Shown: positions 1-64,000 of the stretch, in pieces
Position numbering within the stretch: position 1 is the stretch's first letter
Layout: each line of letters starts with the position of its first letter
Origin: Cyclobacteriaceae bacterium
Lineage (GTDB): Bacteria; Bacteroidota; Bacteroidia; Cytophagales; Cyclobacteriaceae
Direction of reading: 5' to 3'
Length of the DNA: 64,000 nt
Assembly (NCBI GenBank): GCA_019694875.1
Contig: JAIBBC010000002.1
Coordinates: 1-64,000, forward strand
Notes under the pieces: generated by a model
The model's input: the letters and a program-made list of their open reading frames with translations, nothing else
Told to the model about the DNA's origin: nothing
Databases searched by the model: none
Made by a program: the position numbers and the translations under genes

Positions 1-2
1 GG

Positions 3-77
3 TCGAGGTGAGAAGATTCGAACTTCCGACCCCCACGTCCCTAACGTGGTGCGCTAACCGGGCTGCGCTACACCTCG
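3..77 (-). tRNA. tRNA-Pro, anticodon AGG
   Basis: The minus strand folds as a full cloverleaf. The acceptor stem is CGAGGTG/CACCTCG, the D-arm is flanked by GCGC repeats, and the anticodon stem CCACG/CGTGG encloses loop TTAGGGA. The T-arm GGAAG-TTCGAAT-CTTCT pairs with one G-U. The first base C and the sequence TAGCGCAGCCCGG are typical of bacterial tRNA-Pro. The loop phase gives anticodon AGG, where bacterial tRNA-Pro genes normally have T, G or C at position 34. The 3' CC of a possible encoded CCA runs to the window edge. The gene lies 4 bp after the stop codon of the GIY-YIG gene on the same strand. Confidence 0.88.
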
Positions 78-81
78 AAAT

Positions 82-333
82 TTATGTGAGAAAGTACTCA
101 CCAAATGTGGTGCGAATGTACTTTTTGTTTTTGATTCTCTTAAGCTCTTTTTCAAATTTTAAAGCTTCTGTTTTATTGTGGAAGCCTCGCCTGAAAGCCA
201 ATCTCCACGGACCCTTAAAGCGTGTAAAGCCGGCTCGATTGGAGTTGTGATCGCTGAGTCTCTTGTCGGGATTTTCACTGAACCCGTAGTACCATTGACC
301 AGCGGGTGATTCAAGTATGTATACATAATACAT
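82..333 (-). CDS. Small GIY-YIG nuclease-domain protein
   Basis: An 83-residue protein that is essentially one GIY-YIG domain. The start MYYVYILES supplies the first strand, WYYGFS stands at the GIY-YIG second motif, and the conserved Arg of KRLSDHN and a C-terminal Glu (EALKFEKELK) follow. Family members cut DNA and are known from homing endonucleases and UvrC. The frame is open upstream to 465, but that extension would translate a broken tRNA, so the ATG at 333 is preferred. The gene is squeezed between a tRNA-Pro fragment (4 bp upstream) and an intact tRNA-Pro (4 bp downstream), which suggests a tRNA-linked mobile unit. Nuclease activity is inferred from the family only. Confidence 0.82.
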   Translation of the reverse strand: MYYVYILESPAGQWYYGFSENPDKRLSDHNSNRAGFTRFKGPWRLAFRRGFHNKTEALKFEKELKRIKNKKYIRTTFGEYFLT

Positions 334-336
334 GGC

Positions 337-395
337 CGAACTTCCGATCCTCCCGACTCTGTCGGGATGCGCTAACCGGGCTGCGCTACACCTCG
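337..395 (-). pseudogene. Truncated tRNA-Pro copy
   Basis: This stretch repeats the 5' part of the tRNA-Pro at 3-77: the same acceptor 5' strand, the same D-arm and the same T-stem 5' half with TTCG, after which identity stops. The anticodon arm has the same length but a rewritten, still complementary stem (TCCCG/CGGGA) around loop ACAGAGT, with C instead of the usual T33. The T-arm 3' half and acceptor 3' strand are missing, so it cannot make a mature tRNA. It ends just before the GIY-YIG start codon. Confidence 0.75.
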
Positions 396-498
396 ATTTT
401 GATAGTTGCCAATCACCAAAAAGCTTCTCGCTTACAACCGGTGAATTTGGGCTGCAAGTATACAAATTTTTAAAAATAATTGAATTGCCGGGTAGAGG

Positions 499-1137
499 CT
501 ACTTCTTATTCTGCTTCAGCGAGCGGAAGAACTTAGCCCAGTTGAACACGTTGAACAGCGGGTTGGTTACAGGCATGTACTGACTGCCCTGTGCGGCCGA
601 CATCTGGCCGAGATAATATTGCTGGTTTGCACGCCCATCCATGGGAGTTGTTTTGAGCATCAGCAGCAAAAGTTCCTGATTAATGTTTTTGCGATCAATG
701 CTCTGATCTTCCGTTGGAATGTTCAGCGCAAGCAATGCTTCCTTGAAAACTTCTTCGGTGGGGAATGGCGATACAACAACTTCCGACAGGTAAGTAAGGT
801 CCTGCTGTAATTGAATAACGATAGTGAGATATTCACTCGGGTGATCGGGTACGATATAGTATTGACGTTCGTAACCCACGTAACTAATAACCAAGCTGTC
901 GCCTGCTAATACCGGCATGGAAAAGAACCCCATCAAATTTGTGGTGGTACCGCGGCCTGCTTTCGGCACGTAAATGTTCACTCCATACAACATGGCATTG
1001 GTGGAGTCGGTGCTCATGATAACACCGGAGAGCTGGATAACGCGCTTTTGTTTTTGGGCAAACGCCTCATGACTTGCCCCCGCCAGGAGCAACATGATAA
1101 TCAGGCACAAAACATGCGATTTCTTCACGCGAACCAA
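499..1137 (-). CDS. Secreted protein with carboxypeptidase-regulatory-like domain
   Basis: A 212-residue protein with a signal peptide (hydrophobic residues about 8-25, cleavage near AFAQ). It is followed by a beta-sandwich of the carboxypeptidase regulatory-like type at about residues 33-110. The pattern of SGVIM, GVNIYVP, G-TTTNLMGFFSMP and LVISYVGYE is the one that precedes TonB-dependent receptors in Bacteroidota. Here no receptor follows. The last 100 residues, rich in Gln and Asn, are not recognised. The protein probably sits in the periplasm or at the cell surface. It is divergent from the ArsR-type gene at 1231. Its specific role is unknown. Confidence 0.7.
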   Translation of the reverse strand: MVRVKKSHVLCLIIMLLLAGASHEAFAQKQKRVIQLSGVIMSTDSTNAMLYGVNIYVPKAGRGTTTNLMGFFSMPVLAGDSLVISYVGYERQYYIVPDHPSEYLTIVIQLQQDLTYLSEVVVSPFPTEEVFKEALLALNIPTEDQSIDRKNINQELLLLMLKTTPMDGRANQQYYLGQMSAAQGSQYMPVTNPLFNVFNWAKFFRSLKQNKK

Positions 1138-1197
1138 CTTTTTACCATTTCGAAGCCTTCAAAAATAAACAGAACCGAACGAAGTGCCTAATTTCCA

Positions 1198-1205
1198 TAC
1201 CTTTG
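1198..1205 (+). promoter_or_regulatory. Probable -7 box of the arsR-type gene
   Basis: TACCTTTG matches the Bacteroidetes -7 consensus TAnnTTTG and lies about 25 bases before the ATG at 1231. No convincing TTTG -33 element is seen at the usual distance. Confidence 0.4.
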
Positions 1206-1230
1206 ATGAACAGAAAGAAGGTAAAGTTTC

Positions 1231-1620
1231 ATGCGCCTCAAGAATTTTAACCTTTTGCTGGGCTCCCAGATTTTCAAAGCATGCGCGGATGAATCCCGGC
1301 TACGCATTCTCAATCTGATATTTACCAACGGTGAAATGTGCATCACCGACCTTGAACAGATTCTTGAATTCACACAAGCAAAAACATCACGGCATCTCAT
1401 TTATTTAAAGAATGCCGGCATATTAACGCATCGCAGATTTAACCATTGGGTGTTTTACCAGGTAAAAGATGAGGTGTATGAAATTATTAAGCAGATTTTT
1501 CAGTTTCTACAGAAAGACCAGCAACTGGAGAAGGATCAGCAATTGTATAAAACCCTGTATTCAAACCGCGAACTGGCCGTAAATAAAATGCAGCGCGAAG
1601 GCTGGCGCAGGCAGGAGTGA
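1231..1620 (+). CDS. ArsR-family winged-helix transcriptional regulator
   Basis: A 129-residue protein. It has the ArsR layout: helix with ACADESRLRILNLI, then CITDLEQIL, recognition helix QAKTSRHLIYLKNAGIL and the beta-wing HRRFNHWVFYQV. The C-terminal tail is helical and charged. No clear metal-binding Cys pair of the ELCVCDL type is visible, since the motif reads EMCITDL with a single Cys, so a metal sensor role is not supported. The stop is 10 bases before the YjjG-like phosphatase gene, suggesting co-transcription. Confidence 0.85.
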   Translation: MRLKNFNLLLGSQIFKACADESRLRILNLIFTNGEMCITDLEQILEFTQAKTSRHLIYLKNAGILTHRRFNHWVFYQVKDEVYEIIKQIFQFLQKDQQLEKDQQLYKTLYSNRELAVNKMQREGWRRQE

Positions 1621-1630
1621 TTTTTAGAAC

Positions 1631-2344
1631 ATGAATAAGGCATTACGCAAAGATCAATACGCGTGTATTTTTTTCGACCTCGATCACACGCTTTGGGACT
1701 ACGAAACCAACTCAAAAGAAACCTTGTCGGAACTTTTTGCAGCATATCAGCTTGCTGAAAAAGGTGTTGTTGACTTTGAGAGCTTTCTCCGTGAATTCAA
1801 ACGGGTAAATGCCGAGCTGTGGGTTTTGTATGATGCGGGTAAGATCGGCAGCGAGGTAATCCGTGCAGAACGCTTTAAGCAAATCCTTTCCGTATTCAAT
1901 GCATTCGAAGAAAGGCTGTGTGCCGAACTTTCGCATGAGTATTTGTACACGTGTCCGAAGAAAGGCAACCTGATGCCGAATGCGATTTCAACGCTTGAAT
2001 ACCTCTCCGGAAAGTATCGTATGTCGATCATCACGAATGGATTTGAGGAAATACAAAACATGAAACTCACGGCAGGGGGGTTGCACAAGTATTTCGATCA
2101 TATCATTACGTCACAACAAGCCGGTTTTAAAAAGCCCTCACGGGAAATTTTCGATTACACGCTTGCGCGAAACAGTGCGGCATGTCATCAGGCCGTGATG
2201 ATTGGCGACAACCTGGTTACCGATATTGGCGGAGCCCGGCAGGCCTCTATCGACAGTGTATTCTTCAATCATGAACAGATCAAACACGATTCTGAAATTC
2301 ATGTCGAAATCCATAACCTGAACGAGCTTTGTGAACTTCTTTAA
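1631..2344 (+). CDS. HAD-family hydrolase, YjjG type (noncanonical pyrimidine nucleotidase)
   Basis: A 237-residue HAD phosphatase. Motif I is FFDLDHTLW, with the nucleophile and acid aspartates. Motif II is around IITNGF, the motif III Lys is in GFKKPSREIF, and motif IV is MIGDNLVTDIGGA. An all-helical cap lies at about residues 20-100. This is the pattern of the YjjG family, which dephosphorylates nucleoside monophosphates, including non-canonical pyrimidine ones, and cleans the nucleotide pool in the cytoplasm. The length is normal. It probably shares a transcript with the ArsR-type gene upstream. Substrate is inferred from the family. Confidence 0.85.
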   Translation: MNKALRKDQYACIFFDLDHTLWDYETNSKETLSELFAAYQLAEKGVVDFESFLREFKRVNAELWVLYDAGKIGSEVIRAERFKQILSVFNAFEERLCAELSHEYLYTCPKKGNLMPNAISTLEYLSGKYRMSIITNGFEEIQNMKLTAGGLHKYFDHIITSQQAGFKKPSREIFDYTLARNSAACHQAVMIGDNLVTDIGGARQASIDSVFFNHEQIKHDSEIHVEIHNLNELCELL

Positions 2345-2353
2345 CTAATTTTG
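2328..2353 (+). promoter_or_regulatory. Candidate promoter of the P5C dehydrogenase gene
   Basis: TAATTTTG at 2346-2353 fits the -7 consensus TAnnTTTG. A TTTG lies at 2328-2331, but the 14 bp spacer is shorter than usual. The ATG follows at 2374, giving a short leader. Confidence 0.4.
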
Positions 2354-2373
2354 CCGCACTTAATTTCATTTGT

Positions 2374-4005
2374 ATGTCAAACGCTTTCTTTAAAGTACCC
2401 ACTCCTAAAAACGAACCTGTTTTATCGTATGCTCCCGGCTCAAAAGAACGTCAGCTGCTGAAGAAAGCGCTGGAAGAAAGTCGCAGCAAAGAACTTGATA
2501 TACCGATGTACATCGGCAGCGAAGAAGTGCGTACCGGAAAGAAAGCACGCTTAAGTCCTCCGCACGATCATAAGCACACGCTCGGCTACTATCACGAAGG
2601 GGATAAGACCCATGTGGAAATGGCAATCAATGCCGCGCTGGCCGCGAAAGACAAGTGGTCGAACCTGAGCTGGGAATATCGCGCAAGCATATTTTTAAAA
2701 GCTGCTGAATTGCTGGCAGGGCCTTACCGGTACAAGATTAATGCGGCCACCATGCTCGGCCAATCCAAAAGTGCATTTCAGGCGGAGATTGATTCAGCGT
2801 GTGAGCTGATCGACTTCCTGCGTTTCAATGTCCATTATATGAGTGAAATCTATAATGAACAGCCTGAATCATCGCCCGGAATTTGGAACAGACTCGAGTA
2901 CCGCGCACTGGAAGGATTTGTGTTTGCATTAACACCGTTCAACTTTACTGCCATTGCCGGTAACCTGCCTACGTGTGTTGCCATGATGGGCAATACCGTT
3001 GTTTGGAAACCCTCCAACACGCAAATCTATGCTGCAAATGTGATTATGCAGGTGTTGAAAGAAGCCGGTCTGCCGGATGGCGTAATTAATCTTGTGTATG
3101 TAAGCGGCCCGGATGCTGGCGAAGTAATTTTTAATCATAAGGATTTTGCAGGAATACATTTCACCGGAAGCACCGGTGTGTTTCAGGGAATGTGGAAAAC
3201 CATTGGCGCGAACATCGCGAAGTACAGAAGCTATCCGCGCATTGTAGGTGAAACGGGCGGTAAGGATTTTGTGATGGTTCATGCTTCCGCGAATGCGAAG
3301 GAAGTGTCGACAGCGCTTTCACGCGGTGCATTTGAATATCAGGGCCAGAAATGTTCGGCTGCGTCACGTGCTTATATTCCTTCAAATCTCTGGGATGATG
3401 TGAAGAAATTTTTAGTAGAGGATTTGAAGAGTTTCAAGATGGGCCCGACTGAAGATTTTGGAAACTTCATCAACGCAGTGATTGACGAAAAGGCTTTCAA
3501 TTCGATTACAGGCTACATTGAAAAAGCTCGTACAAATCCGAAGAACGAAATTGTCGCGGGTGGTAAATACGATAAGACCTCGGGTTATTTTATTGAACCG
3601 ACCGTTATTTTGACATCCGATCCGTCCTCCATTACCATGTGCGAGGAAATTTTCGGTCCGGTGTTAACAATTTATGTGTACGATCCGAAGGACTACGAAA
3701 AAACACTTGAACTGGTCGACAATACTTCACCGTATGCATTAACCGGTTCGATCATCGCGAAAGATCGCTATGCCATTGAAGTTGCAACCAGGAAGCTGAC
3801 CAATTCAGCCGGTAACTTCTACATCAACGATAAGCCAACGGGTGCGGTTGTTGGGCAGCAGCCATTTGGCGGAGCGCGCGGATCGGGAACGAATGATAAA
3901 GCAGGAGCGAAAGTGAACCTGCTCCGCTGGACATCACTCCGAACGATAAAGGAAACCTTCGTTCCGCCAACGGATTACCGTTATCCGTTTTTGGATAAGG
4001 AATAA
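2374..4005 (+). CDS. pruA: L-glutamate gamma-semialdehyde dehydrogenase (P5C dehydrogenase)
   Basis: A 543-residue NAD-dependent aldehyde dehydrogenase that oxidises glutamate semialdehyde (from 1-pyrroline-5-carboxylate) to glutamate, the last step of proline breakdown. The sequence shows the cofactor-binding stretch TPFNFTAIAGN and VWKPS, the catalytic Glu in VGETGGKDF, the catalytic Cys in YQGQKCSAASR, and the family-typical C-terminal QQPFGGARGSGTNDKAG. It is the stand-alone enzyme of the eukaryote/Bacteroidetes type, with no proline dehydrogenase domain fused and no proline dehydrogenase gene adjacent. An intrinsic terminator follows. Confidence 0.93.
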   Translation: MSNAFFKVPTPKNEPVLSYAPGSKERQLLKKALEESRSKELDIPMYIGSEEVRTGKKARLSPPHDHKHTLGYYHEGDKTHVEMAINAALAAKDKWSNLSWEYRASIFLKAAELLAGPYRYKINAATMLGQSKSAFQAEIDSACELIDFLRFNVHYMSEIYNEQPESSPGIWNRLEYRALEGFVFALTPFNFTAIAGNLPTCVAMMGNTVVWKPSNTQIYAANVIMQVLKEAGLPDGVINLVYVSGPDAGEVIFNHKDFAGIHFTGSTGVFQGMWKTIGANIAKYRSYPRIVGETGGKDFVMVHASANAKEVSTALSRGAFEYQGQKCSAASRAYIPSNLWDDVKKFLVEDLKSFKMGPTEDFGNFINAVIDEKAFNSITGYIEKARTNPKNEIVAGGKYDKTSGYFIEPTVILTSDPSSITMCEEIFGPVLTIYVYDPKDYEKTLELVDNTSPYALTGSIIAKDRYAIEVATRKLTNSAGNFYINDKPTGAVVGQQPFGGARGSGTNDKAGAKVNLLRWTSLRTIKETFVPPTDYRYPFLDKE

Positions 4006-4010
4006 ACAGC

Positions 4011-4037
4011 AAAAGCCCGGCATCTCTCCGGGCTTTT
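4011..4037 (+). terminator. Intrinsic terminator after pruA
   Basis: A perfect inverted repeat AAAAGCCCGG / CCGGGCTTTT with a 7-base loop ends in a T run, 6 bases after the pruA stop. The flanking A run means it could also act for the opposite strand. Confidence 0.85.
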
Positions 4038-4086
4038 TAATTTAATAACAAGTCAGACGCTTTACAGTGTCAAACCCGCATGATGG

Positions 4087-5538
4087 TTAACTCTGCGTTG
4101 CACCAATTTTGTTTTCTTTATACCAGCTCACCTTCCGTGAAAAGTACATCAGCGCGCCAACAATCAGGAACAGTCCTATGCTGCCGATGATAAGCGAGAA
4201 ATCCTGCTGCAGAATAATCACGAAGATGAACGTGTAAAACACACCGAGCAACGATGAGAATAGAGCCACAAGACTTTTTTCTTTCAGGAACGACATTGAG
4301 TACAGGCTCACCAGCACAACGGTTGAAATGGATGCCACAGCATATGCTGCGTTATAGCCAATCTGTTCAGAGAAACTCAGCAACAGGGTGTAATAAATGA
4401 TCAGCGCTGCTCCGATTAAAATGTATTGGAACGGGTGAATCCGCACTTTGCGCGTGATCTCAACCAAAAACAGCGACATAAATGTGAGAATGATGATCAA
4501 CTGTCCGTATTTGGATGTGCGGATACTTTTCTGATATTGATCGACCGGAAGAATAAGTTTAACACCAAAATCGGATCCGCTTAATTTTTCATCTGACGTT
4601 TTCCACTGCTGTGAGAAAGGCCGGTTGTAGTGAAGTATTTTCCATGTGGCATTAAACGATGAATCCGTAACCTCACGCGTTTCGGGAAGGAACTCACCGT
4701 CAAAACTTGGATTATTCCAGGTTCCCCCAATTTTTACTTCCGTTGTTTTTCCTGTAGGAACGAAGTTGAGTCGTTCGCTACCCTTGAGGATGAGGTGTAC
4801 AAGAGTTTTTCCGTTGAAATCAGCAGCAGTTTTCCAGTCGAGGTTAGCAACCACTCCGCTGCTTGAGTGCTCGGCATACTCGCTGTTCTCAGACGATACG
4901 TACAGGTCCGGATTTAATCGTGAAACTTTTTTAACCGAAACACCCAGATTATTAGAAGGCTCGGTTGTTTTTTCAGAATCGCCAACGTTAAACACCAGCG
5001 AATCGCTGATGCCTCTCAGGTCCGTGACAGGAAAAATCATATAGGCATCTTTCCATAATACATTTTCGCTCACAATTTTCAACTTCTCGAAATCCGGAAG
5101 CTTAAAGTCTGATGAAATGGTGAGATCAGACGTATAAACAACAGCATCAAAAATACCGCGATGCAACACATCGGGCGTGATATTTCCGGTTATGGATAAC
5201 CTTTCCGGCAGGAAGAAATATTGCTCCGTATGTTCGGTAATTTCGATCCCGTCTTTGCCGCGGTCTATTTTTTCTTTCACGATGTATGGAATAACCAGGA
5301 TCGGTCCGGCCAGCGTTTGACTGCCCGACCATTTGGAAGAAACTTCCTGGATTACGCTTTCAGCGCGTGATTCGCGCTCGTACATCAAGTCCTGAATCCA
5401 GGAGGCGGGGAGCAACAGCAATAACACCAGGAAACCGATTGAGAATAATTTGATCATGATCGATTCTTCGATCCAGCGGTTAAACCGCTCGAATGCACTT
5501 GACGGAGGTACGTTTTCGGATTGCATAAGGTCTGACAT
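4087..5538 (-). CDS. creD: CreD-family inner-membrane protein
   Basis: A 483-residue protein with one membrane span near the N-terminus (residues about 28-47, IKLFSIGFLVLLLLLPASW). A large periplasmic beta-rich domain follows, and there are five to six spans in the C-terminal third. IQDLMYERESRAESVIQEVSSKWSG is the typical start of CreD. The upstream in-frame extension to 5688 lacks features and overlaps the preceding gene, so the ATG at 5538 was chosen. CreD belongs to the CreBC regulon in Enterobacteria and affects envelope integrity and beta-lactam response; its biochemistry is unknown. Here it is the last gene of a four-gene leftward operon that includes its own regulator, the usual Bacteroidota arrangement. 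Confidence 0.9.
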   Translation of the reverse strand: MSDLMQSENVPPSSAFERFNRWIEESIMIKLFSIGFLVLLLLLPASWIQDLMYERESRAESVIQEVSSKWSGSQTLAGPILVIPYIVKEKIDRGKDGIEITEHTEQYFFLPERLSITGNITPDVLHRGIFDAVVYTSDLTISSDFKLPDFEKLKIVSENVLWKDAYMIFPVTDLRGISDSLVFNVGDSEKTTEPSNNLGVSVKKVSRLNPDLYVSSENSEYAEHSSSGVVANLDWKTAADFNGKTLVHLILKGSERLNFVPTGKTTEVKIGGTWNNPSFDGEFLPETREVTDSSFNATWKILHYNRPFSQQWKTSDEKLSGSDFGVKLILPVDQYQKSIRTSKYGQLIIILTFMSLFLVEITRKVRIHPFQYILIGAALIIYYTLLLSFSEQIGYNAAYAVASISTVVLVSLYSMSFLKEKSLVALFSSLLGVFYTFIFVIILQQDFSLIIGSIGLFLIVGALMYFSRKVSWYKENKIGATQS

Positions 5539-5551
5539 ATTGTATGAATGG

Positions 5552-5992
5552 TTAAAGTGGATAAGAGACAACAAGTTGCTTTCGTGCGAGCAGGAAGAAG
5601 TACACAAAGGCAGAGAGCACAAACGGGTAAAGCGTTTTAGCCACTTCGATGTATGCTTGATTAAAATACACCGAGACAATTCCGACAATCAGTGCGGATA
5701 TGGTTAGCATGGTTGCCGTGGAAGAAATAATCCGCACGAACAAGCCCGGAAGCAGGTGGAGGTAGTAAAACACAACCACTGCCACTACCAAAGCGGGCGT
5801 TGAAAATATCAGGCTTAATACAACGGCCGGCAGTAAATCTTCCACGCCTGAGAGGAAAAAGAAATCGAGAAGGAACAACGTCACGCAGCCGGTAACACAG
5901 GCTAAAATCCAAACAATCACCGCCCGTCTGATGGAGCGAAACAGGTGCGCATTTGTCAAGAATAAAAGTACTTTTATTTTCAAAGTATTCAT
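5552..5992 (-). CDS. Conserved four-span membrane protein of the creD operon
   Basis: A 146-residue protein with about four hydrophobic segments (residues near 24-48, 54-78, 85-108 and 115-137) and basic residues before the first. No known domain is recognised. It lies 10 bases after the regulator gene and 13 bases before creD, so it is very likely co-transcribed with both. Its role is unknown; position suggests a link with the CreD envelope function. Confidence 0.7.
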   Translation of the reverse strand: MNTLKIKVLLFLTNAHLFRSIRRAVIVWILACVTGCVTLFLLDFFFLSGVEDLLPAVVLSLIFSTPALVVAVVVFYYLHLLPGLFVRIISSTATMLTISALIVGIVSVYFNQAYIEVAKTLYPFVLSAFVYFFLLARKQLVVSYPL

Positions 5993-6002
5993 ATAAAAAA
6001 AA

Positions 6003-6305
6003 TTATTTTTTCTGTTGTTTGATCAGCTCTTCCAGCGCATCAAGATGTTTTTTGAATACGGTGCGTCCGCGTTCGGTTGCCTTGTAGCGGGTATTCGGTT
6101 TTTTCCCGACAAATGATTTTGAGATCGAAATGTATTTTTCTTTTTCAAGTGCTTTGATGTGCGATGCAATGCTGCCGTCTGTAAGCCCGAGGATTTCTTT
6201 CAGCGAATTGAAATCGTACGACTCGTTGGCCACCAGTACCGACATGATCTGCAGCCGGACGCTGTGCTCTAAAACTTTATCTAAATGTTCGAACGGATTT
6301 TTCAC
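6003..6305 (-). CDS. Winged-helix regulator of the creD operon
   Basis: A 100-residue winged helix-turn-helix protein of the small MarR-like type found before creD in many Bacteroidota. The first helix is LEHSVRLQIMSVL, the HTH is FNSLKEILGLTDGSIASHIKALEKE and the wing is YISISKSFVGKKPNTRYKAT, followed by a dimerisation helix. The start overlaps the stop of the upstream membrane protein gene by 4 bases, which indicates translational coupling. It probably controls the operon; the ligand or signal is unknown. Confidence 0.85.
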   Translation of the reverse strand: MKNPFEHLDKVLEHSVRLQIMSVLVANESYDFNSLKEILGLTDGSIASHIKALEKEKYISISKSFVGKKPNTRYKATERGRTVFKKHLDALEELIKQQKK

Positions 6306-6925
6306 TTATCGTACCGGAAATGCATTACTGCTCCATAAACAATGTGCATGGCCCCAAAACCAATTGCCCAGAAAATTAATCCATACCCGGGGATAAGCGC
6401 GGAGATCAATCCAAGAATAATTTCTGTGAAGCCCAGATAACGGACTTCAGAATAGGTGTTACGGCTTGCGTTAATAAGTGCCAGTCCGTAAAAGATCAAA
6501 CATGCTGGAGCCGTTACGCCATAATATCCGCGCGATAGAAGAATAAGGATAAACAGTCCGCCAGTCGCCAGGGGAATGATCAGGTCAATCATCAGTTGCT
6601 GACTGGCGCGGTTCCAGATCGACATGCCTAACTTTTTAGCTTTCCGGTGACTGAACCAGAACCCGGTGCCGATGGATAATACAAGCACGATAATCGCAAC
6701 CGTGAGCAGGTGAATAATAACTTCCGACTGGTTCGCATAATAAAACCGGAATCCGAAAGGCGAGTAGGGGTAGTAGATCAGGTAATAGACATACGATGCG
6801 CCTGCCAGGGCATAGAGGCCGGCAATCACGCCCGACAAGCCGCTGAGTGAAATGAATTTCACCGACCGCTCCATCATATTCCGGATGGAGGCAATGTCTT
6901 TTTCGTAGTCCTGAACTTCTTTCAT
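6302..6925 (-). CDS. Conserved multi-span membrane protein, first gene of the creD operon
   Basis: A 207-residue protein with about six hydrophobic segments: residues 23-47, 62-86, then four in the C-terminal half. A short charged N-terminus (EVQDYEKDIASIRNMMERS) precedes them. Proteins of this kind regularly precede the small winged-helix regulator and CreD in Bacteroidota, but no biochemical function is known to me. It overlaps the regulator by 4 bases. It is preceded by a short leader with AT-rich sequence; no clear -7 box was identified. Confidence 0.72.
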   Translation of the reverse strand: MKEVQDYEKDIASIRNMMERSVKFISLSGLSGVIAGLYALAGASYVYYLIYYPYSPFGFRFYYANQSEVIIHLLTVAIIVLVLSIGTGFWFSHRKAKKLGMSIWNRASQQLMIDLIIPLATGGLFILILLSRGYYGVTAPACLIFYGLALINASRNTYSEVRYLGFTEIILGLISALIPGYGLIFWAIGFGAMHIVYGAVMHFRYDK

Positions 6926-7095
6926 TTAAAGCACTTTGAATTTCAAAGTTAATCAACGGAAACGCCTGTGCAAGGTTTCGGGATCGGTGATTCGGGAATT
7001 TTTTTCGCTGATAATCAATTAATACCGGAAAAAGCGCAACGAGGGTTGAATTATCGGGTGAAAGGCCTTAATATTGCACTCCTTTTTTGAGGAAT

Positions 7096-7169
7096 TCCTC
7101 CTTAGCTCAGCTGGTTAGAGCACCTGACTGTTAATCAGGGGGTCCTTGGTTCAAGCCCAAGAGGAGGAG
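7096..7169 (+). tRNA. tRNA-Asn, anticodon GTT
   Basis: A full cloverleaf with acceptor stem TCCTCCT/AGGAGGA, D-arm TTAGCTCAGCTGGTTAGAGC, anticodon stem CTGA-type around loop CTGTTAA with anticodon GTT, and T-arm CTTGG-TTCAAGC-CCAAG. The discriminator base is G. No CCA is encoded. An inverted repeat with trailing T-rich sequence follows. Confidence 0.95.
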
Positions 7170-7195
7170 CAAAAACGGTAAAAACCGGAACCTGA

Positions 7196-8863
<1,668 letters not shown>

Positions 8864-9010
8864 ATTAAGCCATTTTGTCGTAAAAGGAAGCCAAAATCAG
8901 TCGATTTCGGCCAAACTGGCGGAAAAATAAGCCTAAAATCCCATCGGCATACTTTTTCAGGATAGGCTTGGCGTAACTAAAAACATCAAGTGAAACCAAA
9001 AATTAAAAGT

Positions 9011-9451
9011 ATGAGCCTGATACGTTATAACTCCGCGCTGAACGATTACACACCAACATCTTTCAGCAATCTGATCGATCGTTTCTTTAACGATACTGTA
9101 GCCCGTAGTGGCGGTTCTGCTTATTCATTTGTTCCGCGTGTGGACATTTTTGAAGAAGAGAATGCATTTGAAATTCATGTGGCGGTGGCCGGCATGAAAA
9201 AAGAAGACTTTAAAATCGATTTGAACGACAGTTTCCTGACCATCAGCGGTGAACGCAAGTTTACCAAAGAGAAGAAAGAAAATAACTTCCGTTCCATCGA
9301 AACGCAGCACGGAACCTTCAGCAGATCGTTCACCCTGCCTGAAAATGTAGATGCGACTAGAATCAGCGCAAAATACAACGATGGCATTCTGGAGATTACT
9401 GTTCCGAAGGATGAAAAGAAAGCGCTGAAGCAAACCATCCGGGTAAATTAA
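9011..9451 (+). CDS. Small heat-shock protein, Hsp20 family
   Basis: A 146-residue holdase chaperone. An aromatic N-terminal region (YTPTSFSNLIDRFFND) precedes an alpha-crystallin domain at about residues 40-140, with VDIFEEENAFEIHVAVAGM and the ending GILEITVPK. The C-terminal tail KQTIRVN carries an I-x-V type anchoring motif. A GTG 21 bases upstream is in frame, but the ATG at 9011 matches the start MSLIRYN typical of Bacteroidota homologues. It binds unfolding proteins in the cytoplasm without ATP. A terminator follows. Confidence 0.92.
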   Translation: MSLIRYNSALNDYTPTSFSNLIDRFFNDTVARSGGSAYSFVPRVDIFEEENAFEIHVAVAGMKKEDFKIDLNDSFLTISGERKFTKEKKENNFRSIETQHGTFSRSFTLPENVDATRISAKYNDGILEITVPKDEKKALKQTIRVN

Positions 9452-9515
9452 TTTGCTGATGTGCAAAATGTTGCACGACAACGTGCGTTTTAAGTAGAGT
9501 TTGGTTGAGGGGTTA

Positions 9516-9550
9516 CCCCGTCTGACAGCAATGCCGGGCGGGGTTTTTTA
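9516..9550 (+). terminator. Terminator between hsp20 and degQ
   Basis: ACCCCG pairs with CGGGGT across an 18-base interior that has extra weak pairs, and a T6 run follows directly. Confidence 0.7.
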
Positions 9551-9630
9551 TTTTTTGATTTCGATGGGTCAGAACTCTTCCCCGCGGCTGTCGTTACAAA
9601 GCATTACCTTTGAACTCTTTCCGAACCGAT

Positions 9631-11064
9631 ATGAAGCGCACGGGCGTCCTGATTGCAGTAATTTTCCTGGTAACGTGTATTGGGGGCATTTTGGGCTCCA
9701 TCTTCACAATTCGTTATCTCAGTGAGAGCATACCGACTTACCAATCAATTGAAGGCCGGCAGAACGCGGTACTGGCAGGCCTCAGTTCTGATACTACGTA
9801 CAACCCGCAAGACGTAAACTTCCTGCTCGCGTCCCAAAAGGTAGTTCCGGCAGTTGTATATGTGCAGGCATCTTACGGGTCGGGATCATTCAGTCTTAAT
9901 CCGCTTGAACTGTATTATCAGCCGCAGGAACGTTCCTCAGGATCAGGAGTCATAATTTCCGATGACGGATACATCGTTACCAATCACCACGTCATCGAAG
10001 AAGCAACCAACGTGGAGGTTGTGATGAATAATAACCAGCGTTTCTACGCCAAGATTGTCGGTACCGATCCGAGTACGGACCTGGCGTTATTGAAAATCAA
10101 GGCAAAAAATCTCCCGTTTGTCCGGTACGGAAATTCTGACGCAGTAAAAATCGGAGAGTGGGTGCTGGCGGTTGGCAACCCGTTTAACCTGAACTCAACA
10201 GTTACGGCCGGAATCGTCAGTGCACGTGCGCGCAACATACGCATTCTGCGGGAAAAGAATAACCTGCAGGTAGAGTCATTCATTCAGACTGATGCTGCTG
10301 TTAATCCTGGTAACAGCGGTGGCGCACTGGTGAATCTGAAAGGCGAATTAATTGGAGTGAATTCCGCCATTGCAACAGCTACGGGTACCTATTCAGGGTA
10401 TTCGTTTGCCATTCCTGTCAGTCTGGTTAAGAAAGTAATGGACGACCTGCTTGAATACGGTCAGATTCAGCGCGGCCTATTGGGTGTTGAAATCCGGGAT
10501 GTGAACGCTGCGATTGCCGAACAGCTTGCGTTGCCGATGAACGATGGAGTTTTGGTAACGCGCGTCAATCTGGGAAGCGCTGCACAGGAAGCAAACATTC
10601 AACCGGGCGATGTAATCACAGCGATCGACAATCATTTAGTTAAATCTGTTTCTGAATTGCAGGAATGGGTGGCCCGTAACCGGCCGGGAAAAGAAATCAA
10701 CGTAACATACCTGCGCGACAATAAATCAGCGATAGTTAAGGCTCGCTTGAAAGACAACGATGGCCGTGAGGGGGTCTACAAAAAAGATGTCTTGCATGAG
10801 TTCAATGGCATGACGGTCGAAGATATTCTTTTCAATGAATTAACCCGACTCAAACTTGACAATGGAATCCGGGTAACGAAGATTACCGAGGGGAAATGGA
10901 AAGAAGCGGGGATCCCTGAAGGATTTATCATCTCTTATCTCGATCGTGTGCCGGTAGATGACGTGGAGGATTTTAATCGCATGCTGGAGTACAAGCGTGG
11001 GGGTATTCTCATAGAAGGGTATGACGAATCGGGCCAGAAGAGAGCATACGCGCTCGAATGGTAA
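9631..11064 (+). CDS. DegP/DegQ-type periplasmic serine protease (HtrA)
   Basis: A 477-residue HtrA protease. An uncleaved or signal-type hydrophobic segment is at residues 5-28. The trypsin-like domain has the catalytic His in IVTNHHV, the Asp in STDLALLK and the Ser in NPGNSGGAL. Two PDZ domains follow, at about residues 275-365 and 385-470. It degrades or refolds damaged envelope proteins in the periplasm. The ATG at 9631 is chosen over an in-frame TTG at 9610, because that TTG lies inside a TACCTTTG sequence (9604-9611) resembling a -7 promoter box. Whether it is DegP- or DegQ-like cannot be told from sequence alone. Confidence 0.92.
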   Translation: MKRTGVLIAVIFLVTCIGGILGSIFTIRYLSESIPTYQSIEGRQNAVLAGLSSDTTYNPQDVNFLLASQKVVPAVVYVQASYGSGSFSLNPLELYYQPQERSSGSGVIISDDGYIVTNHHVIEEATNVEVVMNNNQRFYAKIVGTDPSTDLALLKIKAKNLPFVRYGNSDAVKIGEWVLAVGNPFNLNSTVTAGIVSARARNIRILREKNNLQVESFIQTDAAVNPGNSGGALVNLKGELIGVNSAIATATGTYSGYSFAIPVSLVKKVMDDLLEYGQIQRGLLGVEIRDVNAAIAEQLALPMNDGVLVTRVNLGSAAQEANIQPGDVITAIDNHLVKSVSELQEWVARNRPGKEINVTYLRDNKSAIVKARLKDNDGREGVYKKDVLHEFNGMTVEDILFNELTRLKLDNGIRVTKITEGKWKEAGIPEGFIISYLDRVPVDDVEDFNRMLEYKRGGILIEGYDESGQKRAYALEW

Positions 11065-11100
11065 TTCCTAAGCCATTGGAAATTAGGCATTAGGAATTTC
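11062..11100. repeat. Short intergenic inverted repeat
   Basis: ATTCCTAA-type sequence directly after the degQ stop is repeated inverted as TTAGGCATTAGGAATT, and a variant copy (AATTCCTGATGCCTGA) follows. It may fold as a weak terminator; AT-rich repeats of this kind are frequent between genes in Bacteroidota. Confidence 0.4.
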
Positions 11101-11163
11101 TATTGTCCAATTCCTGATGCCTGAAACGAAATGTTCTAATTTTACGCTCCCAATCGATATATC

Positions 11164-12705
11164 ATGGAAACCTTCGGTATCAAAGAATCGCTCTCAGTTT
11201 TAGGAATTAAGAAAGTCAACCCGGGCGCATCCACCGGAATAAAATGGCTCAAAACATCCGGTAAAATTATCGAGTCGTATTCTCCTGCGGACGGGATGCT
11301 GATTGGCAGCGTTCGTGCTACCGATCCGAAAGTTTTTGCGGCCGTGGTTGAGAAATCAAAACAGGCGTTTAAAGAATGGCGCAAATGGCCGGCTCCAAAA
11401 CGTGGTGAGGTTGTTCGTCAGATTGGCGAAGCGTTAAGAAAATATAAAGAGCCGCTGGGCAAACTGGTATCGTACGAAATGGGTAAGTCGTACCAGGAAG
11501 GCCTGGGCGAAGTACAGGAGATGATAGACATCTGCGATTTTGCTGTGGGCTTATCACGTCAGTTGCATGGATTAACGATGCATTCCGAGCGACCAAGCCA
11601 CCGCATGTACGAACAGTATCATCCGCTTGGTGTAATTGGTGTAATTTCGGCATTTAACTTCCCGGTGGCAGTTTGGTCGTGGAACTCAATGCTGGCTTGG
11701 GTTTGCGGTGACACCTGCGTGTGGAAGCCGTCAGAAAAAACTCCGTTGTGCAGCATTGCCTGTCAGAATATCGTGTCCGAAGTTTTCAGGGTGAACAACG
11801 TACCGGAAGGAGTTTCGTGTATTGTAAATGGCGATGCAGTAATCGGTCAGCTGATGTCGAAGCATGAAGATATTCCGCTGGTGTCGGCAACAGGTTCAAC
11901 CCGCATGGGCAAGGCGGTTGCAAAAACCGTGAGCGAGCGCCTGGGTCGTGCGTTGCTTGAGTTGGGTGGTAACAACGCGATTATTATTTCCGAGAACGCA
12001 AATCTCGATATGGCCATTCGCGGTGCATTGTTTGGTGCGGTCGGTACTGCCGGTCAGCGTTGTACAACCACACGCAGATTAATCATTCACGAGAAAGTTT
12101 ATAATCAGGTGAAGGAACGACTGAAGAAGGCGTACAGTCATTTGAAAATTGGAAATCCGCTTGATCCGATGAATCATGTAGGGCCGCTTATCGATAAGCA
12201 GGCAGTGAAACTGTACTCCAATGCACTTGGACAGGTGAAGCGCGAAGGCGGAAAGTTTGTTGTGGAAGGTGGCGTATTGAAAGGTGCAGGTTATGAATCA
12301 GGCTGTTATGTAAAACCTGCTATCGCAGAAGTTAAAAACGAATATAAAATTGTGCAGCATGAAACCTTCGCTCCGATTTTGTATCTCATCAAATACAAGA
12401 AGATAGATGAAGCGATAGCCCTTCAAAATGGAGTAAAACAGGGCCTTTCATCTTCGATCATGACCAACAACATGCAGGAGATGGAGCAGTTTCTTTCTGC
12501 CGATGGATCGGATTGTGGTATCGCGAATGTTAACATCGGCACATCCGGTGCGGAAATTGGCGGAGCTTTTGGTGGTGAAAAAGAAACCGGTGGTGGCCGC
12601 GAGTCAGGATCGGATGCTTGGAAAACCTACATGCGCAGGCAAACGAACACGATCAACTACGGATCAACGTTACCGCTTGCACAGGGAATTAAATTCAATA
12701 TCTAA
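11164..12705 (+). CDS. ALDH7-family aldehyde dehydrogenase (aminoadipate semialdehyde dehydrogenase)
   Basis: A 513-residue NAD-dependent aldehyde dehydrogenase. The substrate-binding and cofactor motifs are SAFNFPVAVW and VWKPSEK. The catalytic Glu is in LELGGNNA and the catalytic Cys in TAGQRCTTTRR, the last a hallmark of the ALDH7 (antiquitin) family. ALDH7 oxidises alpha-aminoadipic semialdehyde to aminoadipate in lysine breakdown and also detoxifies other aldehydes. The length is normal. No other lysine-degradation genes are next to it, so the physiological substrate is inferred from the family. Confidence 0.88.
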   Translation: METFGIKESLSVLGIKKVNPGASTGIKWLKTSGKIIESYSPADGMLIGSVRATDPKVFAAVVEKSKQAFKEWRKWPAPKRGEVVRQIGEALRKYKEPLGKLVSYEMGKSYQEGLGEVQEMIDICDFAVGLSRQLHGLTMHSERPSHRMYEQYHPLGVIGVISAFNFPVAVWSWNSMLAWVCGDTCVWKPSEKTPLCSIACQNIVSEVFRVNNVPEGVSCIVNGDAVIGQLMSKHEDIPLVSATGSTRMGKAVAKTVSERLGRALLELGGNNAIIISENANLDMAIRGALFGAVGTAGQRCTTTRRLIIHEKVYNQVKERLKKAYSHLKIGNPLDPMNHVGPLIDKQAVKLYSNALGQVKREGGKFVVEGGVLKGAGYESGCYVKPAIAEVKNEYKIVQHETFAPILYLIKYKKIDEAIALQNGVKQGLSSSIMTNNMQEMEQFLSADGSDCGIANVNIGTSGAEIGGAFGGEKETGGGRESGSDAWKTYMRRQTNTINYGSTLPLAQGIKFNI

Positions 12706-12757
12706 CGAGCCTTTTAATTTAAGGTCGAAACGGTTAATTTTATAAAAAGCTGCTGCC

Positions 12758-13165
12758 ATGGGTACTAAGAAATACCGTTCCGTAATGTTGATTGATGATA
12801 ATGAGATCGATAACCTCATCAATCAAAAGATGATTGAAGCGGCAGCGGTGGCAGAGAACATTTATACCCACACGGGGGCTAAAAGCGCAATTGAATTTCT
12901 CCGGAACATGGAGAAAATCGATATTGCCGATAAAGTACTTCCGGATGTAATCTTTCTGGATATCGACATGCCTTTAATGGACGGTTTCCAGTTCCTCGAA
13001 GAATTCGAAAAGCTGAACAATACTACCAAAAAGAAATGCCGGATTGTGATGCTGACATCGTCAATCAACCCACAGGATTTCAGTCGTTCGAAAAAGTATG
13101 AGAATGTAAAGCTTTACCTCAACAAACCGCTTTCGCACGAAAGCATTGTGAAGCTGGAAGTTTAA
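12758..13165 (+). CDS. Single-domain response regulator
   Basis: A 135-residue stand-alone receiver domain. The acidic pocket is IDDNEIDN, the phospho-acceptor Asp is in VIFLDIDMPLMDG, the conserved Thr/Ser is in MLTSSIN and the Lys is in LNKPLS. No output domain is present, so it acts by protein contact, like the many CheY-like regulators of Bacteroidota. No histidine kinase is adjacent. Its stop overlaps the stop of the convergent gene at 13162 by 4 bases. Confidence 0.88.
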   Translation: MGTKKYRSVMLIDDNEIDNLINQKMIEAAAVAENIYTHTGAKSAIEFLRNMEKIDIADKVLPDVIFLDIDMPLMDGFQFLEEFEKLNNTTKKKCRIVMLTSSINPQDFSRSKKYENVKLYLNKPLSHESIVKLEV

Positions 13166-14619
13166 AATTCAGTAAGCTTATTGATCAACGCCTCGTCAAG
13201 CTTCACCAGCATGGTGGGGGCGAAGTAGTTGACTTTCAGGCCAGCAAATTTTGGAATAACAGCCGCAATTTTCTTAGGTTTTTCTTTTTTCGCTTCGCTT
13301 ACCGCAATCTTCAGAATTTTGATAAACAGCTGAATGTTTTCGCACTCGTCTTTACCAAACATGCGGATCTGCCGCTGAATGCTGTTCGCCAACTGATTGA
13401 ACAGTTCATAATCCTGCAAAAGCACATAGTGTAATGCCAGCAGGGATTTGATCTCCAGAAGGGTGAACGGGTATTTCTTCAGGCTCACCTCGTTCAATAA
13501 ATTGTTGATCAGCTTGGCGGCTTCTTCATACTTACCGGCATAATAGCACGCAAGCGCCCGGTATGTGGTATAAATCACATGCTTCGGAATGTCGGTTGTG
13601 TCTGGCTCATAGTCCACCAGCACAGTCTCCGCCTCGGCATAAAGGTCTGCTTCGGTGCCCAATCGAATGTTGCGTTCGATTTTCGAAATCAGGAACTGCG
13701 CGGGGAATGTATAAGTCGAATAGTTTGTAAGCAGGTTGGTAGTTGCATCGTTAACTTCTTCGTAGAATTTCTCGGCCTGGCGATATACTTTGTAATGATT
13801 GTAGTACTCCAATTTCAGGAACTCGAACACGAGGTTGATGTGGTAATAAATCACATCCTGCGGATAGCTGTCGAATATCTTTTGGACTTTCGAAAAGATG
13901 TCTTCTATCGATTCGTTTTCTTCCGCATTCTCCCGTGCAGCGGTTTCATCCTGTTCTACAAACAACCGATGGAAAATTACCATGCAACTCCGGTACACGT
14001 ACAGCCTGTGTGATTCATACAGGTTCGCCACATTCTGCATCTCTTTCATCAGCAGCGTGAGTCCCATCTTTTCGGTGGAGTCACCCGTGAAAAGATAGCT
14101 GCCGTATTTTTTAAAGTAATCCGCAAGCAAATCTTCGGCTTTATCCAGCGCCAGCATGTAGGCCACGTGGCGGTTGTAAAGCTGCGAGTATTGAAAATAA
14201 TCGGATGAATTAATGTTCAGTTTCTTGAGTGACTTATAAATAATGGTCAGCTCGTTGGCCAGATCGTAATCGATCAGCTCTTTTTCCAGTTTTTTAAGTG
14301 TAGCAATCGAAATCGTGCGCTTTTTGGTAAAAAGCACTTCGTTGATGTTGGCAACTTTGCGAAGTACATCCGTGCGCGGGCTCTCAAGTTGCTCCATCAG
14401 GTACTCCTCGATCTTCAAATTCAACCTCGACCGGAGCGTGTAGTACGCGTTTGCATTTACTTCCAGTTCAGACATGATTTTATTGTCCGACAACTGACGC
14501 TCGCGAAGCGATTTCAGGAGGTAGGCTGACTTTTCGGCATTACTTTCGATAAGAGAATCGTAAATAGCTTTAAAGTCCTTTTCGGAAAGCTGCTTAACAA
14601 TATTCTTAAGTTTTGCCAT
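13162..14619 (-). CDS. Conserved all-helical protein of unknown function
   Basis: A 485-residue cytoplasmic protein with no signal or membrane segment, predicted mostly helical with TPR-like character (for example YTTYRALACYYAGKYEEAAKLINNLL near residue 385). The start MAKLKNIVKQLSEKDFKAIYDSL was chosen because the upstream extension to 14829 overlaps the promoter region of the divergent gene and looks non-coding. From memory, similar proteins occur widely in Cytophagales without known function. It is a single-gene unit, convergent with the response regulator at 12758. Confidence 0.65.
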   Translation of the reverse strand: MAKLKNIVKQLSEKDFKAIYDSLIESNAEKSAYLLKSLRERQLSDNKIMSELEVNANAYYTLRSRLNLKIEEYLMEQLESPRTDVLRKVANINEVLFTKKRTISIATLKKLEKELIDYDLANELTIIYKSLKKLNINSSDYFQYSQLYNRHVAYMLALDKAEDLLADYFKKYGSYLFTGDSTEKMGLTLLMKEMQNVANLYESHRLYVYRSCMVIFHRLFVEQDETAARENAEENESIEDIFSKVQKIFDSYPQDVIYYHINLVFEFLKLEYYNHYKVYRQAEKFYEEVNDATTNLLTNYSTYTFPAQFLISKIERNIRLGTEADLYAEAETVLVDYEPDTTDIPKHVIYTTYRALACYYAGKYEEAAKLINNLLNEVSLKKYPFTLLEIKSLLALHYVLLQDYELFNQLANSIQRQIRMFGKDECENIQLFIKILKIAVSEAKKEKPKKIAAVIPKFAGLKVNYFAPTMLVKLDEALINKLTEF

Positions 14620-14763
14620 TGTGGTTTTTGGGAGTGAAAATTTACAAAAATAATCGACCGATACAATGAATAAACCGCTGTGAAACGTGTTTTGTCGTGC
14701 TTTGCAGCCGATATGTAGTGAAGTTGATGTAGTCAAACTTTGTAGTTTTACCCTTTCGGAGTT

Positions 14764-17355
14764 ATGTGTTTGAAAAGAATTATACTGATTGGGATCGTGG
14801 CGGTGGTGCCGTACTTGGCTAAGGCTCAATTTGTTTCAGAGCGCTCGGCATTAAACAACATAGCTAAGGGAAAGTGGGAGAAGGCTAAGACTCAACTCGT
14901 AAAGATTACACAAAAGGATAGCGTACGCTCAGGGGTAGAATTTGCATGGTCTCGTTATTTTTTTTCGCAAGCAAACCCGGATTTTCAAATCGACTCTGCC
15001 CATTGGCATATTCAACGGGCTATTTCCGACTATCGGAAGGTGTTGGGCAAAGAGCGGGAAAAGCTGCTTAAAATTCCGGTCGATAGCGGTGTCTTAGCCC
15101 GTTATGAAGATCGTATCGACAGTGCTGCTTTTGCACGTGCACGTGAACTCAATACCGAAGTTGCGTATTTGGATTTTCTCAAGCGATTCAATTCCGCTGA
15201 GCAAAAAGATCAGGCCATTGCTTTGCGCGATGAGGTTGCATTCAACGATGCGGTACGTGAAAATACGTATGCCGCATTCTTAACCTATACTCAAAAATAT
15301 CCTGAATCAAAATTTGCGACCGAAGCCCGTGCCCGATACGATCGCTTGTTGTTTGAAGCAAAAACATCCGATCAAAAGCTGGCAACCTTCGAAACGTTTC
15401 TTGCCGAACATCCTGAAACTCCGTATCGAGGTGACATTGAACGTCAGATTTTTGAAAAGCTTACTGCCGGAGGTGAGGCAGCATCGTACGAGAGGTTTAT
15501 CCGGAAATACCCCGCGAGCGCAAAAGTTAAAATCGCGAAAGACATTTTATATCATCTGTTAAAAGAAGATGAACGTGCATTGATACCGGTACTCGCGAAC
15601 GACTCGATTCGTAAAGTTCAAATCCTGGAGAAGCAGTTTATGATTCCTTTTTACAAGGATAATAAGTTTGGCTTTATGAACGAGCGTGGCGAAGAATTGA
15701 TCAAAGGCTCTCTTACTGAAATATCGGATTCATACCTGTGCGGAAACATAACTGATGAACTTTTATTGGCGGATGATAAAATCATTACCCGGTCGGGTGC
15801 AACCATTGCGAAAATAAAGGCCACTGAAATTGACCAACTCGGATATGGATTCCTATTGCTGGAAGATGGAGAATTTGCCCGTGTACTACATGTTTCCGGT
15901 TTCCTTCCGGTCGGGTCAGCATGCTTTCAGGATGCAAAGCTGCTGGCGAAAAATTATCTGTTGCTTAAGAAAGATAACCTTTGGTCTGTACGAACACTCA
16001 CCGGTCGGGAACTGTTCCGGCACGAGTGGAACGACATTCAGTTGCTGGGTGAAAATGTGGCGTTAAAAAAAGGAACTAAAATCCGCCTTGTAAAACTTAA
16101 AGACCTTGCAAGACTTGCCGATGGCCAGCCACCAACATTTTCAAAAGAATTTGATGACGTTAAACTTTGGAGTGATGGTTTGCTGTGGGTTAAAATTGGA
16201 AACGAGGAGGGTATTCTCACGCCTTCCTTGAATGAATGGATCAAGCCCGCACCTCAACAGATTACCCCGGCTTTCTTTGGAGCTGTTGCCCAAACTTCTG
16301 CGGGCTATGTTCTCCACGACAGGCGTGGCACACCCTCTCAACATTATTATCAGGTTAAGATTCAACAACCGTGGGTGCTTGTGCAGCAGGATGGAGCATG
16401 GCACAACATTGAACCGTTTACAAAAACGAGTTTGAGCAGTGCGTACGACAGCGTTGCATTCGTAGGACCCTTTTTTGCGGGCATGCGAAACGACAGCATG
16501 CACATTCAGTTGTCAAAAGAGGCGGTTGTTGAACTACCCCGGCTGGCACCGGTAAAATTCTTACCCGGTAAAGACTCACTTTTCTTTTTAATGCTTGAGG
16601 ATGGTGATAAGAAAACAGTTTATAACGCCAAGGCTGAAAAACTTTTCACAATTGCTGCCGAAAAAATCGAATTCAATAACGAAGGCTATTTCACATATAA
16701 CCAAAAGCAAAAGCGTGGTTTGCTTTCGCTGAACGGAAAGATTATTCTGAAGCCCGAATTCGATGCGATTGGTGCCGTGTTGCAAAATCAGGTTGCCACG
16801 CTGAAGGACAAAAAGTTTGGTTTCATCGACCTTGCCCGTAAAAAGGAGATAAAGCCCGAGTATGAAAAGAATATTCTGACCTACAATCAACAACGGTTGA
16901 TCGCTGTTAAAAACGGCTTAAGCGCAATCATCGGTTGGGATAATAAACCGTTAACCGGATTTGAGTTTGAGGAAGTGAACTACTGGAACGACTCAACCGC
17001 GCTTGTTAAGAAGAACTTTCAATGGATTCTCTATAATTTCATCGACAAACGAATTGTGGCCGATAAGATTAAAGCATTTAAATGGGTACTCAATTCACCG
17101 AAGGAAAAAATCATGATTATCCAGCAAGAGAATAAGTATGGGGTTATCAGCAATACCCGCGGTGCGGTTATTCCGGCAACTTTTTCCGATATCGTAAATG
17201 TGGGGTCTGCAACGCAGCCGGTATATTTTACGGAGAAGCATGTTGAGGAGGCTTCCATTTTTGTGGTGATCTACTACGATAAAGAGGGGGTCCAGCTTCG
17301 GAAATATGTTTACGAAGGCGGTGATTACGAGAAAATTTATTGTTCGGGAAAATAG
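14764..17355 (+). CDS. Secreted WG-repeat protein
   Basis: An 863-residue protein with a signal peptide (residues 1-20, ending AKAQ). An N-terminal helical repeat region at about 25-280 resembles TPR or Sel1-like arrays, with repeated YPESKFATEARARYDRLL-type units. A long beta-rich region with WG (KWG) repeats follows: NKFGFMNERGEEL, QKRGLLSLNGKII, KKFGFIDLARKKEI, NKYGVISNTRGAVI. WG-repeat proteins are common in Bacteroidota and are thought to bind partners at the cell surface or in the periplasm. The gene is preceded by AT-rich sequence and stands alone. No enzymatic motif is visible. Confidence 0.78.
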   Translation: MCLKRIILIGIVAVVPYLAKAQFVSERSALNNIAKGKWEKAKTQLVKITQKDSVRSGVEFAWSRYFFSQANPDFQIDSAHWHIQRAISDYRKVLGKEREKLLKIPVDSGVLARYEDRIDSAAFARARELNTEVAYLDFLKRFNSAEQKDQAIALRDEVAFNDAVRENTYAAFLTYTQKYPESKFATEARARYDRLLFEAKTSDQKLATFETFLAEHPETPYRGDIERQIFEKLTAGGEAASYERFIRKYPASAKVKIAKDILYHLLKEDERALIPVLANDSIRKVQILEKQFMIPFYKDNKFGFMNERGEELIKGSLTEISDSYLCGNITDELLLADDKIITRSGATIAKIKATEIDQLGYGFLLLEDGEFARVLHVSGFLPVGSACFQDAKLLAKNYLLLKKDNLWSVRTLTGRELFRHEWNDIQLLGENVALKKGTKIRLVKLKDLARLADGQPPTFSKEFDDVKLWSDGLLWVKIGNEEGILTPSLNEWIKPAPQQITPAFFGAVAQTSAGYVLHDRRGTPSQHYYQVKIQQPWVLVQQDGAWHNIEPFTKTSLSSAYDSVAFVGPFFAGMRNDSMHIQLSKEAVVELPRLAPVKFLPGKDSLFFLMLEDGDKKTVYNAKAEKLFTIAAEKIEFNNEGYFTYNQKQKRGLLSLNGKIILKPEFDAIGAVLQNQVATLKDKKFGFIDLARKKEIKPEYEKNILTYNQQRLIAVKNGLSAIIGWDNKPLTGFEFEEVNYWNDSTALVKKNFQWILYNFIDKRIVADKIKAFKWVLNSPKEKIMIIQQENKYGVISNTRGAVIPATFSDIVNVGSATQPVYFTEKHVEEASIFVVIYYDKEGVQLRKYVYEGGDYEKIYCSGK

Positions 17356-17458
17356 CGGCCTGCCCGCTCTTTTGCGTGCAGAATTCATCTGCCGTTAATC
17401 AAAACACACCCGGTCGATTTTACGGATTTACTATATTGCCTGCCATTAGCCTGTCGTC

Positions 17459-19120
17459 ATGAAACACGTTCGTTTATCTCTGGCATTTTTCCTGTTTTTT
17501 GTAGTAACTTCTTCGGTTTTTTCACAAAAGAAACCCGATAATGATCGCCCCAGGCTTGTGGTGGGAATAGTTGTTGATCAGATGCGCCAGGAATATCTCT
17601 ATCGCTTCGGCAATAAGTTTGGCGAAGGCGGCTTTAAGCGAATGATGAGTGAGGGATTCATGCTTCAGAACGCGCACTACAATTATGTCCCCACGGTCAC
17701 AGGGGCCGGTCATGCCTCAATTTATACAGGAACAACTCCGGCCAATCACGGAATCATCGGTAACGATTGGTACGATAAAGAATCGGGAAAGAATGTTTAT
17801 TGTGCGGGCGACCCGGCTCAAACAACGGTAGGAAGTGCCTCGGTTGAAGATGGGAAAATGTCGGCCCACCGCCTGCTCGCCACCACCATTACCGATGAGC
17901 TTAAGCTCTTCACGCAAAAGAAAGCAAAGGTTATTGGTATCAGCATCAAAGACAGAGGTTCAATTCTCCCCGCTGGTCACATGGCTGACGCAGCATACTG
18001 GTATGATGAAAACGCAGGAAAATTCATCAGCAGCACATATTATATGACGACACTTCCAGCATGGGTTGAGAACTTTAACAAGCTGGGCCTGCCGGATAAA
18101 TATCTGTCGCAAACCTGGAATACATTGTATCCGATAGAACAATACGTGGAAAGCGGCCCGGACAATACGCCTTACGAAGGCAAGCTTGGCGGCAAAGACA
18201 AGCCGGCATTCCCATACGATCTTCCGGCAATGTTTAAAAAGAGTGGTTATGATATTTTGTCGTACACACCGTTCTCGAATGATTATCTGACCGAGATGGC
18301 GAAAGCTGCCATTGACGGAGAAAAGATGGGCGCTGACGAATGGACTGATTTCTTGTGCGTTTCCTACTCGGCTACCGATAAACTCGGCCACACGGTTGGG
18401 CCTAACGCGATAGAGATTGAGGACATCTATTTACGCCTCGACAAAAGTCTCGCGGATTTATTCAGGAAGCTTGATCAGGTAGCCGGGAAGGGGAATTACG
18501 TTGTATTCCTTTCGGCAGATCATGCCGTGGCCGATAATCCGCAATATCTGGTCGACAACAAGGTTCCGGCCGGCTTTATGCGCAATCAAAACCTGCAAGC
18601 CAGACTGAATGATTTTCTGAAACCTTACTTTCCCGGAAAGGAAGTGATCCGTTCAATAATGAACGAGCAGGTTTACTTTAATCATGATGCGTTCAGTTCA
18701 GATCCTAAAAGCGGTGGCATGGATTTATTGATTGCAACTGAATTAACCATAAACTATTTGCTGCAGGAGAAAGGCGTAGCGAACGCCTTCCCGAAAAGTA
18801 TTTTGCGTCAGGGTGCTTATGATGAAGGTGGCCATAAAGGAATGGCGATACGCGGTTACAACCCGAAGCGCAGTGGCGACATTACTATGATTCTGGAACC
18901 CGGCTGGTATGATGCGTGGTCGATTACCGGAACCACCCACGGTTCATCATACACCTACGATACCCACGTACCGGTTTTGTTTTTCGGGAAAGGAATTAAA
19001 CAGGGTACATCCGTATTGCCACACACAATAACCGACATTGCACCTACGCTGTCGGTGTTGCTGAAAATAAAATTCCCGAACGCGTGCACCGGCCAGCCGG
19101 TTGCGGAGTTGTTTAACTAA
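17459..19120 (+). CDS. PafA-like alkaline phosphatase superfamily enzyme
   Basis: A 553-residue periplasmic enzyme with a signal peptide (ends SVFSQ, residue about 22). The alkaline phosphatase fold shows metal ligand Asp in GIVVDQMR, the nucleophile Thr in PTVTGAGHASIYTGT, metal ligands in LSADHAV and the His in a late THGSSYTYDTHVPV segment. Use of Thr rather than Ser as nucleophile is the mark of the PafA group, which releases phosphate from organic monoesters. It is followed after 10 bases by an M23 peptidase gene and is probably co-transcribed with it. Phosphate regulation is not evident in the sequence. Confidence 0.87.
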   Translation: MKHVRLSLAFFLFFVVTSSVFSQKKPDNDRPRLVVGIVVDQMRQEYLYRFGNKFGEGGFKRMMSEGFMLQNAHYNYVPTVTGAGHASIYTGTTPANHGIIGNDWYDKESGKNVYCAGDPAQTTVGSASVEDGKMSAHRLLATTITDELKLFTQKKAKVIGISIKDRGSILPAGHMADAAYWYDENAGKFISSTYYMTTLPAWVENFNKLGLPDKYLSQTWNTLYPIEQYVESGPDNTPYEGKLGGKDKPAFPYDLPAMFKKSGYDILSYTPFSNDYLTEMAKAAIDGEKMGADEWTDFLCVSYSATDKLGHTVGPNAIEIEDIYLRLDKSLADLFRKLDQVAGKGNYVVFLSADHAVADNPQYLVDNKVPAGFMRNQNLQARLNDFLKPYFPGKEVIRSIMNEQVYFNHDAFSSDPKSGGMDLLIATELTINYLLQEKGVANAFPKSILRQGAYDEGGHKGMAIRGYNPKRSGDITMILEPGWYDAWSITGTTHGSSYTYDTHVPVLFFGKGIKQGTSVLPHTITDIAPTLSVLLKIKFPNACTGQPVAELFN

Positions 19121-19130
19121 ACCAACATCT

Positions 19131-20090
19131 ATGAGGTTGTTCTGTCTGCTTGTATGCCTGGCCTGTTGCATCAACGGATTTTCACAGGAGGATCAGCGAA
19201 GTAAAGATGCAGCATCGAAATTTGAATCGCTTTACAATGCCGGTAAGTACAACGACATTTTTGCGATGTTCAATCCAGCCATGCAGGCTGCATTGCCGGC
19301 TGATAAAACCAACACTTTTCTCACGCAGGTAAAAACACAGGCCGGAAACCTTAAGCAACGGGCCTTCGAACGATACGAAGCCGGCTTCGCGTCTTATAAA
19401 GCGGAATTTGAACGCGTAACATTCCGGTTAAACATTGCCGTAGATGATGCCGGGCTAATAGGCGGACTGTTTATCAAGCCCTATGTGGCCGACACGGCAC
19501 CGAAACCCGAACGTAACTCGGTTAAACTGATTCTTCCGTTTAAAGAAGAATGGACTGTTTTCTGGGGTGGTGACACCCGCGAGCAAAACTATCATGTTGA
19601 TTACGTTGCACAAAAGAATGCGTTTGATATTGTGATTCGCGATAGCAGCGGGAAATCATATCTCACACACGGGAAGACCAATGAAGATTATTACGCATTC
19701 GGAAAGGAGTTGATCGCTCCCTGTGATGGTGAAGTCGTTTTGGTGGTAGACGGCATTAAGGATAATGTTCCCGGACAAATGAATGCGATTTACGTACCCG
19801 GCAATACGGTTGTGATAAAGGTAGCTGCGAACGAGTATCTGCTGTTTGCACACTTCAAACAACATTCCATTGTAGTGAAAGAAGGTCAGAAGATAAAACA
19901 AGGTCAGTTGCTTGGTCTTTGCGGAAATTCAGGCAATTCGTCAGAACCGCACCTTCATTTCCATATTCAGAATGTCGAGAATATGATGAATGCTACGGGA
20001 ATCAAATGCTATTTTGATAATATCATCGTAAACGGTTCTCCGAAAAGCGATTATTCACCTGTTAAGGGTGAGAGGATCAGAAATAAGTAA
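19131..20090 (+). CDS. Secreted M23-family metallopeptidase with N-terminal DUF3887-like domain
   Basis: A 319-residue protein with a signal peptide (CLACCINGFSQ). A domain at about 25-120 resembles DUF3887 (a small alpha/beta NTF2-like fold). The C-terminal LytM/M23 domain has YVPGNTVVIKV, LLFAHFKQHSI, GQLLGLCGNSGNSSEPHLHFHIQN. The HxH of HLHFH and the preceding His are the zinc and catalytic ligands. Such enzymes cut peptidoglycan cross-links or act as scaffolds. The ATG at 19131 begins the signal peptide, so the 10 residues upstream are excluded. It follows the phosphatase gene by 10 bases. Confidence 0.85.
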   Translation: MRLFCLLVCLACCINGFSQEDQRSKDAASKFESLYNAGKYNDIFAMFNPAMQAALPADKTNTFLTQVKTQAGNLKQRAFERYEAGFASYKAEFERVTFRLNIAVDDAGLIGGLFIKPYVADTAPKPERNSVKLILPFKEEWTVFWGGDTREQNYHVDYVAQKNAFDIVIRDSSGKSYLTHGKTNEDYYAFGKELIAPCDGEVVLVVDGIKDNVPGQMNAIYVPGNTVVIKVAANEYLLFAHFKQHSIVVKEGQKIKQGQLLGLCGNSGNSSEPHLHFHIQNVENMMNATGIKCYFDNIIVNGSPKSDYSPVKGERIRNK

Positions 20091-20165
20091 TACAACCATC
20101 GGGACCATTTGTGTTTTCGTTTTTGGGTGAAATCCCTATCTTGAACGCTTTCTATTCCTAACCTC

Positions 20166-21599
20166 ATGAGCGAAACTAAATTTAAGCCTGTAATGGGATT
20201 GTGGGATGCTACCATGATCGTAGCAGGTTCCATGATCGGGTCCGGTATCTTCATCGTTAGTGCCGACATCGTACGAAACGTAGGCAGTGCCGGCTGGTTA
20301 ATTGCCGTTTGGGCCATCACCGGATTTATGACCATCACCGCAGCCGTTAGCTATGGCGAATTAAGCGGCATGTATCCGAAAGCAGGCGGACAATATGTTT
20401 ATCTCAAAGAAGCTTACAATTCACTCATGGCGTTTTTGTACGGCTGGAGTTTCTTCGCAGTCATTCAAACCGCTACCATTGCCGCAGTTGGCGTGGCATT
20501 CAGCCGCTTTACCGCATACCTGATTCCTGCTGTCGGTGAAAATGTAATTCTGCTTAAGCCCTTCGGACTAACCATATCCGCAGCACAGGTGCTGGCTATC
20601 GCAATGATCGCGTTGCTTACATACACCAACACACGCGGTATTCAGGGTGGAAAAATTATTCAGAACACATTCACAGCTGCCAAGCTCATCGCGTTATTCG
20701 GATTAATCATTCTTGGATTTTTATTGGTGAAGGAAAGCTTCTGGACACAGAACTGGCAGACCGGTTTCAATTCCATGCAGGATCTGGGTGCTGGTGGCGG
20801 TGGTAAAGTTCCTACAGGCTGGATGGAAATTGGTGGCATGGCGCTGCTGGGTGCGATCGCAGCCTCAATGACAGGATCAATCTTCAGCAGTGACGCGTGG
20901 AATAACGTGACGTTTATCGCGGGTGAAATCAAAAACCCGAAACGCAACATTGGCCTGAGCTTATTCCTCGGAACATTCATGGTAACGATGCTTTATATTA
21001 CGGCTAACCTGATGTACCTGCATGTTTTACCATTAGATGGAATTGCCTATCCGCAGGCCGATCGTCTGGCAATCTCGGCAGCGAATGAAATTTTTGGTGC
21101 CAGCGGAACGCTCGTGATTGCCGTATTGATTATGGTGTCAACGTTTGGTTGCAACAATGGACTCATTCTGGCGGGTGCCCGGGTGTACTACACCATGGCG
21201 AAAGACGGATTGTTCTTCAAAAAGGCAGGCGAGCTCAATAAGAATTCAGTTCCGCAATGGGCTCTGTGGGCGCAGGCATTGGTTGCTTCCTTGCTTTGCT
21301 TAAGCGGTGAGTACGGAAACCTTCTTGATATGGTGTCGTTTGTGGTAGTAATTTTCTATGCACTTACCATTATCGGAATATTTATCCTGAGAAAGAAACA
21401 ACCGAATGCAGAACGCCCGTACAAAGCGTTCGGATACCCGGTGCTTCCAGCTATCTATGTGATTATGGCGTTTACGTTCTGCACGATGCTGATCATCTAC
21501 AAACCACAATTCACGTGGCCGGGATTAATCATTACCCTTGCTGGGATTCCGATTTACTTCTGGGTGATGCGAAACAAGAAAGATCCGGCTACGAGCTGA
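20166..21599 (+). CDS. APC-superfamily amino acid permease
   Basis: A 477-residue integral membrane protein with about 12 spans. The start DATMIVAGSMIGSGIFIVSA is the conserved first-span substrate-binding motif of amino acid/polyamine/organocation transporters, and GELSGMYPKAGGQYVYLKEA follows it. It most resembles the LAT-like amino acid permeases. The substrate cannot be told. It stands alone, and its stop overlaps the convergent SDR gene by 11 bases. Confidence 0.88.
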   Translation: MSETKFKPVMGLWDATMIVAGSMIGSGIFIVSADIVRNVGSAGWLIAVWAITGFMTITAAVSYGELSGMYPKAGGQYVYLKEAYNSLMAFLYGWSFFAVIQTATIAAVGVAFSRFTAYLIPAVGENVILLKPFGLTISAAQVLAIAMIALLTYTNTRGIQGGKIIQNTFTAAKLIALFGLIILGFLLVKESFWTQNWQTGFNSMQDLGAGGGGKVPTGWMEIGGMALLGAIAASMTGSIFSSDAWNNVTFIAGEIKNPKRNIGLSLFLGTFMVTMLYITANLMYLHVLPLDGIAYPQADRLAISAANEIFGASGTLVIAVLIMVSTFGCNNGLILAGARVYYTMAKDGLFFKKAGELNKNSVPQWALWAQALVASLLCLSGEYGNLLDMVSFVVVIFYALTIIGIFILRKKQPNAERPYKAFGYPVLPAIYVIMAFTFCTMLIIYKPQFTWPGLIITLAGIPIYFWVMRNKKDPATS

Positions 21600-22485
21600 T
21601 CTGCTTCGATAACACTTCAAGACCTTCCAAAAAGGAGTGCGGTTCATAGCCAAGCTCCTTTTTTGCTTTATCGATGATAAAGCCGGTTTTCATGGGCCTG
21701 CGGGCCGGCTGCTTAAACTTCGTTGAATCGGTTGCCTGGATGAGTGATGCATCGAGCTTGAAAAACTTTGCTGTTTGCACTGCAATATCGAACGGTGACA
21801 TAAAATCTTTGCCGGAAATGTTAAAAACACCCTGAGCTTTTTTGATGGCCGCGAGGTAACATCCCTGCGCAAGATCTTCTGCGAGGGTAGGGGTTCGCCA
21901 CTGGTCGTTCACCACTGAAATGGTTTTCTTTTCTTCCAGGCTTTTCTTTACCCACAGCACGATGTTCGACCGGCTCATATCGTTCGTTACACCATACACC
22001 AGCACGGTGCGAAGGATACTCCAGGAAATTCCGCTCGATTGAATTGCTTTTTCAGCAGCAAGCTTACTTTCTCCATAAAAGTTTACGGGATTAGGCTCGG
22101 CTAACTCATCGAGGGGTCCGGTTGAACCATCAAAAATGAAATCCGTGGAAACGTGTACGAGGTGAATGTTGTGTGCCCGACACGCTGCCACCAGATGTTC
22201 AACTGCGGTAACATTGTTCAGGATACATTCGTCACGCTTCGTTTCGCAATCATCCACTTGCGTCATTGCTGCGGTATGGATGATCACATCGGGTTTGGTT
22301 TCCGAAACGAGCTTTTCAACCTGATTGTTGTCGGTTACATCGAGCGAACGAAATTCTCCCTGCGTGATCGGCTGTGCAGATTTGCCCCGTGCCGTTGCAA
22401 CTACGTGAATGTTCCCTTTTTCCTGTAACAGGGAAACAAGCTTTTGTCCAAGCAAACCGTTCGCGCCTGTAACCAGGATTTTCAT
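21589..22485 (-). CDS. RmlD-like NAD(P)-dependent sugar reductase (SDR family)
   Basis: A 298-residue extended short-chain dehydrogenase. The Rossmann motif is TGANGLLGQ at residues 6-14, the catalytic Tyr-x3-Lys is in NFYGESKLAAEKA, and the Thr in HVSTDFIFDG completes the triad. The pattern matches dTDP-4-dehydrorhamnose reductase (RmlD) and related sugar epimerase/reductases. No other rhamnose genes are nearby, so a role as dedicated RmlD is uncertain. It is transcribed leftward, four bases downstream of the cyclophilin gene, and probably shares its transcript. Confidence 0.8.
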   Translation of the reverse strand: MKILVTGANGLLGQKLVSLLQEKGNIHVVATARGKSAQPITQGEFRSLDVTDNNQVEKLVSETKPDVIIHTAAMTQVDDCETKRDECILNNVTAVEHLVAACRAHNIHLVHVSTDFIFDGSTGPLDELAEPNPVNFYGESKLAAEKAIQSSGISWSILRTVLVYGVTNDMSRSNIVLWVKKSLEEKKTISVVNDQWRTPTLAEDLAQGCYLAAIKKAQGVFNISGKDFMSPFDIAVQTAKFFKLDASLIQATDSTKFKQPARRPMKTGFIIDKAKKELGYEPHSFLEGLEVLSKQISS

Positions 22486-22489
22486 ACTT

Positions 22490-23374
22490 CTACTTTTTTA
22501 CTTCGGGGAAAATGTAGCCGTACTCCTTCTCAATTTTCTTCCGCGACATCTGCTTCACGCTTACAAACATCCGCACATCTTCAGTCGGCCGATTCTGTGC
22601 ATCTTTCGCTACGGCTGTAATCTTGTCAACCACCTCAATACCTTTAATCACTTTTCCAAACACGGTGTAGTCGTTATCCAGAAACGGTGTTCCGCCCACA
22701 GTTGTATAGACGTTCTTTTGTTCCAGTGTGAAGGCAAAAGGTTTATAGTCTGGTTTTTCTTTTACGATCAGCGTATCACTCTTTTCAAAAAACTCGTTCA
22801 GCCACGCACCATCCTGCGCACGCTGATGCTCCTGAATCTGCGTAAGCAAATTGGCATACTTGGGTGACATGATAATTTCGCGCAAGTACTGACTCTTCTT
22901 ATTGTTGCGAAGGTTTTGCTCGTATTGATCGAGTTCTTCCGTGGTATATTTTTTTCCCTGTACGATGTAAAACTGGCTTCCGCTGGATGCCTTGGTAGGG
23001 TTTACGGCATCACTGGTGCGGGCGGCTGCTATTGCTCCGCGCTCGTGAAACAATGTGGGTCTGAATTCCGCTTCAACCGTATAACCCGGTCCGCCATTTC
23101 CCAACGGTTGACCAGCCGCAGCTTTTTTCGATTCCGGATCTCCTCCCTGAATCATAAACTCCGGGATGACGCGATGAAAAAGAAGACTGTCGTAGAATTT
23201 GCTGCTTGCCAGCTTGATGAAATTTTCTTTATGCTTAGGTGTTTCGTTGTACAGGATAGCTACCATGTCGCCATAGCTTGTTTTGATGGTCACCACGTAT
23301 TCGCCTTTTTTATCCTGGGCACAAGCTGTCAGCAACAAACACAAAAAGACAGTCGAGAGAAGAGATTTAATCAT
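22490..23374 (-). CDS. Cyclophilin-type peptidyl-prolyl isomerase lipoprotein
   Basis: A 294-residue protein with a lipoprotein signal (LLLTAC, Cys at residue 19), hence probably anchored in the periplasmic envelope. The cyclophilin domain has FHRVIPEFMIQGGDPE and GSQFYIV, and ends with a FGKVIKGIEVVDKI segment. It is interrupted by a 65-residue helical insertion between these (about residues 145-215), seen in some Bacteroidota cyclophilins. It catalyses proline isomerisation during folding of envelope proteins. Confidence 0.88.
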   Translation of the reverse strand: MIKSLLSTVFLCLLLTACAQDKKGEYVVTIKTSYGDMVAILYNETPKHKENFIKLASSKFYDSLLFHRVIPEFMIQGGDPESKKAAAGQPLGNGGPGYTVEAEFRPTLFHERGAIAAARTSDAVNPTKASSGSQFYIVQGKKYTTEELDQYEQNLRNNKKSQYLREIIMSPKYANLLTQIQEHQRAQDGAWLNEFFEKSDTLIVKEKPDYKPFAFTLEQKNVYTTVGGTPFLDNDYTVFGKVIKGIEVVDKITAVAKDAQNRPTEDVRMFVSVKQMSRKKIEKEYGYIFPEVKK

Positions 23375-23424
23375 AGATGGATTTTTACAACTTGTAAAAT
23401 TAAGAATTTATTGGTTTGGGCAGG

Positions 23425-24561
23425 CTAGGGTTTGCGAACCAATTTTTTAGCCTCAAGATAATCATTCCAACGCACCACTGGCTTTTCAGATGGCATGTCG
23501 CCAGTAATCGTGACAAGTTCATGAACCAACCGAGCATTGCTTAAAACGATCGGGTTGTACTTTCTCATAAATTTAAACTGAGTTTCGACTGTCAGGTATT
23601 GCAAAGTATAATCACATTCCCTCTTTTGGTATTCAACGGTTCCGTCAAGCTGGCTGAGTGCAAAAACGACATCATCCCGCCACGCATAACGCTTGCCGTC
23701 TTTCCAGCGATATGAAAAATCAATCCTGACGATGCCGTAGTCGTTCGAATCGATATAAATCTTCAGCGTGTTTGTTTCCACTTGAGGTTGAAAAGGGTTC
23801 TGAATCATGGTTGCTTCGATAACAACATGCTTTTCATTTTGCCCGCTTGAATAGAAGTATTCATATTTCCAGTCATCCAGATTTGCAGGGTTAACAAACA
23901 TGGCGGATTGATTAACTACATCAAACTTTAAAGCATCAACTAAGCTGTCATAAATTGGAATCTGCTCTTCAATATTATGAACGGCTTCTGAAATTGAATC
24001 ATATGTAACGTGATTTTCAAATCCCGTCAGGTAACTTTCAAAAAACTCAGTTGGAAGTTCGTTAAAGCGTGTGACGCGCCAATAGAACGCTTTCCATGTA
24101 CCGGCCCGATTGTATCGATCCGATATTTTCTCAATGCACTTTCTGATAAAATCCTTTGCCGACAGCGACCGAATAGTTACAGTTTGGAGAATTACTCGGT
24201 CCTCGGTCATTGCTACAATAGATTTTTCGCGGACAAAATGCGAGAGTGGTAATGTTAATGTTTGATATCCTATACACGAGAACGTCAACGAGTCATTTGG
24301 GCTCGAAATCCGAAGCATGAAATTTCCACTCGGATCACTCATGCTGACCAATCTGTTGTTGGCAAACACGTGAACATAGGGTATAGGCTCCTTTGTATTT
24401 TGGTCTAAAATTGAACCGCTAATTGATTTACTTTGCGCAATTGCGCCAACTGTGGCGAACAGGAGTAATAGCGCAAAGGCACACCGTGCTAGGCGCGAAG
24501 AAGGCTTGATCCTCCATTCAGCATCACTTCTTCGGCCACTTTCTTTCCTAACTCTTTGCAT
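23425..24561 (-). CDS. Secreted protein with carboxypeptidase-regulatory-like domain
   Basis: A 378-residue protein. After a signal peptide (ALLLLFATVGAIAQ) comes a carboxypeptidase-regulatory-like beta-sandwich at about 45-125: SGSILDQNTKEPIPYVHV, DPSGNFML, FSCIGYQTL. A C-terminal domain of about 240 residues follows, of the DUF5686-like kind seen after such sandwiches. The only ATG, at 24561, implies a 73-base overlap with the hemC-like gene. A non-ATG start further down would shorten the basic N-terminus, so the exact start is uncertain. It is probably an outer-membrane or periplasmic protein; the role is unknown. Confidence 0.7.
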   Translation of the reverse strand: MQRVRKESGRRSDAEWRIKPSSRLARCAFALLLLFATVGAIAQSKSISGSILDQNTKEPIPYVHVFANNRLVSMSDPSGNFMLRISSPNDSLTFSCIGYQTLTLPLSHFVREKSIVAMTEDRVILQTVTIRSLSAKDFIRKCIEKISDRYNRAGTWKAFYWRVTRFNELPTEFFESYLTGFENHVTYDSISEAVHNIEEQIPIYDSLVDALKFDVVNQSAMFVNPANLDDWKYEYFYSSGQNEKHVVIEATMIQNPFQPQVETNTLKIYIDSNDYGIVRIDFSYRWKDGKRYAWRDDVVFALSQLDGTVEYQKRECDYTLQYLTVETQFKFMRKYNPIVLSNARLVHELVTITGDMPSEKPVVRWNDYLEAKKLVRKP

Positions 24562-25346
24562 TCCGCAACTGTTGACGAGCGTTTTGCCTTGATTACCTGT
24601 TTTCCATTTGCGCTGATGAGGCCTGCTTTCAATGTAACCAGCCCGCCTTCATAATGCGCATATCCGAATACGGGGATGCTTGCCGGACGCTGGAAAGTTT
24701 TAAGGAACGAACGTTCCGTGCGAATGCAATCTTCGGTTTCTTCATCATTTACCCAACGCTGAAGAATTTCTTTTTTATCGAATGCCAGTTTTTTATGGCA
24801 CACAACTGCAATACTTCCCTGGCCGGTTGTGGGTACGAAGTAACTTGTCTCAATCTCTTCGGTGATCAGGTTTTCAATCCCCAAACGTTTGGCGTCCGAA
24901 CGGCTCATCATCAATGCGCATTCACCTGCCTGTAACTTTTTGATTCGTGAGTCCAGGTTTTCTGGCACTGAAACAATTTTCGTCTTGGGATAGAAATGTT
25001 TTAGAAATGCAATTCTGCGGGGCGAGTTGGTGCCTACACTCACACCCGTTGTGAGCGATGCTTCTCTGCGACTCAGCAGCACATCGTTAACCCCTTCGCG
25101 TTTGGTAAAAGCAATAAGCTCCAGCGCATCGTTTAACCTGGCCGGAACATAACTGGCCGGCACTGTAAACACATCAATGGTGTCGTTTAATACCGCATCC
25201 TCCAATGAACCTAACGATTTTGACTTCGGATCGAGCGTGATGATTTTTGTCGTGTAACCCGAAGGCTTGATGAGGTTGGCAACTGTGTTAGCCTGGCTTA
25301 GTGCAAGCTTGTTCGAAAATGTGCCGATGCGGATGAGGTTGTGCAT
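24489..25346 (-). CDS. Degenerate HemC-like (hydroxymethylbilane synthase fold) protein
   Basis: A 285-residue protein that aligns along its length with porphobilinogen deaminase: start RIGTFSNKLALSQA, GTNSPRRIAFL, GQGSIAVVC, and ERSFLKTF near the C-terminus. Key residues of the enzyme are changed. The Arg of IATRQS is Phe, the catalytic HSMKDVP is replaced by a VPASYVP-type segment (Asp to Tyr), RGN is PEN, and the cofactor-binding Cys of GGCQVP is Ala (RPASIP). It also lacks the loop containing GKGLF. It is therefore unlikely to make hydroxymethylbilane. Automatic annotation would call it hemC. It is followed closely on both sides by genes on the same strand (holB ends where it begins). Confidence 0.75.
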   Translation of the reverse strand: MHNLIRIGTFSNKLALSQANTVANLIKPSGYTTKIITLDPKSKSLGSLEDAVLNDTIDVFTVPASYVPARLNDALELIAFTKREGVNDVLLSRREASLTTGVSVGTNSPRRIAFLKHFYPKTKIVSVPENLDSRIKKLQAGECALMMSRSDAKRLGIENLITEEIETSYFVPTTGQGSIAVVCHKKLAFDKKEILQRWVNDEETEDCIRTERSFLKTFQRPASIPVFGYAHYEGGLVTLKAGLISANGKQVIKAKRSSTVAECKELGKKVAEEVMLNGGSSLLRA

Positions 25347-26470
25347 TATGGGTTGAGGGTTTTGGAAAGCTGAAGGGATAGGTCGAGGAAAATCATTTTG
25401 GCCGAGCCGTTTCGTTCGAGGTGGTAGGCGGCATCATTCATGAGCGAGTATGACTTTTCAATTTTGTATACGTTCATCACCTTGCTGAAATCGTTGATAA
25501 ATTTCAATTCCTCACCCTGAACACGGTGAAGTTCATTGGCACCGGCCGATTTTAATAACGATTCGCGCATCATATTCATGCCGTAGTGCATGATGTTACG
25601 CTGCCGGAGCTTGTCCAGTGCATGAAACTCTTCCGACATAGCCACAAGGCTTCCGAAACTCTTCTTGAAGCAGGCCCGCATCCAGTCGATGAACATCGGT
25701 GCACTGTCGTCTTCTTCATTTTCCGAAAGGCGGAATGCGAGGTTGAAGTTACCTTCAGCGAGTTGCGTGATGGTCGCTGCGCGCTTACGTTCGATCGACT
25801 TCTTTTCAAACAGGTAATTTTCAACTTCCTTGTCAGCGAGAAGTGGAACTGTAATGATTTGTGTTCGTGAAACAATGGTTGGCAACAACCGGTCAGCGGC
25901 ATTGGTCACCAAAATAAAGTATGTATGGGCTGCAGGTTCTTCGAGAATTTTTAAAATGCCGTTTGCAGCGGAAGGATGCATGAACTCCGGTTGCCAGATG
26001 ATCATGATCTTAAACTGACTTTCAAACGGTTTCAGCGAAAGCGCTTTAACAATCTCACGACTTTCCTCTCGTGAAATCAATGCCTGTTTGTCTTCACCAC
26101 CGTATGAAGTAGTCCAGTCATCTAAATCACCGAAAGGTTGCTCGAGTAAAAATGTTCGCCACGATTTCAGGATTTCCGCCTTGAAACGCTCTTCATCTTT
26201 GTCGCCCTTCACATTGCTGAGCGGAAAAACAAAGTGTGTATCAGGGTGAATGTATTTCAGACTTTTGCTGCAGGCCGGGCATGTTCCGCACGAATCATCG
26301 TCTTGTTTGTTCTGACAGTGAATGTAGGTCGCATATGCCAGCGCCAACGGAAGATTCAACGCGCCTTCTGCACCCACGAACAACTGCGCATGCGCGATAT
26401 GATTGCTCTTAACCGAATCGATTAAGGTTTTCCTGGTTTCTGCAAGTCCGGGTATTTCGGAAAATCTCAT
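25346..26470 (-). CDS. holB: DNA polymerase III delta prime subunit (clamp loader)
   Basis: A 374-residue AAA+ clamp-loader subunit. HAQLFVGAEGALNLPLALAYA stands at the Walker A position without GK(S/T), as in delta prime, which is not an ATPase. A zinc module follows (CGTCPACSK with an upstream Cys). EEPAAHTYFILVTN and LLPTIVSRTQ are the conserved sensor-1 and SRC-like (SRT) motifs. It helps load the beta clamp during replication. Its stop shares a base with the start of the hemC-like gene, and it begins at the base after the GlmU-like gene stop, so the three genes form an operon. Confidence 0.87.
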   Translation of the reverse strand: MRFSEIPGLAETRKTLIDSVKSNHIAHAQLFVGAEGALNLPLALAYATYIHCQNKQDDDSCGTCPACSKSLKYIHPDTHFVFPLSNVKGDKDEERFKAEILKSWRTFLLEQPFGDLDDWTTSYGGEDKQALISREESREIVKALSLKPFESQFKIMIIWQPEFMHPSAANGILKILEEPAAHTYFILVTNAADRLLPTIVSRTQIITVPLLADKEVENYLFEKKSIERKRAATITQLAEGNFNLAFRLSENEEDDSAPMFIDWMRACFKKSFGSLVAMSEEFHALDKLRQRNIMHYGMNMMRESLLKSAGANELHRVQGEELKFINDFSKVMNVYKIEKSYSLMNDAAYHLERNGSAKMIFLDLSLQLSKTLNP

Positions 26471-27664
26471 CTACACGTTTTTCTTTTCCCAAATTCTGTT
26501 AGCGGCCGAAAGCTCAAACACTTTCGTTAAAATTTCTCTGTCGGCTTCGTCAAGCTTCACCTTTCTGCGGTCCATAACTTTCTCAGCTGTTTCAAAAGCC
26601 TTCTTTACCTGGAAGGTTGTGAAGCCACTGGCACCTCCCCATGCAAAGGAAGGAATGAAGTTTCGCGGAAAGCCATCGCCAAAAATATTCGCGGAAACGC
26701 CAACCACGGTGCCGGTATTGAACATCGTGTTGATTCCGCATTTGCTATGATCGCCCATCATCAACCCGCAGAACTGCAAACCTGTATCGGCAAAGCCGCC
26801 TTTTCCATAGCTCCACAGCTTAACGTTCTCGTAATTGTTTTTAAGGTTGGATGTATTGGTATCGGCACCGAGGTTACACCACTCGCCAATCACGGTGTTA
26901 CCGATGAAGCCATCATGCCCTTTATTGCTGTAGCCGAAAATAACGGAGTTGCTCACCTCACCACCCACTTTCGAATGCGGCCCGATCGTAGAATCGCCCC
27001 GCATCTTACCACCCATGTTTACAGTTGATCCTTCGCACAACGCAAACGGGCCTTTGATTAACGCGCCTTCCTGAACAACTGAATTCTTTCCGAGATAGAT
27101 CGGACCATCTTCCGCATTTAATACTGCAGCGCGGATGTGCACGCCTTCTTCTACGAAAATGTTTTGCTCGCCATACACGATGGTATGCTTGTCCTGCACA
27201 CCTGCTGATTTTCTGCCTGCTGTAATCAGATTAAAATCAAGCCTGATCTGTGCAGCGTTATGCTGGAAGATTTTCCAGGGCTGATCGATAAGCGTGATAT
27301 CACCGGAAATAATTTTTGGTGTCGATTTTGTCAAATCCGGCAACGACATCTCCGAACTTTTCCAGGCGAGAATGGTATTGTCTTTCACCAGGATTTCGCC
27401 TTGCATCAAAACCTTTATGTGTTCAATGGCCTTGTCATCGGGGCACCACGCAGCGTTGATGAAGAGGTTATCAAACGCGGCCTTTGCCGGATATTTTTTC
27501 TGGAGGTAAGATTCTGTTAAAAACGATGCAGTTGCTCCGAGGCGCTTCTCCCATTTTTCCTGGATGGTCAGGATGCCGATCCTGATCTTACTGATCGGTC
27601 GGGTGTAGGTAAAAGGGAGCAGGTTCGTGCGTGTGCCGGGATCGTCAAACAAGACAAGATTCAT
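26471..27664 (-). CDS. GlmU-family sugar nucleotidyltransferase-like protein
   Basis: A 397-residue protein. The N-terminal part resembles nucleotidyltransferases in a reduced form (NLVLFDD, LLPFTYTRPISKIRIGILT). The C-terminal part is a left-handed beta-helix made of hexapeptide repeats (for example IYLGKNSVVQEGALIKGP, GEWCNLGADTNTSNL). It matches the Bacteroidetes-specific GlmU-like family, proposed to substitute for part of GlmU in UDP-GlcNAc synthesis. The usual GXGTRM-type pyrophosphorylase loop is absent. The gene leads the holB and hemC-like operon. Confidence 0.8.
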   Translation of the reverse strand: MNLVLFDDPGTRTNLLPFTYTRPISKIRIGILTIQEKWEKRLGATASFLTESYLQKKYPAKAAFDNLFINAAWCPDDKAIEHIKVLMQGEILVKDNTILAWKSSEMSLPDLTKSTPKIISGDITLIDQPWKIFQHNAAQIRLDFNLITAGRKSAGVQDKHTIVYGEQNIFVEEGVHIRAAVLNAEDGPIYLGKNSVVQEGALIKGPFALCEGSTVNMGGKMRGDSTIGPHSKVGGEVSNSVIFGYSNKGHDGFIGNTVIGEWCNLGADTNTSNLKNNYENVKLWSYGKGGFADTGLQFCGLMMGDHSKCGINTMFNTGTVVGVSANIFGDGFPRNFIPSFAWGGASGFTTFQVKKAFETAEKVMDRRKVKLDEADREILTKVFELSAANRIWEKKNV

Positions 27665-27685
27665 ATTCGTAAATATAGAAACTTA

Positions 27686-27742
27686 TACCCTCACCCTAAC
27701 CTCCTCCCAAGCGGGAGGAAATGCCAGAAAGGCAGGATGAGG
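27686..27742. repeat. Intergenic repeat with two small hairpins
   Basis: CCCTCACCCTAACCTCCTCCC is followed by inverted GGGAGG (stem CTCCC/GGGAG) and by GCC-AGAAA-GGC, ending ATGAGGA. The pattern CCTCACCCTAACC...GGGAGG...ATGAGG is a dispersed intergenic palindrome type found in many bacteria. Only one copy was noticed in this window. Confidence 0.45.
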
Positions 27743-27744
27743 AC

Positions 27745-27777
27745 AATAAAAAAACCCCGGCCGTTGCGCCAGGGTTT
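27745..27777 (-). terminator. Terminator of rpmE2
   Basis: Read on the minus strand, AAACCC-t-GGC and GCC-g-GGGTTT pair around a 6-base loop and are followed by a T run (A's at 27745-27751). It lies 23 bases after the L31 stop. Confidence 0.75.
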
Positions 27778-27799
27778 CTCATGCATAAGAAAAGAAGTA

Positions 27800-28048
27800 T
27801 TACGCCTTCTTTGTGTACTTGTTTTTGAACTTCTCCACGCGGCCTGCGGTGTCAACAAACATCTTCTTGCCGGTGAAGAACGGGTGCGAAGCTGAGCTAA
27901 CTTCGACCTTAATAACAGGATACTCCTTGCCGTCTTCCCACTTGATGGTTTCTTTCGATCTCATCGTAGAGCGGGTAAGGAATTTGAAATCGCTTGACAG
28001 ATCGTGGAAAACAACTTCCTTGTAATCTGGGTGAATGTCCTTTTTCAT
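27800..28048 (-). CDS. rpmE2: Ribosomal protein L31, type B
   Basis: An 82-residue protein beginning [18 protein letters not shown], with [23 protein letters not shown] near the end. It lacks the CxxC zinc pairs of type A L31, so it is the zinc-free form that binds the large subunit in the central protuberance. The in-frame extension to 28087 was rejected because the family starts at MKKxIHP. It is a single gene with its own terminator. Confidence 0.95.
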
Positions 28049-28233
28049 GTGCTTTGTTATTCTATTTTCTTTAATCGGAGTAACCAAAACGTGGTCAAAT
28101 CCGGTATTTTCTTCGTTTTTCCCCTAAAAGGACTGCAAAGATAGGCACAAAAGGCTGAAACTCAAGAGCAGGAATTAACATTTTTGGCTACTGAACAGAA
28201 CCTCCGTAATTTGCCTGAATCTTTATTTCCGAG

Positions 28234-29928
28234 ATGCGCAAGGCACTTATTTTCCTACTGGTTTCAATCCCTTTTCTGGCTTTTTCTCAGAGCACATACG
28301 TCTCACCCAACGAAAGCTATTACCATTTGCTTGACCGGTACGAAGTAAAATCCGGGCAGATCTCGCCCTACGTTTTTACGTCCGTAAAACCGTGGAAACG
28401 ATCGGCAATTGTACAGTTTATCGACTCGCTCGACCGGCAAGGAATGTTTACCTCAGCGGCCGATCGGTTTAACCTTCAGTATTTCCGCAACGACAACTGG
28501 GAGTGGGCCCGCCCCGAAACCAACGAGCGCCCGGCCATTCTGAAGTACTTGTATAAAAAGAAATCGGATTTGTTTCATGTTGATGAAGACCCTGATTTCG
28601 ACCTGCATGTTAACCCTGTGGTTTATGCCGGTGTTGGGAAGGATTCAGAATCGGAAGATTTGTTATTCATCAATAGCCGGGGCGCGGAAGTCCGGGGTAT
28701 GATCGACAGGAAAATCGGGTTTTACATTTTCCTCACGGAGAATCAAACACGTGTTCCATCGTACATAGCGAACCGGGTTGATGAAGATCGCGGCAACGGA
28801 TCCTATCCGGTAATTCCGCATGAAGGTTTCTGGAAAGGATTTAAAGATGGCAATGCGTATGATTTCTTCCAGGCGCGCGGCCATATTTCGTTTGAAGCCA
28901 CGCGTCACCTTAACATTCAATTCGGTCACGACAGAACGTTCATCGGTAACGGGTTCAGGTCGTTGATCTTTTCCGACCACGCACCTCCGTCATTATTTCT
29001 GAAAGCGAATGTTAAAGTATGGAAACTGAACTACCTCTTTCAGTTGAACAGAATGGTGGGTGATGTAGTGGGAAACAGCACAGGCTTAAAGGCAAGCGGA
29101 AAATACAACGATAAATATGTCGCCCTGCATCATTTAAGTATTAACATTGGCAAGAAACTCAACCTCGGTGTATTTGAATCGGTCGTGTTTAACCGAAATG
29201 ATTCAACTTCGTTTGAGTACGGCTACCTGAATCCGATTATTTTTTACCGCGCCATCGAGCAACAATTCGGCAGCAGCGATAATGTGATTCTCGGGATGGA
29301 TTTCAAGTGGAACTTAGCGAAAGGCGTTTCGGCTTATGGCCAGTTTGTACTCGATGAATTTGTACTGGATCGCGTGAAGGAGGGAAAGGGCTGGTGGGCC
29401 AACAAATACGGCATTCAGGCCGGGTTAAAATATTTTGATGCGTTTGGCGTCTCTAACCTCGACTTGCAGGGAGAAACAAACATTGTGCGGCCTTACACGT
29501 ATTCACACGGAACACCGAACGGCAGTTATTCCAGTTATTTGCAGCCTATTGCCCATCCGCTTGGCGCGAACTTCAGGGAATTTATTGGGATTGCACGTTA
29601 TCAGCCAATACCGCGACTGAACCTTACCGGTAAACTGATGTATGCACAGGTTGGGCGCGATACAACGGGTGTGAACTGGGGAAGTGACATTATCAAGAAA
29701 AATACAACGCGTGAAAAAGACTTTGGAAACTCGATTGCACAAGGTGTGAAGAACGACTTATTGATCGGCACATTTACAGCAAGCTGGATGGTAGGTCATA
29801 ACATTTTCATTGACGCCTCCGTGGTGATCCGCAAGAGCGAAAGCCCGGTTGCGCGGTTCAATACGAATAGTACCATAACTTCGTTAGCTTTGCGCTGGAA
29901 TATCCCGCAACGATTCTACGACTTTTAA
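28234..29928 (+). CDS. Wzi-like capsule assembly / outer-membrane beta-barrel protein
   Basis: A 564-residue protein with a signal peptide (ends LAFSQ). Its N-terminal segment and the long run of alternating hydrophobic strands fit the Wzi family of 18-stranded outer-membrane barrels, including the motifs FQARGHISFEATRHLNIQFGHDRTFIGNG and NLQGE-type strands. Wzi binds capsular polysaccharide at the cell surface in Enterobacteria. In Bacteroidota the polymer attached is unknown. It ends in a terminal aromatic (RFYDF), typical for barrel insertion, and is followed after 2 bases by the exporter gene. Confidence 0.75.
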   Translation: MRKALIFLLVSIPFLAFSQSTYVSPNESYYHLLDRYEVKSGQISPYVFTSVKPWKRSAIVQFIDSLDRQGMFTSAADRFNLQYFRNDNWEWARPETNERPAILKYLYKKKSDLFHVDEDPDFDLHVNPVVYAGVGKDSESEDLLFINSRGAEVRGMIDRKIGFYIFLTENQTRVPSYIANRVDEDRGNGSYPVIPHEGFWKGFKDGNAYDFFQARGHISFEATRHLNIQFGHDRTFIGNGFRSLIFSDHAPPSLFLKANVKVWKLNYLFQLNRMVGDVVGNSTGLKASGKYNDKYVALHHLSINIGKKLNLGVFESVVFNRNDSTSFEYGYLNPIIFYRAIEQQFGSSDNVILGMDFKWNLAKGVSAYGQFVLDEFVLDRVKEGKGWWANKYGIQAGLKYFDAFGVSNLDLQGETNIVRPYTYSHGTPNGSYSSYLQPIAHPLGANFREFIGIARYQPIPRLNLTGKLMYAQVGRDTTGVNWGSDIIKKNTTREKDFGNSIAQGVKNDLLIGTFTASWMVGHNIFIDASVVIRKSESPVARFNTNSTITSLALRWNIPQRFYDF

Positions 29929-29930
29929 GC

Positions 29931-31757
29931 ATGAAGATTTATTTACGGATTTTAGGATACGCCCGCGGACTTTCCAGACGAATGATGAAGTTTTTCATCT
30001 TCGCCATTCTTGGGGTGTTATTCAGTGCCGGGTACCTTGCGTTGATCATGCCGATGCTGGATGTATTATTCAAAAAGGGCGGGGTTCCGCCTATTCCAAA
30101 AGCACCTGGCAATTTTGAACTTTCCACAAAATTTGCGCACGAATTTTTTGAACATCATTTTATCCGCATCATACACGAGTACGGGCCGTCAACCACCTTG
30201 CTGTTCATTTGCGTGGGCATTGTGGTGTTGATGATTATTGGCAACACGTTCAGGTATTTCGAACGTATTACCGCCTCGCGCATTAAAGTAGACGTTGTGA
30301 AAAATATGCGGGTTGATCTGTTCAGCCGTGTATCCAATTTACACATCGGGTATTTTAACGATCAGCGTAAAGGTGACCTGATGTCGCGATTCACCAACGA
30401 TATGTCGGAAGTTGAATCATCTGTGAACAACAGCCTTAAATCGGTGTTAAAAGAGCCGATTACGATCATTGTCTACCTCGGGGTGATGTTCTACCTTAAC
30501 TACAAGCTGACGTTATTCACACTCATCTTGTTGCCTTTGATGGGCGGACTTGTTGCCGAGATCATCAGACGGTTGAAAAAGAAAGCGCGGCAGAGTCAGG
30601 AGGCAATGGGTCGTATCGTGAATATCCTCGATGAAACGTTTGGCGGTATGCGTGTAATCAAGGCGTTCAATGCCCGCAACTTTGTCATAAAAAAGATTGA
30701 CGCAGAAACAAGTTATCACCGTAAGGTCAACCTTTCAATTGCCCGGAAAAATGAGATGTCATCACCATTGTCGGAAGTACTGGGTGTTATTATTGTAGCG
30801 GTAATTTTATGGTATGGTGGAAATCTGGTGCTGAGCGGATCGAAAGAACTGGAGCCGCAGGAGTTTATCGGTTTCCTGGTATTCTTTGCCTCCATGATTC
30901 AGCCGGCAAAGAACTTTTCGAATGGGATTACCTCTTTGCAAAAAGGTACCGTTGCTGCAGACCGCATATTCAAGGTAATCGACATGGAGCCTGCTGTAAA
31001 GAGCAAGCCTGACGCGACCGTACTCGATTCATTCAAAGACAGTATTGAATATAAAAATGTAAGTTTTGCGTATGATAAAGAACTGGTGTTGAAAAACGTC
31101 AACCTGAAAATTCAAAAGGGTAAAACTATTGCGCTTGTGGGTTCATCCGGTGGCGGTAAATCAACCCTTGCCGATTTGGTTCCGAGATTCTATGACCCTA
31201 CCGAGGGTGAGATTTTGCTTGACGGTATCTCGCTTACCGATTATGAGATCGAATCGCTGCGCAAACAAATGGGCGTGGTAACGCAGGAATCAATTTTGTT
31301 CAACGATACGATATTTAACAACATCGCATTCGGGAAAGAAGATGCAACCCTGGAAGATGTAATGGAGGCTGCGAAGGTGGCGAATGCACACAACTTCATT
31401 ATGCAAACTCCGGAAGAATACCAGACGTTTATCGGTGAACGTGGTTCGAAGCTTTCAGGCGGACAACGCCAGCGCCTTGCCATCGCACGCGCGGTGTTGA
31501 AAAATCCGCCCATTCTGATTTTGGATGAAGCTACCTCTGCATTGGATTCTGAATCCGAAAAACTGGTGCAGGATGCCCTGACTAATTTGATGAAAAACAG
31601 AACTTCTATCGTAATTGCCCACCGCCTCAGTACAATCCAGCATGCCGATGAAATCATTGTTATTCAGAACGGCCAGATTATGGAGCGGGGTACGCACGAT
31701 CAACTCGTTGCAAAAGGCGGGGTTTATAAGAAGCTCAGCGAAATCCAGAAGGCCTGA
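29931..31757 (+). CDS. MsbA-like ABC exporter (half transporter with fused ATPase)
   Basis: A 608-residue type I exporter. The N-terminal domain has about six spans (residues 20-330) and the ATPase covers about 350-600. Walker A is VGSSGGGKSTLADL, the signature is LSGGQRQRLAIARA, Walker B is ILILDEATSALD, and the H-loop is IVIAHRLST. Close relatives move lipid A or other lipids across the inner membrane. It starts 3 bases after the Wzi-like gene, suggesting coupled expression and an envelope polysaccharide or lipid role. Confidence 0.88.
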   Translation: MKIYLRILGYARGLSRRMMKFFIFAILGVLFSAGYLALIMPMLDVLFKKGGVPPIPKAPGNFELSTKFAHEFFEHHFIRIIHEYGPSTTLLFICVGIVVLMIIGNTFRYFERITASRIKVDVVKNMRVDLFSRVSNLHIGYFNDQRKGDLMSRFTNDMSEVESSVNNSLKSVLKEPITIIVYLGVMFYLNYKLTLFTLILLPLMGGLVAEIIRRLKKKARQSQEAMGRIVNILDETFGGMRVIKAFNARNFVIKKIDAETSYHRKVNLSIARKNEMSSPLSEVLGVIIVAVILWYGGNLVLSGSKELEPQEFIGFLVFFASMIQPAKNFSNGITSLQKGTVAADRIFKVIDMEPAVKSKPDATVLDSFKDSIEYKNVSFAYDKELVLKNVNLKIQKGKTIALVGSSGGGKSTLADLVPRFYDPTEGEILLDGISLTDYEIESLRKQMGVVTQESILFNDTIFNNIAFGKEDATLEDVMEAAKVANAHNFIMQTPEEYQTFIGERGSKLSGGQRQRLAIARAVLKNPPILILDEATSALDSESEKLVQDALTNLMKNRTSIVIAHRLSTIQHADEIIVIQNGQIMERGTHDQLVAKGGVYKKLSEIQKA

Positions 31758-31802
31758 GTTGCGGTTTTACCCGCATGTATGTTAATCGTATAATTTCTAA
31801 TT

Positions 31803-31831
31803 TTTGATTCGCGGTAAAAACATTATGTTTG
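31803..31831 (+). promoter_or_regulatory. Bacteroidetes-type promoter of the 31851 gene
   Basis: TTTG at 31803-31806 and TATGTTTG at 31824-31831 have the standard 17 bp spacer. The ATG follows about 20 bases after the -7 box. Confidence 0.7.
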
Positions 31832-31850
31832 GGATGCTTATACTGCATTT

Positions 31851-32177
31851 ATGAAAAAAAACAGGCTTATTTTTTACTCGGTAATCGGGCTTCTGCATCT
31901 GCTTGTTTTTTTGTTCACCATCTACATGGATGGAAGGAAAGATGACCTTCAATTTCTTTTGAATCTTTCTAAAGTAATCGGGCTGATGAAGTACGCCATG
32001 TTCGTTCTGCTGGTTTTATTTGTTACCAACTTCATACTTCATCTGCGCGACAACAAGCGGCATAAACGCGAGAACGTTCATCTCATCCAGGAAATGAACA
32101 CCCTCAAAGCGAAACTCTACGATCTTCAGGAAACCGGAAAGAAAACTTCCGAACCAAATCCTCCCAAGCCTGTTTAA
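31851..32177 (+). CDS. Small membrane protein with C-terminal coiled coil
   Basis: A 108-residue protein with two hydrophobic segments (about residues 6-23 and 44-63), a basic connector (RDNKRHKRENVH) and a short helical tail (LIQEMNTLKAKLYDLQE). It ends in a polar, Pro-rich stretch. No family is recognised. It has its own good promoter and a weak hairpin (ACTTGT/ACAAGT with T run, 32182-32206) after it. Confidence 0.65.
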   Translation: MKKNRLIFYSVIGLLHLLVFLFTIYMDGRKDDLQFLLNLSKVIGLMKYAMFVLLVLFVTNFILHLRDNKRHKRENVHLIQEMNTLKAKLYDLQETGKKTSEPNPPKPV

Positions 32178-32206
32178 CAGGACTTGTAAACACCAAACAA
32201 GTTTTT

Positions 32207-32436
32207 CATTCTCCTTCTCACACGGTTCGGGTAGTCGTTTGACAAACGTTCCATGATATTTCGTAAACGATGTTACGGTATTTCGTTATTCAATAGGTGA
32301 AATTACTTGTAAACATTCGAAAAACAACGAAAATGCCAGTCGCGCAGGTGGTTCAATGTTTGTAAGTGTTGTACAGGATAATTTGGTTAATTAAGTACTG
32401 GTGAAAGGAAGCCCCGGACGATGTCCGGGGTTTTTA
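32207..32436 (+). ncRNA. Candidate small RNA region ending in a strong terminator
   Basis: No open frame covers these 230 bases, yet they end in a strong hairpin (CCCCGGAC / GTCCGGGG, T5 run, 32412-32435) that is far from any upstream stop codon. A weak promoter-like pair (TTTG near 32238, TATTTCG near 32258) lies inside. Another explanation is a long 3' region of the 31851 gene. No known RNA family was recognised. Confidence 0.25.
32412..32436 (+). terminator. Strong intrinsic terminator
   Basis: An 8 bp GC-rich stem CCCCGGAC / GTCCGGGG with a GAT loop is followed by TTTTT. It insulates the small gene at 32487 from upstream transcription. Confidence 0.85.
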
Positions 32437-32486
32437 TTCAAAACCAAATTTTTCCAACGTTACTTAAACATCAAACCTGTCACAAT

Positions 32487-32684
32487 ATGGTTAAGCATTC
32501 TCTTCACAGATTTCTGTTGTTTGCAGCAATTTTTGTAAGCCTGGTAGTTCACTTTATTACTACCAACAGTCAGTTGACCACAAACGACATTGTCATCCTT
32601 TCAGCACTTTTCTTACTGATCCTGTTATATGTCGGCAATAAAATGACTATCCGGAAAAGACATTCAGGCAGCGCCAGACGTTAA
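32487..32684 (+). CDS. Small two-span membrane protein
   Basis: A 65-residue protein starting MVKHSLHRFLLFAAIF. Two hydrophobic segments (about residues 7-24 and 33-52) are joined by a polar turn (TTNSQLTTN), and the tail is strongly basic (RKRHSGSARR). The frame extends upstream to 32421 but through the terminator, so the start at 32487 is preferred. No family is recognised; confidence that it is expressed is moderate. Confidence 0.5.
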   Translation: MVKHSLHRFLLFAAIFVSLVVHFITTNSQLTTNDIVILSALFLLILLYVGNKMTIRKRHSGSARR

Positions 32685-32760
32685 GCAACTTGTGCCAGAT
32701 TTGATCAGCCTTCCGGCAGGAGCATCTGTCATACCTTGAAATTTCTCTTTACCTACGATC

Positions 32761-33024
32761 ATGCTTTCAAAAACATTCGGCTGTGCCGTGTTCGGGGTTG
32801 ACGCCCGCAAAATTACCATTGAAGTTAATGTTGGTCAGGGAACCAAGTTTCACATGAGTGGCTTGCCCGACAGTGCCGTGAAGGAAAGCGAACATCGGGT
32901 CGAATCGTCTCTTAAGCGATTCGGCTATTTTATGCCGCGACAAAAAACGGTTGTCAACCTGGCTCCTGCCGATCTTCGGAAGGAAGGCAGTGCATACGAT
33001 CTCCCCATTGCACTCTGTATGTGA
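32761..33024 (+). pseudogene. comM: 5' fragment of comM/yifB, cut by the transposon
   Basis: The first 85 codons match the start of YifB/ComM: SKTFGCAVFGVDARKITIEVNV, GLPDSAVKESEHRVESSLK, NLAPADLRKEGSAYDLPIAL. An intact protein has about 500 residues, with an AAA+ Mg-chelatase domain and acts as a helicase in natural transformation. After the codons for DLPIAL, where homologues continue with a G/A-I-L-A-A-S-like sequence, the frame reads two foreign codons and a stop at 33022. The break coincides with the left end of the Tn7-like element. The remainder of comM should lie beyond the right edge of the window. Confidence 0.88.
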
Positions 33025-33029
33025 ATAGT

Positions 33030-33089
33030 ACCAAATAATGAGAACTATCACCAAAAAATGAGAATGCCTGAATTTGCCTCATTTTGCAC
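33030..33089. repeat. Transposon left-end repeats, possible TnsB sites
   Basis: ACCAAATAATGAGAA (33030-33044) recurs 20 bases later as ACCAAAAAATGAGAA (33050-33064). A shorter inverted relative, CTCATTTTGCA, begins at 33078. Tn7-like ends carry several TnsB-binding repeats of about 20 bp, so these are candidates. Confirmation needs the matching right end. Confidence 0.6.
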
Positions 33090-33218
33090 TTTTTAAGAAC
33101 GCTGCATAGACAACTGTCAGGATTTCTCGGGCATTAAGCCCAACAGCTGAGGATACCACATGTATTTATCGTGATTGAAAATAAGTATCTTAAACCTTCC
33201 TGTTTATAATGAATATCT

Positions 33219-35132
33219 GTGTGGAAGGCTAAGCTGACTCTCGAGCAAATTAAGACTATTATCAGCGATTGTATAGCTGAGCTTGACCCCCGCCAGACCT
33301 GGATGATCACCTGGCTTGATAAGGTAGCTTTGAGGGACGACGGAACGCCGTATATTAAGGTGGCAGTACATCATGTTCATCAAGAGCTTTTCAAAGCTTT
33401 TAGCCTTGAGCACCTGAATATCAATAAGCCGCGATGGATTGCACTGCCGCTGCGGCTTTTGCGCGTTTTTCCTGTCGGCACATTGCTTCACAACGGTATG
33501 GCGATGTTTGGGTCGCATCACGGCTATATACAGTCTTTTGCACTGGATCTGAACACATCATCAGAACTTATTCGCACGACACTGGGTGCTTGGCAGCACG
33601 GTTCTGCCATAGTTAACGCCATGCGATGGAACAGGCTTGACAGGTTTGACGTGCAGCCTGCGGGGCGATTTGCAGTCAACAGCAAAATTGTTGTTTATCC
33701 CCACCGGCGTCGGCAGGAAGCTAAGTTTGATTTTGTCGTTTTCCCGGCTGCTGAGCTAGCCAGGTTTTATTGGTTTCCGTCATCGCGGTTCTTTCGCGCC
33801 CTTGTTGAAGGGGAGGCCGCCGGAGGCTTGAAAAATAAACTTTATGTTCCGGAGATAACAATGGCAATAACCGGTGAGGAAGAAGTATACCATCAAATCA
33901 TCGTGAGAGACAGTATGCATTTGCGCGATGCGGAGTTCATCGCAAGGCTTGCATTCAGTCCGGAAGCTTATTATTCAGCCAATACGATTTATCAGTCAGT
34001 TCTCCACGCCAGGCTGGAGCCCGGCAATCGCGGTGCATTGCATCTTGATTGTGTGTTTCCGTTCAGAACCGACACAACCGTGAAGGTCCATGGCTATGTT
34101 ATACGTACCGGCGAAGCGGATGTTCTCATAGTAACAGAGCTGCTCCAATGCTGCGGGCCATGGCCATTTGACTCCTTGAAGTACGACCGTGAAACACCTC
34201 GGCCCGAGAGAGACGATAGTTTAAAATGCAAGGGAAAGAAACATGTCTCCGACGATAATCAGGAAAAGGATCAGCCGGATGACGAGGACAATGGGAATGA
34301 CCAGGGAGAAGACGACGAAGATATAATCAACGGCTTCGTGCTGAGAAATCCGAAACTTCCGTCGGACCCCAGATTTGATCACATTCAACGGAACAACAGC
34401 CGCGTGAAACACGCTGAACTTGACTTAAAGTCACAGCGCTTTCCTACGCTTACTGCTAAAAAGGAAAGGCTTAAACGCTACCGCAAGGTGCCGCCGAAAA
34501 ATACTCTTAAAGTCCCTGCTGTTCCCATAGACAACATTTCAGTGAATGATAATAAGCAAACCGGTGGTGGCAGCACAAATATAGATCTGGTGAGTACTGA
34601 GGGAGAGATGAATCTTGTTGCAGTCGACTGGGGAGCATACGTCGAAAAACTATGTGAGTTTTTCAGAGTGAATGGGTGTGATGCCAGCTATATCGCGAAC
34701 CTTGATAACGGTGGTCACGACTTGCCTCACCAAGTTGACCAAGTCAGACTCCTGCTTGAACTAGGCAGAAGCTTCCGGGTTTCCTTCTTCGTAATTCATG
34801 TTCGTATGCCTAAAATCAATTTCATTGTTTGTGAAATGGACCGGAGGCTCAGGACATCGCTGAAAATCATTATTAAGTCACGGAAGCCAGGCCAAGCGAA
34901 GGCTGAATTCAATCCTGATGATTTGGCTGGGATATATTCTGCGATAAAGACCAACTACCAAACACTTGACCAGTTGCATGATCCGAAAACAAAATCAAAT
35001 TTGAAAGTCATAAGGCTTTACCACTTACCCGATGCGAGCGTGGGAGACCTTGGAGAAAGAATTCTTGTCAAAGTGAATACCGCTGCTGACGCAGATACGG
35101 ACGAGCAGTTGGATGGACAAACTATCGTGTGA
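33219..35132 (+). CDS. TnsE-like transposition protein (remote)
   Basis: A 637-residue protein starting at GTG 33219, since an in-frame stop at 33210 excludes an earlier start. Its layout resembles Tn7 TnsE. It has an N-terminal beta-rich domain (to about 180), a helical segment PAAELARFYWFPSSRFFRAL comparable to the ELARSLFLINSYFCRSC stretch of TnsE, and a conserved-looking beta unit near 290 (LHLDCVFPFRTDTTVKVHGYV). An acidic linker (DDEDNGNDQGEDDEDI, near 350) and a C-terminal alpha/beta domain (about 480-620) follow. TnsE directs Tn7 to replicating plasmids through the sliding clamp. The similarity is from memory and weak. The gene converges on tniQ with 11 bases of overlap. It could be a novel target or accessory protein. 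Confidence 0.5.
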   Translation: MWKAKLTLEQIKTIISDCIAELDPRQTWMITWLDKVALRDDGTPYIKVAVHHVHQELFKAFSLEHLNINKPRWIALPLRLLRVFPVGTLLHNGMAMFGSHHGYIQSFALDLNTSSELIRTTLGAWQHGSAIVNAMRWNRLDRFDVQPAGRFAVNSKIVVYPHRRRQEAKFDFVVFPAAELARFYWFPSSRFFRALVEGEAAGGLKNKLYVPEITMAITGEEEVYHQIIVRDSMHLRDAEFIARLAFSPEAYYSANTIYQSVLHARLEPGNRGALHLDCVFPFRTDTTVKVHGYVIRTGEADVLIVTELLQCCGPWPFDSLKYDRETPRPERDDSLKCKGKKHVSDDNQEKDQPDDEDNGNDQGEDDEDIINGFVLRNPKLPSDPRFDHIQRNNSRVKHAELDLKSQRFPTLTAKKERLKRYRKVPPKNTLKVPAVPIDNISVNDNKQTGGGSTNIDLVSTEGEMNLVAVDWGAYVEKLCEFFRVNGCDASYIANLDNGGHDLPHQVDQVRLLLELGRSFRVSFFVIHVRMPKINFIVCEMDRRLRTSLKIIIKSRKPGQAKAEFNPDDLAGIYSAIKTNYQTLDQLHDPKTKSNLKVIRLYHLPDASVGDLGERILVKVNTAADADTDEQLDGQTIV

Positions 35133-36300
35133 TCTGATCCTGTTTGTCGCCATCATTTTCCTCGCGTCGGCGGATCTTAGAGACACGCCATCTTGCGAGT
35201 TCCGCGAAACTGGAATAGGATTCCGAAAAGTCGTTTCGCCACCTTGAATACACTACCCGGTTATAGTCAACTTCAGTCTTAAACCAGTATGGTATATCTG
35301 GAAAGTCGTTTACGAATATTTTACTCCTTAGTCCAGCCATGGCACGCAGCTCCCGGAACCGCTCCGGCCACTCTTCAAGCAGCCAATAAGCTTTGTACAG
35401 AAGATTGGCGCGGTTGGATACACTAAGCGTTTCAAAAGAATTTGCCCGGCTGTTCTTCGGGACAATGAATTCGACATTCGCCGCTCTAGATAGTTCGCGC
35501 TGAAGTGTATCAAGCTGCGGATTGCCGTGTTTGTTCAGTAGCGAAAGAATTTTGCGCAGTACTAAAAAGTATAAGTGAGCATATTGGAGTCCGTGACGCG
35601 CATCATACCCTGTTTCAATTATAGTATCAAAAAATTGCTGCATTTCCAGTGCCTTTGCCTTGGCGGGAATGGGGACAACTTCGCTGAGGTTGGATAAACA
35701 CTTCCAGCAGCATGTAACAGGAAAAATCGGGGTCTGGCTTCGCCGCCCTTTTTCAGCTATCAGATGGTTGATGGGCATTTCGCACTCCGGGCATACATCA
35801 ATTAGCTCAGTACCGCACTCTACGCAGACAGTTTTTATTGATAGTCGCCACGATTTTCTGAAATAGGGCATGGCGCCATCTTTTTTTAAACACGATGGAC
35901 ATACAGTTAGGGCCGTTCGATGTTTCGAGCCGTGTTTAAGCGAATAGACACTAAACGGTGTAAACCATGGGCTTCGGTTGGCGATATCGGTAACAAACAG
36001 ATTTGGTTGAAAGGATACTAGCCGCATCTGATCAATATCCTCGGATTTAAGGATGCTTTTTTTCAAAATAATGTCCTTGATTCCGGTCGGCAGGAATTTA
36101 TCTAAGTCCCTGTCCCAAAATTCTATGCCATTGAAATACGAGGAGCAGAAGGTATAGTATCGGACTAAGTGACTGCGCGATAATCTTAGCAACCAGCTGG
36201 TGAAGAGCTCGCTTGGTAGTGGCTTTACAAACGACGGCCATGGCGGCTCATCGAAGTGGCCGAATATTATATTGCTTAAAGTTGATTTCTTTTTCGCCAT
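35122..36300 (-). CDS. tniQ: TniQ-family target-selection protein
   Basis: A 392-residue protein of the TniQ/TnsD family. The N-terminus PWPSFVKPLPSELFTSWLLRLSRSH is the signature of TniQ. Cysteine pairs form zinc-binding modules: CPSC (near 145), CVEC with CPEC (near 175-190) and CCWKC (near 220). TniQ binds the target DNA and recruits the AAA ATPase TnsC/TniB, so this protein, rather than the transposase, is the natural candidate for recognising comM. It is shorter than Tn7 TnsD (about 500 residues), so specific DNA-reading parts may be reduced or shared with the convergent TnsE-like protein. Confidence 0.9.
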   Translation of the reverse strand: MAKKKSTLSNIIFGHFDEPPWPSFVKPLPSELFTSWLLRLSRSHLVRYYTFCSSYFNGIEFWDRDLDKFLPTGIKDIILKKSILKSEDIDQMRLVSFQPNLFVTDIANRSPWFTPFSVYSLKHGSKHRTALTVCPSCLKKDGAMPYFRKSWRLSIKTVCVECGTELIDVCPECEMPINHLIAEKGRRSQTPIFPVTCCWKCLSNLSEVVPIPAKAKALEMQQFFDTIIETGYDARHGLQYAHLYFLVLRKILSLLNKHGNPQLDTLQRELSRAANVEFIVPKNSRANSFETLSVSNRANLLYKAYWLLEEWPERFRELRAMAGLRSKIFVNDFPDIPYWFKTEVDYNRVVYSRWRNDFSESYSSFAELARWRVSKIRRREENDGDKQDQITR

Positions 36301-36390
36301 ACTTTCGACGTATCGAGATACGTAGATTATCTTTTTCTGTTGAAAGCATCGATGTAACTGAACGTGATTTGGTAAATCGACTCAAAGTCA

Positions 36391-38898
36391 TTAAATACAC
36401 CGACAGTGTTTAGACGACAGTGATTTATAATATTTTCTTTGTACACTTCCTGAACAGGTACAATTGTACATAAAGCAATCTGCGATTTGATCAATTGAGC
36501 TAAGAACTGCAAGTAGCAGCTGCGGAGTAAATGAAGCTGTTACTCCTGTCGAATAATGAGAGAGCCAGTTAGCAACGATACTTGGGATTAGGGTATTTTT
36601 TGCAGAAGTTTGTTGAGATTGTGAAAGAATCAGTTGATTAGCCCTTGAGTACAGATCAAGAGCAGCGGTTATGGCATTAATACAATTTTGCACCATTTTT
36701 CGGTCATCTCTGATTGAGAAATCTATAGGAACAGGAATATTTACTCGATGGATTATTTCCAGCAACTTAAATTCAAGATACTGCCTGACAAGGGGTTCTG
36801 CTTGATCAATTTGTCCAGCTTGGAGAAATTGCGTGGCACTGCCTTTAAGACGATTGGCATTTTGTGTCTGGGTGAAAATTTTTCCATTTGGAGCGAGCCC
36901 ATTGAGCCTTTGATGATGCCATAGCGCAGTTGACGAAACTTTGTCAAAGTACTTCTCTAAAAGTCCATCATGGCTCAAAACGATAACTTGTGGCCCATTT
37001 GTATTATTGGGACGACTAATTTGAGTCCTTAAGACTTCCATTAATGCAAACTGATGACCAGCGTCAAAGCTCGAAGTAACATCGTCAAATACTATGAAGG
37101 ATGATTCTGAATTTTGAATCGCAGCACTTAGAAAAATTGATAGAGCCAAGGCATTTCTATAACTTTCTGATAAAAGAGCTGAAGCAGCCAAATTACTTTT
37201 TCCATAGAAGGTATCTAAGTTAAGTAAAAGATCTTCAGATGCACCTGTCTTGACAAGTTTTGGAATAACATCAGGATTGTTAGTTATGGCTTGGTATAAC
37301 GCTCTATAGGATGTTTCGAGGCTTAAGGTTTTGGAAGTTGACAATGCGACTTCTGCCGTCGCAAATAAGTGTGATGCATTTGTTATAAACTCAACCCATT
37401 TGGTCCTTTTTGAAAGCTTATCACTTGCATCATTAAGATTGCGTACGCTTGTTAAGTAATCAGTAATCTGTTTCTTGAGGTCTTCTGCAACGGCTACTTG
37501 TTCAGTGAGGGCAACCAAAGAGGGTGGAAGCCCTTTTTGTAGTTTCTCCTGTTCAGCTTTTAGGTTAGTTATTGTTTTTAATCGTATTCCATCAAGGTTA
37601 GTCCTATAATCAATTATCTCTTGTAAATTTTCTGCTGATATAGTTCCGGCTTCTATTAATCCTGCAATTTCTTTAATCCTTTTTCTGTCCTTGTGATCAA
37701 TAGCTATTTGGCTTGCAACTAAAAGATCGTCAAGCCTTGACGAAGTCTGCGAGTTTGACCAGGCTTCATTTAGTTTTTCGTGCAATTCAGCAGTTCTCTG
37801 ATATTGAAGAAGCTTCTTTTTTAAAGACTCCGGCAGTGAGGAAGTTAAAGTTGTTTCACAAGTTGGGCACATCTGATCATTCGTCCATTCAGCGGAACTC
37901 ATTAACTTTAATGTTTCCTCATAATGCTTTTTAGTAAGAGGACCACTTGTTCCGCTTAAATTTTTGTTGAGTTGCTCTACAAGTTCTTTTAAGCCTTCTC
38001 TTTCTTCTTCCTCTGAACTTTCAACCTTTAAAGATTCAAGTTGAGGAATAATTTGAATCAATTGACGTAGCCTTTCTTGTTCGCTGCCTTTCTCTGCATT
38101 TTTGATGATAGCTTTGATGGCATCGAAATCCGCAGTCATTAACGTGTGGGTTTCAAATGTACTCCTTAGAATAGTAATATTTTTTAGAGCGTTTGTAGAC
38201 TCAGAAATGATTTGATCGGTATCAATTGGGCTTGTTACTTGGACATTAGTTAGCTTATGGTAATTCGTAATTATTAGAGATTCCAATTGAGATTTTCTTC
38301 TTTCATAGTTTGTAACCCTTTCGCGAAGAACTAAAAGATCGAAGTCTGTATTTAGATTGCGCGTATTTGATAATACTTCAAGGGCTTGTCGATAACCGGA
38401 AATCTTACCCAAGCCTAATAGAGATGAGAATGCTCTTCCTCTTTTTAATGGCGTTTCCTCAATGAATTCCTGGAATGAACGATAGTCTAGTAAGCAAAAT
38501 TCAGAGTTTAAACTGTTTAAGAGTTGCTCTGGAGTGGTAAAACCAGATGGACTATCAACAACGCGTAGTCCGTCTGGTTGTCGTCTCACACGGACAGTCA
38601 GGGCAGCAGATCCATCATCAGGTTGAAGAGTCAGAATAATTGTAGCTAATCCTGATGAATGGAATTGATTTGCATAGTAGTTCTCTGCTCGCTCTGATTG
38701 TTGAAGTAAGGCGAGTTTAGGAACAGTACCTTTGATGGCAAAACACAAGGCATCAAAAATTGAACTTTTTCCCTGAGCATTTGAAGCGAAGAGTGAATTA
38801 ACCTGATCATTCTTTAGATTAATTTCAAGAGGATCATTCTCATTGTTAATACCTCTAAATCCTTCAATCTGGAGTTTTGAGATGAAATGTTTTGCCAT
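36391..38898 (-). CDS. Rad50/SbcC-like zinc-hook AAA ATPase, putative defence protein
   Basis: An 835-residue SMC-like ATPase. Walker A is NAQGKSS (residues about 40-46) after IEGFRGINN. A long coiled-coil region (about 170-540) is split by a CPTC zinc hook near residue 345. The signature region is SALLSESYRNALALS, and Walker B is FIVFDDVTSSFD. A C-terminal helical extension of about 200 residues follows, containing a VRQYLEFKLLEIIH stretch that resembles those of RloC or Lamassu-type ATPases. The last 30 residues are cysteine-rich and look out of frame; a +1 shift near 36475 gives a better-looking continuation (see findings). The start overlaps the stop of a 71-residue gene. No partner nuclease was identified next to it. 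Confidence 0.75.
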   Translation of the reverse strand: MAKHFISKLQIEGFRGINNENDPLEINLKNDQVNSLFASNAQGKSSIFDALCFAIKGTVPKLALLQQSERAENYYANQFHSSGLATIILTLQPDDGSAALTVRVRRQPDGLRVVDSPSGFTTPEQLLNSLNSEFCLLDYRSFQEFIEETPLKRGRAFSSLLGLGKISGYRQALEVLSNTRNLNTDFDLLVLRERVTNYERRKSQLESLIITNYHKLTNVQVTSPIDTDQIISESTNALKNITILRSTFETHTLMTADFDAIKAIIKNAEKGSEQERLRQLIQIIPQLESLKVESSEEEEREGLKELVEQLNKNLSGTSGPLTKKHYEETLKLMSSAEWTNDQMCPTCETTLTSSLPESLKKKLLQYQRTAELHEKLNEAWSNSQTSSRLDDLLVASQIAIDHKDRKRIKEIAGLIEAGTISAENLQEIIDYRTNLDGIRLKTITNLKAEQEKLQKGLPPSLVALTEQVAVAEDLKKQITDYLTSVRNLNDASDKLSKRTKWVEFITNASHLFATAEVALSTSKTLSLETSYRALYQAITNNPDVIPKLVKTGASEDLLLNLDTFYGKSNLAASALLSESYRNALALSIFLSAAIQNSESSFIVFDDVTSSFDAGHQFALMEVLRTQISRPNNTNGPQVIVLSHDGLLEKYFDKVSSTALWHHQRLNGLAPNGKIFTQTQNANRLKGSATQFLQAGQIDQAEPLVRQYLEFKLLEIIHRVNIPVPIDFSIRDDRKMVQNCINAITAALDLYSRANQLILSQSQQTSAKNTLIPSIVANWLSHYSTGVTASFTPQLLLAVLSSIDQIADCFMYNCTCSGSVQRKYYKSLSSKHCRCI

Positions 38899-39113
38899 CA
38901 GTTTTGAGTTTGAGAATCTAGGGCGTTTTTTATCTGCTGATTTATCTCGGTTCGAACAGCGGTTCGTGCTTGACCTTCTGGTAAAGAAGTTAATCTTGTG
39001 ATATTTGACTCGAGAATTGTTGCAAGAGATTCATCGATGGTTTTTAAGTGATTGATGAATAATTCAATATTTTCTTCTGGGGATTTTGCGTCATCAAATG
39101 AAAACTTAGGCAT
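38898..39113 (-). CDS. Small protein co-transcribed with the zinc-hook ATPase
   Basis: A 71-residue, mainly helical, hydrophilic protein beginning MPKFSFDDAKSPEENIELFINHL, with a tail rich in Asn and Gln. Its stop overlaps the start of the ATPase gene (shared base at 38898), which points to coupled translation and perhaps a partner role, for example regulating the ATPase. No family is recognised. It has no signal peptide or membrane segment. Confidence 0.6.
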   Translation of the reverse strand: MPKFSFDDAKSPEENIELFINHLKTIDESLATILESNITRLTSLPEGQARTAVRTEINQQIKNALDSQTQN

Positions 39114-39437
39114 AAAACAAAATTCGTTAGATTAGTTTGTTAACTGATTTAAGGGATCATTGCACGTTAGAACCTCGAGGAGATTGTCCAGTGGTTGAAT
39201 AGCTAAATTTATAACTTATTTAGAGTCCTGTACAATAGGACTAACTCCTATTCTGAATTTGTTCTTTTTTGCTTCCCGAGGGCTGTCCGCACAGGTCCAC
39301 GCGCTCCCGATACTCGTGATTGCTGTGGGCTTTAACTGGTATCAGTGGCGATGAAATGCTTGTTCTAAAAAAGTCCATCTAATCTACAATACCGCTTTGA
39401 CGACTCGCTTCTAAGTTTGCAAATTTGTGGATCCATC
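39114..39437. other. Intergenic region, 324 bases
   Basis: It contains the divergent promoters of the ATPase operon (minus) and the DUF4238 gene (plus). Its middle (about 39270-39350) is GC-rich compared with the flanks and shows no open frame or strong hairpin. No known RNA or repeat was recognised. Confidence 0.4.
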
Positions 39438-40370
39438 ATGAAACATCATTTTGTCCCAGAGGTTTACCTGAAACAGTTTTCGAGAAATTGCGAGGGTCAT
39501 TTCTTTAAAGTTAAGCGGGGTCAGAAGAGAGCGAAGAAAATACACACAAGCGGAGTATGTTATCGGGAAGACTTTTATGACATAAAAAACCCCACTGCCC
39601 TCCATGAACATAAGCTTACAGAAAAATCATTTTTAGAACGCTATGGATTCCCGTACGAACGAGGTTGGATAAATCTCATTGAGAATTTCAAAAGTAGGCA
39701 ATATGTAAGCCGATCTCAACATGAACAATTGCTAAAAGCATATGTCTCAATTAAACAACGAACACACTTTTTCAGAAGGCAGTTCACCGATCAAAAATTG
39801 CTCAACAGGATATTTAATGAAGTAACATCTAAAATGTATGAAGAATACAAAACGTTAATTGATCAGCGCAAAGTTGACTTTGAATCAATTAAAAGTGAAC
39901 AGCTTGAAAAAATGCAAGACACCTCAACGTTTTCAGAAGAAAATCATTTACGTGGATTGGTTGAATCTCTTGTGGGCATAAATACACCTATTCACGATGC
40001 CCTTTTAAAACTTTTGAGTATGAATTTTGAAGTCCTTACACCAAAAGTTGATAAGGATTTCTTCCTAACGAGTGACAATCCTGGTTTTTCTTTAGACGGT
40101 GAGAAAATCTGGAATACTAATTTTGGAAGATTCGACACCGTTGTTTTTCCAATAGCCTCAAAATATGTTGTGGCGTTTCAAGGATTCAACAACTTAAATC
40201 ATCTGGATGTTATCAAAAGAGTTCGTTACAGAAAAATTGACACCAATGAGGTTAATCTGATCAATTATGCGAGCCTTTGCACTGCTGAAGAATTTTTGTT
40301 TTGCGAGAGTGAGTCATTTCTCAATGAATTCTTGAAGCAGGAGAATTTCCCACGGGTTCCAACGAAGTGA
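39438..40370 (+). CDS. DUF4238 protein
   Basis: A 310-residue protein beginning MKHHFVPEVYLKQFS, the typical start of DUF4238 proteins. The family also shows the mid-protein FLTSDNPGFS element, present here near residue 215 (FFLTSDNPG). An in-frame TTG at 39417 was passed over for the ATG. DUF4238 is widespread in mobile and defence regions, but its activity is not established to my knowledge; the conserved His-His-x-Val-Pro has been taken to suggest an enzyme. It sits between the zinc-hook ATPase and the restriction-methylation genes, in an opposite orientation to both. Confidence 0.82.
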   Translation: MKHHFVPEVYLKQFSRNCEGHFFKVKRGQKRAKKIHTSGVCYREDFYDIKNPTALHEHKLTEKSFLERYGFPYERGWINLIENFKSRQYVSRSQHEQLLKAYVSIKQRTHFFRRQFTDQKLLNRIFNEVTSKMYEEYKTLIDQRKVDFESIKSEQLEKMQDTSTFSEENHLRGLVESLVGINTPIHDALLKLLSMNFEVLTPKVDKDFFLTSDNPGFSLDGEKIWNTNFGRFDTVVFPIASKYVVAFQGFNNLNHLDVIKRVRYRKIDTNEVNLINYASLCTAEEFLFCESESFLNEFLKQENFPRVPTK

Positions 40371-40415
40371 TCGCACATCCTTTAACGTTATCACTAAGCA
40401 TGAATGGTCCTTTTG

Positions 40416-42026
40416 CTACTTATGCTTTCGGTTTAATCTTCTCAATGACAGTTTTTTCCATATATTGTTTGCCAGCGTAATTTCCTTGGCGGTAAATCCA
40501 TATTGATCGCGAAGAATTTTTCTATTTGTGACTTTTAGAATTTCATCTATTGTCTCTCCTTTTCTAAGCATTTTATCAATTGTGAAAATCAATTCACTGT
40601 TGACGGTAGAGTAGGGCAAGGGAATTTCTTCCACTTCACTCGGCATTAGTTCGAGAACTCCACCACCAAAACCTCTGCCAACAATTTCTGCAAACGCCAA
40701 TGAAATTGAATTGTAGAAGCTTCCAATGAAAGCATTCTTATTAGTTTCAGGCTTGATGAACACACGATGCATGGTATCAGTGGTATATGCGTTCGCATCA
40801 TTTAAAATCAATCGAGGATAGATGTTGTTCCTCCGAATGAACAATGCCTGAGACATCTTTATTGAAGGTACTACAAACCAGTCATCACGAATTCCCGTTT
40901 TATATCCTTCATTAATCCTTTCATCTATACCGTGTTGGATGTATCTTTTTGCGCCCTCATGGTGTTTCAACTCTTTTTTTTTGGGGAAAACCAGTAGATG
41001 CGCACGATTTTTTGAGTTCCTATTTTTTCTCCAATCATCTCTGGAGAAAATCACACTATCCACCTGAACGCTTCTGCCGACCATTGGTTTTACAAATTGC
41101 TCCAGATCATATTCTTTCACAGTCTTTAATGGTACAGTAAAAAATTTGTTTGCACCCGTTGTAATCCCAACCTCAACATTTGCATACTCTCCTAATTTTG
41201 GTATCTCAAACACCGACTCAACTTTCCCAAGGAAGTTGATCTCTTCTTGACTCAAAAAATAGTATGTCCATTTATTTGATTTAAGATCAATTCTTTTTGA
41301 GGGATGACTAAGCCGGTTTACGTTTAGATTCTTCAGCGCGCTAGCATCGTATAATTCGATGTGTTCGATTAAATGCTTACGACTCTTGTTTTTTTCGCAA
41401 AGCAGAAGAACAACTTCCTGTTGGATATCGGGGAAAACTAACTTTTCAAAAGAGATGATGTTGATTTTATTGAAGTGCTTGGCGAGAAATTCCCTTAGCT
41501 GCTTTGCGTAGCTAACTTGCAGCAGTTCAGCCGGCAATACAAATCCGATCTTTCCGTTTTGATTTAGTAATAGACTAGATCCGACCACAAATGAAACCCA
41601 TGCATTAGTTAACTTAGAATACTTCAAACCTGCCTTTTCGAATATTTTCGCAGCTTCGCTTTGCTGATCCCTGTTGAAGTATTGATAACGTATGTAAGGT
41701 GGATTACCAACTACTAAGTCAAAACGTTCACGTGTGGTGTTGCAGAAAACATGGAAGTCATCATTAATTACTGTCGCTTGCCGAAGATTTAGCTGCCTCG
41801 CCTTATTTGCTTCTATGTTATCAAATTCAACGGCTGTGATAGATTTGAATGGGTAGTGATCTTTTTTTAGACGTTCCAAAAAGACACCGTCACCGCAGCT
41901 TGGCTCCAATATGCGTTGATGCCTGTTTCCTCTGGTTCCCCATTTGAGGATAAATGAAGCAATCAATTCAGGTGTATAAAATCCGCCCCGCAATTTTTCG
42001 GAGCTAGCGTTCTTAATCAGCTTCAT
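40416..42026 (-). CDS. Eco57I-like N6-adenine DNA methyltransferase
   Basis: A 536-residue protein starting MKLIKNASSEKLRGGFYTP, the family-typical beginning. SAM motif I is LEPSCGDGVFLERL, and the catalytic motif IV is VVGNPPYIRYQYF. The C-terminal half (about residues 230-500) is a target-recognition domain including the GITTGANKFF and RLILNDANAYTTDTMHR elements. It methylates adenine in the recognition sequence to protect the genome. It is the second methyltransferase of the system, with its start inside the 3' end of the upstream restriction-modification gene (14 bases overlap), so the two are translationally coupled. The recognition sequence is unknown. Confidence 0.88.
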   Translation of the reverse strand: MKLIKNASSEKLRGGFYTPELIASFILKWGTRGNRHQRILEPSCGDGVFLERLKKDHYPFKSITAVEFDNIEANKARQLNLRQATVINDDFHVFCNTTRERFDLVVGNPPYIRYQYFNRDQQSEAAKIFEKAGLKYSKLTNAWVSFVVGSSLLLNQNGKIGFVLPAELLQVSYAKQLREFLAKHFNKINIISFEKLVFPDIQQEVVLLLCEKNKSRKHLIEHIELYDASALKNLNVNRLSHPSKRIDLKSNKWTYYFLSQEEINFLGKVESVFEIPKLGEYANVEVGITTGANKFFTVPLKTVKEYDLEQFVKPMVGRSVQVDSVIFSRDDWRKNRNSKNRAHLLVFPKKKELKHHEGAKRYIQHGIDERINEGYKTGIRDDWFVVPSIKMSQALFIRRNNIYPRLILNDANAYTTDTMHRVFIKPETNKNAFIGSFYNSISLAFAEIVGRGFGGGVLELMPSEVEEIPLPYSTVNSELIFTIDKMLRKGETIDEILKVTNRKILRDQYGFTAKEITLANNIWKKLSLRRLNRKHK

Positions 42027-45000
42027 ACAGTTCCTCAATCGTTGGTATCAATGCGTCGTCTTCGCCCAACTCGTATAGAGATGTTAATGCCGTATCTAGA
42101 ATTTGTTTGCCTCTGTTAAACTCGTCCAACAATGGTGCTATTGCTCTTTTGTCCTTGCCGCTCGAAATCATTTCTTCATTTAGTCTAATCAGTTTCTTCT
42201 GTATTCCTATGATTAAATCATACCAATTTTTCTCGGTAGGATTTTCGAAGTTAATTTGCCTGATAGGCAGTCGTTCTAGGACTTTTGTGCCCCTAGCCAG
42301 ATATTTATTATTAAAAATCTCTCCATATAATGAGCAAAACCACTCCAAATACTTTGAGTTGAGTATGGCTTGAACATAGTATATGGAATATGGATTCTCA
42401 TCTGTGAACGATATACAACAGTAGCCTGCTGTACCACCTGATGATACCAATGTTTGACTTTCGTCTATTGCATACTTTTCACCGGATGACAAAATCCCAA
42501 CCACAATCTTTAAAGGTACTTCGCACGAGGAAAGCCCATGTGATCTTCCGTATCGATGCCATTCATCTGTCGCTTTTGGCACAGGTTGAATTTTCCGACT
42601 TTTTTTGCTGAGTGCTGGCTGATGTTCGATAAGATAGTCGTATGCTAACGGGAACCTGGCTTTGATATCATTGAGTGAGATCAATGTTGGTTCACCGGCT
42701 GCATTAGGCTCGTAAGGATAGAGTACTCGTGAGTTGGGGACCAGTTTTTTATAGCTGTGTAGTGAATTTTTTCCTAGAGTTTTAAAATAGGGTTTAGTAA
42801 AATCTTTTTCAATACGCCTTTCAATTATCTGGTCTTGTTTTTTTGTTTTTCCCTTAACCAGTTCGTTCCAGTAGAAGTATTTATCGTCTTCGTTTGTTGG
42901 CACGAAAATGTAAATATCGTTGGCACTTGTTTGAATCCCATTATAAATGTTATGTTTCCCAACCAGGGTATTCAAAGGAGTGCTGATTGAAAGTATTTTT
43001 TTGTAGGCCTTCTCCAAGTGCCCTGGGACTAGCACGAAGATGTCTTCCTCTAGTTCCCTAGTAATTTTATTGGTAATTGTAACTGATTCTTTTTCACGTA
43101 TCCGCCATTTCGCAAGGTTGATAACCTCACCGTATTCAAACTCTTCATGAGATTCTTTGCTCAGTGTTAGCAAGCAAGTGTATGTCGATTTTGTTTCAAA
43201 AATCTGATTAGCTCCAAATGATAGGATTGAAACGATGCTTTTCCTTTCCTTTAGAAATTTTCGGAGCTGTTTAGCGGCTCCTACTTTTGTGAATTTACTG
43301 GGCACGATATAACCAAGCAGGCCATCTTTCTTCAGCAGACTTAATCCCCGTTCTACAAAAAGATAGTACTTGTCAAATTGCTTGGATGCAGATTTAAAGT
43401 TCTTTAAATATAAGCCAACCTCTTTGGGAGTAACATTTTGCATCTCCTCAATTGTCATGTAAGGAGGGTTTCCAACTACGCAATCAAATAGATCGCCCTT
43501 GAAATCGTGCGGATTTATGCTTGCGTCAGATAACATTCCCAGATCAGCAGGAGCAATTAAACTGTTGCCGAAATGGATGTTATTTTCGAGACCCGGAAGT
43601 ATTGGTTTTGTTGGAAGGGTCGAAGAATCGGTTTCGCCCTCTAGCAACTTTAGTAAAAGTCCGAATTTTGTTGCCTCGACCGCACTATAGTCTTTATCAA
43701 CCCCATGGATGCAATGGATTAGAATGTCTTTCTTTACTGAGAAAGGTAGTTTGAATGTGCTTAAGTTAATCTGAATTAACTTTGATCTATCGTTTGCTAG
43801 ATAGTAATCAATGAGACTATCGTTAATTAACTGGAATATTTCGAGAAGAAATGCGCCTGAGCCGCATGCAATGTCTGAAAACCTCAGCTTCAAAATTTCA
43901 GTCTCATTTTTTCCAATACATTTTGGCTGAACTGTTTTTCGAAGAATCTCGTGGATAATATATGTGGGCGTCGTGATAATATCACGATCAAGATGATCTG
44001 GCTTTCGTACAAGCTCAACGATGCCATCTTTAATTACTAGTTTTTCCGCGAGAAATATTTCATAAATCCTTCCCAAAATATCAGAGGAGAATACTGAAAA
44101 GGAATATGGACTCTCGGGGAAATACAGCTTTTTGATGATTATCCAAAAAACAGAACTGACGTTGGCTACAATTTTCTCTCCAAGCAATTGATCAAATAAT
44201 CCGGAATTGTACTTTTTGTCAGCGTCGACAAATTTTTGGATGAGAGCTTCAAATTTCCCCTCGTTAGCAAGTTTACTCAGCGTTTTGTACTGCTCGATAT
44301 TACGATCCTCACAAACACGAAGGAACAATATCCTGTTGAGATAGCTTTGCACCACATCGTTTAGGAGATGTTCTTTAATTCCAGGACTATGCTTGCAAAC
44401 TTCGGTACCAAGTTCCTTTCGCCACTGGTTGATTTGATTCAGAAAATGGTGGTCGATGGAGAATTTTTCAAGTTTGATCTCGATATTCTTCCACACTTCA
44501 TCAAAACTTCCGGAATAAACCGCGTCTCTTCCAATAAGATCTTTGATCTCCTGAAAGCATTCAACATATTTGGTATAGGGGTATGTCTTGATTATACCTG
44601 TGATATGACTGTCAGATGCATCAACGGGAACCGATGTATCGTACAGGATAAGATGTTCAAAATTCGACAGCGCTGAAATTTTCAGTTTGGCAGTGAAGCC
44701 GTATCTTCTTATTTGACGAGCTGGTTCATCAGTAGATTCAATTTTGACACTGGGTTTTTTGGCTTCAACAAAAAACCTTCTTTCAGAATGCAATCTGAAA
44801 GTATAATCGGGTTTTTTAGAGCTTTCTTCGATATGAGCTCTTACAGGTTCTTCCAGAATTACTTCCCGTTCATTGGTTGCTTTACCTTCTGTATTATCAA
44901 TGTCCCAGCCTAGTAATTTAAAAAAAGGATTTAAAAAGTCATTTCTGAGTTGAGTCTCATTGTAGCTCGTCCTGAGATACTCTTCCCTCCCAGCATGATA

Positions 45001-45027
45001 CTTTTCGACAAGTTGTGAAATATTCAT
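42013..45027 (-). CDS. Type IIG restriction-modification enzyme, Eco57I-like
   Basis: A 1004-residue fusion. The N-terminal nuclease is of the PD-(D/E)xK type, seen as KKPDYTFRL (Asp) and RRFFVEAKKP (Glu-Ala-Lys), residues about 70-95. A helical region precedes the methyltransferase, whose motif I is FSDIACGSGAFLLEIF and catalytic motif IV is VVGNPPYMTIEEM. A C-terminal target-recognition region from about 650 to 960 follows. One polypeptide thus both cuts and modifies DNA, as in Eco57I, which also pairs with a separate methyltransferase like the gene downstream. It protects against phage and foreign DNA. Confidence 0.88.
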   Translation of the reverse strand: MNISQLVEKYHAGREEYLRTSYNETQLRNDFLNPFFKLLGWDIDNTEGKATNEREVILEEPVRAHIEESSKKPDYTFRLHSERRFFVEAKKPSVKIESTDEPARQIRRYGFTAKLKISALSNFEHLILYDTSVPVDASDSHITGIIKTYPYTKYVECFQEIKDLIGRDAVYSGSFDEVWKNIEIKLEKFSIDHHFLNQINQWRKELGTEVCKHSPGIKEHLLNDVVQSYLNRILFLRVCEDRNIEQYKTLSKLANEGKFEALIQKFVDADKKYNSGLFDQLLGEKIVANVSSVFWIIIKKLYFPESPYSFSVFSSDILGRIYEIFLAEKLVIKDGIVELVRKPDHLDRDIITTPTYIIHEILRKTVQPKCIGKNETEILKLRFSDIACGSGAFLLEIFQLINDSLIDYYLANDRSKLIQINLSTFKLPFSVKKDILIHCIHGVDKDYSAVEATKFGLLLKLLEGETDSSTLPTKPILPGLENNIHFGNSLIAPADLGMLSDASINPHDFKGDLFDCVVGNPPYMTIEEMQNVTPKEVGLYLKNFKSASKQFDKYYLFVERGLSLLKKDGLLGYIVPSKFTKVGAAKQLRKFLKERKSIVSILSFGANQIFETKSTYTCLLTLSKESHEEFEYGEVINLAKWRIREKESVTITNKITRELEEDIFVLVPGHLEKAYKKILSISTPLNTLVGKHNIYNGIQTSANDIYIFVPTNEDDKYFYWNELVKGKTKKQDQIIERRIEKDFTKPYFKTLGKNSLHSYKKLVPNSRVLYPYEPNAAGEPTLISLNDIKARFPLAYDYLIEHQPALSKKSRKIQPVPKATDEWHRYGRSHGLSSCEVPLKIVVGILSSGEKYAIDESQTLVSSGGTAGYCCISFTDENPYSIYYVQAILNSKYLEWFCSLYGEIFNNKYLARGTKVLERLPIRQINFENPTEKNWYDLIIGIQKKLIRLNEEMISSGKDKRAIAPLLDEFNRGKQILDTALTSLYELGEDDALIPTIEELYEAD

Positions 45028-45255
45028 GAGGCAAAGACATTACCGGGTTTCCGGGAACATTTTGAACGCACTCCGCGGCAAGCCCAGTTTGAGGTCAAAA
45101 TTTTAAGTTTCCAACGCGTGAAATTGGCTCTATTTAGGCTATAATTCAACATCCTGACTACATTTCTTGCCATTTACCTTCGTTTTGAGGGGTAAAAATA
45201 TTTCAGTGCTTGTGTCAATATCTGTCGGGCTTCACATTGCGGCAAATATTCCGGA

Positions 45256-45708
45256 TTACGGGGCAGACTCAGGCTCAGGAAAGACTTTCATTAACATTTG
45301 AAGCCGGGCCGATTTATAGCCAGAGGGTCTCCAACCTGCTCGCATCAGTCCCTCGATAAGCCTCTTGTGTTTGCGACTTGCGGTATTCAAATTCATGAAA
45401 ACGTTTAATCTTGGCCACCGCTTATTAAGTAGTGGCTCTGCGTCACAGATTAAGTTGTAAAAATTGAATGCAGAACGGTTAATGATAGCTAAACATTCAA
45501 TCCCTGTCCATCCTTGTCTTGATCTTTTCTTTTTAAACACTAATAGACACTGGTCAGTAGCAAGCTTAAGTACCAGGAGATTTTTAAAAGAGCGGATTGT
45601 TTTTATCTTTTTTCCTGTCCGTGGCAAGTCGGAAAGCAACCTAGTTACAGATGAATCTTTAAGATCGGTTTCAACAAGCAGATTGCCTTTTAAGAGTTTA
45701 TTTTCCAT
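45256..45708 (-). CDS. Hypothetical protein
   Basis: A 150-residue basic protein with no signal peptide or membrane span. It contains LLVFKKKRSRQGWTGIECLAI and a C-terminal HKRLIEGLMRAGWRPSGYKS stretch. No family is recognised. It lies leftward of the XRE regulator on the same strand, 224 bases away, and may share its transcript. Confidence 0.5.
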   Translation of the reverse strand: MENKLLKGNLLVETDLKDSSVTRLLSDLPRTGKKIKTIRSFKNLLVLKLATDQCLLVFKKKRSRQGWTGIECLAIINRSAFNFYNLICDAEPLLNKRWPRLNVFMNLNTASRKHKRLIEGLMRAGWRPSGYKSARLQMLMKVFPEPESAP

Positions 45709-45932
45709 TATATGTTATGAGTATCTTACCACTGATACACAGCATATACAAGGAGTCAAGGTCTTATCCCCGCCCCAACCTCAAAGGCTATATTTTTGCA
45801 ATTGAGACTTGCTGTATTAACTCATTAGCGGATGAGTTGGATGGAGAAGGCTGCAATTCGATAAAAAGTGCGGGAAAACCCAAACTTATTGTAAAGCAGT
45901 AGGAAATGGTGGTGTTAGACGCGTCCGGAAAT

Positions 45933-46154
45933 CTACTCTTTAATAAAATCAGATATTTTGACGCCGAGTATTTGTGCTATTTTATACAACGTAAAAACCG
46001 AAGCTAAAGTGTTGCCGTTTTCAATCTCTGACAGATTACCGCGTTCTATTGAATTCTCGTAGGTTTCAAATTCTTTTAACGAGATACCTTTTTTCTCGCG
46101 TATTTCCCGAATACGTTGGCCGATATCTTTTGCAAGTTTTTCCCGGGTAAGCAA
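45933..46154 (-). CDS. XRE-family HTH regulator
   Basis: A protein of about 73 residues starting from a TTG at 46154 (LLTREKLAKDIGQRIREIR). The frame stays open to 46241 without any ATG, and the region upstream of 46154 contains an inverted repeat likely to be its operator, so the shorter start is preferred. The HTH is KKGISLKEFETYENSIERGNLSEIENG followed by a VFTLYKIAQILGVKISDF helix. It is likely a repressor of its own gene and of the divergent secreted-protein gene. A frameshifted copy lies at 61968. Confidence 0.78.
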   Translation of the reverse strand: MLTREKLAKDIGQRIREIREKKGISLKEFETYENSIERGNLSEIENGNTLASVFTLYKIAQILGVKISDFIKE

Positions 46155-46159
46155 GTTCC

Positions 46160-46181
46160 TTGGTTTGTAATGACAAACCAA
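46160..46181. promoter_or_regulatory. Palindromic operator next to the XRE gene
   Basis: TTGGTTTGT-aatg-ACAAACCAA: a perfect 9 bp inverted repeat with a 4-base centre, six bases before the proposed TTG start and upstream of the divergent promoter. Its size and symmetry fit an XRE dimer site, implying autoregulation. Confidence 0.65.
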
Positions 46182-46204
46182 AAAAGAACGGGTCAAAAAA
46201 GGGT

Positions 46205-46233
46205 TTTGTAATTGGATAACCCTGCTATCTTTG
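46205..46233 (+). promoter_or_regulatory. Bacteroidetes-type promoter of the 46263 gene
   Basis: TTTG at 46205-46208 and TATCTTTG at 46226-46233 are separated by the standard 17 bp. An AGGA Shine-Dalgarno-like sequence precedes the ATG at 46263. Confidence 0.75.
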
Positions 46234-46262
46234 TAAACCAAAACGACCTTAAACAGGAACTT

Positions 46263-46817
46263 ATGAAAACCATTTGCCGCACGGCTGTAGCCTTAATTTT
46301 TCTTATTAGCCCGCTGGTGTTGACGGCACAGATTACCGCCACCGAGCCTGAGTACACGAATACTATCGTGTATGTCCACAATAACAACGAAACAGCACTC
46401 CTTGAGCGTCAAACGCCGCTGTCAAAGGTTGTAAGCAGTCCGTCCTTGCTGCTGGTGGGCGTCGGAAAGACTAAAACCATTGACTTTGTGAAGGGTGAAA
46501 AATCGCCCATTCGCATCCCGAAATCCGACACGCTGAATTTTATTGTCAGCGTCAAGGACAATAATGACAATCCAGTAGACATCGTTGGTGTTCTAAAGCT
46601 TGAAATTGATAAAAAGAAACATAACCGATTTGTCGAGGTTATCATGACCGACCAGCTCAAGGGGCCTGAGATAAATGAAGCCAGTAAGGTCAGCTTTCAG
46701 TCGGTCAAATATCAGCATCATTCATATTTGGTCACGATTGTGAATCTCGGTCCGGGCGAATATATGTTCACGCTTCGAGACGGGCGTCTGGCTGCGCAAA
46801 TGTTTGGAATTGATTAA
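46263..46817 (+). CDS. Secreted protein, possible conjugative-type or surface protein, unknown function
   Basis: A 184-residue protein with a clear signal peptide (residues 1-22, ending LTAQ). The remainder is predominantly beta strands with charged turns, for example IVYVHNNNE, LKLEIDKKKHNRFVEVIM and YMFTLRDGRLAAQMFGID. No known domain is recognised. It has a consensus promoter and an AGGA ribosome-binding site, and shares its control region with the XRE gene, so it may be under that regulator. Confidence 0.62.
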   Translation: MKTICRTAVALIFLISPLVLTAQITATEPEYTNTIVYVHNNNETALLERQTPLSKVVSSPSLLLVGVGKTKTIDFVKGEKSPIRIPKSDTLNFIVSVKDNNDNPVDIVGVLKLEIDKKKHNRFVEVIMTDQLKGPEINEASKVSFQSVKYQHHSYLVTIVNLGPGEYMFTLRDGRLAAQMFGID

Positions 46818-46889
46818 TTGTTCAGAAATTAAGGGTGGTCTTTCAATGGCAATTTACCTTCGGGATTTTACATAAACTCTATTTAAACC

Positions 46890-47324
46890 ATGGAATTGCT
46901 TAGTCCTAATGAACTTGATACAGGCAGCCTGTTTCGGCTGGTTGGTGAACTGATTGGTACCACCGATGATTTTGACTCGCGCGTCTTTCGTACTCAAAGT
47001 GGCCTGGAGTTATTGGCGGCTTCGTCAAGATGTCGCGCATGGAGACTGAAAGATTCATTCCCGATGAAGATCATTTCGGTGAATGAACAAACGGTATTGG
47101 TTGAAATATTAAAGGACCCTGAGTCAAATGAACTTGAAGAGCGGATTTTTCCGATTTCCTTTTTTGAAGGGTATGAAACGACTCCAGGAAAATTTTTTAG
47201 GCTTGAAGTCCTGGAGTCTGAGAATTCTTTGATGTTCCAGATTTCGCCCGGGTCAAAAGATCTTGAGGGGCATTTTCAGTGTTTTGATTTCGGGTCGATT
47301 TCAAAACGTTCTGTGTTCGACTAG
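46890..47324 (+). CDS. Hypothetical protein
   Basis: A 144-residue acidic protein without signal peptide or membrane span. It starts MELLSPNELDTGSLFRLVGEL, and its centre holds alternating beta strands (VLVEILKDPESNELEERIFPISF). No family is recognised. It is 72 bases downstream of the secreted protein gene on the same strand and could be co-transcribed. Confidence 0.55.
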   Translation: MELLSPNELDTGSLFRLVGELIGTTDDFDSRVFRTQSGLELLAASSRCRAWRLKDSFPMKIISVNEQTVLVEILKDPESNELEERIFPISFFEGYETTPGKFFRLEVLESENSLMFQISPGSKDLEGHFQCFDFGSISKRSVFD

Positions 47325-47549
47325 CCTTTTCCACAAACGTTTATTTCACAAAGTAGGTGTTAGCAGTCTATCTCGGTCATAGAACGAACCGTATCTGAAC
47401 TGTATGGCTTGCTTTTATAATTGATTGGTTGTTGACCGCCTGGTTTTAATGAGATCGATCCGTTAAGCCTGTCTGTTACGAGCGTGCGCATATGTGCCCT
47501 AGTGAGTTTAGTTTTGGCATTTCTTGGTGTTGGATATCGTCTATCATTG

Positions 47550-48668
47550 TCATGTACTGGTATCGTGAAAATCCCTGAAATGAGGATCATTTCTTATCGC
47601 ATCAGCCATTTGAAGAGCAAAAGCTCTTGGATAAAACAAAGCATTATCTTCAAATTTGACACGCGACGCAAAAGTAGAGTAAGCCACGAAACTCAATCGC
47701 AAATTAGTTCGGCAACTGCTTTCAGCGTGATATTCGGTCAATGTTTGTTCGCCTGTTTTTATGCGTTTGAAAATTGGCTGTCTGGGGATTGGGAGCGACT
47801 TAGACCTGACTAATAGCTTTCTAAACAAGTCTTCCGATGTGCTCTCATTCCCAAAGCAAATTTTTTTCGCATTCATAAATTGGATCAAATTGAGCTGATC
47901 AATTTCTGACGGATCAGATATGACAACGGTTTTGCTTTTTCTTTTCCCAATATAGTACACTTGGCTGTCATAAAGCATGAGCATATATGCAGGAGACAGC
48001 GGCACAAAGATCTGAATTCCCATCATCCCGTAACCAGTGATCGCTTGCAATTTGGTGTGTTGTTCAAGAAACTGGTTATAATGGACGACTGGATTATCAG
48101 ACGTTATAAATGGAATAGCCGTTATATTTTTTAAAAGTTTAAGGTGAAGATCCGATATCATCAGGACGCTTTGGTTATGGTTGCTCAGGGTAAAACTGAC
48201 CGGGTTTTTAAGTTTTAGCTTCGAGTCGCTATTTCGGTACTCGTCGGGGAAGTTTACATGTTTTTTGGCATATTCTCCAATGATATCAGTCAAGCGCTCC
48301 ATCGCTTCTTTTTTGATCGGATTCCGGAATTCCGTCGAAACTGTGAAATGGAGTAATGTTCGGTGTTCTTTTGAGAAATAAGCGGGCAATTTTTCAGTAC
48401 TTAGGACTGACTTAATTGTTTCTGCAAAAATGCCTTCACTAACCGAGAGATCATCCTCCAGTTCTCCATCTTTGCCGTAGTAATATTTTTCGGATGCCTG
48501 ATTTTTAAGGCTGGTGCTAGCAATAAACTGTTCATTTTTCTTCTCGAACATTCGAATTTCATTTTCGTTTCCGAAAACTGAAAATCGTTTTAAGTGAAAG
48601 CGCGGCACATAGTGCTGGTTCTTCTTTGCAGTTGTTTTTTGCTGGCTCATTTTAGCTTTGTTACGCAT
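47550..48668 (-). CDS. DUF4238 protein, second copy
   Basis: A 372-residue protein with the DUF4238 start NQHYVPRFHLKRFSVFG (after a short N-terminal tail; a second ATG at 48650 is possible) and the central FITSDNPVVHYN element. It is only distantly similar to the DUF4238 protein at 39438. Both carry the N-terminal His-x-Val-Pro and the TSDNP motifs. It stands alone on the minus strand with 226 bases before the next gene to the left. Confidence 0.8.
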   Translation of the reverse strand: MRNKAKMSQQKTTAKKNQHYVPRFHLKRFSVFGNENEIRMFEKKNEQFIASTSLKNQASEKYYYGKDGELEDDLSVSEGIFAETIKSVLSTEKLPAYFSKEHRTLLHFTVSTEFRNPIKKEAMERLTDIIGEYAKKHVNFPDEYRNSDSKLKLKNPVSFTLSNHNQSVLMISDLHLKLLKNITAIPFITSDNPVVHYNQFLEQHTKLQAITGYGMMGIQIFVPLSPAYMLMLYDSQVYYIGKRKSKTVVISDPSEIDQLNLIQFMNAKKICFGNESTSEDLFRKLLVRSKSLPIPRQPIFKRIKTGEQTLTEYHAESSCRTNLRLSFVAYSTFASRVKFEDNALFYPRAFALQMADAIRNDPHFRDFHDTST

Positions 48669-48813
48669 TAATCAATAGGAGTGAATCTTACATGAAATTA
48701 AGTACAAATGACTATTTTACTTCGTCAGAGAGGTACATGATTCCATATTTGTACAGTTAAATAATACGCATTTCTACTACCATTTTGTTTTCTGCCATGT
48801 AAATGCCAAAGTT

Positions 48814-49062
48814 ATGACCTCAACAAAAACCACAGTGAAGGCTATACCGAATCGCCAGCGTTTCAATTTACTCACTAGACATCAAATTGCGATCGTTTTC
48901 ATGATTTGTAGAGAAAAGACGGTTGGTGAAATCGCTCAAAAATTGGGCATCAGCCAAAGTACCTTCTTTAATACCCGTATCATCATTTTCAAGAAATTAG
49001 GAGTCAAGTCAACCGTTGGTCTTGTGAAGTACGTCTATAAGTACAAGTACTTGAAGTTCTAA
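48814..49062 (+). CDS. Stand-alone LuxR/GerE-type HTH protein
   Basis: An 82-residue protein consisting of little more than a LuxR-type helix-turn-helix: LLTRHQIAIVFMICREKTVGEIAQKLGISQSTFFNTRIIIFKKLGVKS. No receiver or ligand domain precedes it. The dimer helix (LVKYVYKYKYLKF) is present. It may regulate neighbouring genes or act with the response regulator at 61219, whose C-terminus is a related HTH. No partner is evident. Confidence 0.72.
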   Translation: MTSTKTTVKAIPNRQRFNLLTRHQIAIVFMICREKTVGEIAQKLGISQSTFFNTRIIIFKKLGVKSTVGLVKYVYKYKYLKF

Positions 49063-49417
49063 TGTGCCTGTCGAAAAAATTATCCATGTGCTTTTTAATG
49101 CGGGTCAAGTTGCATGAAAATTGTATTCTGTGTCGAAGGGCGGTAGGCTGCAATAGAACTATCTGTAAATGAGAATTCCGGTCGCTTGCTTTTCCCGGAA
49201 GAAGTGAGGATAAGTGCTGCGTTAAAATTGTGCGCTGGGTCTACAATCCTGATCATTGTTATGCTCGCGGAACTCTGGATTGAAGTCGTCTTGCAAGGAA
49301 TTGCACACCTTATTTGTATAGCTCGACGACAGCCCGCCTGAAAACAATCTGTGAGAGAATATTGCCTTTTATTTTTAATCTATTAACTTGAAATACCTTA
49401 AACTAACGGCATAAAGC
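49063..49417. other. Intergenic region, 355 bases
   Basis: No open frame of note, tRNA, strong terminator or repeat was seen between the HTH gene and the lipoprotein gene. It is AT-rich and may be a decayed gene; no remnant could be identified by eye. Confidence 0.35.
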
Positions 49418-49831
49418 TTGGTACGAGAGAATAATTATTTCGATATTAAACCCGTGCTATTGTTTGCTATGGTCGCGGTTGTGGGCTGTAGTGTGGATGA
49501 AACAACAATTTACGAGTTCCAGATTAAAAATGGATTGGAAGACTCCGTAACCGTTACTGCGTACTATCAGCAACGGGGACATTTAAAAATGGGAACCTTT
49601 ACACTCACTCCGGATTCATCTGCTAGGCTAACAAGCTTCGAAAGGCTGGGTGCTTCTAAGAATTCTTATGACAATGATGAAAAAATTCATGTTTTAGATT
49701 CTATCATTGTGAGAAAGTCAGATGGCTTTGAAAGCACTAAAGATTTTACCCTAGCGGGGGAATGGACTTTCAAAAGAAAGTCAACGCAGAGCGCCTTTTA
49801 TACTCTCGTTATTGACGAAAGCGACTTTTGA
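49418..49831 (+). CDS. Putative lipoprotein
   Basis: A 137-residue protein starting at a TTG (no ATG in frame before the hydrophobic stretch). It has a lipoprotein-like signal LLFAMVAVVGC (Cys at about residue 24), then a beta-rich soluble domain with EFQIKNGLEDSVTVTAYYQ. No family is recognised. The start codon is uncertain. It lies upstream of another secreted protein gene on the same strand. Confidence 0.55.
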   Translation: MVRENNYFDIKPVLLFAMVAVVGCSVDETTIYEFQIKNGLEDSVTVTAYYQQRGHLKMGTFTLTPDSSARLTSFERLGASKNSYDNDEKIHVLDSIIVRKSDGFESTKDFTLAGEWTFKRKSTQSAFYTLVIDESDF

Positions 49832-49928
49832 TACCGAGAGCTTATATACCCACAAAATCAGTTAACGATTATAACTTAGTTATATTAAGTGACCCTTGAC
49901 AAGCGTTGATGGAGCATAACAGTTTTTG

Positions 49929-51053
49929 ATGTTTTGCCATATGAAACAATTTAACTGCGATAATTTCGCTAAACTTAGGATGTTGAGTTCTTATATTTTC
50001 ACGACGACATTTGTTCTTGTTAATATTTGCCTGGCAGCTCAAGTCACCAACAATGATTTTGTTGGCCGTATAGAATTATTGGAGGATTCTTCTGTTCAGT
50101 CAAAAACAAATAATTCAAGTGTCGAATGGTCTTGTGCCAAGAGGAAATTGACCGCGAGGTGCCTTGTTTATCATAATGATCAGTGGTTTTTTTTTAAGCC
50201 TACAAATTCGGGGACATATTACATCAATATATCCGCTCAAAAGTGCCGTGACTCAGGAGGAGTTCAAATCTTCGTTTTGACGGGAGATCCTTGCGTATCC
50301 GAGGATAATAAGCTCGTGGGTTGCATCTCTAGAGTTGAATACAATGACAGTTTTTTGAAGTTAGATTCCCTTGTCGCTGGTAAAACCTATTACGTCAATA
50401 TTGATGGATTCTTGGGTGACTTTTGCTCGTTCGAGGTTGGGTTTAGTAGAATTCCGAAGGGTCTACCGCTAACGCGAAATGCACGAGTCTTTAATCTTAA
50501 AGCTTCAATTCAGAAGAGGACAGTTGGTCTTAAATGGTCGATTGGTAGTTGCGATAGCATTGCTGAATTTGAACTGTACAGAAAATTGAAAGGTAGCAAT
50601 GTTTCGGTTTTGTTGAATAAAATCCAATTAAAACGTAATGCTGCCGGGAAATGTGAAAAGGAGTACAGTTACAAGGATGATTTACTTATTGAGGGAGTCT
50701 ATGAGTATTTTATAGTCACGGAGAATACAATTACAAGAGAGAGAGAGATTAATGATGTAAACAATGTATTGTTTTATCTTACAAGCAAAAGAAAGCCGGT
50801 AACTGCTTATATACCCGCGAATGCTATTAAATATGGGATTTTTGAAGTCATGGTGTTTGATGATCACCGCAATACGCTGGTTACAAAGATGACTTTGAAA
50901 CGTCCGAAGCTGGGTGACGTGCCGGTGAGTTTATCGGAATGGGTATCAAAGGGAGTTAGAAGGTTTAGATTAGTAGTTTTTCAAGAGGGCATACAACTAG
51001 ATCCGTTAGTCTTTGAGCTTACACGGGACTACAGCTTAGTGCTTGTCGACTAG
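49929..51053 (+). CDS. Secreted protein with fibronectin-like beta-sandwich
   Basis: A protein of about 374 residues. A signal peptide of unusual position (hydrophobic YIFTTTFVLVNICLAAQ) lies some 20-45 residues in, so a start at 49941 or later is also possible. Cysteine-rich beta strands follow to about residue 170. The C-terminal part (about 185-300) reads like a fibronectin type III-like domain (FNLKASIQKRTVGLKWSIG, FELYRKLKG, YEYFIVTEN). The function is unknown. It is on the plus strand, tail to tail with the end of the lanthipeptide operon. Confidence 0.6.
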   Translation: MFCHMKQFNCDNFAKLRMLSSYIFTTTFVLVNICLAAQVTNNDFVGRIELLEDSSVQSKTNNSSVEWSCAKRKLTARCLVYHNDQWFFFKPTNSGTYYINISAQKCRDSGGVQIFVLTGDPCVSEDNKLVGCISRVEYNDSFLKLDSLVAGKTYYVNIDGFLGDFCSFEVGFSRIPKGLPLTRNARVFNLKASIQKRTVGLKWSIGSCDSIAEFELYRKLKGSNVSVLLNKIQLKRNAAGKCEKEYSYKDDLLIEGVYEYFIVTENTITREREINDVNNVLFYLTSKRKPVTAYIPANAIKYGIFEVMVFDDHRNTLVTKMTLKRPKLGDVPVSLSEWVSKGVRRFRLVVFQEGIQLDPLVFELTRDYSLVLVD

Positions 51054-51057
51054 TATT

Positions 51058-51669
51058 TCAATTCGTCAGGAAAGCAAATATTCCCATAGCAACCAAGATC
51101 ACCCCTGTAATAATACCTGTGTTGTGCTCTAGTTTGTGAAAATTGAAGCGCATAAAACCCATATATGCCATTCTAATAAAAATGGTCATTCCCGTTATCG
51201 TCACGATAGTATAAACAAAGGCCAGTATTGTCATTTGTTTCCACCCTTGCATGCCAGCCATAATGAATAATCCCTCAATTTCCAGACAGGGTGATAGAAA
51301 CATGATTAAAACTAATCCGATAATCAATTTCGTTTTGGATTGAGTCGGAGTTATAGGTTTTAAATTAAAATGTTTATGCCGATGGTGCTGATAAATGAAA
51401 ATGATCCCAAGAAAAACAAGTAAAACAGGCGCAACTATTTGCGAAAACAGCTTTACATGATCAGATAACTCATAGCTCAAGATTCCAACGCAAAAGCCAA
51501 TGCCTATTGTGCTTAACGCGTGGGCTGAACCGGCGGCTAGCGTGACAGAAGTTGTTTGAGACAGAGTCCAGTTCTCCTTCCGGCTAACCATTAGGAGTGG
51601 CAACCAGTGATTTGGAATAATCGCATGGAGTAGACTTAAAGCAATGCTTCCAAGAATGATTGGCATCAT
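51058..51669 (-). CDS. NicO/UreH-like membrane protein at the end of the lanthipeptide operon
   Basis: A 203-residue integral membrane protein with about six spans. The pattern MPIILGSIALSLLHAIIPNHWLPLL and a His-rich loop (HHRHKHF) between spans 3 and 4 resemble nickel/cobalt exporters of the NicO type and UreH-like proteins. It starts 17 bases after the HlyD gene on the same strand, so it belongs to the operon by position. A metal transport role and an immunity role are both possible; the sequence does not decide between them. Confidence 0.6.
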   Translation of the reverse strand: MMPIILGSIALSLLHAIIPNHWLPLLMVSRKENWTLSQTTSVTLAAGSAHALSTIGIGFCVGILSYELSDHVKLFSQIVAPVLLVFLGIIFIYQHHRHKHFNLKPITPTQSKTKLIIGLVLIMFLSPCLEIEGLFIMAGMQGWKQMTILAFVYTIVTITGMTIFIRMAYMGFMRFNFHKLEHNTGIITGVILVAMGIFAFLTN

Positions 51670-51686
51670 TTTCTAGGTCGGTTTAC

Positions 51687-52994
51687 TTATCTGGAATTAT
51701 AAATTTTCCTGAACTGATTGAATATTCTGTCAAAGAGACTAAGTTCTTCGGTTACAATAGATGCCGTACCCTTCATTTCTTGCCGAAAATCAAGGCGTTT
51801 TCCGTAGCTGGTAACCAATCCATCAGGGAATTCAACATCAATAAGATAATGATTGTCTTTCGGAACAGATGAAATACTTCTTACTTTCCCCAACAGCATC
51901 CCGAATTCCTCGAACGGATAGCTTTCAAGCTTAATTTGAACCGTTTGCCCATTTTTAACTTTACTACTTTTAAACATTGGGAGCTTTACTTTACCTATGG
52001 CGTTTGAATACTCTGACTCTATCCAAAATAATTGCTTGCCCGATTCAACGTAGTTTCCGTCACTCCAATCTTCAAGGAATGTTATTCTACCTTTTATTGG
52101 TGCTGTAATCAGGTAGCGCTTATTCCATGATATAATAGCGTTTTGAAGATTGGATAGCGATTGATCTTTTACCAGATTAAGCTTTGCATATTCTTCTTGA
52201 GATTTTAGTTCTAATTGAATCAGATCATTTTTAAGGGATGCGATAGAAAGGTTAGAGTTGCCGATGAGTTCATTTATTGATGCTAATTCCCTTTTGGCGC
52301 GAATCAGATCTTTCTCAGCTGTTTCAAATTGCTGGGATGAGATTACCTGTTCCTTATTAAGTTTCTCGCTTCTTGCAAAATCCTTTTGAGTGAGCTCAAG
52401 ATTTCTGGAAATGAGTTGACGCTGATCCAGTTGCTTGTCTTTAAGAAACTCAAGCGCTTGAATCTTTTCTTTTAATGCTTCCTGCTGTTTTTGATACAGA
52501 TTCAAGTTTGTAAAAAGCTCGAGACGGCCACTAGCGTCAATATATTGCAGTGTTGGAGTTGTGAGCTCCCCCAGATTTAGCCTGTACTTTCTTAATGAAT
52601 CGAACGAATTGCCAGACTTAAGCACCTGCTTAAGCCGGCTGACATCTTCGAATGAAGCGGGATTCTCAATGATAGCAATTACCTGATCTCGATCAACTAA
52701 ACTATTGTTTTTAATACGAATCTCTCTTACTTCACCCCCCGTCTCTACTACAACTTTGACCGGAGGGGAAATATTCGATACGCTTATTTCTGCCGGAAGG
52801 ATATCTGGATACTTCACGAAATTTGCTCCAATTACTAAGAGTATCAATACTGTCAAGACCATCAAAGAGCCGAATCGCACAATTCTGCTGGGCATCGCAT
52901 GAAATATATCCTGGACTTCTTCAGATCTAACTTCAACGTATTCCTTGGTCGTACCGGAGTCTTCAATATCATTTGGTCTCATGTCGTTAAACAT
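51687..52994 (-). CDS. HlyD-family membrane-fusion protein of the lanthipeptide exporter
   Basis: A 435-residue periplasmic adaptor with one N-terminal membrane span (about residues 39-58, SLMVLTVLILLVIGANFV). It has a biotinyl-lipoyl-like segment (VVETGGEVREIRIKNNSLVDRDQVIAII), a long helical hairpin (about 125-275) and a C-terminal beta-barrel (ITAPIKGRITFLEDWSDG). It links the C39-peptidase ABC exporter in the inner membrane to the outer membrane. It lies 8 bases after the exporter gene. No TolC-like outer-membrane gene is present in the cargo, so a host one would be used. Confidence 0.87.
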   Translation of the reverse strand: MFNDMRPNDIEDSGTTKEYVEVRSEEVQDIFHAMPSRIVRFGSLMVLTVLILLVIGANFVKYPDILPAEISVSNISPPVKVVVETGGEVREIRIKNNSLVDRDQVIAIIENPASFEDVSRLKQVLKSGNSFDSLRKYRLNLGELTTPTLQYIDASGRLELFTNLNLYQKQQEALKEKIQALEFLKDKQLDQRQLISRNLELTQKDFARSEKLNKEQVISSQQFETAEKDLIRAKRELASINELIGNSNLSIASLKNDLIQLELKSQEEYAKLNLVKDQSLSNLQNAIISWNKRYLITAPIKGRITFLEDWSDGNYVESGKQLFWIESEYSNAIGKVKLPMFKSSKVKNGQTVQIKLESYPFEEFGMLLGKVRSISSVPKDNHYLIDVEFPDGLVTSYGKRLDFRQEMKGTASIVTEELSLFDRIFNQFRKIYNSR

Positions 52995-53002
52995 TATGTG
53001 AA

Positions 53003-55180
53003 CTACTCATCAAGTTTAAGTTGGAGCTGATTCTTTATGAGATGGTAGTACGGTCCCATTCGATCTATAAGTGATTTATGCGTGCCCGTCTCTACAACAG
53101 TATTATTCCCCAAGACGACAATCTGATCAGCGTGCTGTACAGTACTTAACCGGTGAGCAATAATGACAGTTGTCCTCCCTTTAAAAAATGCTCTCAGGTT
53201 GCTAATTACCTCTTTTTCATTAATTGCATCCAGTGAAGACGTGGCCTCATCAAACAGAATGATTTTTGGATCTTTATAAATAGCTCTTGCTATTAGAATT
53301 CTTTGTTTTTGTCCCGTGCTAAGACCGATGCCTTCATTTCCAATTTTTGTGTTGTAAGAATGTGGCAAAGTGTCGACAAACTTAGCCATGTTCGATAATT
53401 CAATAGCTCGATTTAGTTTGTTTAGATCAACCCTGTCATGACCTATTGCGATGTTGTTGGCAATCGTGTCGTTAAAAATATGACCTTCCTGCATAACTAC
53501 TCCGCATTGCTTCCGCCATTCGTATTGAGAGACGTTTTTCAAAGGAACATTTCCGATTTTTATCTCTCCGGTTAATGGTTCATAAAACTTCAAGAGTAGC
53601 TTCAATAGTGTGGTCTTGCCGCTTCCGCTGATACCTACTATTGCTGTCGTTTTGTTTGGTGGGATTTCAATTGAAATATCCTCCAACACTGGCTCCAATG
53701 TCCCCAAATATCGGAATGATAGATTTTTAACTGTTATCGGTACGTTTTCCGGAATCTCTTTGACCTTTGGAACATCGTTAGGCTCTTCGTCTGGCTTAAG
53801 ATGTATCTCGCTGATTCGTTCAATACTGATCGTGGCATCTTGAAATGAATAGATAAAGCCCAAAAGCTGCTGAACCGGACTATTCAGCTGGCCAATTATG
53901 AATGATATTGAAAGCATCATACCTAGAGTCAGCTCGCCTTTGATTACCAGTGTTGCTGCTAGAATAGTAATTGCGATATTCTTTATCTCGTTGAAGAATG
54001 ATGCTCCGATGTTTTGAGTTTGTTCAAGGGCTAATGTTTTTGTGGAAACTTTAAAGAGCCTCGCCTGAATTCGTTCCCAATCCCAGCGTTTCTGTCTCTC
54101 TGCGTTGTGCAGTTTTATTTCCTGCATTCCGTTTATTAGCTCCATAACCTTGCTTTGGTTTGCAGCAATGGCTGAGAAATGTTTGTAATCAAGCGCTTTT
54201 CTTTTTTTCAGAAAGAACAATACCCATCCGACATACACTGTCGTCCCGAATAGAAATACTAAGAATATCGATGTGCTATACCAAAACAAAACGATACCAA
54301 AAATCATCAAATTGATGCAGGAGAATAGTGCCGTTAAAGAATTCGATGTCAGTAATTTTTCTACGCGAGTGTGATCATTAATCCTTTGCATGATGTCGCC
54401 TGTCATTTTAGTATCAAAGTATCCGATAGGGAGCTTCATCAACTTCACAAAAAAATCAGATACGAGGGCGACATTTATTCTTGTGCTTAAGTGAAGCAAG
54501 ATCCACCCTCTAACGGCTTCTACTGAAGTCCTTCCGATGAATAGGAAAATCTGCGCGAAGAATAATAGCGTGATGAAATGCAGGTCCTGATTATTAATTC
54601 CGATGTCGACAACGCTTTGCGTGAGAAACGGAAATATTAGTTGAATCAAGCTAACTGCTAGGATACCAAACACAAGCTGTGCAAGGAATTTTCTGTGAAC
54701 TTTGATATATCCCCATAGAAGATCCAAGCCAAATTCTTGAGTTTCAGAGTTATCCTGGTCTAAAAACTTCTCGTTCGGTTCGAGCAGTAATACTATTCCC
54801 GTTTCCTGATCAGCTTTCCAATTTCTATTAAAATCTGCATGACTATATTCGAGATGTCCAAGGGCCGGATCTGCTACATAAACCTTTTTGGATGTGATTT
54901 TATACACGACGACAAAGTGATTGCTGTTCCAATGCACGATGCATGGCAACAGAGCGTCAGTTTGAAGCTGTTCGAAGCTAATGTTGCCTCCAAGGGTTCT
55001 GAATTGAATTTTTTCAGCAGCGGAACTCAATGCATAGAGATTGCTTCCTTCGCGTGTGGTCTCGGACAAATCTTTGAGTTTGGCCAAAGAAAAGGTGCGT
55101 CCGTGAAACTTCGCGATCATCCTTAAGCAGGATGGACCGCAGTCCATGGCATCAAGTTGCTTATAAAATGGAAATTTCAA
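53003..55180 (-). CDS. lanT: Peptidase-containing ABC exporter (LanT type, C39)
   Basis: A 725-residue protein that both removes the leader peptide and exports the product. The N-terminal C39 cysteine protease has the catalytic Cys in MDCGPSCLRM (Cys14), the His in SNHFVVVYK and the Asp in VADPALG. Six membrane spans lie at about 150-420. The ATPase has Walker A GISGSGKTTLLK, signature LSTGQKQRI and Walker B IILFDEATSSLD. C39 peptidases cut after Gly-Gly, which matches the GG at the end of the precursor's leader (60768). Its start overlaps the lanB stop by 4 bases. Confidence 0.92.
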   Translation of the reverse strand: MKFPFYKQLDAMDCGPSCLRMIAKFHGRTFSLAKLKDLSETTREGSNLYALSSAAEKIQFRTLGGNISFEQLQTDALLPCIVHWNSNHFVVVYKITSKKVYVADPALGHLEYSHADFNRNWKADQETGIVLLLEPNEKFLDQDNSETQEFGLDLLWGYIKVHRKFLAQLVFGILAVSLIQLIFPFLTQSVVDIGINNQDLHFITLLFFAQIFLFIGRTSVEAVRGWILLHLSTRINVALVSDFFVKLMKLPIGYFDTKMTGDIMQRINDHTRVEKLLTSNSLTALFSCINLMIFGIVLFWYSTSIFLVFLFGTTVYVGWVLFFLKKRKALDYKHFSAIAANQSKVMELINGMQEIKLHNAERQKRWDWERIQARLFKVSTKTLALEQTQNIGASFFNEIKNIAITILAATLVIKGELTLGMMLSISFIIGQLNSPVQQLLGFIYSFQDATISIERISEIHLKPDEEPNDVPKVKEIPENVPITVKNLSFRYLGTLEPVLEDISIEIPPNKTTAIVGISGSGKTTLLKLLLKFYEPLTGEIKIGNVPLKNVSQYEWRKQCGVVMQEGHIFNDTIANNIAIGHDRVDLNKLNRAIELSNMAKFVDTLPHSYNTKIGNEGIGLSTGQKQRILIARAIYKDPKIILFDEATSSLDAINEKEVISNLRAFFKGRTTVIIAHRLSTVQHADQIVVLGNNTVVETGTHKSLIDRMGPYYHLIKNQLQLKLDE

Positions 55181-58100
55181 GTTGCTTGTTGTTTTGGGAC
55201 CTGTTTTGATTCTCTTGCAAGCTGTGATTTGTAATGCTGATGCAGCATATCGTATAGTATCAGTTCTATTTGCCTTTGTCTGGATCTAAATAGTCGGTTA
55301 ATGAACATATGAACATAGCTTCGAATTAGTCTAATCTGGTTTTCCCTGGAAGATTTAATTGCTGAAATATTTTTCGAATATCCCTTTGATCTTTTAGCAA
55401 AAATTTCGGTAAACCCGTCTTGAATGTTTTCCGATAATAGCTGAATCAGCTTGATTCTATGTGTTCTGTATTTTACACTGAGTTGATGCCTTCCTGTCGG
55501 GGTAGTTGCATTGAATTCGGCTTGAAAGGAGCGATTCATATCTTCCATGATGGCGATCTTTTCTTTGAGAGAAAATTTGAAATCGTTTAGCATTTCGTCA
55601 ATTCCGCGAATAGCAACGTGCCATCTGGCTTCTTCCGGGGAGTTTTTTAATGCCGTTAAAATTTCTGCTACTGCTGTACTATCATGCCAAAATATGCTTT
55701 CTGAATCATCAACGGTTGTGACTCCATACCTTTCAATTTCTTTTTTGTATGTGTCAATTTGAATTTTCCAGATAGTTTCTTGCTCAATTTCTTCAGAGAG
55801 GACATCATAGAGTCTATTTATAAGCTGCATCCTGTCTGGCTTGGTTGATAAAATTCTGAGACGTATGTGATACTCTGGATCAAGATACCTAAGGAAAAAC
55901 CACTTGTCTAAGAATCCCTGATTTAATTCGGCAGAGAGCCACGGAAATATTTTTTCAGTAAAAATATTTTCAACGGTTTTTGTTCCTGAATAGATTTTAA
56001 AATATATCCATTCCGATCCTGGCGGAAAGGTTCTTTTTGGTTTCGGTGAGAGCGTCTTTTGAACATTTCGATTGACAATTCTTTTGTTATCAATATTCAG
56101 GGGAACAATGAGCTCGTTGGTAAAAGACCCTTCAGAATTTGTTACGACTAAGTTTTGGTCATTGAAAAGGCACTCTTCAACTGAAACGGCTCCGTTCCTT
56201 TTTATCTCATCTAGTAGTATTTCGCAGCAGATGTCGTCCTTAGTGAAAATTGGCAAAACATTATCGGCTTCAGAAATGCAGACAACAGCCGGGATTTTTT
56301 CCCTATTTAGAAACTCTCGAAGGGCTTGAATTGTCAGTTTCTCTGTGGTGATATCTGCCTTACGTATAATCCATCTTGCTTTTGACAAGATAACTTTTCC
56401 AATAACTACACGCGGTAGGTAGTTGAACTCCCGGAAGGGTCCCCAATTCCAGGCGGTAGCGACATTGTATTCCTGCAATTGTAAGCAGCAAAGAAATTGA
56501 TAGAGAGGAAGTGCATCCGTTACATAATTATGGGCATTTGAAAGCCGAGGAATTATTTCGCGATTCAGTTTTTTAGATCGCAAAACGATCTTGTCATTCA
56601 CGACCGATATCATTAGATCGGATAAAGGAATAGTATGTTCCTGATCGACACCCCCGCGAGTAGCAATGGGTATCTCATAATCCCGAAATACTGGACGAGT
56701 TACAATATTGCCGACTCTTGCCTGAGGCAGATGCACAATCTCCGCAATGCTTGCGTTGTGAAAGAAGGATTGCTCTTTTTTCAAAAGTGAAACTAGTTCA
56801 CCTTCTAGGGTTGGATCTAATTGCGTAAATCTTCCAATGAGATTTGCAGCTGTAGGTCCTGACGACAATCGGTGATACAGATACTCCTCGCGATTACCGT
56901 TCTTTGACGTTGATTGAAAGACCTGAACTATCGAATACATTGAATCCGGGAATACCGGATTTTTATTTTCATAGAAATCCTTAAAGTCTTCCTCTTTAAG
57001 CTCCAAGACACCTGTATTGAGGCTTTCTAGATACTTTTTAGAAAGGACATTCGTCCACGGAGAATATGGAATTTTGCCGGGGCTTCCGGGAATCCAGAGA
57101 TTTATTCCATCTAACAACGCAATGTTTTCTGATTGAGTAGCGCTTCCAACGGGAAACCCAATTCCTGTATCCGGATCAAGCGCAATGGCCAAGCTGATCT
57201 CCTCGGCTTCATATCGTTTGGCAAATTCATCTCTGAATGAATTCACTGTGTCAACATTTATCGGCGCATTGAGGTTTCCAAGGAACTTGACCGCACGTTC
57301 AATCTCAACAATGTGTGCAGAATTAAGGGTACAAGTCCGAGTGGGCTTATAAAGATCGACCTGAATCACCGATTGTTTTAAGGCGGTGTTTGGGTCCTGT
57401 TCAATGTTTCTTTGGATTTCTTCATAGAGCGGGAGGCAATCACCAACTTTTGCTTGGTTAATTACTTGAAGCTTCTGGTCAAGTTTTTTTAAGTGGTCGC
57501 TGATTTCAATTGGAAGTGACGCTGCCTTCAGCTGATCAAAATATGGAACTCCAGTTACAGAAGGTTCGATCGAACCGATTAGAATTTTTGAACCGATGAT
57601 CTCTTCAATAAAATCGGAAGCAGTATCAACATCGATTTCGTCATCTACCAAGCTCTTAACCAAATCTTGAAAGGTTGCGCCGCTTTGTGCTGCTCTCAGT
57701 ACACGATCAACATAAACATCATGTTCTACCTTTGACAACTTATAAGAACGCCTAATTCCGCGCATCTGATATTCGAAAAATCTTAAATAGCCAGCCGTCC
57801 TGTAAATTGTGTCGTTGGGATAATAGACGATGTTTTGAAGTTTACGAGGGTTCTTCATCACCGAGTTGCAGATGGTGCCCAAATACCCCATGTCAATTCG
57901 TACAGACTGGCGATAGTCATTATGCGGCTGTAAAATCATTTCCGTTGCGTCTCCCCAAGTTCCTTTAGAAATGCCGGCCATTATTCCAAATGGAGTGGAA
58001 CGGAAACTCATGCGCAGGTAATATTTGACTAAGGTCTTGCTTAGCCGCTTAGTCTCTTCCGGGTTGAATCCTCCGATAAGGTAGCGTTGAATGATATTCC

Positions 58101-58236
58101 ATAATTCTGGCGATGCCAGATAGATGGCCTCCAGGAAAAGCTTGTTTTTGCACAAGCTCTCGATAGTGGGAATTGTCGACGCAAAAGGAAGGAGTGGGCT
58201 CCTTAAGATAAAAAAATCTCCTTTCGTTATATTCAT
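55177..58236 (-). CDS. lanB: Class I lanthipeptide dehydratase, full-length LanB
   Basis: A 1019-residue protein. The N-terminal two-thirds is the glutamyl-tRNA-dependent glutamylation domain (RMSFRSTPFGIMAGISKGTW and the FPDSM-to-EEYLYHRLSSG region), which adds glutamate to Ser and Thr of the precursor. The C-terminal SpaB_C-type elimination domain starts near residue 745 (EWIYFKIYSG, FLRYLDPEYHIRLRI) and removes it to give dehydroalanine and dehydrobutyrine. Both parts are in one chain, unlike the split versions common in some Bacteroidota. Its start lies 3 bases after the lanC stop and its stop overlaps the exporter gene by 4 bases. Confidence 0.92.
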   Translation of the reverse strand: MNITKGDFFILRSPLLPFASTIPTIESLCKNKLFLEAIYLASPELWNIIQRYLIGGFNPEETKRLSKTLVKYYLRMSFRSTPFGIMAGISKGTWGDATEMILQPHNDYRQSVRIDMGYLGTICNSVMKNPRKLQNIVYYPNDTIYRTAGYLRFFEYQMRGIRRSYKLSKVEHDVYVDRVLRAAQSGATFQDLVKSLVDDEIDVDTASDFIEEIIGSKILIGSIEPSVTGVPYFDQLKAASLPIEISDHLKKLDQKLQVINQAKVGDCLPLYEEIQRNIEQDPNTALKQSVIQVDLYKPTRTCTLNSAHIVEIERAVKFLGNLNAPINVDTVNSFRDEFAKRYEAEEISLAIALDPDTGIGFPVGSATQSENIALLDGINLWIPGSPGKIPYSPWTNVLSKKYLESLNTGVLELKEEDFKDFYENKNPVFPDSMYSIVQVFQSTSKNGNREEYLYHRLSSGPTAANLIGRFTQLDPTLEGELVSLLKKEQSFFHNASIAEIVHLPQARVGNIVTRPVFRDYEIPIATRGGVDQEHTIPLSDLMISVVNDKIVLRSKKLNREIIPRLSNAHNYVTDALPLYQFLCCLQLQEYNVATAWNWGPFREFNYLPRVVIGKVILSKARWIIRKADITTEKLTIQALREFLNREKIPAVVCISEADNVLPIFTKDDICCEILLDEIKRNGAVSVEECLFNDQNLVVTNSEGSFTNELIVPLNIDNKRIVNRNVQKTLSPKPKRTFPPGSEWIYFKIYSGTKTVENIFTEKIFPWLSAELNQGFLDKWFFLRYLDPEYHIRLRILSTKPDRMQLINRLYDVLSEEIEQETIWKIQIDTYKKEIERYGVTTVDDSESIFWHDSTAVAEILTALKNSPEEARWHVAIRGIDEMLNDFKFSLKEKIAIMEDMNRSFQAEFNATTPTGRHQLSVKYRTHRIKLIQLLSENIQDGFTEIFAKRSKGYSKNISAIKSSRENQIRLIRSYVHMFINRLFRSRQRQIELILYDMLHQHYKSQLARESKQVPKQQAT

Positions 58237-58238
58237 AT

Positions 58239-59459
58239 CTATCGTTCAATATCTGTTAGAAAGGACTTATCCCATCTTAAAGGCTTGGAAACCTGTGCAC
58301 TCAATAAGCCTAGTCCTATGCCCGCCGTACCATTTAAAAGGCCATTGTCTTTTTCCAGAAAGAAATTATCGGAAGAATCTTTACTTGCTGAGAATCTCAA
58401 GTATTCGCCAATTCCATTCATTCTATATTTTTTGAGATCTAAGGTTTTTTCTATCCAAAACTTGTGACGCTCATCAAATATTTCTCGATTAGTAACCTCG
58501 TAAAAGCGTTTGAACATGTGAGCTATCCCGATACTTCCGTGGCAGAAACAGGGATCAAAATAGCCTGAGTTATGGAGATGTAAGCCCGCGCTGTCAAAAT
58601 CTCGGTGTGCCGTTTTAATTGCGATCCGGAGAGCATGATTATACCATACATCATTTCCGAATGTTTTAGCAGCGTGGAATAATGAAATCGCGACGCCGAG
58701 ATCTCCGTAACACCAAGAAAGTCTACTTGGCTTCGTTGTGCTGGCCATATTTGAGAAACACGAATCTGCGTCTACAAGCTCTCTTTTTAAGAGCCAAGAG
58801 ATTGCTCTTGAAACCAACGCCTCTGTTTTAGTTCTGGCTATTCCTCTACTGTTAACCTTGCTTAAAAAAACAATGATGCTTGGAATCCCATGAGCGAGTC
58901 CCAAAGATTGGACATGTTCTGTTAGCGTGTGAATATTTTTCCCGAGTGTATCATCCCAATAAACTCCCGATGGATCTTCTTTCTTCATGGAATCCAGCCT
59001 GTCGACAATTGTACTAATAGCCTGCATGCTGAATTCGTCGGGAGTCTTTTCAAGAAAATAAATCCCTTTGCCGATCATTTTGTACATCAGATCATAGTTC
59101 TTTTCACCGAAATCCCGGTCAATTGATTGTCGGATGTGCGGGTCTAGCTGCTCAGAACATCCGTTATCATCGGTCAACAGCCCTAAATGAATCAAGTGAT
59201 GCAATAGCCATAAGAAGCCTGAAGCTCCATTAGACAATGAAAAATCTCCCTGATGGTACTTGTCAGCAACAGAGTCGAAAGAGCTTTCTATTATTTCGAA
59301 ACATTTATCTAAGTAGACCTGATTATTTGTCGCCTGAAATTGATAGGCAAAGAAAAGTGCAGCTCCTGAATCTCCTGTAAATAGTCCGCAATCTTTTGTT
59401 AGGTAAGCAGGAATATCGTTCGAAACGTCTGCAATCGCGTTATCTAATTTTTCTTGCAT
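58239..59459 (-). CDS. lanC: Lanthipeptide cyclase LanC
   Basis: A 406-residue alpha/alpha-barrel enzyme that adds Cys thiols to dehydroalanine or dehydrobutyrine to form lanthionine rings. Zinc ligands are visible in SWCYGDLGV (Cys) and in CFCHGSIGI (Cys-His), with LLNGTAGIGLGLL and LFTGDSGAALFFAYQF as barrel repeats. The start is at ATG 59459 and overlaps the end of the esterase-homologue gene by 20 bases, indicating tight coupling in the operon. Confidence 0.92.
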   Translation of the reverse strand: MQEKLDNAIADVSNDIPAYLTKDCGLFTGDSGAALFFAYQFQATNNQVYLDKCFEIIESSFDSVADKYHQGDFSLSNGASGFLWLLHHLIHLGLLTDDNGCSEQLDPHIRQSIDRDFGEKNYDLMYKMIGKGIYFLEKTPDEFSMQAISTIVDRLDSMKKEDPSGVYWDDTLGKNIHTLTEHVQSLGLAHGIPSIIVFLSKVNSRGIARTKTEALVSRAISWLLKRELVDADSCFSNMASTTKPSRLSWCYGDLGVAISLFHAAKTFGNDVWYNHALRIAIKTAHRDFDSAGLHLHNSGYFDPCFCHGSIGIAHMFKRFYEVTNREIFDERHKFWIEKTLDLKKYRMNGIGEYLRFSASKDSSDNFFLEKDNGLLNGTAGIGLGLLSAQVSKPLRWDKSFLTDIER

Positions 59460-60696
59460 CTATGAATTGGGATGGGGTAGTTTTTTTGATAAAGATCATT
59501 GCATCGAAAGCGTTGATGATGTCGATCTTAACAAATGTGAATTGTTCGCCTGAAAATCCGACCCCAGCTTCTCGCATGAACATTGACCGCTGCAGACGTT
59601 CTTTGAGATGCTGCGGCAATAAGGCGAAATTTGCGAGATAACATGGGAATGGAATTGCACTGAATTCAGCGGCAAAGGATTGATCTTTAACATTTGTAAC
59701 AATGCATGGCTGCATTCTTGCATCTTTTTGATAATTGACTGCATTAAATGATCCAGTTCCGAAATCGAATCCAATTACATAATATTTAGATAAGAATTGC
59801 TCACGCAAGCCTTCACCCATTCTGAAGTGATCCTCTTTCTTTAGTTGAAACTTTTTGGTTTGAATGTGTCCATTATGGGCCCAAAGAATAATTTTTGAGT
59901 CCGGACCAGAAAACTCTTTGATCCACTTAACGTTTTCCAACATTTCCGAGTCGCGCATGGTTTGACTTTTCGTGCCATGACTGTTTTTAACTGTTGATTG
60001 AATGATGGCACTTTTCAGCCTGGACATCATTTGAAGCGCAAATGTATAACTTCTCTCACCCTCCAGTTTGATGTATCCAATTTTGCTTGATTGTACATGC
60101 TCCTCAATAGATTTAATAGCTTTTAAATATTTGTTCTTTTTTCCAGAAAAAATCTTCCCATTAAGTTCACTCAGGTTGCTTGTACATTCATTAAGGTACT
60201 GAGGATCCACTTTTTGAATATAGTCTGTTATCATTCTTGTTAAGTTGCCTACGTGCTGACTGTCAAAACCATAAATCACAACTTGTTCATCGGCCTTGAC
60301 TGAAAGATTATAAGTTCGTATCCACTTCAGGAGTGATACAAACTCAGCGGTATGGTACACTAAATAGAAATTGCTCATCAGGCGTGGTAAGTCGTCACTT
60401 TTACCGGATAGATATTGATTAACTTCGTATGCGCTAAAATCGGTTTCAAATGCAATAACTTTGAAGTGGCCGCTTGAGACGAGGTCTTTTATCAATTCAT
60501 TTTTTATTGTGAAGAACTCATGAGTGCCGTGAGTTGCTTCACCCAAGGCGACGATCTCTTTTCCTTTCAGATAATCCAGTAGCCTCGCAGGTTCATCGAG
60601 GCGGGAGCTATCGCAATGTATTTCAATAACGCCATCAATCTGCTGGGCAACTGATAGCTTAGCAATTAGAAGAAATAAAAATGTTAGACGTAGCAT
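59440..60696 (-). CDS. Secreted erythromycin-esterase homologue in the lanthipeptide operon
   Basis: A 418-residue protein with a signal peptide (residues 1-18, ending SVAQ). It has the EreA-like catalytic motifs: ALGEATHGTHEFF (near 50-62), the Glu in VIAFETDF, and the late His of ILWAHNGHI. EreA hydrolyses macrolide lactones, but this family also includes proteins of unknown substrate. The signal peptide places it in the periplasm, separate from the cytoplasmic LanB and LanC. A tailoring, immunity or peptide-processing role is possible. It follows the lanA terminator/attenuator and precedes lanC with a 20-base overlap. Confidence 0.8.
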   Translation of the reverse strand: MLRLTFLFLLIAKLSVAQQIDGVIEIHCDSSRLDEPARLLDYLKGKEIVALGEATHGTHEFFTIKNELIKDLVSSGHFKVIAFETDFSAYEVNQYLSGKSDDLPRLMSNFYLVYHTAEFVSLLKWIRTYNLSVKADEQVVIYGFDSQHVGNLTRMITDYIQKVDPQYLNECTSNLSELNGKIFSGKKNKYLKAIKSIEEHVQSSKIGYIKLEGERSYTFALQMMSRLKSAIIQSTVKNSHGTKSQTMRDSEMLENVKWIKEFSGPDSKIILWAHNGHIQTKKFQLKKEDHFRMGEGLREQFLSKYYVIGFDFGTGSFNAVNYQKDARMQPCIVTNVKDQSFAAEFSAIPFPCYLANFALLPQHLKERLQRSMFMREAGVGFSGEQFTFVKIDIINAFDAMIFIKKTTPSQFIDARKIR

Positions 60697-60710
60697 TGAG
60701 GTGTGGGGAT

Positions 60711-60741
60711 AAAAAAATGGTTCTTAAATAAGAACCATTTT
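60711..60741 (-). terminator. Hairpin attenuator between lanA and the rest of the operon
   Basis: A 13 bp perfect inverted repeat (AAAATGGTTCTTA / TAAGAACCATTTT) with a 2-base centre is read on the minus strand, followed by extra T's. It lies between the precursor stop (60768) and the esterase-homologue start (60696). Such partial terminators after lanA make the peptide more abundant than its enzymes. Confidence 0.75.
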
Positions 60742-60767
60742 ACTCAATTTTGTTGTAATTTCTACAA

Positions 60768-61007
60768 TTAGCAAGCAAATGTTAATGTCGCTTCTGACAT
60801 GTAAGAGCATCCTGAACCGCCACAGAATGTGTCATGTTTGGTCTCACAGTTAGTTCCAGTACAAACTCGGTCGCAAGAGTTGTCATGGCTGCATTGATGT
60901 GACCAGGACAACTGTTCTGTTCCGCCTTTAACGGCAAACATCTGTTGGTCGTTGAGGTTCGCAATAGTCTCTTTCTTGAGACTTAGGGTTTTACCTAGTT
61001 TTTTCAT
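60768..61007 (-). CDS. lanA: Lanthipeptide precursor peptide (LanA)
   Basis: A 79-residue precursor. The leader (residues 1-29, starting MKKLGKTLSLKKETIANLN) has the Bacteroidetes class I pattern and ends with Gly-Gly, the cut site for the C39 exporter. The core of 50 residues starts TEQLSWSHQC and ends LTFAC. It contains 7 Cys and 14 Ser/Thr, enough for up to seven thioether rings. The start was moved from the ORF edge to ATG 61007, because the upstream extension (52 residues) is unlike a leader. No second precursor was found in the operon. Confidence 0.9.
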   Translation of the reverse strand: MKKLGKTLSLKKETIANLNDQQMFAVKGGTEQLSWSHQCSHDNSCDRVCTGTNCETKHDTFCGGSGCSYMSEATLTFAC

Positions 61008-61062
61008 GGAGTATGTTTTTAATTTAAGATTTATAAATAACCGCATTCGATTGAATATTGAC

Positions 61063-61108
61063 AATACCGTATTTATACGCTTACTAAATACCGTATTAAT
61101 ACGGTATT
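61063..61108. promoter_or_regulatory. Two palindromic operator sites upstream of lanA
   Basis: AATACCGTATT-AATACGGTATT (61087-61108) is a perfect 22 bp palindrome. A related imperfect copy (AATACCGTATTTATACG) begins exactly 24 bases earlier (61063). They lie between lanA and the divergent response regulator gene, with spacing close to multiples of helical turns, so a dimeric regulator such as the LuxR-type protein at 61219 is a natural candidate ligand. Confidence 0.65.
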
Positions 61109-61218
61109 GCATATAAAATGGCAGCTTAGACAATGCAAATAATCCGTACTTAAAAGGCCACAATTTTTTTTAACTTTTACGTTTTATAACGTCCAATCGA
61201 AAACATTATCTGCCTATA

Positions 61219-61920
61219 ATGCTCAAAAGCAACCGCGCCTCCCAGTATGTCATTCTGATTGCCGATGATAATGTTCTAATTAGAAAAGGTCTAGTTCAAC
61301 TATTCTCTAAAGGTTCGGACTTCAATGCTCGAATATTGGAGGCTTGTAATGGCAAGGAAGCCTTGCATATTCTTTCGAATAATGATATTGATCTGGTAAT
61401 CCTTGATGAACGTATGCCGGAAATGCGTGGCCTAGAGTGCGCTGAAATTATCCTTAAGGTTAATCCTCAGATGAAGGTTATTGCACTAACGATGTATGAT
61501 TCGATTCCTTTAATTCTGAATTACTTGAAGCTTGGTGTCAAGGGTTTCATTGCGAAAGATCAAATTGAAATTGGTGATCTGTTTAAAGCAGTAAAAACTG
61601 TTTTAGAAGGAAACTATTTCTTCAGGTCAAGCTATGACCCTGAAATCAGGGAGCGATTGCTTGAAATACAGTTGACTCGACCTTCATCGATTAGATTTTC
61701 TGAAAGAGAACTTCAGCTGGTAATGGAAATATCAAAAGGATTCAGCAATAAAGAAACGGCGAGTAATCTTGGAATAAGTGTTCGTACGATCGAAACGTAT
61801 CGCTTAGACTTGATGAGAAAAATAGGAGTAAAAAACACTGCTGAACTTATCGCTTATGTATACCAAAACGGCATTTTGGGGGTACTTGCGACTGTGATAA
61901 TGACAGATGTGCCGCTGTAA
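61219..61920 (+). CDS. NarL/LuxR-type response regulator
   Basis: A 233-residue two-domain regulator. The receiver domain (residues 10-130) has an acidic pair in IADDNVL and the phospho-acceptor Asp in LVILDERMPEMRG, with the conserved Thr/Lys in LTMYDS and IAKDQ. The C-terminal LuxR HTH (about 155-220) is FSERELQLVMEISKGFSNKETASNLGISVRTIETYRLDLMRKIGVKNT. No histidine kinase is adjacent, so its activating signal is unknown. It is divergent from lanA and may bind the palindromes between them, making it the probable lanthipeptide-operon regulator. Confidence 0.88.
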   Translation: MLKSNRASQYVILIADDNVLIRKGLVQLFSKGSDFNARILEACNGKEALHILSNNDIDLVILDERMPEMRGLECAEIILKVNPQMKVIALTMYDSIPLILNYLKLGVKGFIAKDQIEIGDLFKAVKTVLEGNYFFRSSYDPEIRERLLEIQLTRPSSIRFSERELQLVMEISKGFSNKETASNLGISVRTIETYRLDLMRKIGVKNTAELIAYVYQNGILGVLATVIMTDVPL

Positions 61921-61967
61921 ATCGTGAATACCCTGTTACTGCTATTTGGGTTGGCCACTGTCCGTTA

Positions 61968-62151
61968 CTAGGTCAGCGGATATGCGAAGTCCGGATGAAA
62001 AAGTGTATTTCCTTAAAGGATTTCGAGGCGTATGAGATTGCTTTGAGGGTGTAGTCTTTCAAAAATTGAAAAGGGCATTCATGTTCCTACTGTGTACACG
62101 GTCTGTCGGATAGCCGATATCGTAGACGTAGTCGAATTTTTTAAGAAGTAG
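61968..62151 (+). pseudogene. Frameshifted XRE regulator copy
   Basis: In one frame LGQRICEVRMKKCISLKDF and EAYE match the intact XRE protein at 45933 (IGQRIREIREKKGISLKEF, ETYE). Near 62046 the frame shifts by one base (a two-base loss would explain it), and the other frame continues LSKIEKGIHVPTV, VCRIADIVDVVEFFKK and a stop at 62149, matching LSEIENGNTLASV and the tail of the intact protein. It lies between the response regulator and tniB, on the opposite strand to the intact copy. The start is uncertain; no clear ATG fits upstream. Confidence 0.78.
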
Positions 62152-62504
62152 CCCGCTGCGGAGCGGGGACTTCACTACCATTTGCGTTAAAAGAATAATT
62201 TCGCCCTGAAGCGCTAAAAACCGACATTGCGCGATTCTAGAGTATTATTATCTAAAGAATTTGGAAAAAAACTCCCTTTTGACGGTATTCAGCTTATCAG
62301 AAGTTGATTTGCATAATAAGATTCTTTCGGTAATGCGGCTTACGCATACTTTACATAAATGTATCCGCCCCTCGGCCTAATTGTTCAAATAGGACAACCC
62401 AGTATTTCGGCCTTTAAATGAGATCAGAATGGCGAATGGATGATTTGGCGTCGCGTGCACGGTAAGACTTAAACTTGAAGCGGCCGTATTGGGATGGCGC
62501 AGCC
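62152..62504. other. Intergenic region, 353 bases
   Basis: No gene or RNA was recognised between the XRE pseudogene and tniB. It begins with a GC-rich hairpin (CCCGCTGC / GCGGGG-like) and contains scattered AT-rich stretches. It may hold the end of an old cargo module. Confidence 0.35.
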
Positions 62505-63407
62505 CTAGAAAATCTTTTTCTTTTCTTCTTCCTTCGCCTTGGGAGACATGTGATCACATTTTTCCATCACAGGGATGGTGAGTTTTCTATGGCCCTTATT
62601 TATGGCGTATTTGGTTGCTGCTCTTAAGAGATCGAAGATATCCCCGATCGTCCTGTCGGTATTGGAAAGAATGTAGCGCACCATCTCGTCGCTGGCGAGG
62701 TTTGAGGGCTCTTCTAACGGCAACACTGCCTCAAACGAAGCCAGCAAACTGTCCATCTCCTCATTTGCGCTCCAGGGCGGGATAACAGCGGGGCGGAAGC
62801 GACTTTGGAATTGTTCATCGAAACTGAAAATGTTAATGGCCTCCGGAGTTCCGGCTACGATAAAAGACAGCTGCAGCACACTGGAGATGTTCTTCATCAT
62901 GTTGACGATGAGATGTTGCTGACGGGCAGTGCCAACCCCGATATGCTGGATCTCGTCGACGAGAATCACCTTGCAGTCGATCCGTTCCAGAGCATTATAT
63001 AACTGTTCGAGCTTGTTGGGGAAACTATCAGTTTTTTTCACCGTAAGTTGAACAGTTTTAAGAAGTGTGTTGACAAAAAGAATTTCTGTCGGGTCGTGCG
63101 GCATGACTGCTGCAATGACTGGAGCGTAAAGTTCTCCGGTTTCCTCGTCCAGCTCCGCTTTGTTCAATTTCGCAAAGCGTTTCAAAAGGGTGGTCTTCCC
63201 GCTGTTTGATCTTGCGACAATGATCAGGTCAGGCATCCGGTGTGTCCGGGGATGAGCAAGGATTTCCTCCATCTTATTCCAAATTGTCTCGACTGCACCA
63301 TGGCCGATCCACGGAGTTTCATCCATAAAGCGAATCTTTTTCTCCTTCGCATCAGGGCCTTGGCAGCTTTCTAGAAAACGAACCGTCCGTTCATCTAAAT
63401 GATCCAT
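62505..63407 (-). CDS. tniB: TniB/TnsC-type AAA ATPase
   Basis: A 300-residue regulator of transposition. Walker A is ARSNSGKTTLLKRF (residues about 65-78), and Walker B is CKVILVDEIQHIGVG (near 145-157). It is followed by sensor elements FIVAGTPEAIN and FRPAVIPPW, and a C-terminal helical region. TniB/TnsC forms rings on DNA that link target selector TniQ to transposase. The start overlaps the upstream transposase stop by 17 bases, typical for the tniAB pair. It is shorter than Tn7 TnsC (about 550 residues) and resembles TniB of Tn5053 and Tn6022-type elements. Confidence 0.9.
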   Translation of the reverse strand: MDHLDERTVRFLESCQGPDAKEKKIRFMDETPWIGHGAVETIWNKMEEILAHPRTHRMPDLIIVARSNSGKTTLLKRFAKLNKAELDEETGELYAPVIAAVMPHDPTEILFVNTLLKTVQLTVKKTDSFPNKLEQLYNALERIDCKVILVDEIQHIGVGTARQQHLIVNMMKNISSVLQLSFIVAGTPEAINIFSFDEQFQSRFRPAVIPPWSANEEMDSLLASFEAVLPLEEPSNLASDEMVRYILSNTDRTIGDIFDLLRAATKYAINKGHRKLTIPVMEKCDHMSPKAKEEEKKKIF

Positions 63408-64000
63408 GATCGATGTTTTTAAAACGCTTGGGGGCTTTCTTAATTGTTGTTGACTCTGCTGTTACTTCCGGCGGAGCTGGATAATCGTCTATGGTTTGGG
63501 CTTTCGGCATCGGCTTGGTCTCTAGTTCAGATTTCCGGCTTTCACGCCTGCGTGCTTGTTGTGTCTTTTCAACCGCAGCACGTTCGAGTTCGCGCAGTGC
63601 CACGTATCCTCGGACGATAGCGTGAGTATCAATAGTTGCATTCTTTTTCTTCAACTCGCGTTCAACCTCCCGCTTTTCCCAGATACTTATGTCAGGGCAA
63701 CTCAGGTCAACACTTGGAATTTCGTGATATATCCTCGTGCCCGGATCAAGGAAATATATTTTTTTGATGTTACGTAAGTCCATTTTGAAGATGAACTTCT
63801 TTTTTTGCCGCTTCTTTTCAAATTCGTATTCCTCTTTCAAATTGATATAAGGGGAGAGCACGGGTGAGTAGTACTCCATATTTTCTGCCTGTACTCCTGA
63901 ACTCTGAATTGTGCGCTCATAGGATGGCATGAAGTCGAGGCGAAGTCTGTCAAAGTTTTCATAGAACTCGTTGAGTCCCGAAGCCGGCATTCCGTCTTCA
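63391..64000 (-). CDS. tniA: TniA/TnsB transposase, C-terminal part (runs off window)
   Basis: The C-terminal segment of a DDE transposase of the TnsB/Mu family. The visible part is the beta-barrel segment after the catalytic domain (FKMDLRNIKKIYFLDPGTRIYHEIPSVDL), followed by a basic, Arg/Lys-rich tail that in TnsB contacts TnsC. The catalytic DDE residues lie beyond the window edge, so the apparent Met at 63990 is not the true start. The stop overlaps tniB by 17 bases. Confidence 0.82.
   Translation of the reverse strand, partial: EDGMPASGLNEFYENFDRLRLDFMPSYERTIQSSGVQAENMEYYSPVLSPYINLKEEYEFEKKRQKKKFIFKMDLRNIKKIYFLDPGTRIYHEIPSVDLSCPDISIWEKREVERELKKKNATIDTHAIVRGYVALRELERAAVEKTQQARRRESRKSELETKPMPKAQTIDDYPAPPEVTAESTTIKKAPKRFKNIDHGSFR

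Follow-up and report, generated by a model that had tools for sequence, protein, structure and literature searches.

Tn7-like elements with no detected TnsF recur at fixed places in the comM gene of Bacteroidota

The comM gene serves mobile elements of several kinds as an attachment site, and in the stretch of DNA studied here (the window, 64,000 nucleotides, i.e., C3:1-64000, where C3 is contig JAIBBC010000002.1 of a 4.68-Mb Cyclobacteriaceae genome in 5 contigs) its reading frame gives way to foreign DNA. This raises the questions of what kind of element has entered the gene, whether it did so by chance, and what directed it there. We think it fairly probable that the answer is a lineage related to Tn6022 that enters comM without TnsF, with TniQ acting as the direct reader of the target and with some lineages having shifted their site.

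The 5′ part of comM (32761..33019, plus strand) contains 86 codons and one base, runs to ...DLPIALC, and is foreign from 33020 onwards, with the PF13541 match split at this point. The element that begins here, element A, is 33,061 bp long (C3:33020-66080, with 33020..64000 inside the window), as defined by its ends, by a 5-bp target duplication, and by the resumption of comM at C3:66081 on the same contig, to the right of the window. The duplication, CTGTA, is present at 33015..33019 and, outside the window, at C3:66081-66085; the left flank reads ...GCACT CTGTA followed by TGTGAATAG..., and the right flank reads ...CAATCACA followed by CTGTA TTTTAAAATC. AbaR islands carry an ACCGC duplication. 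We did not find this ACCGC duplication in the available portions of PMC11879209 and PMC8767349. Element A is bounded by imperfect inverted repeats of 25 nt, TGTGAATAGTACCAAATAATGAGAA and TGTGATTGTTAAAAAATAATGAGAA (the left one at 33020..33044, plus strand), and additional TGAGAA repeats lie internal to both, with the second repeat on the left ending at 33064; these repeats are likely TnsB binding sites. Element A has the ends of a Tn7-like element, i.e., TG...CA termini, inner repeats and a 5-bp duplication. An earlier, sequence-only reading of this DNA had proposed that a Tn7-like transposon interrupts comM in a member of the Bacteroidota, and had advised looking for a 5-bp duplication beside it, a matching terminal repeat and the rest of comM to its right; the proposal is borne out and all three are present. 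It had placed the end of the comM frame at DLPIAL, after 85 codons, and had started the element 4 bp early, at 33016.

In element A, tnsA, tnsB and tnsC are located at the right end, and tniQ and a TnsE-like gene at the left end. The TnsE-like protein (637 aa; 33219..35132, plus strand) is homologous to proteins in the same position of related elements, and TniQ (392 aa; 35122..36300, minus strand), our proposed target reader, matches PF06527 (E 1.3e-14) and has a predicted TniQ/TnsD fold. At the other end are TnsC (TniB, 300 aa; 62505..63407, minus strand; PF05621, E 1.7e-46), TnsB (TniA, 629 aa; PF09299), whose C-terminal part is in the window (63391..64000, minus strand) and whose gene extends to C3:65280, and then tnsA (C3:65285-66019; PF08722). 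Pfam confirms the tniQ, tniB and tniA genes named previously, as TniQ, TniB (TnsC) and a Mu-type transposase (TnsB), and adds TnsA; the Tn7-like set of TnsA, TnsB, TnsC and a TniQ-domain protein is encoded both by element A and by a second element, B, described below. The minus-strand cargo at 36391..45027 encodes an LmuB-like SMC protein, a type II methyltransferase and a type IIG-like restriction protein, and a DUF4238 gene lies among these genes on the plus strand. A lanthipeptide-like cluster at 51687..61163 (minus strand) encodes HlyD, a C39 peptidase ABC transporter, LanB, LanC and an Erythro_esteras-domain protein, with a possible lanthipeptide precursor, judged by eye from the sequence, at 60768-61163 (minus strand); the erythromycin-esterase domain is a Pfam match alone, which is no evidence of resistance. 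An 82-aa gene that by eye has a LuxR-like helix-turn-helix is common to elements A (48814-49062) and B (C3:84164-84412), which otherwise share little cargo, and in the B-like element of genome G753 (G denotes a genome, and L a locus) the DNA of this gene is 79% identical to that of element A.

Where a single element had been described, we found two. The middle part of comM ends at C3:66691 and the C-terminal part is located at about 91,970-92,649, and between them lies element B, a Tn7-like element of 25,280 bp (C3:66692-91971) outside the window, with ends TGTCAATTCC...GGAATTGACA and a duplication of either 4 bp (GGTA) or, should the right end be shortened by one base, 5 bp (AGGTA). Its site is the Gly loop before Walker B of comM, about 600 bp beyond element A. 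In element B, tnsABC-tniQ occupies the right end and the TnsE-like gene lies close to the left one; comparison of A with B (TniQ 37%, TnsB 44%, TnsA 43% and TnsC 33% identity, and the TnsE-like proteins 32% over 183 aligned residues) indicates that they are relatives, not copies. The cargo of element B includes BilC-like and BilD-like proteins and a type IIG/type I-like restriction protein; at C3:84934-87177 we also noted by eye a row of four small lipoprotein-like genes that resemble one another and all share the Cys-rich tail CEMKC...QEIIE.C.SQTC.C. Element B has a relative in G753, which is 92.7% identical over 13.5 kb and whose insertion point is 3 bp away, implying either separate events or slippage within the Gly repeat. 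Virtual excision of both elements, leaving one duplication copy each, restores an open comM of 512 aa, and a whole-genome search of the host found no other comM match.

Analysis of related genomes (samples from larger groups, with the host included) showed how often comM is entered. In the host's genus, comM is in one piece in 12 of 17 genomes, which answers the concern raised by the earlier reading that the gene might be truncated in relatives without any transposon; it is split across a contig break in G761 and interrupted in the remaining 4, i.e., twice in the host, at the site of element A (site A) in G019, and at the site of element B (site B) in G752 and G753. TniQ of the A/B type is uncommon, being present in 13 of 390 genomes of the host's family and 3 of 395 of the phylum (both at E 1e-30), and in 7 of 341 of the order (E 1e-20). 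In the family set of 13, comM is interrupted in 12, the exception being G144, where comM is whole and the tniQ match contains a stop; in the order-level set (n = 7) the elements of G065 and G144 lie outside comM, which is whole elsewhere in both genomes. Genome G300 contains a second, broken element that runs into a contig end.

The insertions fall at very few places. Four genomes from two genera (the host, G019, G1062 and G1031) have an insertion at site A (DLPIALC), with duplications that start 17, 15, 11 and 11 nt, respectively, from the GAT codon of DLP, i.e., within 6 bp of one another. Site B accounts for the majority of the remaining insertions, with duplications located within about a dozen bp, and site C (between ECV and CGP, duplication ATGCG) was seen in a single case, G249, which differs from the other elements in that ~14 kb separate tnsA from the comM 3′ part. 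Perfect 5-bp duplications are present at 14 insertions (element A, G300, G310, G249, G019 and nine others). In A elements and most B elements tnsA adjoins the comM 3′ part, and it adjoins the 5′ part in G791, G880, the B element of G1062 and six gammaproteobacterial loci. The double insertion also recurs: G1062, which belongs to another genus, contains comM 1-85, an A-type element, comM 84-289, a reversed element at site B and comM 289-512, with 5-bp duplications at both elements. In G1031, which has an A-type element at site A, we observed an additional break of about 180 bp in comM near residue 337 (G1031:C22:84730-84911). No DNA motif common to the regions downstream of sites A, B and C was found, the best matches being no better than random positions. 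From a TnsB scan of named genomes the best 80 of 444 loci were kept, and a comM fragment adjoins tnsA in 39 of these 80: 31 lie at site B in the usual orientation and 6 are reversed, while L065 (identical to G019) lies at site A and L114 (a Bacillota MAG, with a comM fragment from residue 74 at a contig edge) near it. The other 41 of the best 80 of 444 have no comM fragment beside tnsA, and some of them end early. Since comM is interrupted in 12 of 13 genomes with this TniQ, site A recurs, and the double insertion is found again in another genus, Tn7-like elements return repeatedly to fixed places in comM, and not by chance.

We examined the left junction of the element in 13 more Bacteroidota genomes with a tnsA end at or near site B. 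In 10 of the 13 (G723, G727, G730, G731, G732, G735, G737, G738, G739 and G750; loci L168-L177, with G723 in L178) comM stops between residues 85 and 267, with a TGTCA-type element end within a few bases, and a search of these 10 genomes for the missing part of comM, as far as site B, gave no match. G741 shows an early comM stop and no clear element end, and G729 and G733 show no such loss. The tnsA end thus stays in place at site B and it is the other end that varies, which counts against simple insertion with duplication as the picture for all members. A candidate further site at comM residue ~444 (L094) was rejected, as this genome keeps comM 1-217 and 440-510; it is counted at site B in the usual orientation, with a deletion on that side too. 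In other genomes, a whole spare comM is apparently present in the element, directly after tniQ in L140 (G743:C45; 5931-7439) and beside the TnsE-like gene in L141 (G749:C237; 1778-3280) and L146 (G724:C4; 4133-5668). Between L140 and L141 the spare copy is 98% identical, whereas identity between the halves of the split host comM in these two genomes is 89-91%, as if the spare comM were mobile together with the element.

In the Tn6022 family, tnsF is present beside tniQ, and we found no such gene in element A, in element B or in the host genome. A model built from six TnsF proteins matched 8 of the best 80 of 444 loci, i.e., the six builders plus two fused forms (L058 and L091, E 5e-72 and 1.5e-24); all eight are labelled proteobacterial, none Bacteroidota, and the TnsF-bearing elements of this set are located at site B. 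With filters off, the model found no TnsF in elements A and B or in those of G300, G249 and G310; at the level of whole genomes it recovered one positive control and nothing in 27 others, and a control-free search of 13 more genomes, at least 4 of which have coordinates equal to genomes among the 27, was also negative (0/13). A very diverged TnsF could escape this model. The only genes common to all the complete elements compared are tnsA, tnsB, tnsC and tniQ, and since no TnsF was detected and the G300 element has no TnsE-like gene, TniQ is the sole common candidate for the reader within the elements.

The phylogeny of TniQ is consistent with this role. In a tree of 39 proteins, the four A-site TniQ proteins form one clade (100/100) beside the TniQ of host element B (96/96), those of the reversed Bacteroidota elements form another (97/94), and the C-site TniQ lies beside Hymenobacter B-site proteins (94/85, and 99/82 in a second tree of 75 rows). 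Six site labels need 5 changes on the TniQ tree, which is the minimum, compared with a mean of 14.7 when shuffled, and 28 TniQ rows without comM form one proteobacterial clade. The trees thus indicate that TniQ phylogeny tracks the insertion site, and because TnsABC may follow the site equally, they count as support and not as proof. A search for site-specific residues gave 17 that are invariant in the four A-site proteins and absent from 12 B-site proteins, seven of them in 355-371; this signal was set aside, as it arises partly from the earlier ends of the B proteins. Size and fold are not decisive, since TniQ in these elements is about 325-400 aa, no longer than the TnsF-requiring TniQ of Tn6022 (369 aa), and the predicted structure (mean pLDDT 87) has its best match in the TnsD-TnsC-DNA complex (E 3.5e-5), i.e., a DNA-reading protein, with Cascade-bound TniQ nearly as good.

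We suggest from gene content and phylogeny that element A, with TnsA as endonuclease, TnsB as transposase, TnsC as AAA+ switch, TniQ and the TnsE-like protein, entered comM by directed transposition, and that its relative, element B, did so further along the gene. Most likely, TniQ would bind a conserved piece of comM coding DNA and TnsC would recruit TnsAB to a nearby point, where comM would be cut; binding at one place and insertion close by would scatter the insertion points by a few bp around each site. The A lineage may have arisen through a shift of a B-site TniQ to a different part of comM, and the C-site lineage in the same way from a B-site TniQ; at site B, flipped-orientation lineages exist as well. 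Retargeting of TniQ within comM would enable relatives to occupy one gene together. The TnsE-like protein would serve another pathway. We see an even chance that TniQ reads comM directly without TnsF and has also changed specificity in nature at least twice (B to A and B to C), with flipped modes at B; if true, these elements represent a natural series of TniQ retargetings inside one gene.

A less likely alternative is that comM is read by another protein, which passes the site to TniQ as TnsF does; this could be the TnsE-like protein, one encoded by the cargo, or a DNA-binding protein of the host. Such a hand-over is the Tn6022 route, as described in the available part of PMC10293859, and the lengths of TniQ given above and the presence of a TnsE-like gene in most of these elements are in keeping with it. 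Against a helper of this kind, the complete elements have no further gene in common; against the TnsE-like protein as reader, G300 contains no such gene and G249 a marginal one (E 0.01), and TnsE-like genes are also found in elements that are not found in comM. In both A and B this gene lies at the far end on the opposite strand, and its homology to TnsE is weakly supported: the element A protein has no Pfam or NCBIfam match, Pfam TnsE_C is weakly matched by 3 of the 24 proteins in the alignment (best E 0.0068), and the predicted fold, a low-confidence model (mean pLDDT 62), has no PDB match at E 0.001, several of its insignificant matches being PriB/SSB folds.

Very unlikely, in our view, is that these are ordinary TnsF-type elements whose TnsF is too diverged for detection or was lost after insertion. 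TnsF proteins are poorly conserved (22-29% identity), but the model still recognizes the fused forms, nothing was found in cis or in the 27 whole genomes, and late loss would have to have occurred independently in many lineages. We consider it highly improbable that an RNA guide directs insertion, in the manner of the type I-B1 CASTs with a comM crRNA that are described in the accessible part of PMC11406308. The longest exact comM matches in five complete elements are 12-14 nt, as they are for reversed comM (12-14 nt), although the longest match in G310 is 14 against 12 reversed, and element B has five matches of 13 against one; no Cas family was found among the cargo proteins scanned (a subset of ORFs), so that neither a Cas effector nor a target-matching guide, which define a CRISPR-associated transposon, is present in the scanned cargo proteins and comM matches. 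Chance insertion into a dispensable gene or an assembly artefact is barely credible, since, although comM loss is tolerated in several bacteria (PMC11472951, available part), the places are fixed within a few bp across different genera with 5-bp duplications, the double insertion is seen again in G1062, and the contig is 1.2 Mb long with clean junctions.

Loss of ComM may have consequences for the host and the element. In A. baumannii, comM is inactivated by AbaR and other elements in 22% of the strains studied, and its inactivation lowers transformation (both from the part of PMC11472951 available). It is plausible that natural transformation of the present host is affected, as the earlier reading supposed, and ComM loss might favour persistence of the element, since transformation would then remove it less readily. 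In the open-access literature searched, no title or abstract opening reports comM elements free of TnsF, site A or double insertions, with the proviso that the supplements of PMC10293859 may list TnsF-free ones, and at least one insertion place in comM was not found reported. Capture of comM by Tn7-like elements is a recurrent event in Bacteroidota, not one peculiar to Acinetobacter, and a group with no detected TnsF and with several TniQ types and sites in one gene offers a direct system for the study of DNA reading by TniQ and of specificity change.

Tn7 inserts beyond glmS and spares that gene; unlike Tn7, the elements described here cut the host comM. The likeness to TnsD at glmS (PMC8649781, the main text of which contains no mention of comM) lies in a TniQ-family protein that would here, too, read conserved coding DNA. 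The Tsy elements, described in the available part of PMC10293859 as tyrosine-recombinase elements with a TnsF-like protein, also have comM as target, whereas the enzyme here is TnsAB and the ends are of the Tn7 type. Type I-B1 CASTs are likewise Tn7-like with comM as an attachment site (PMC11406308), whereas the present elements showed no guide-like match and the scanned cargo proteins included no Cas family. According to PMC11406308, almost all comM-targeting elements have a TnsE homologue. The Tn6022/AbaR backbone of Acinetobacter is alike in having TnsABC, a short TniQ, insertion in comM with duplication and, encoded on the opposite strand close to the far end, a TnsE-like protein; its TniQ is 369 aa, and TnsF is essential for its insertion in comM (PMC10293859). 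The sequence-only reading had drawn the parallel with AbaR/Tn6022-type islands; element B is located near Walker B, where TnsF-bearing relatives sit, and element A is in comM ~600 bp upstream, and neither has a detected TnsF. That reading's suggestion of an independent case in another phylum is right about the phylum, and independence is not clear, because TnsABC, TniQ and the TnsE-like protein belong to the same wider group as those of TnsF-bearing comM elements and B occupies the same place. As no TnsF was detected, the targeting route of elements A and B probably differs from that of AbaR/Tn6022, and they are Tn7-like elements of a Tn6022-related kind whose route into the same gene appears to be a different one.
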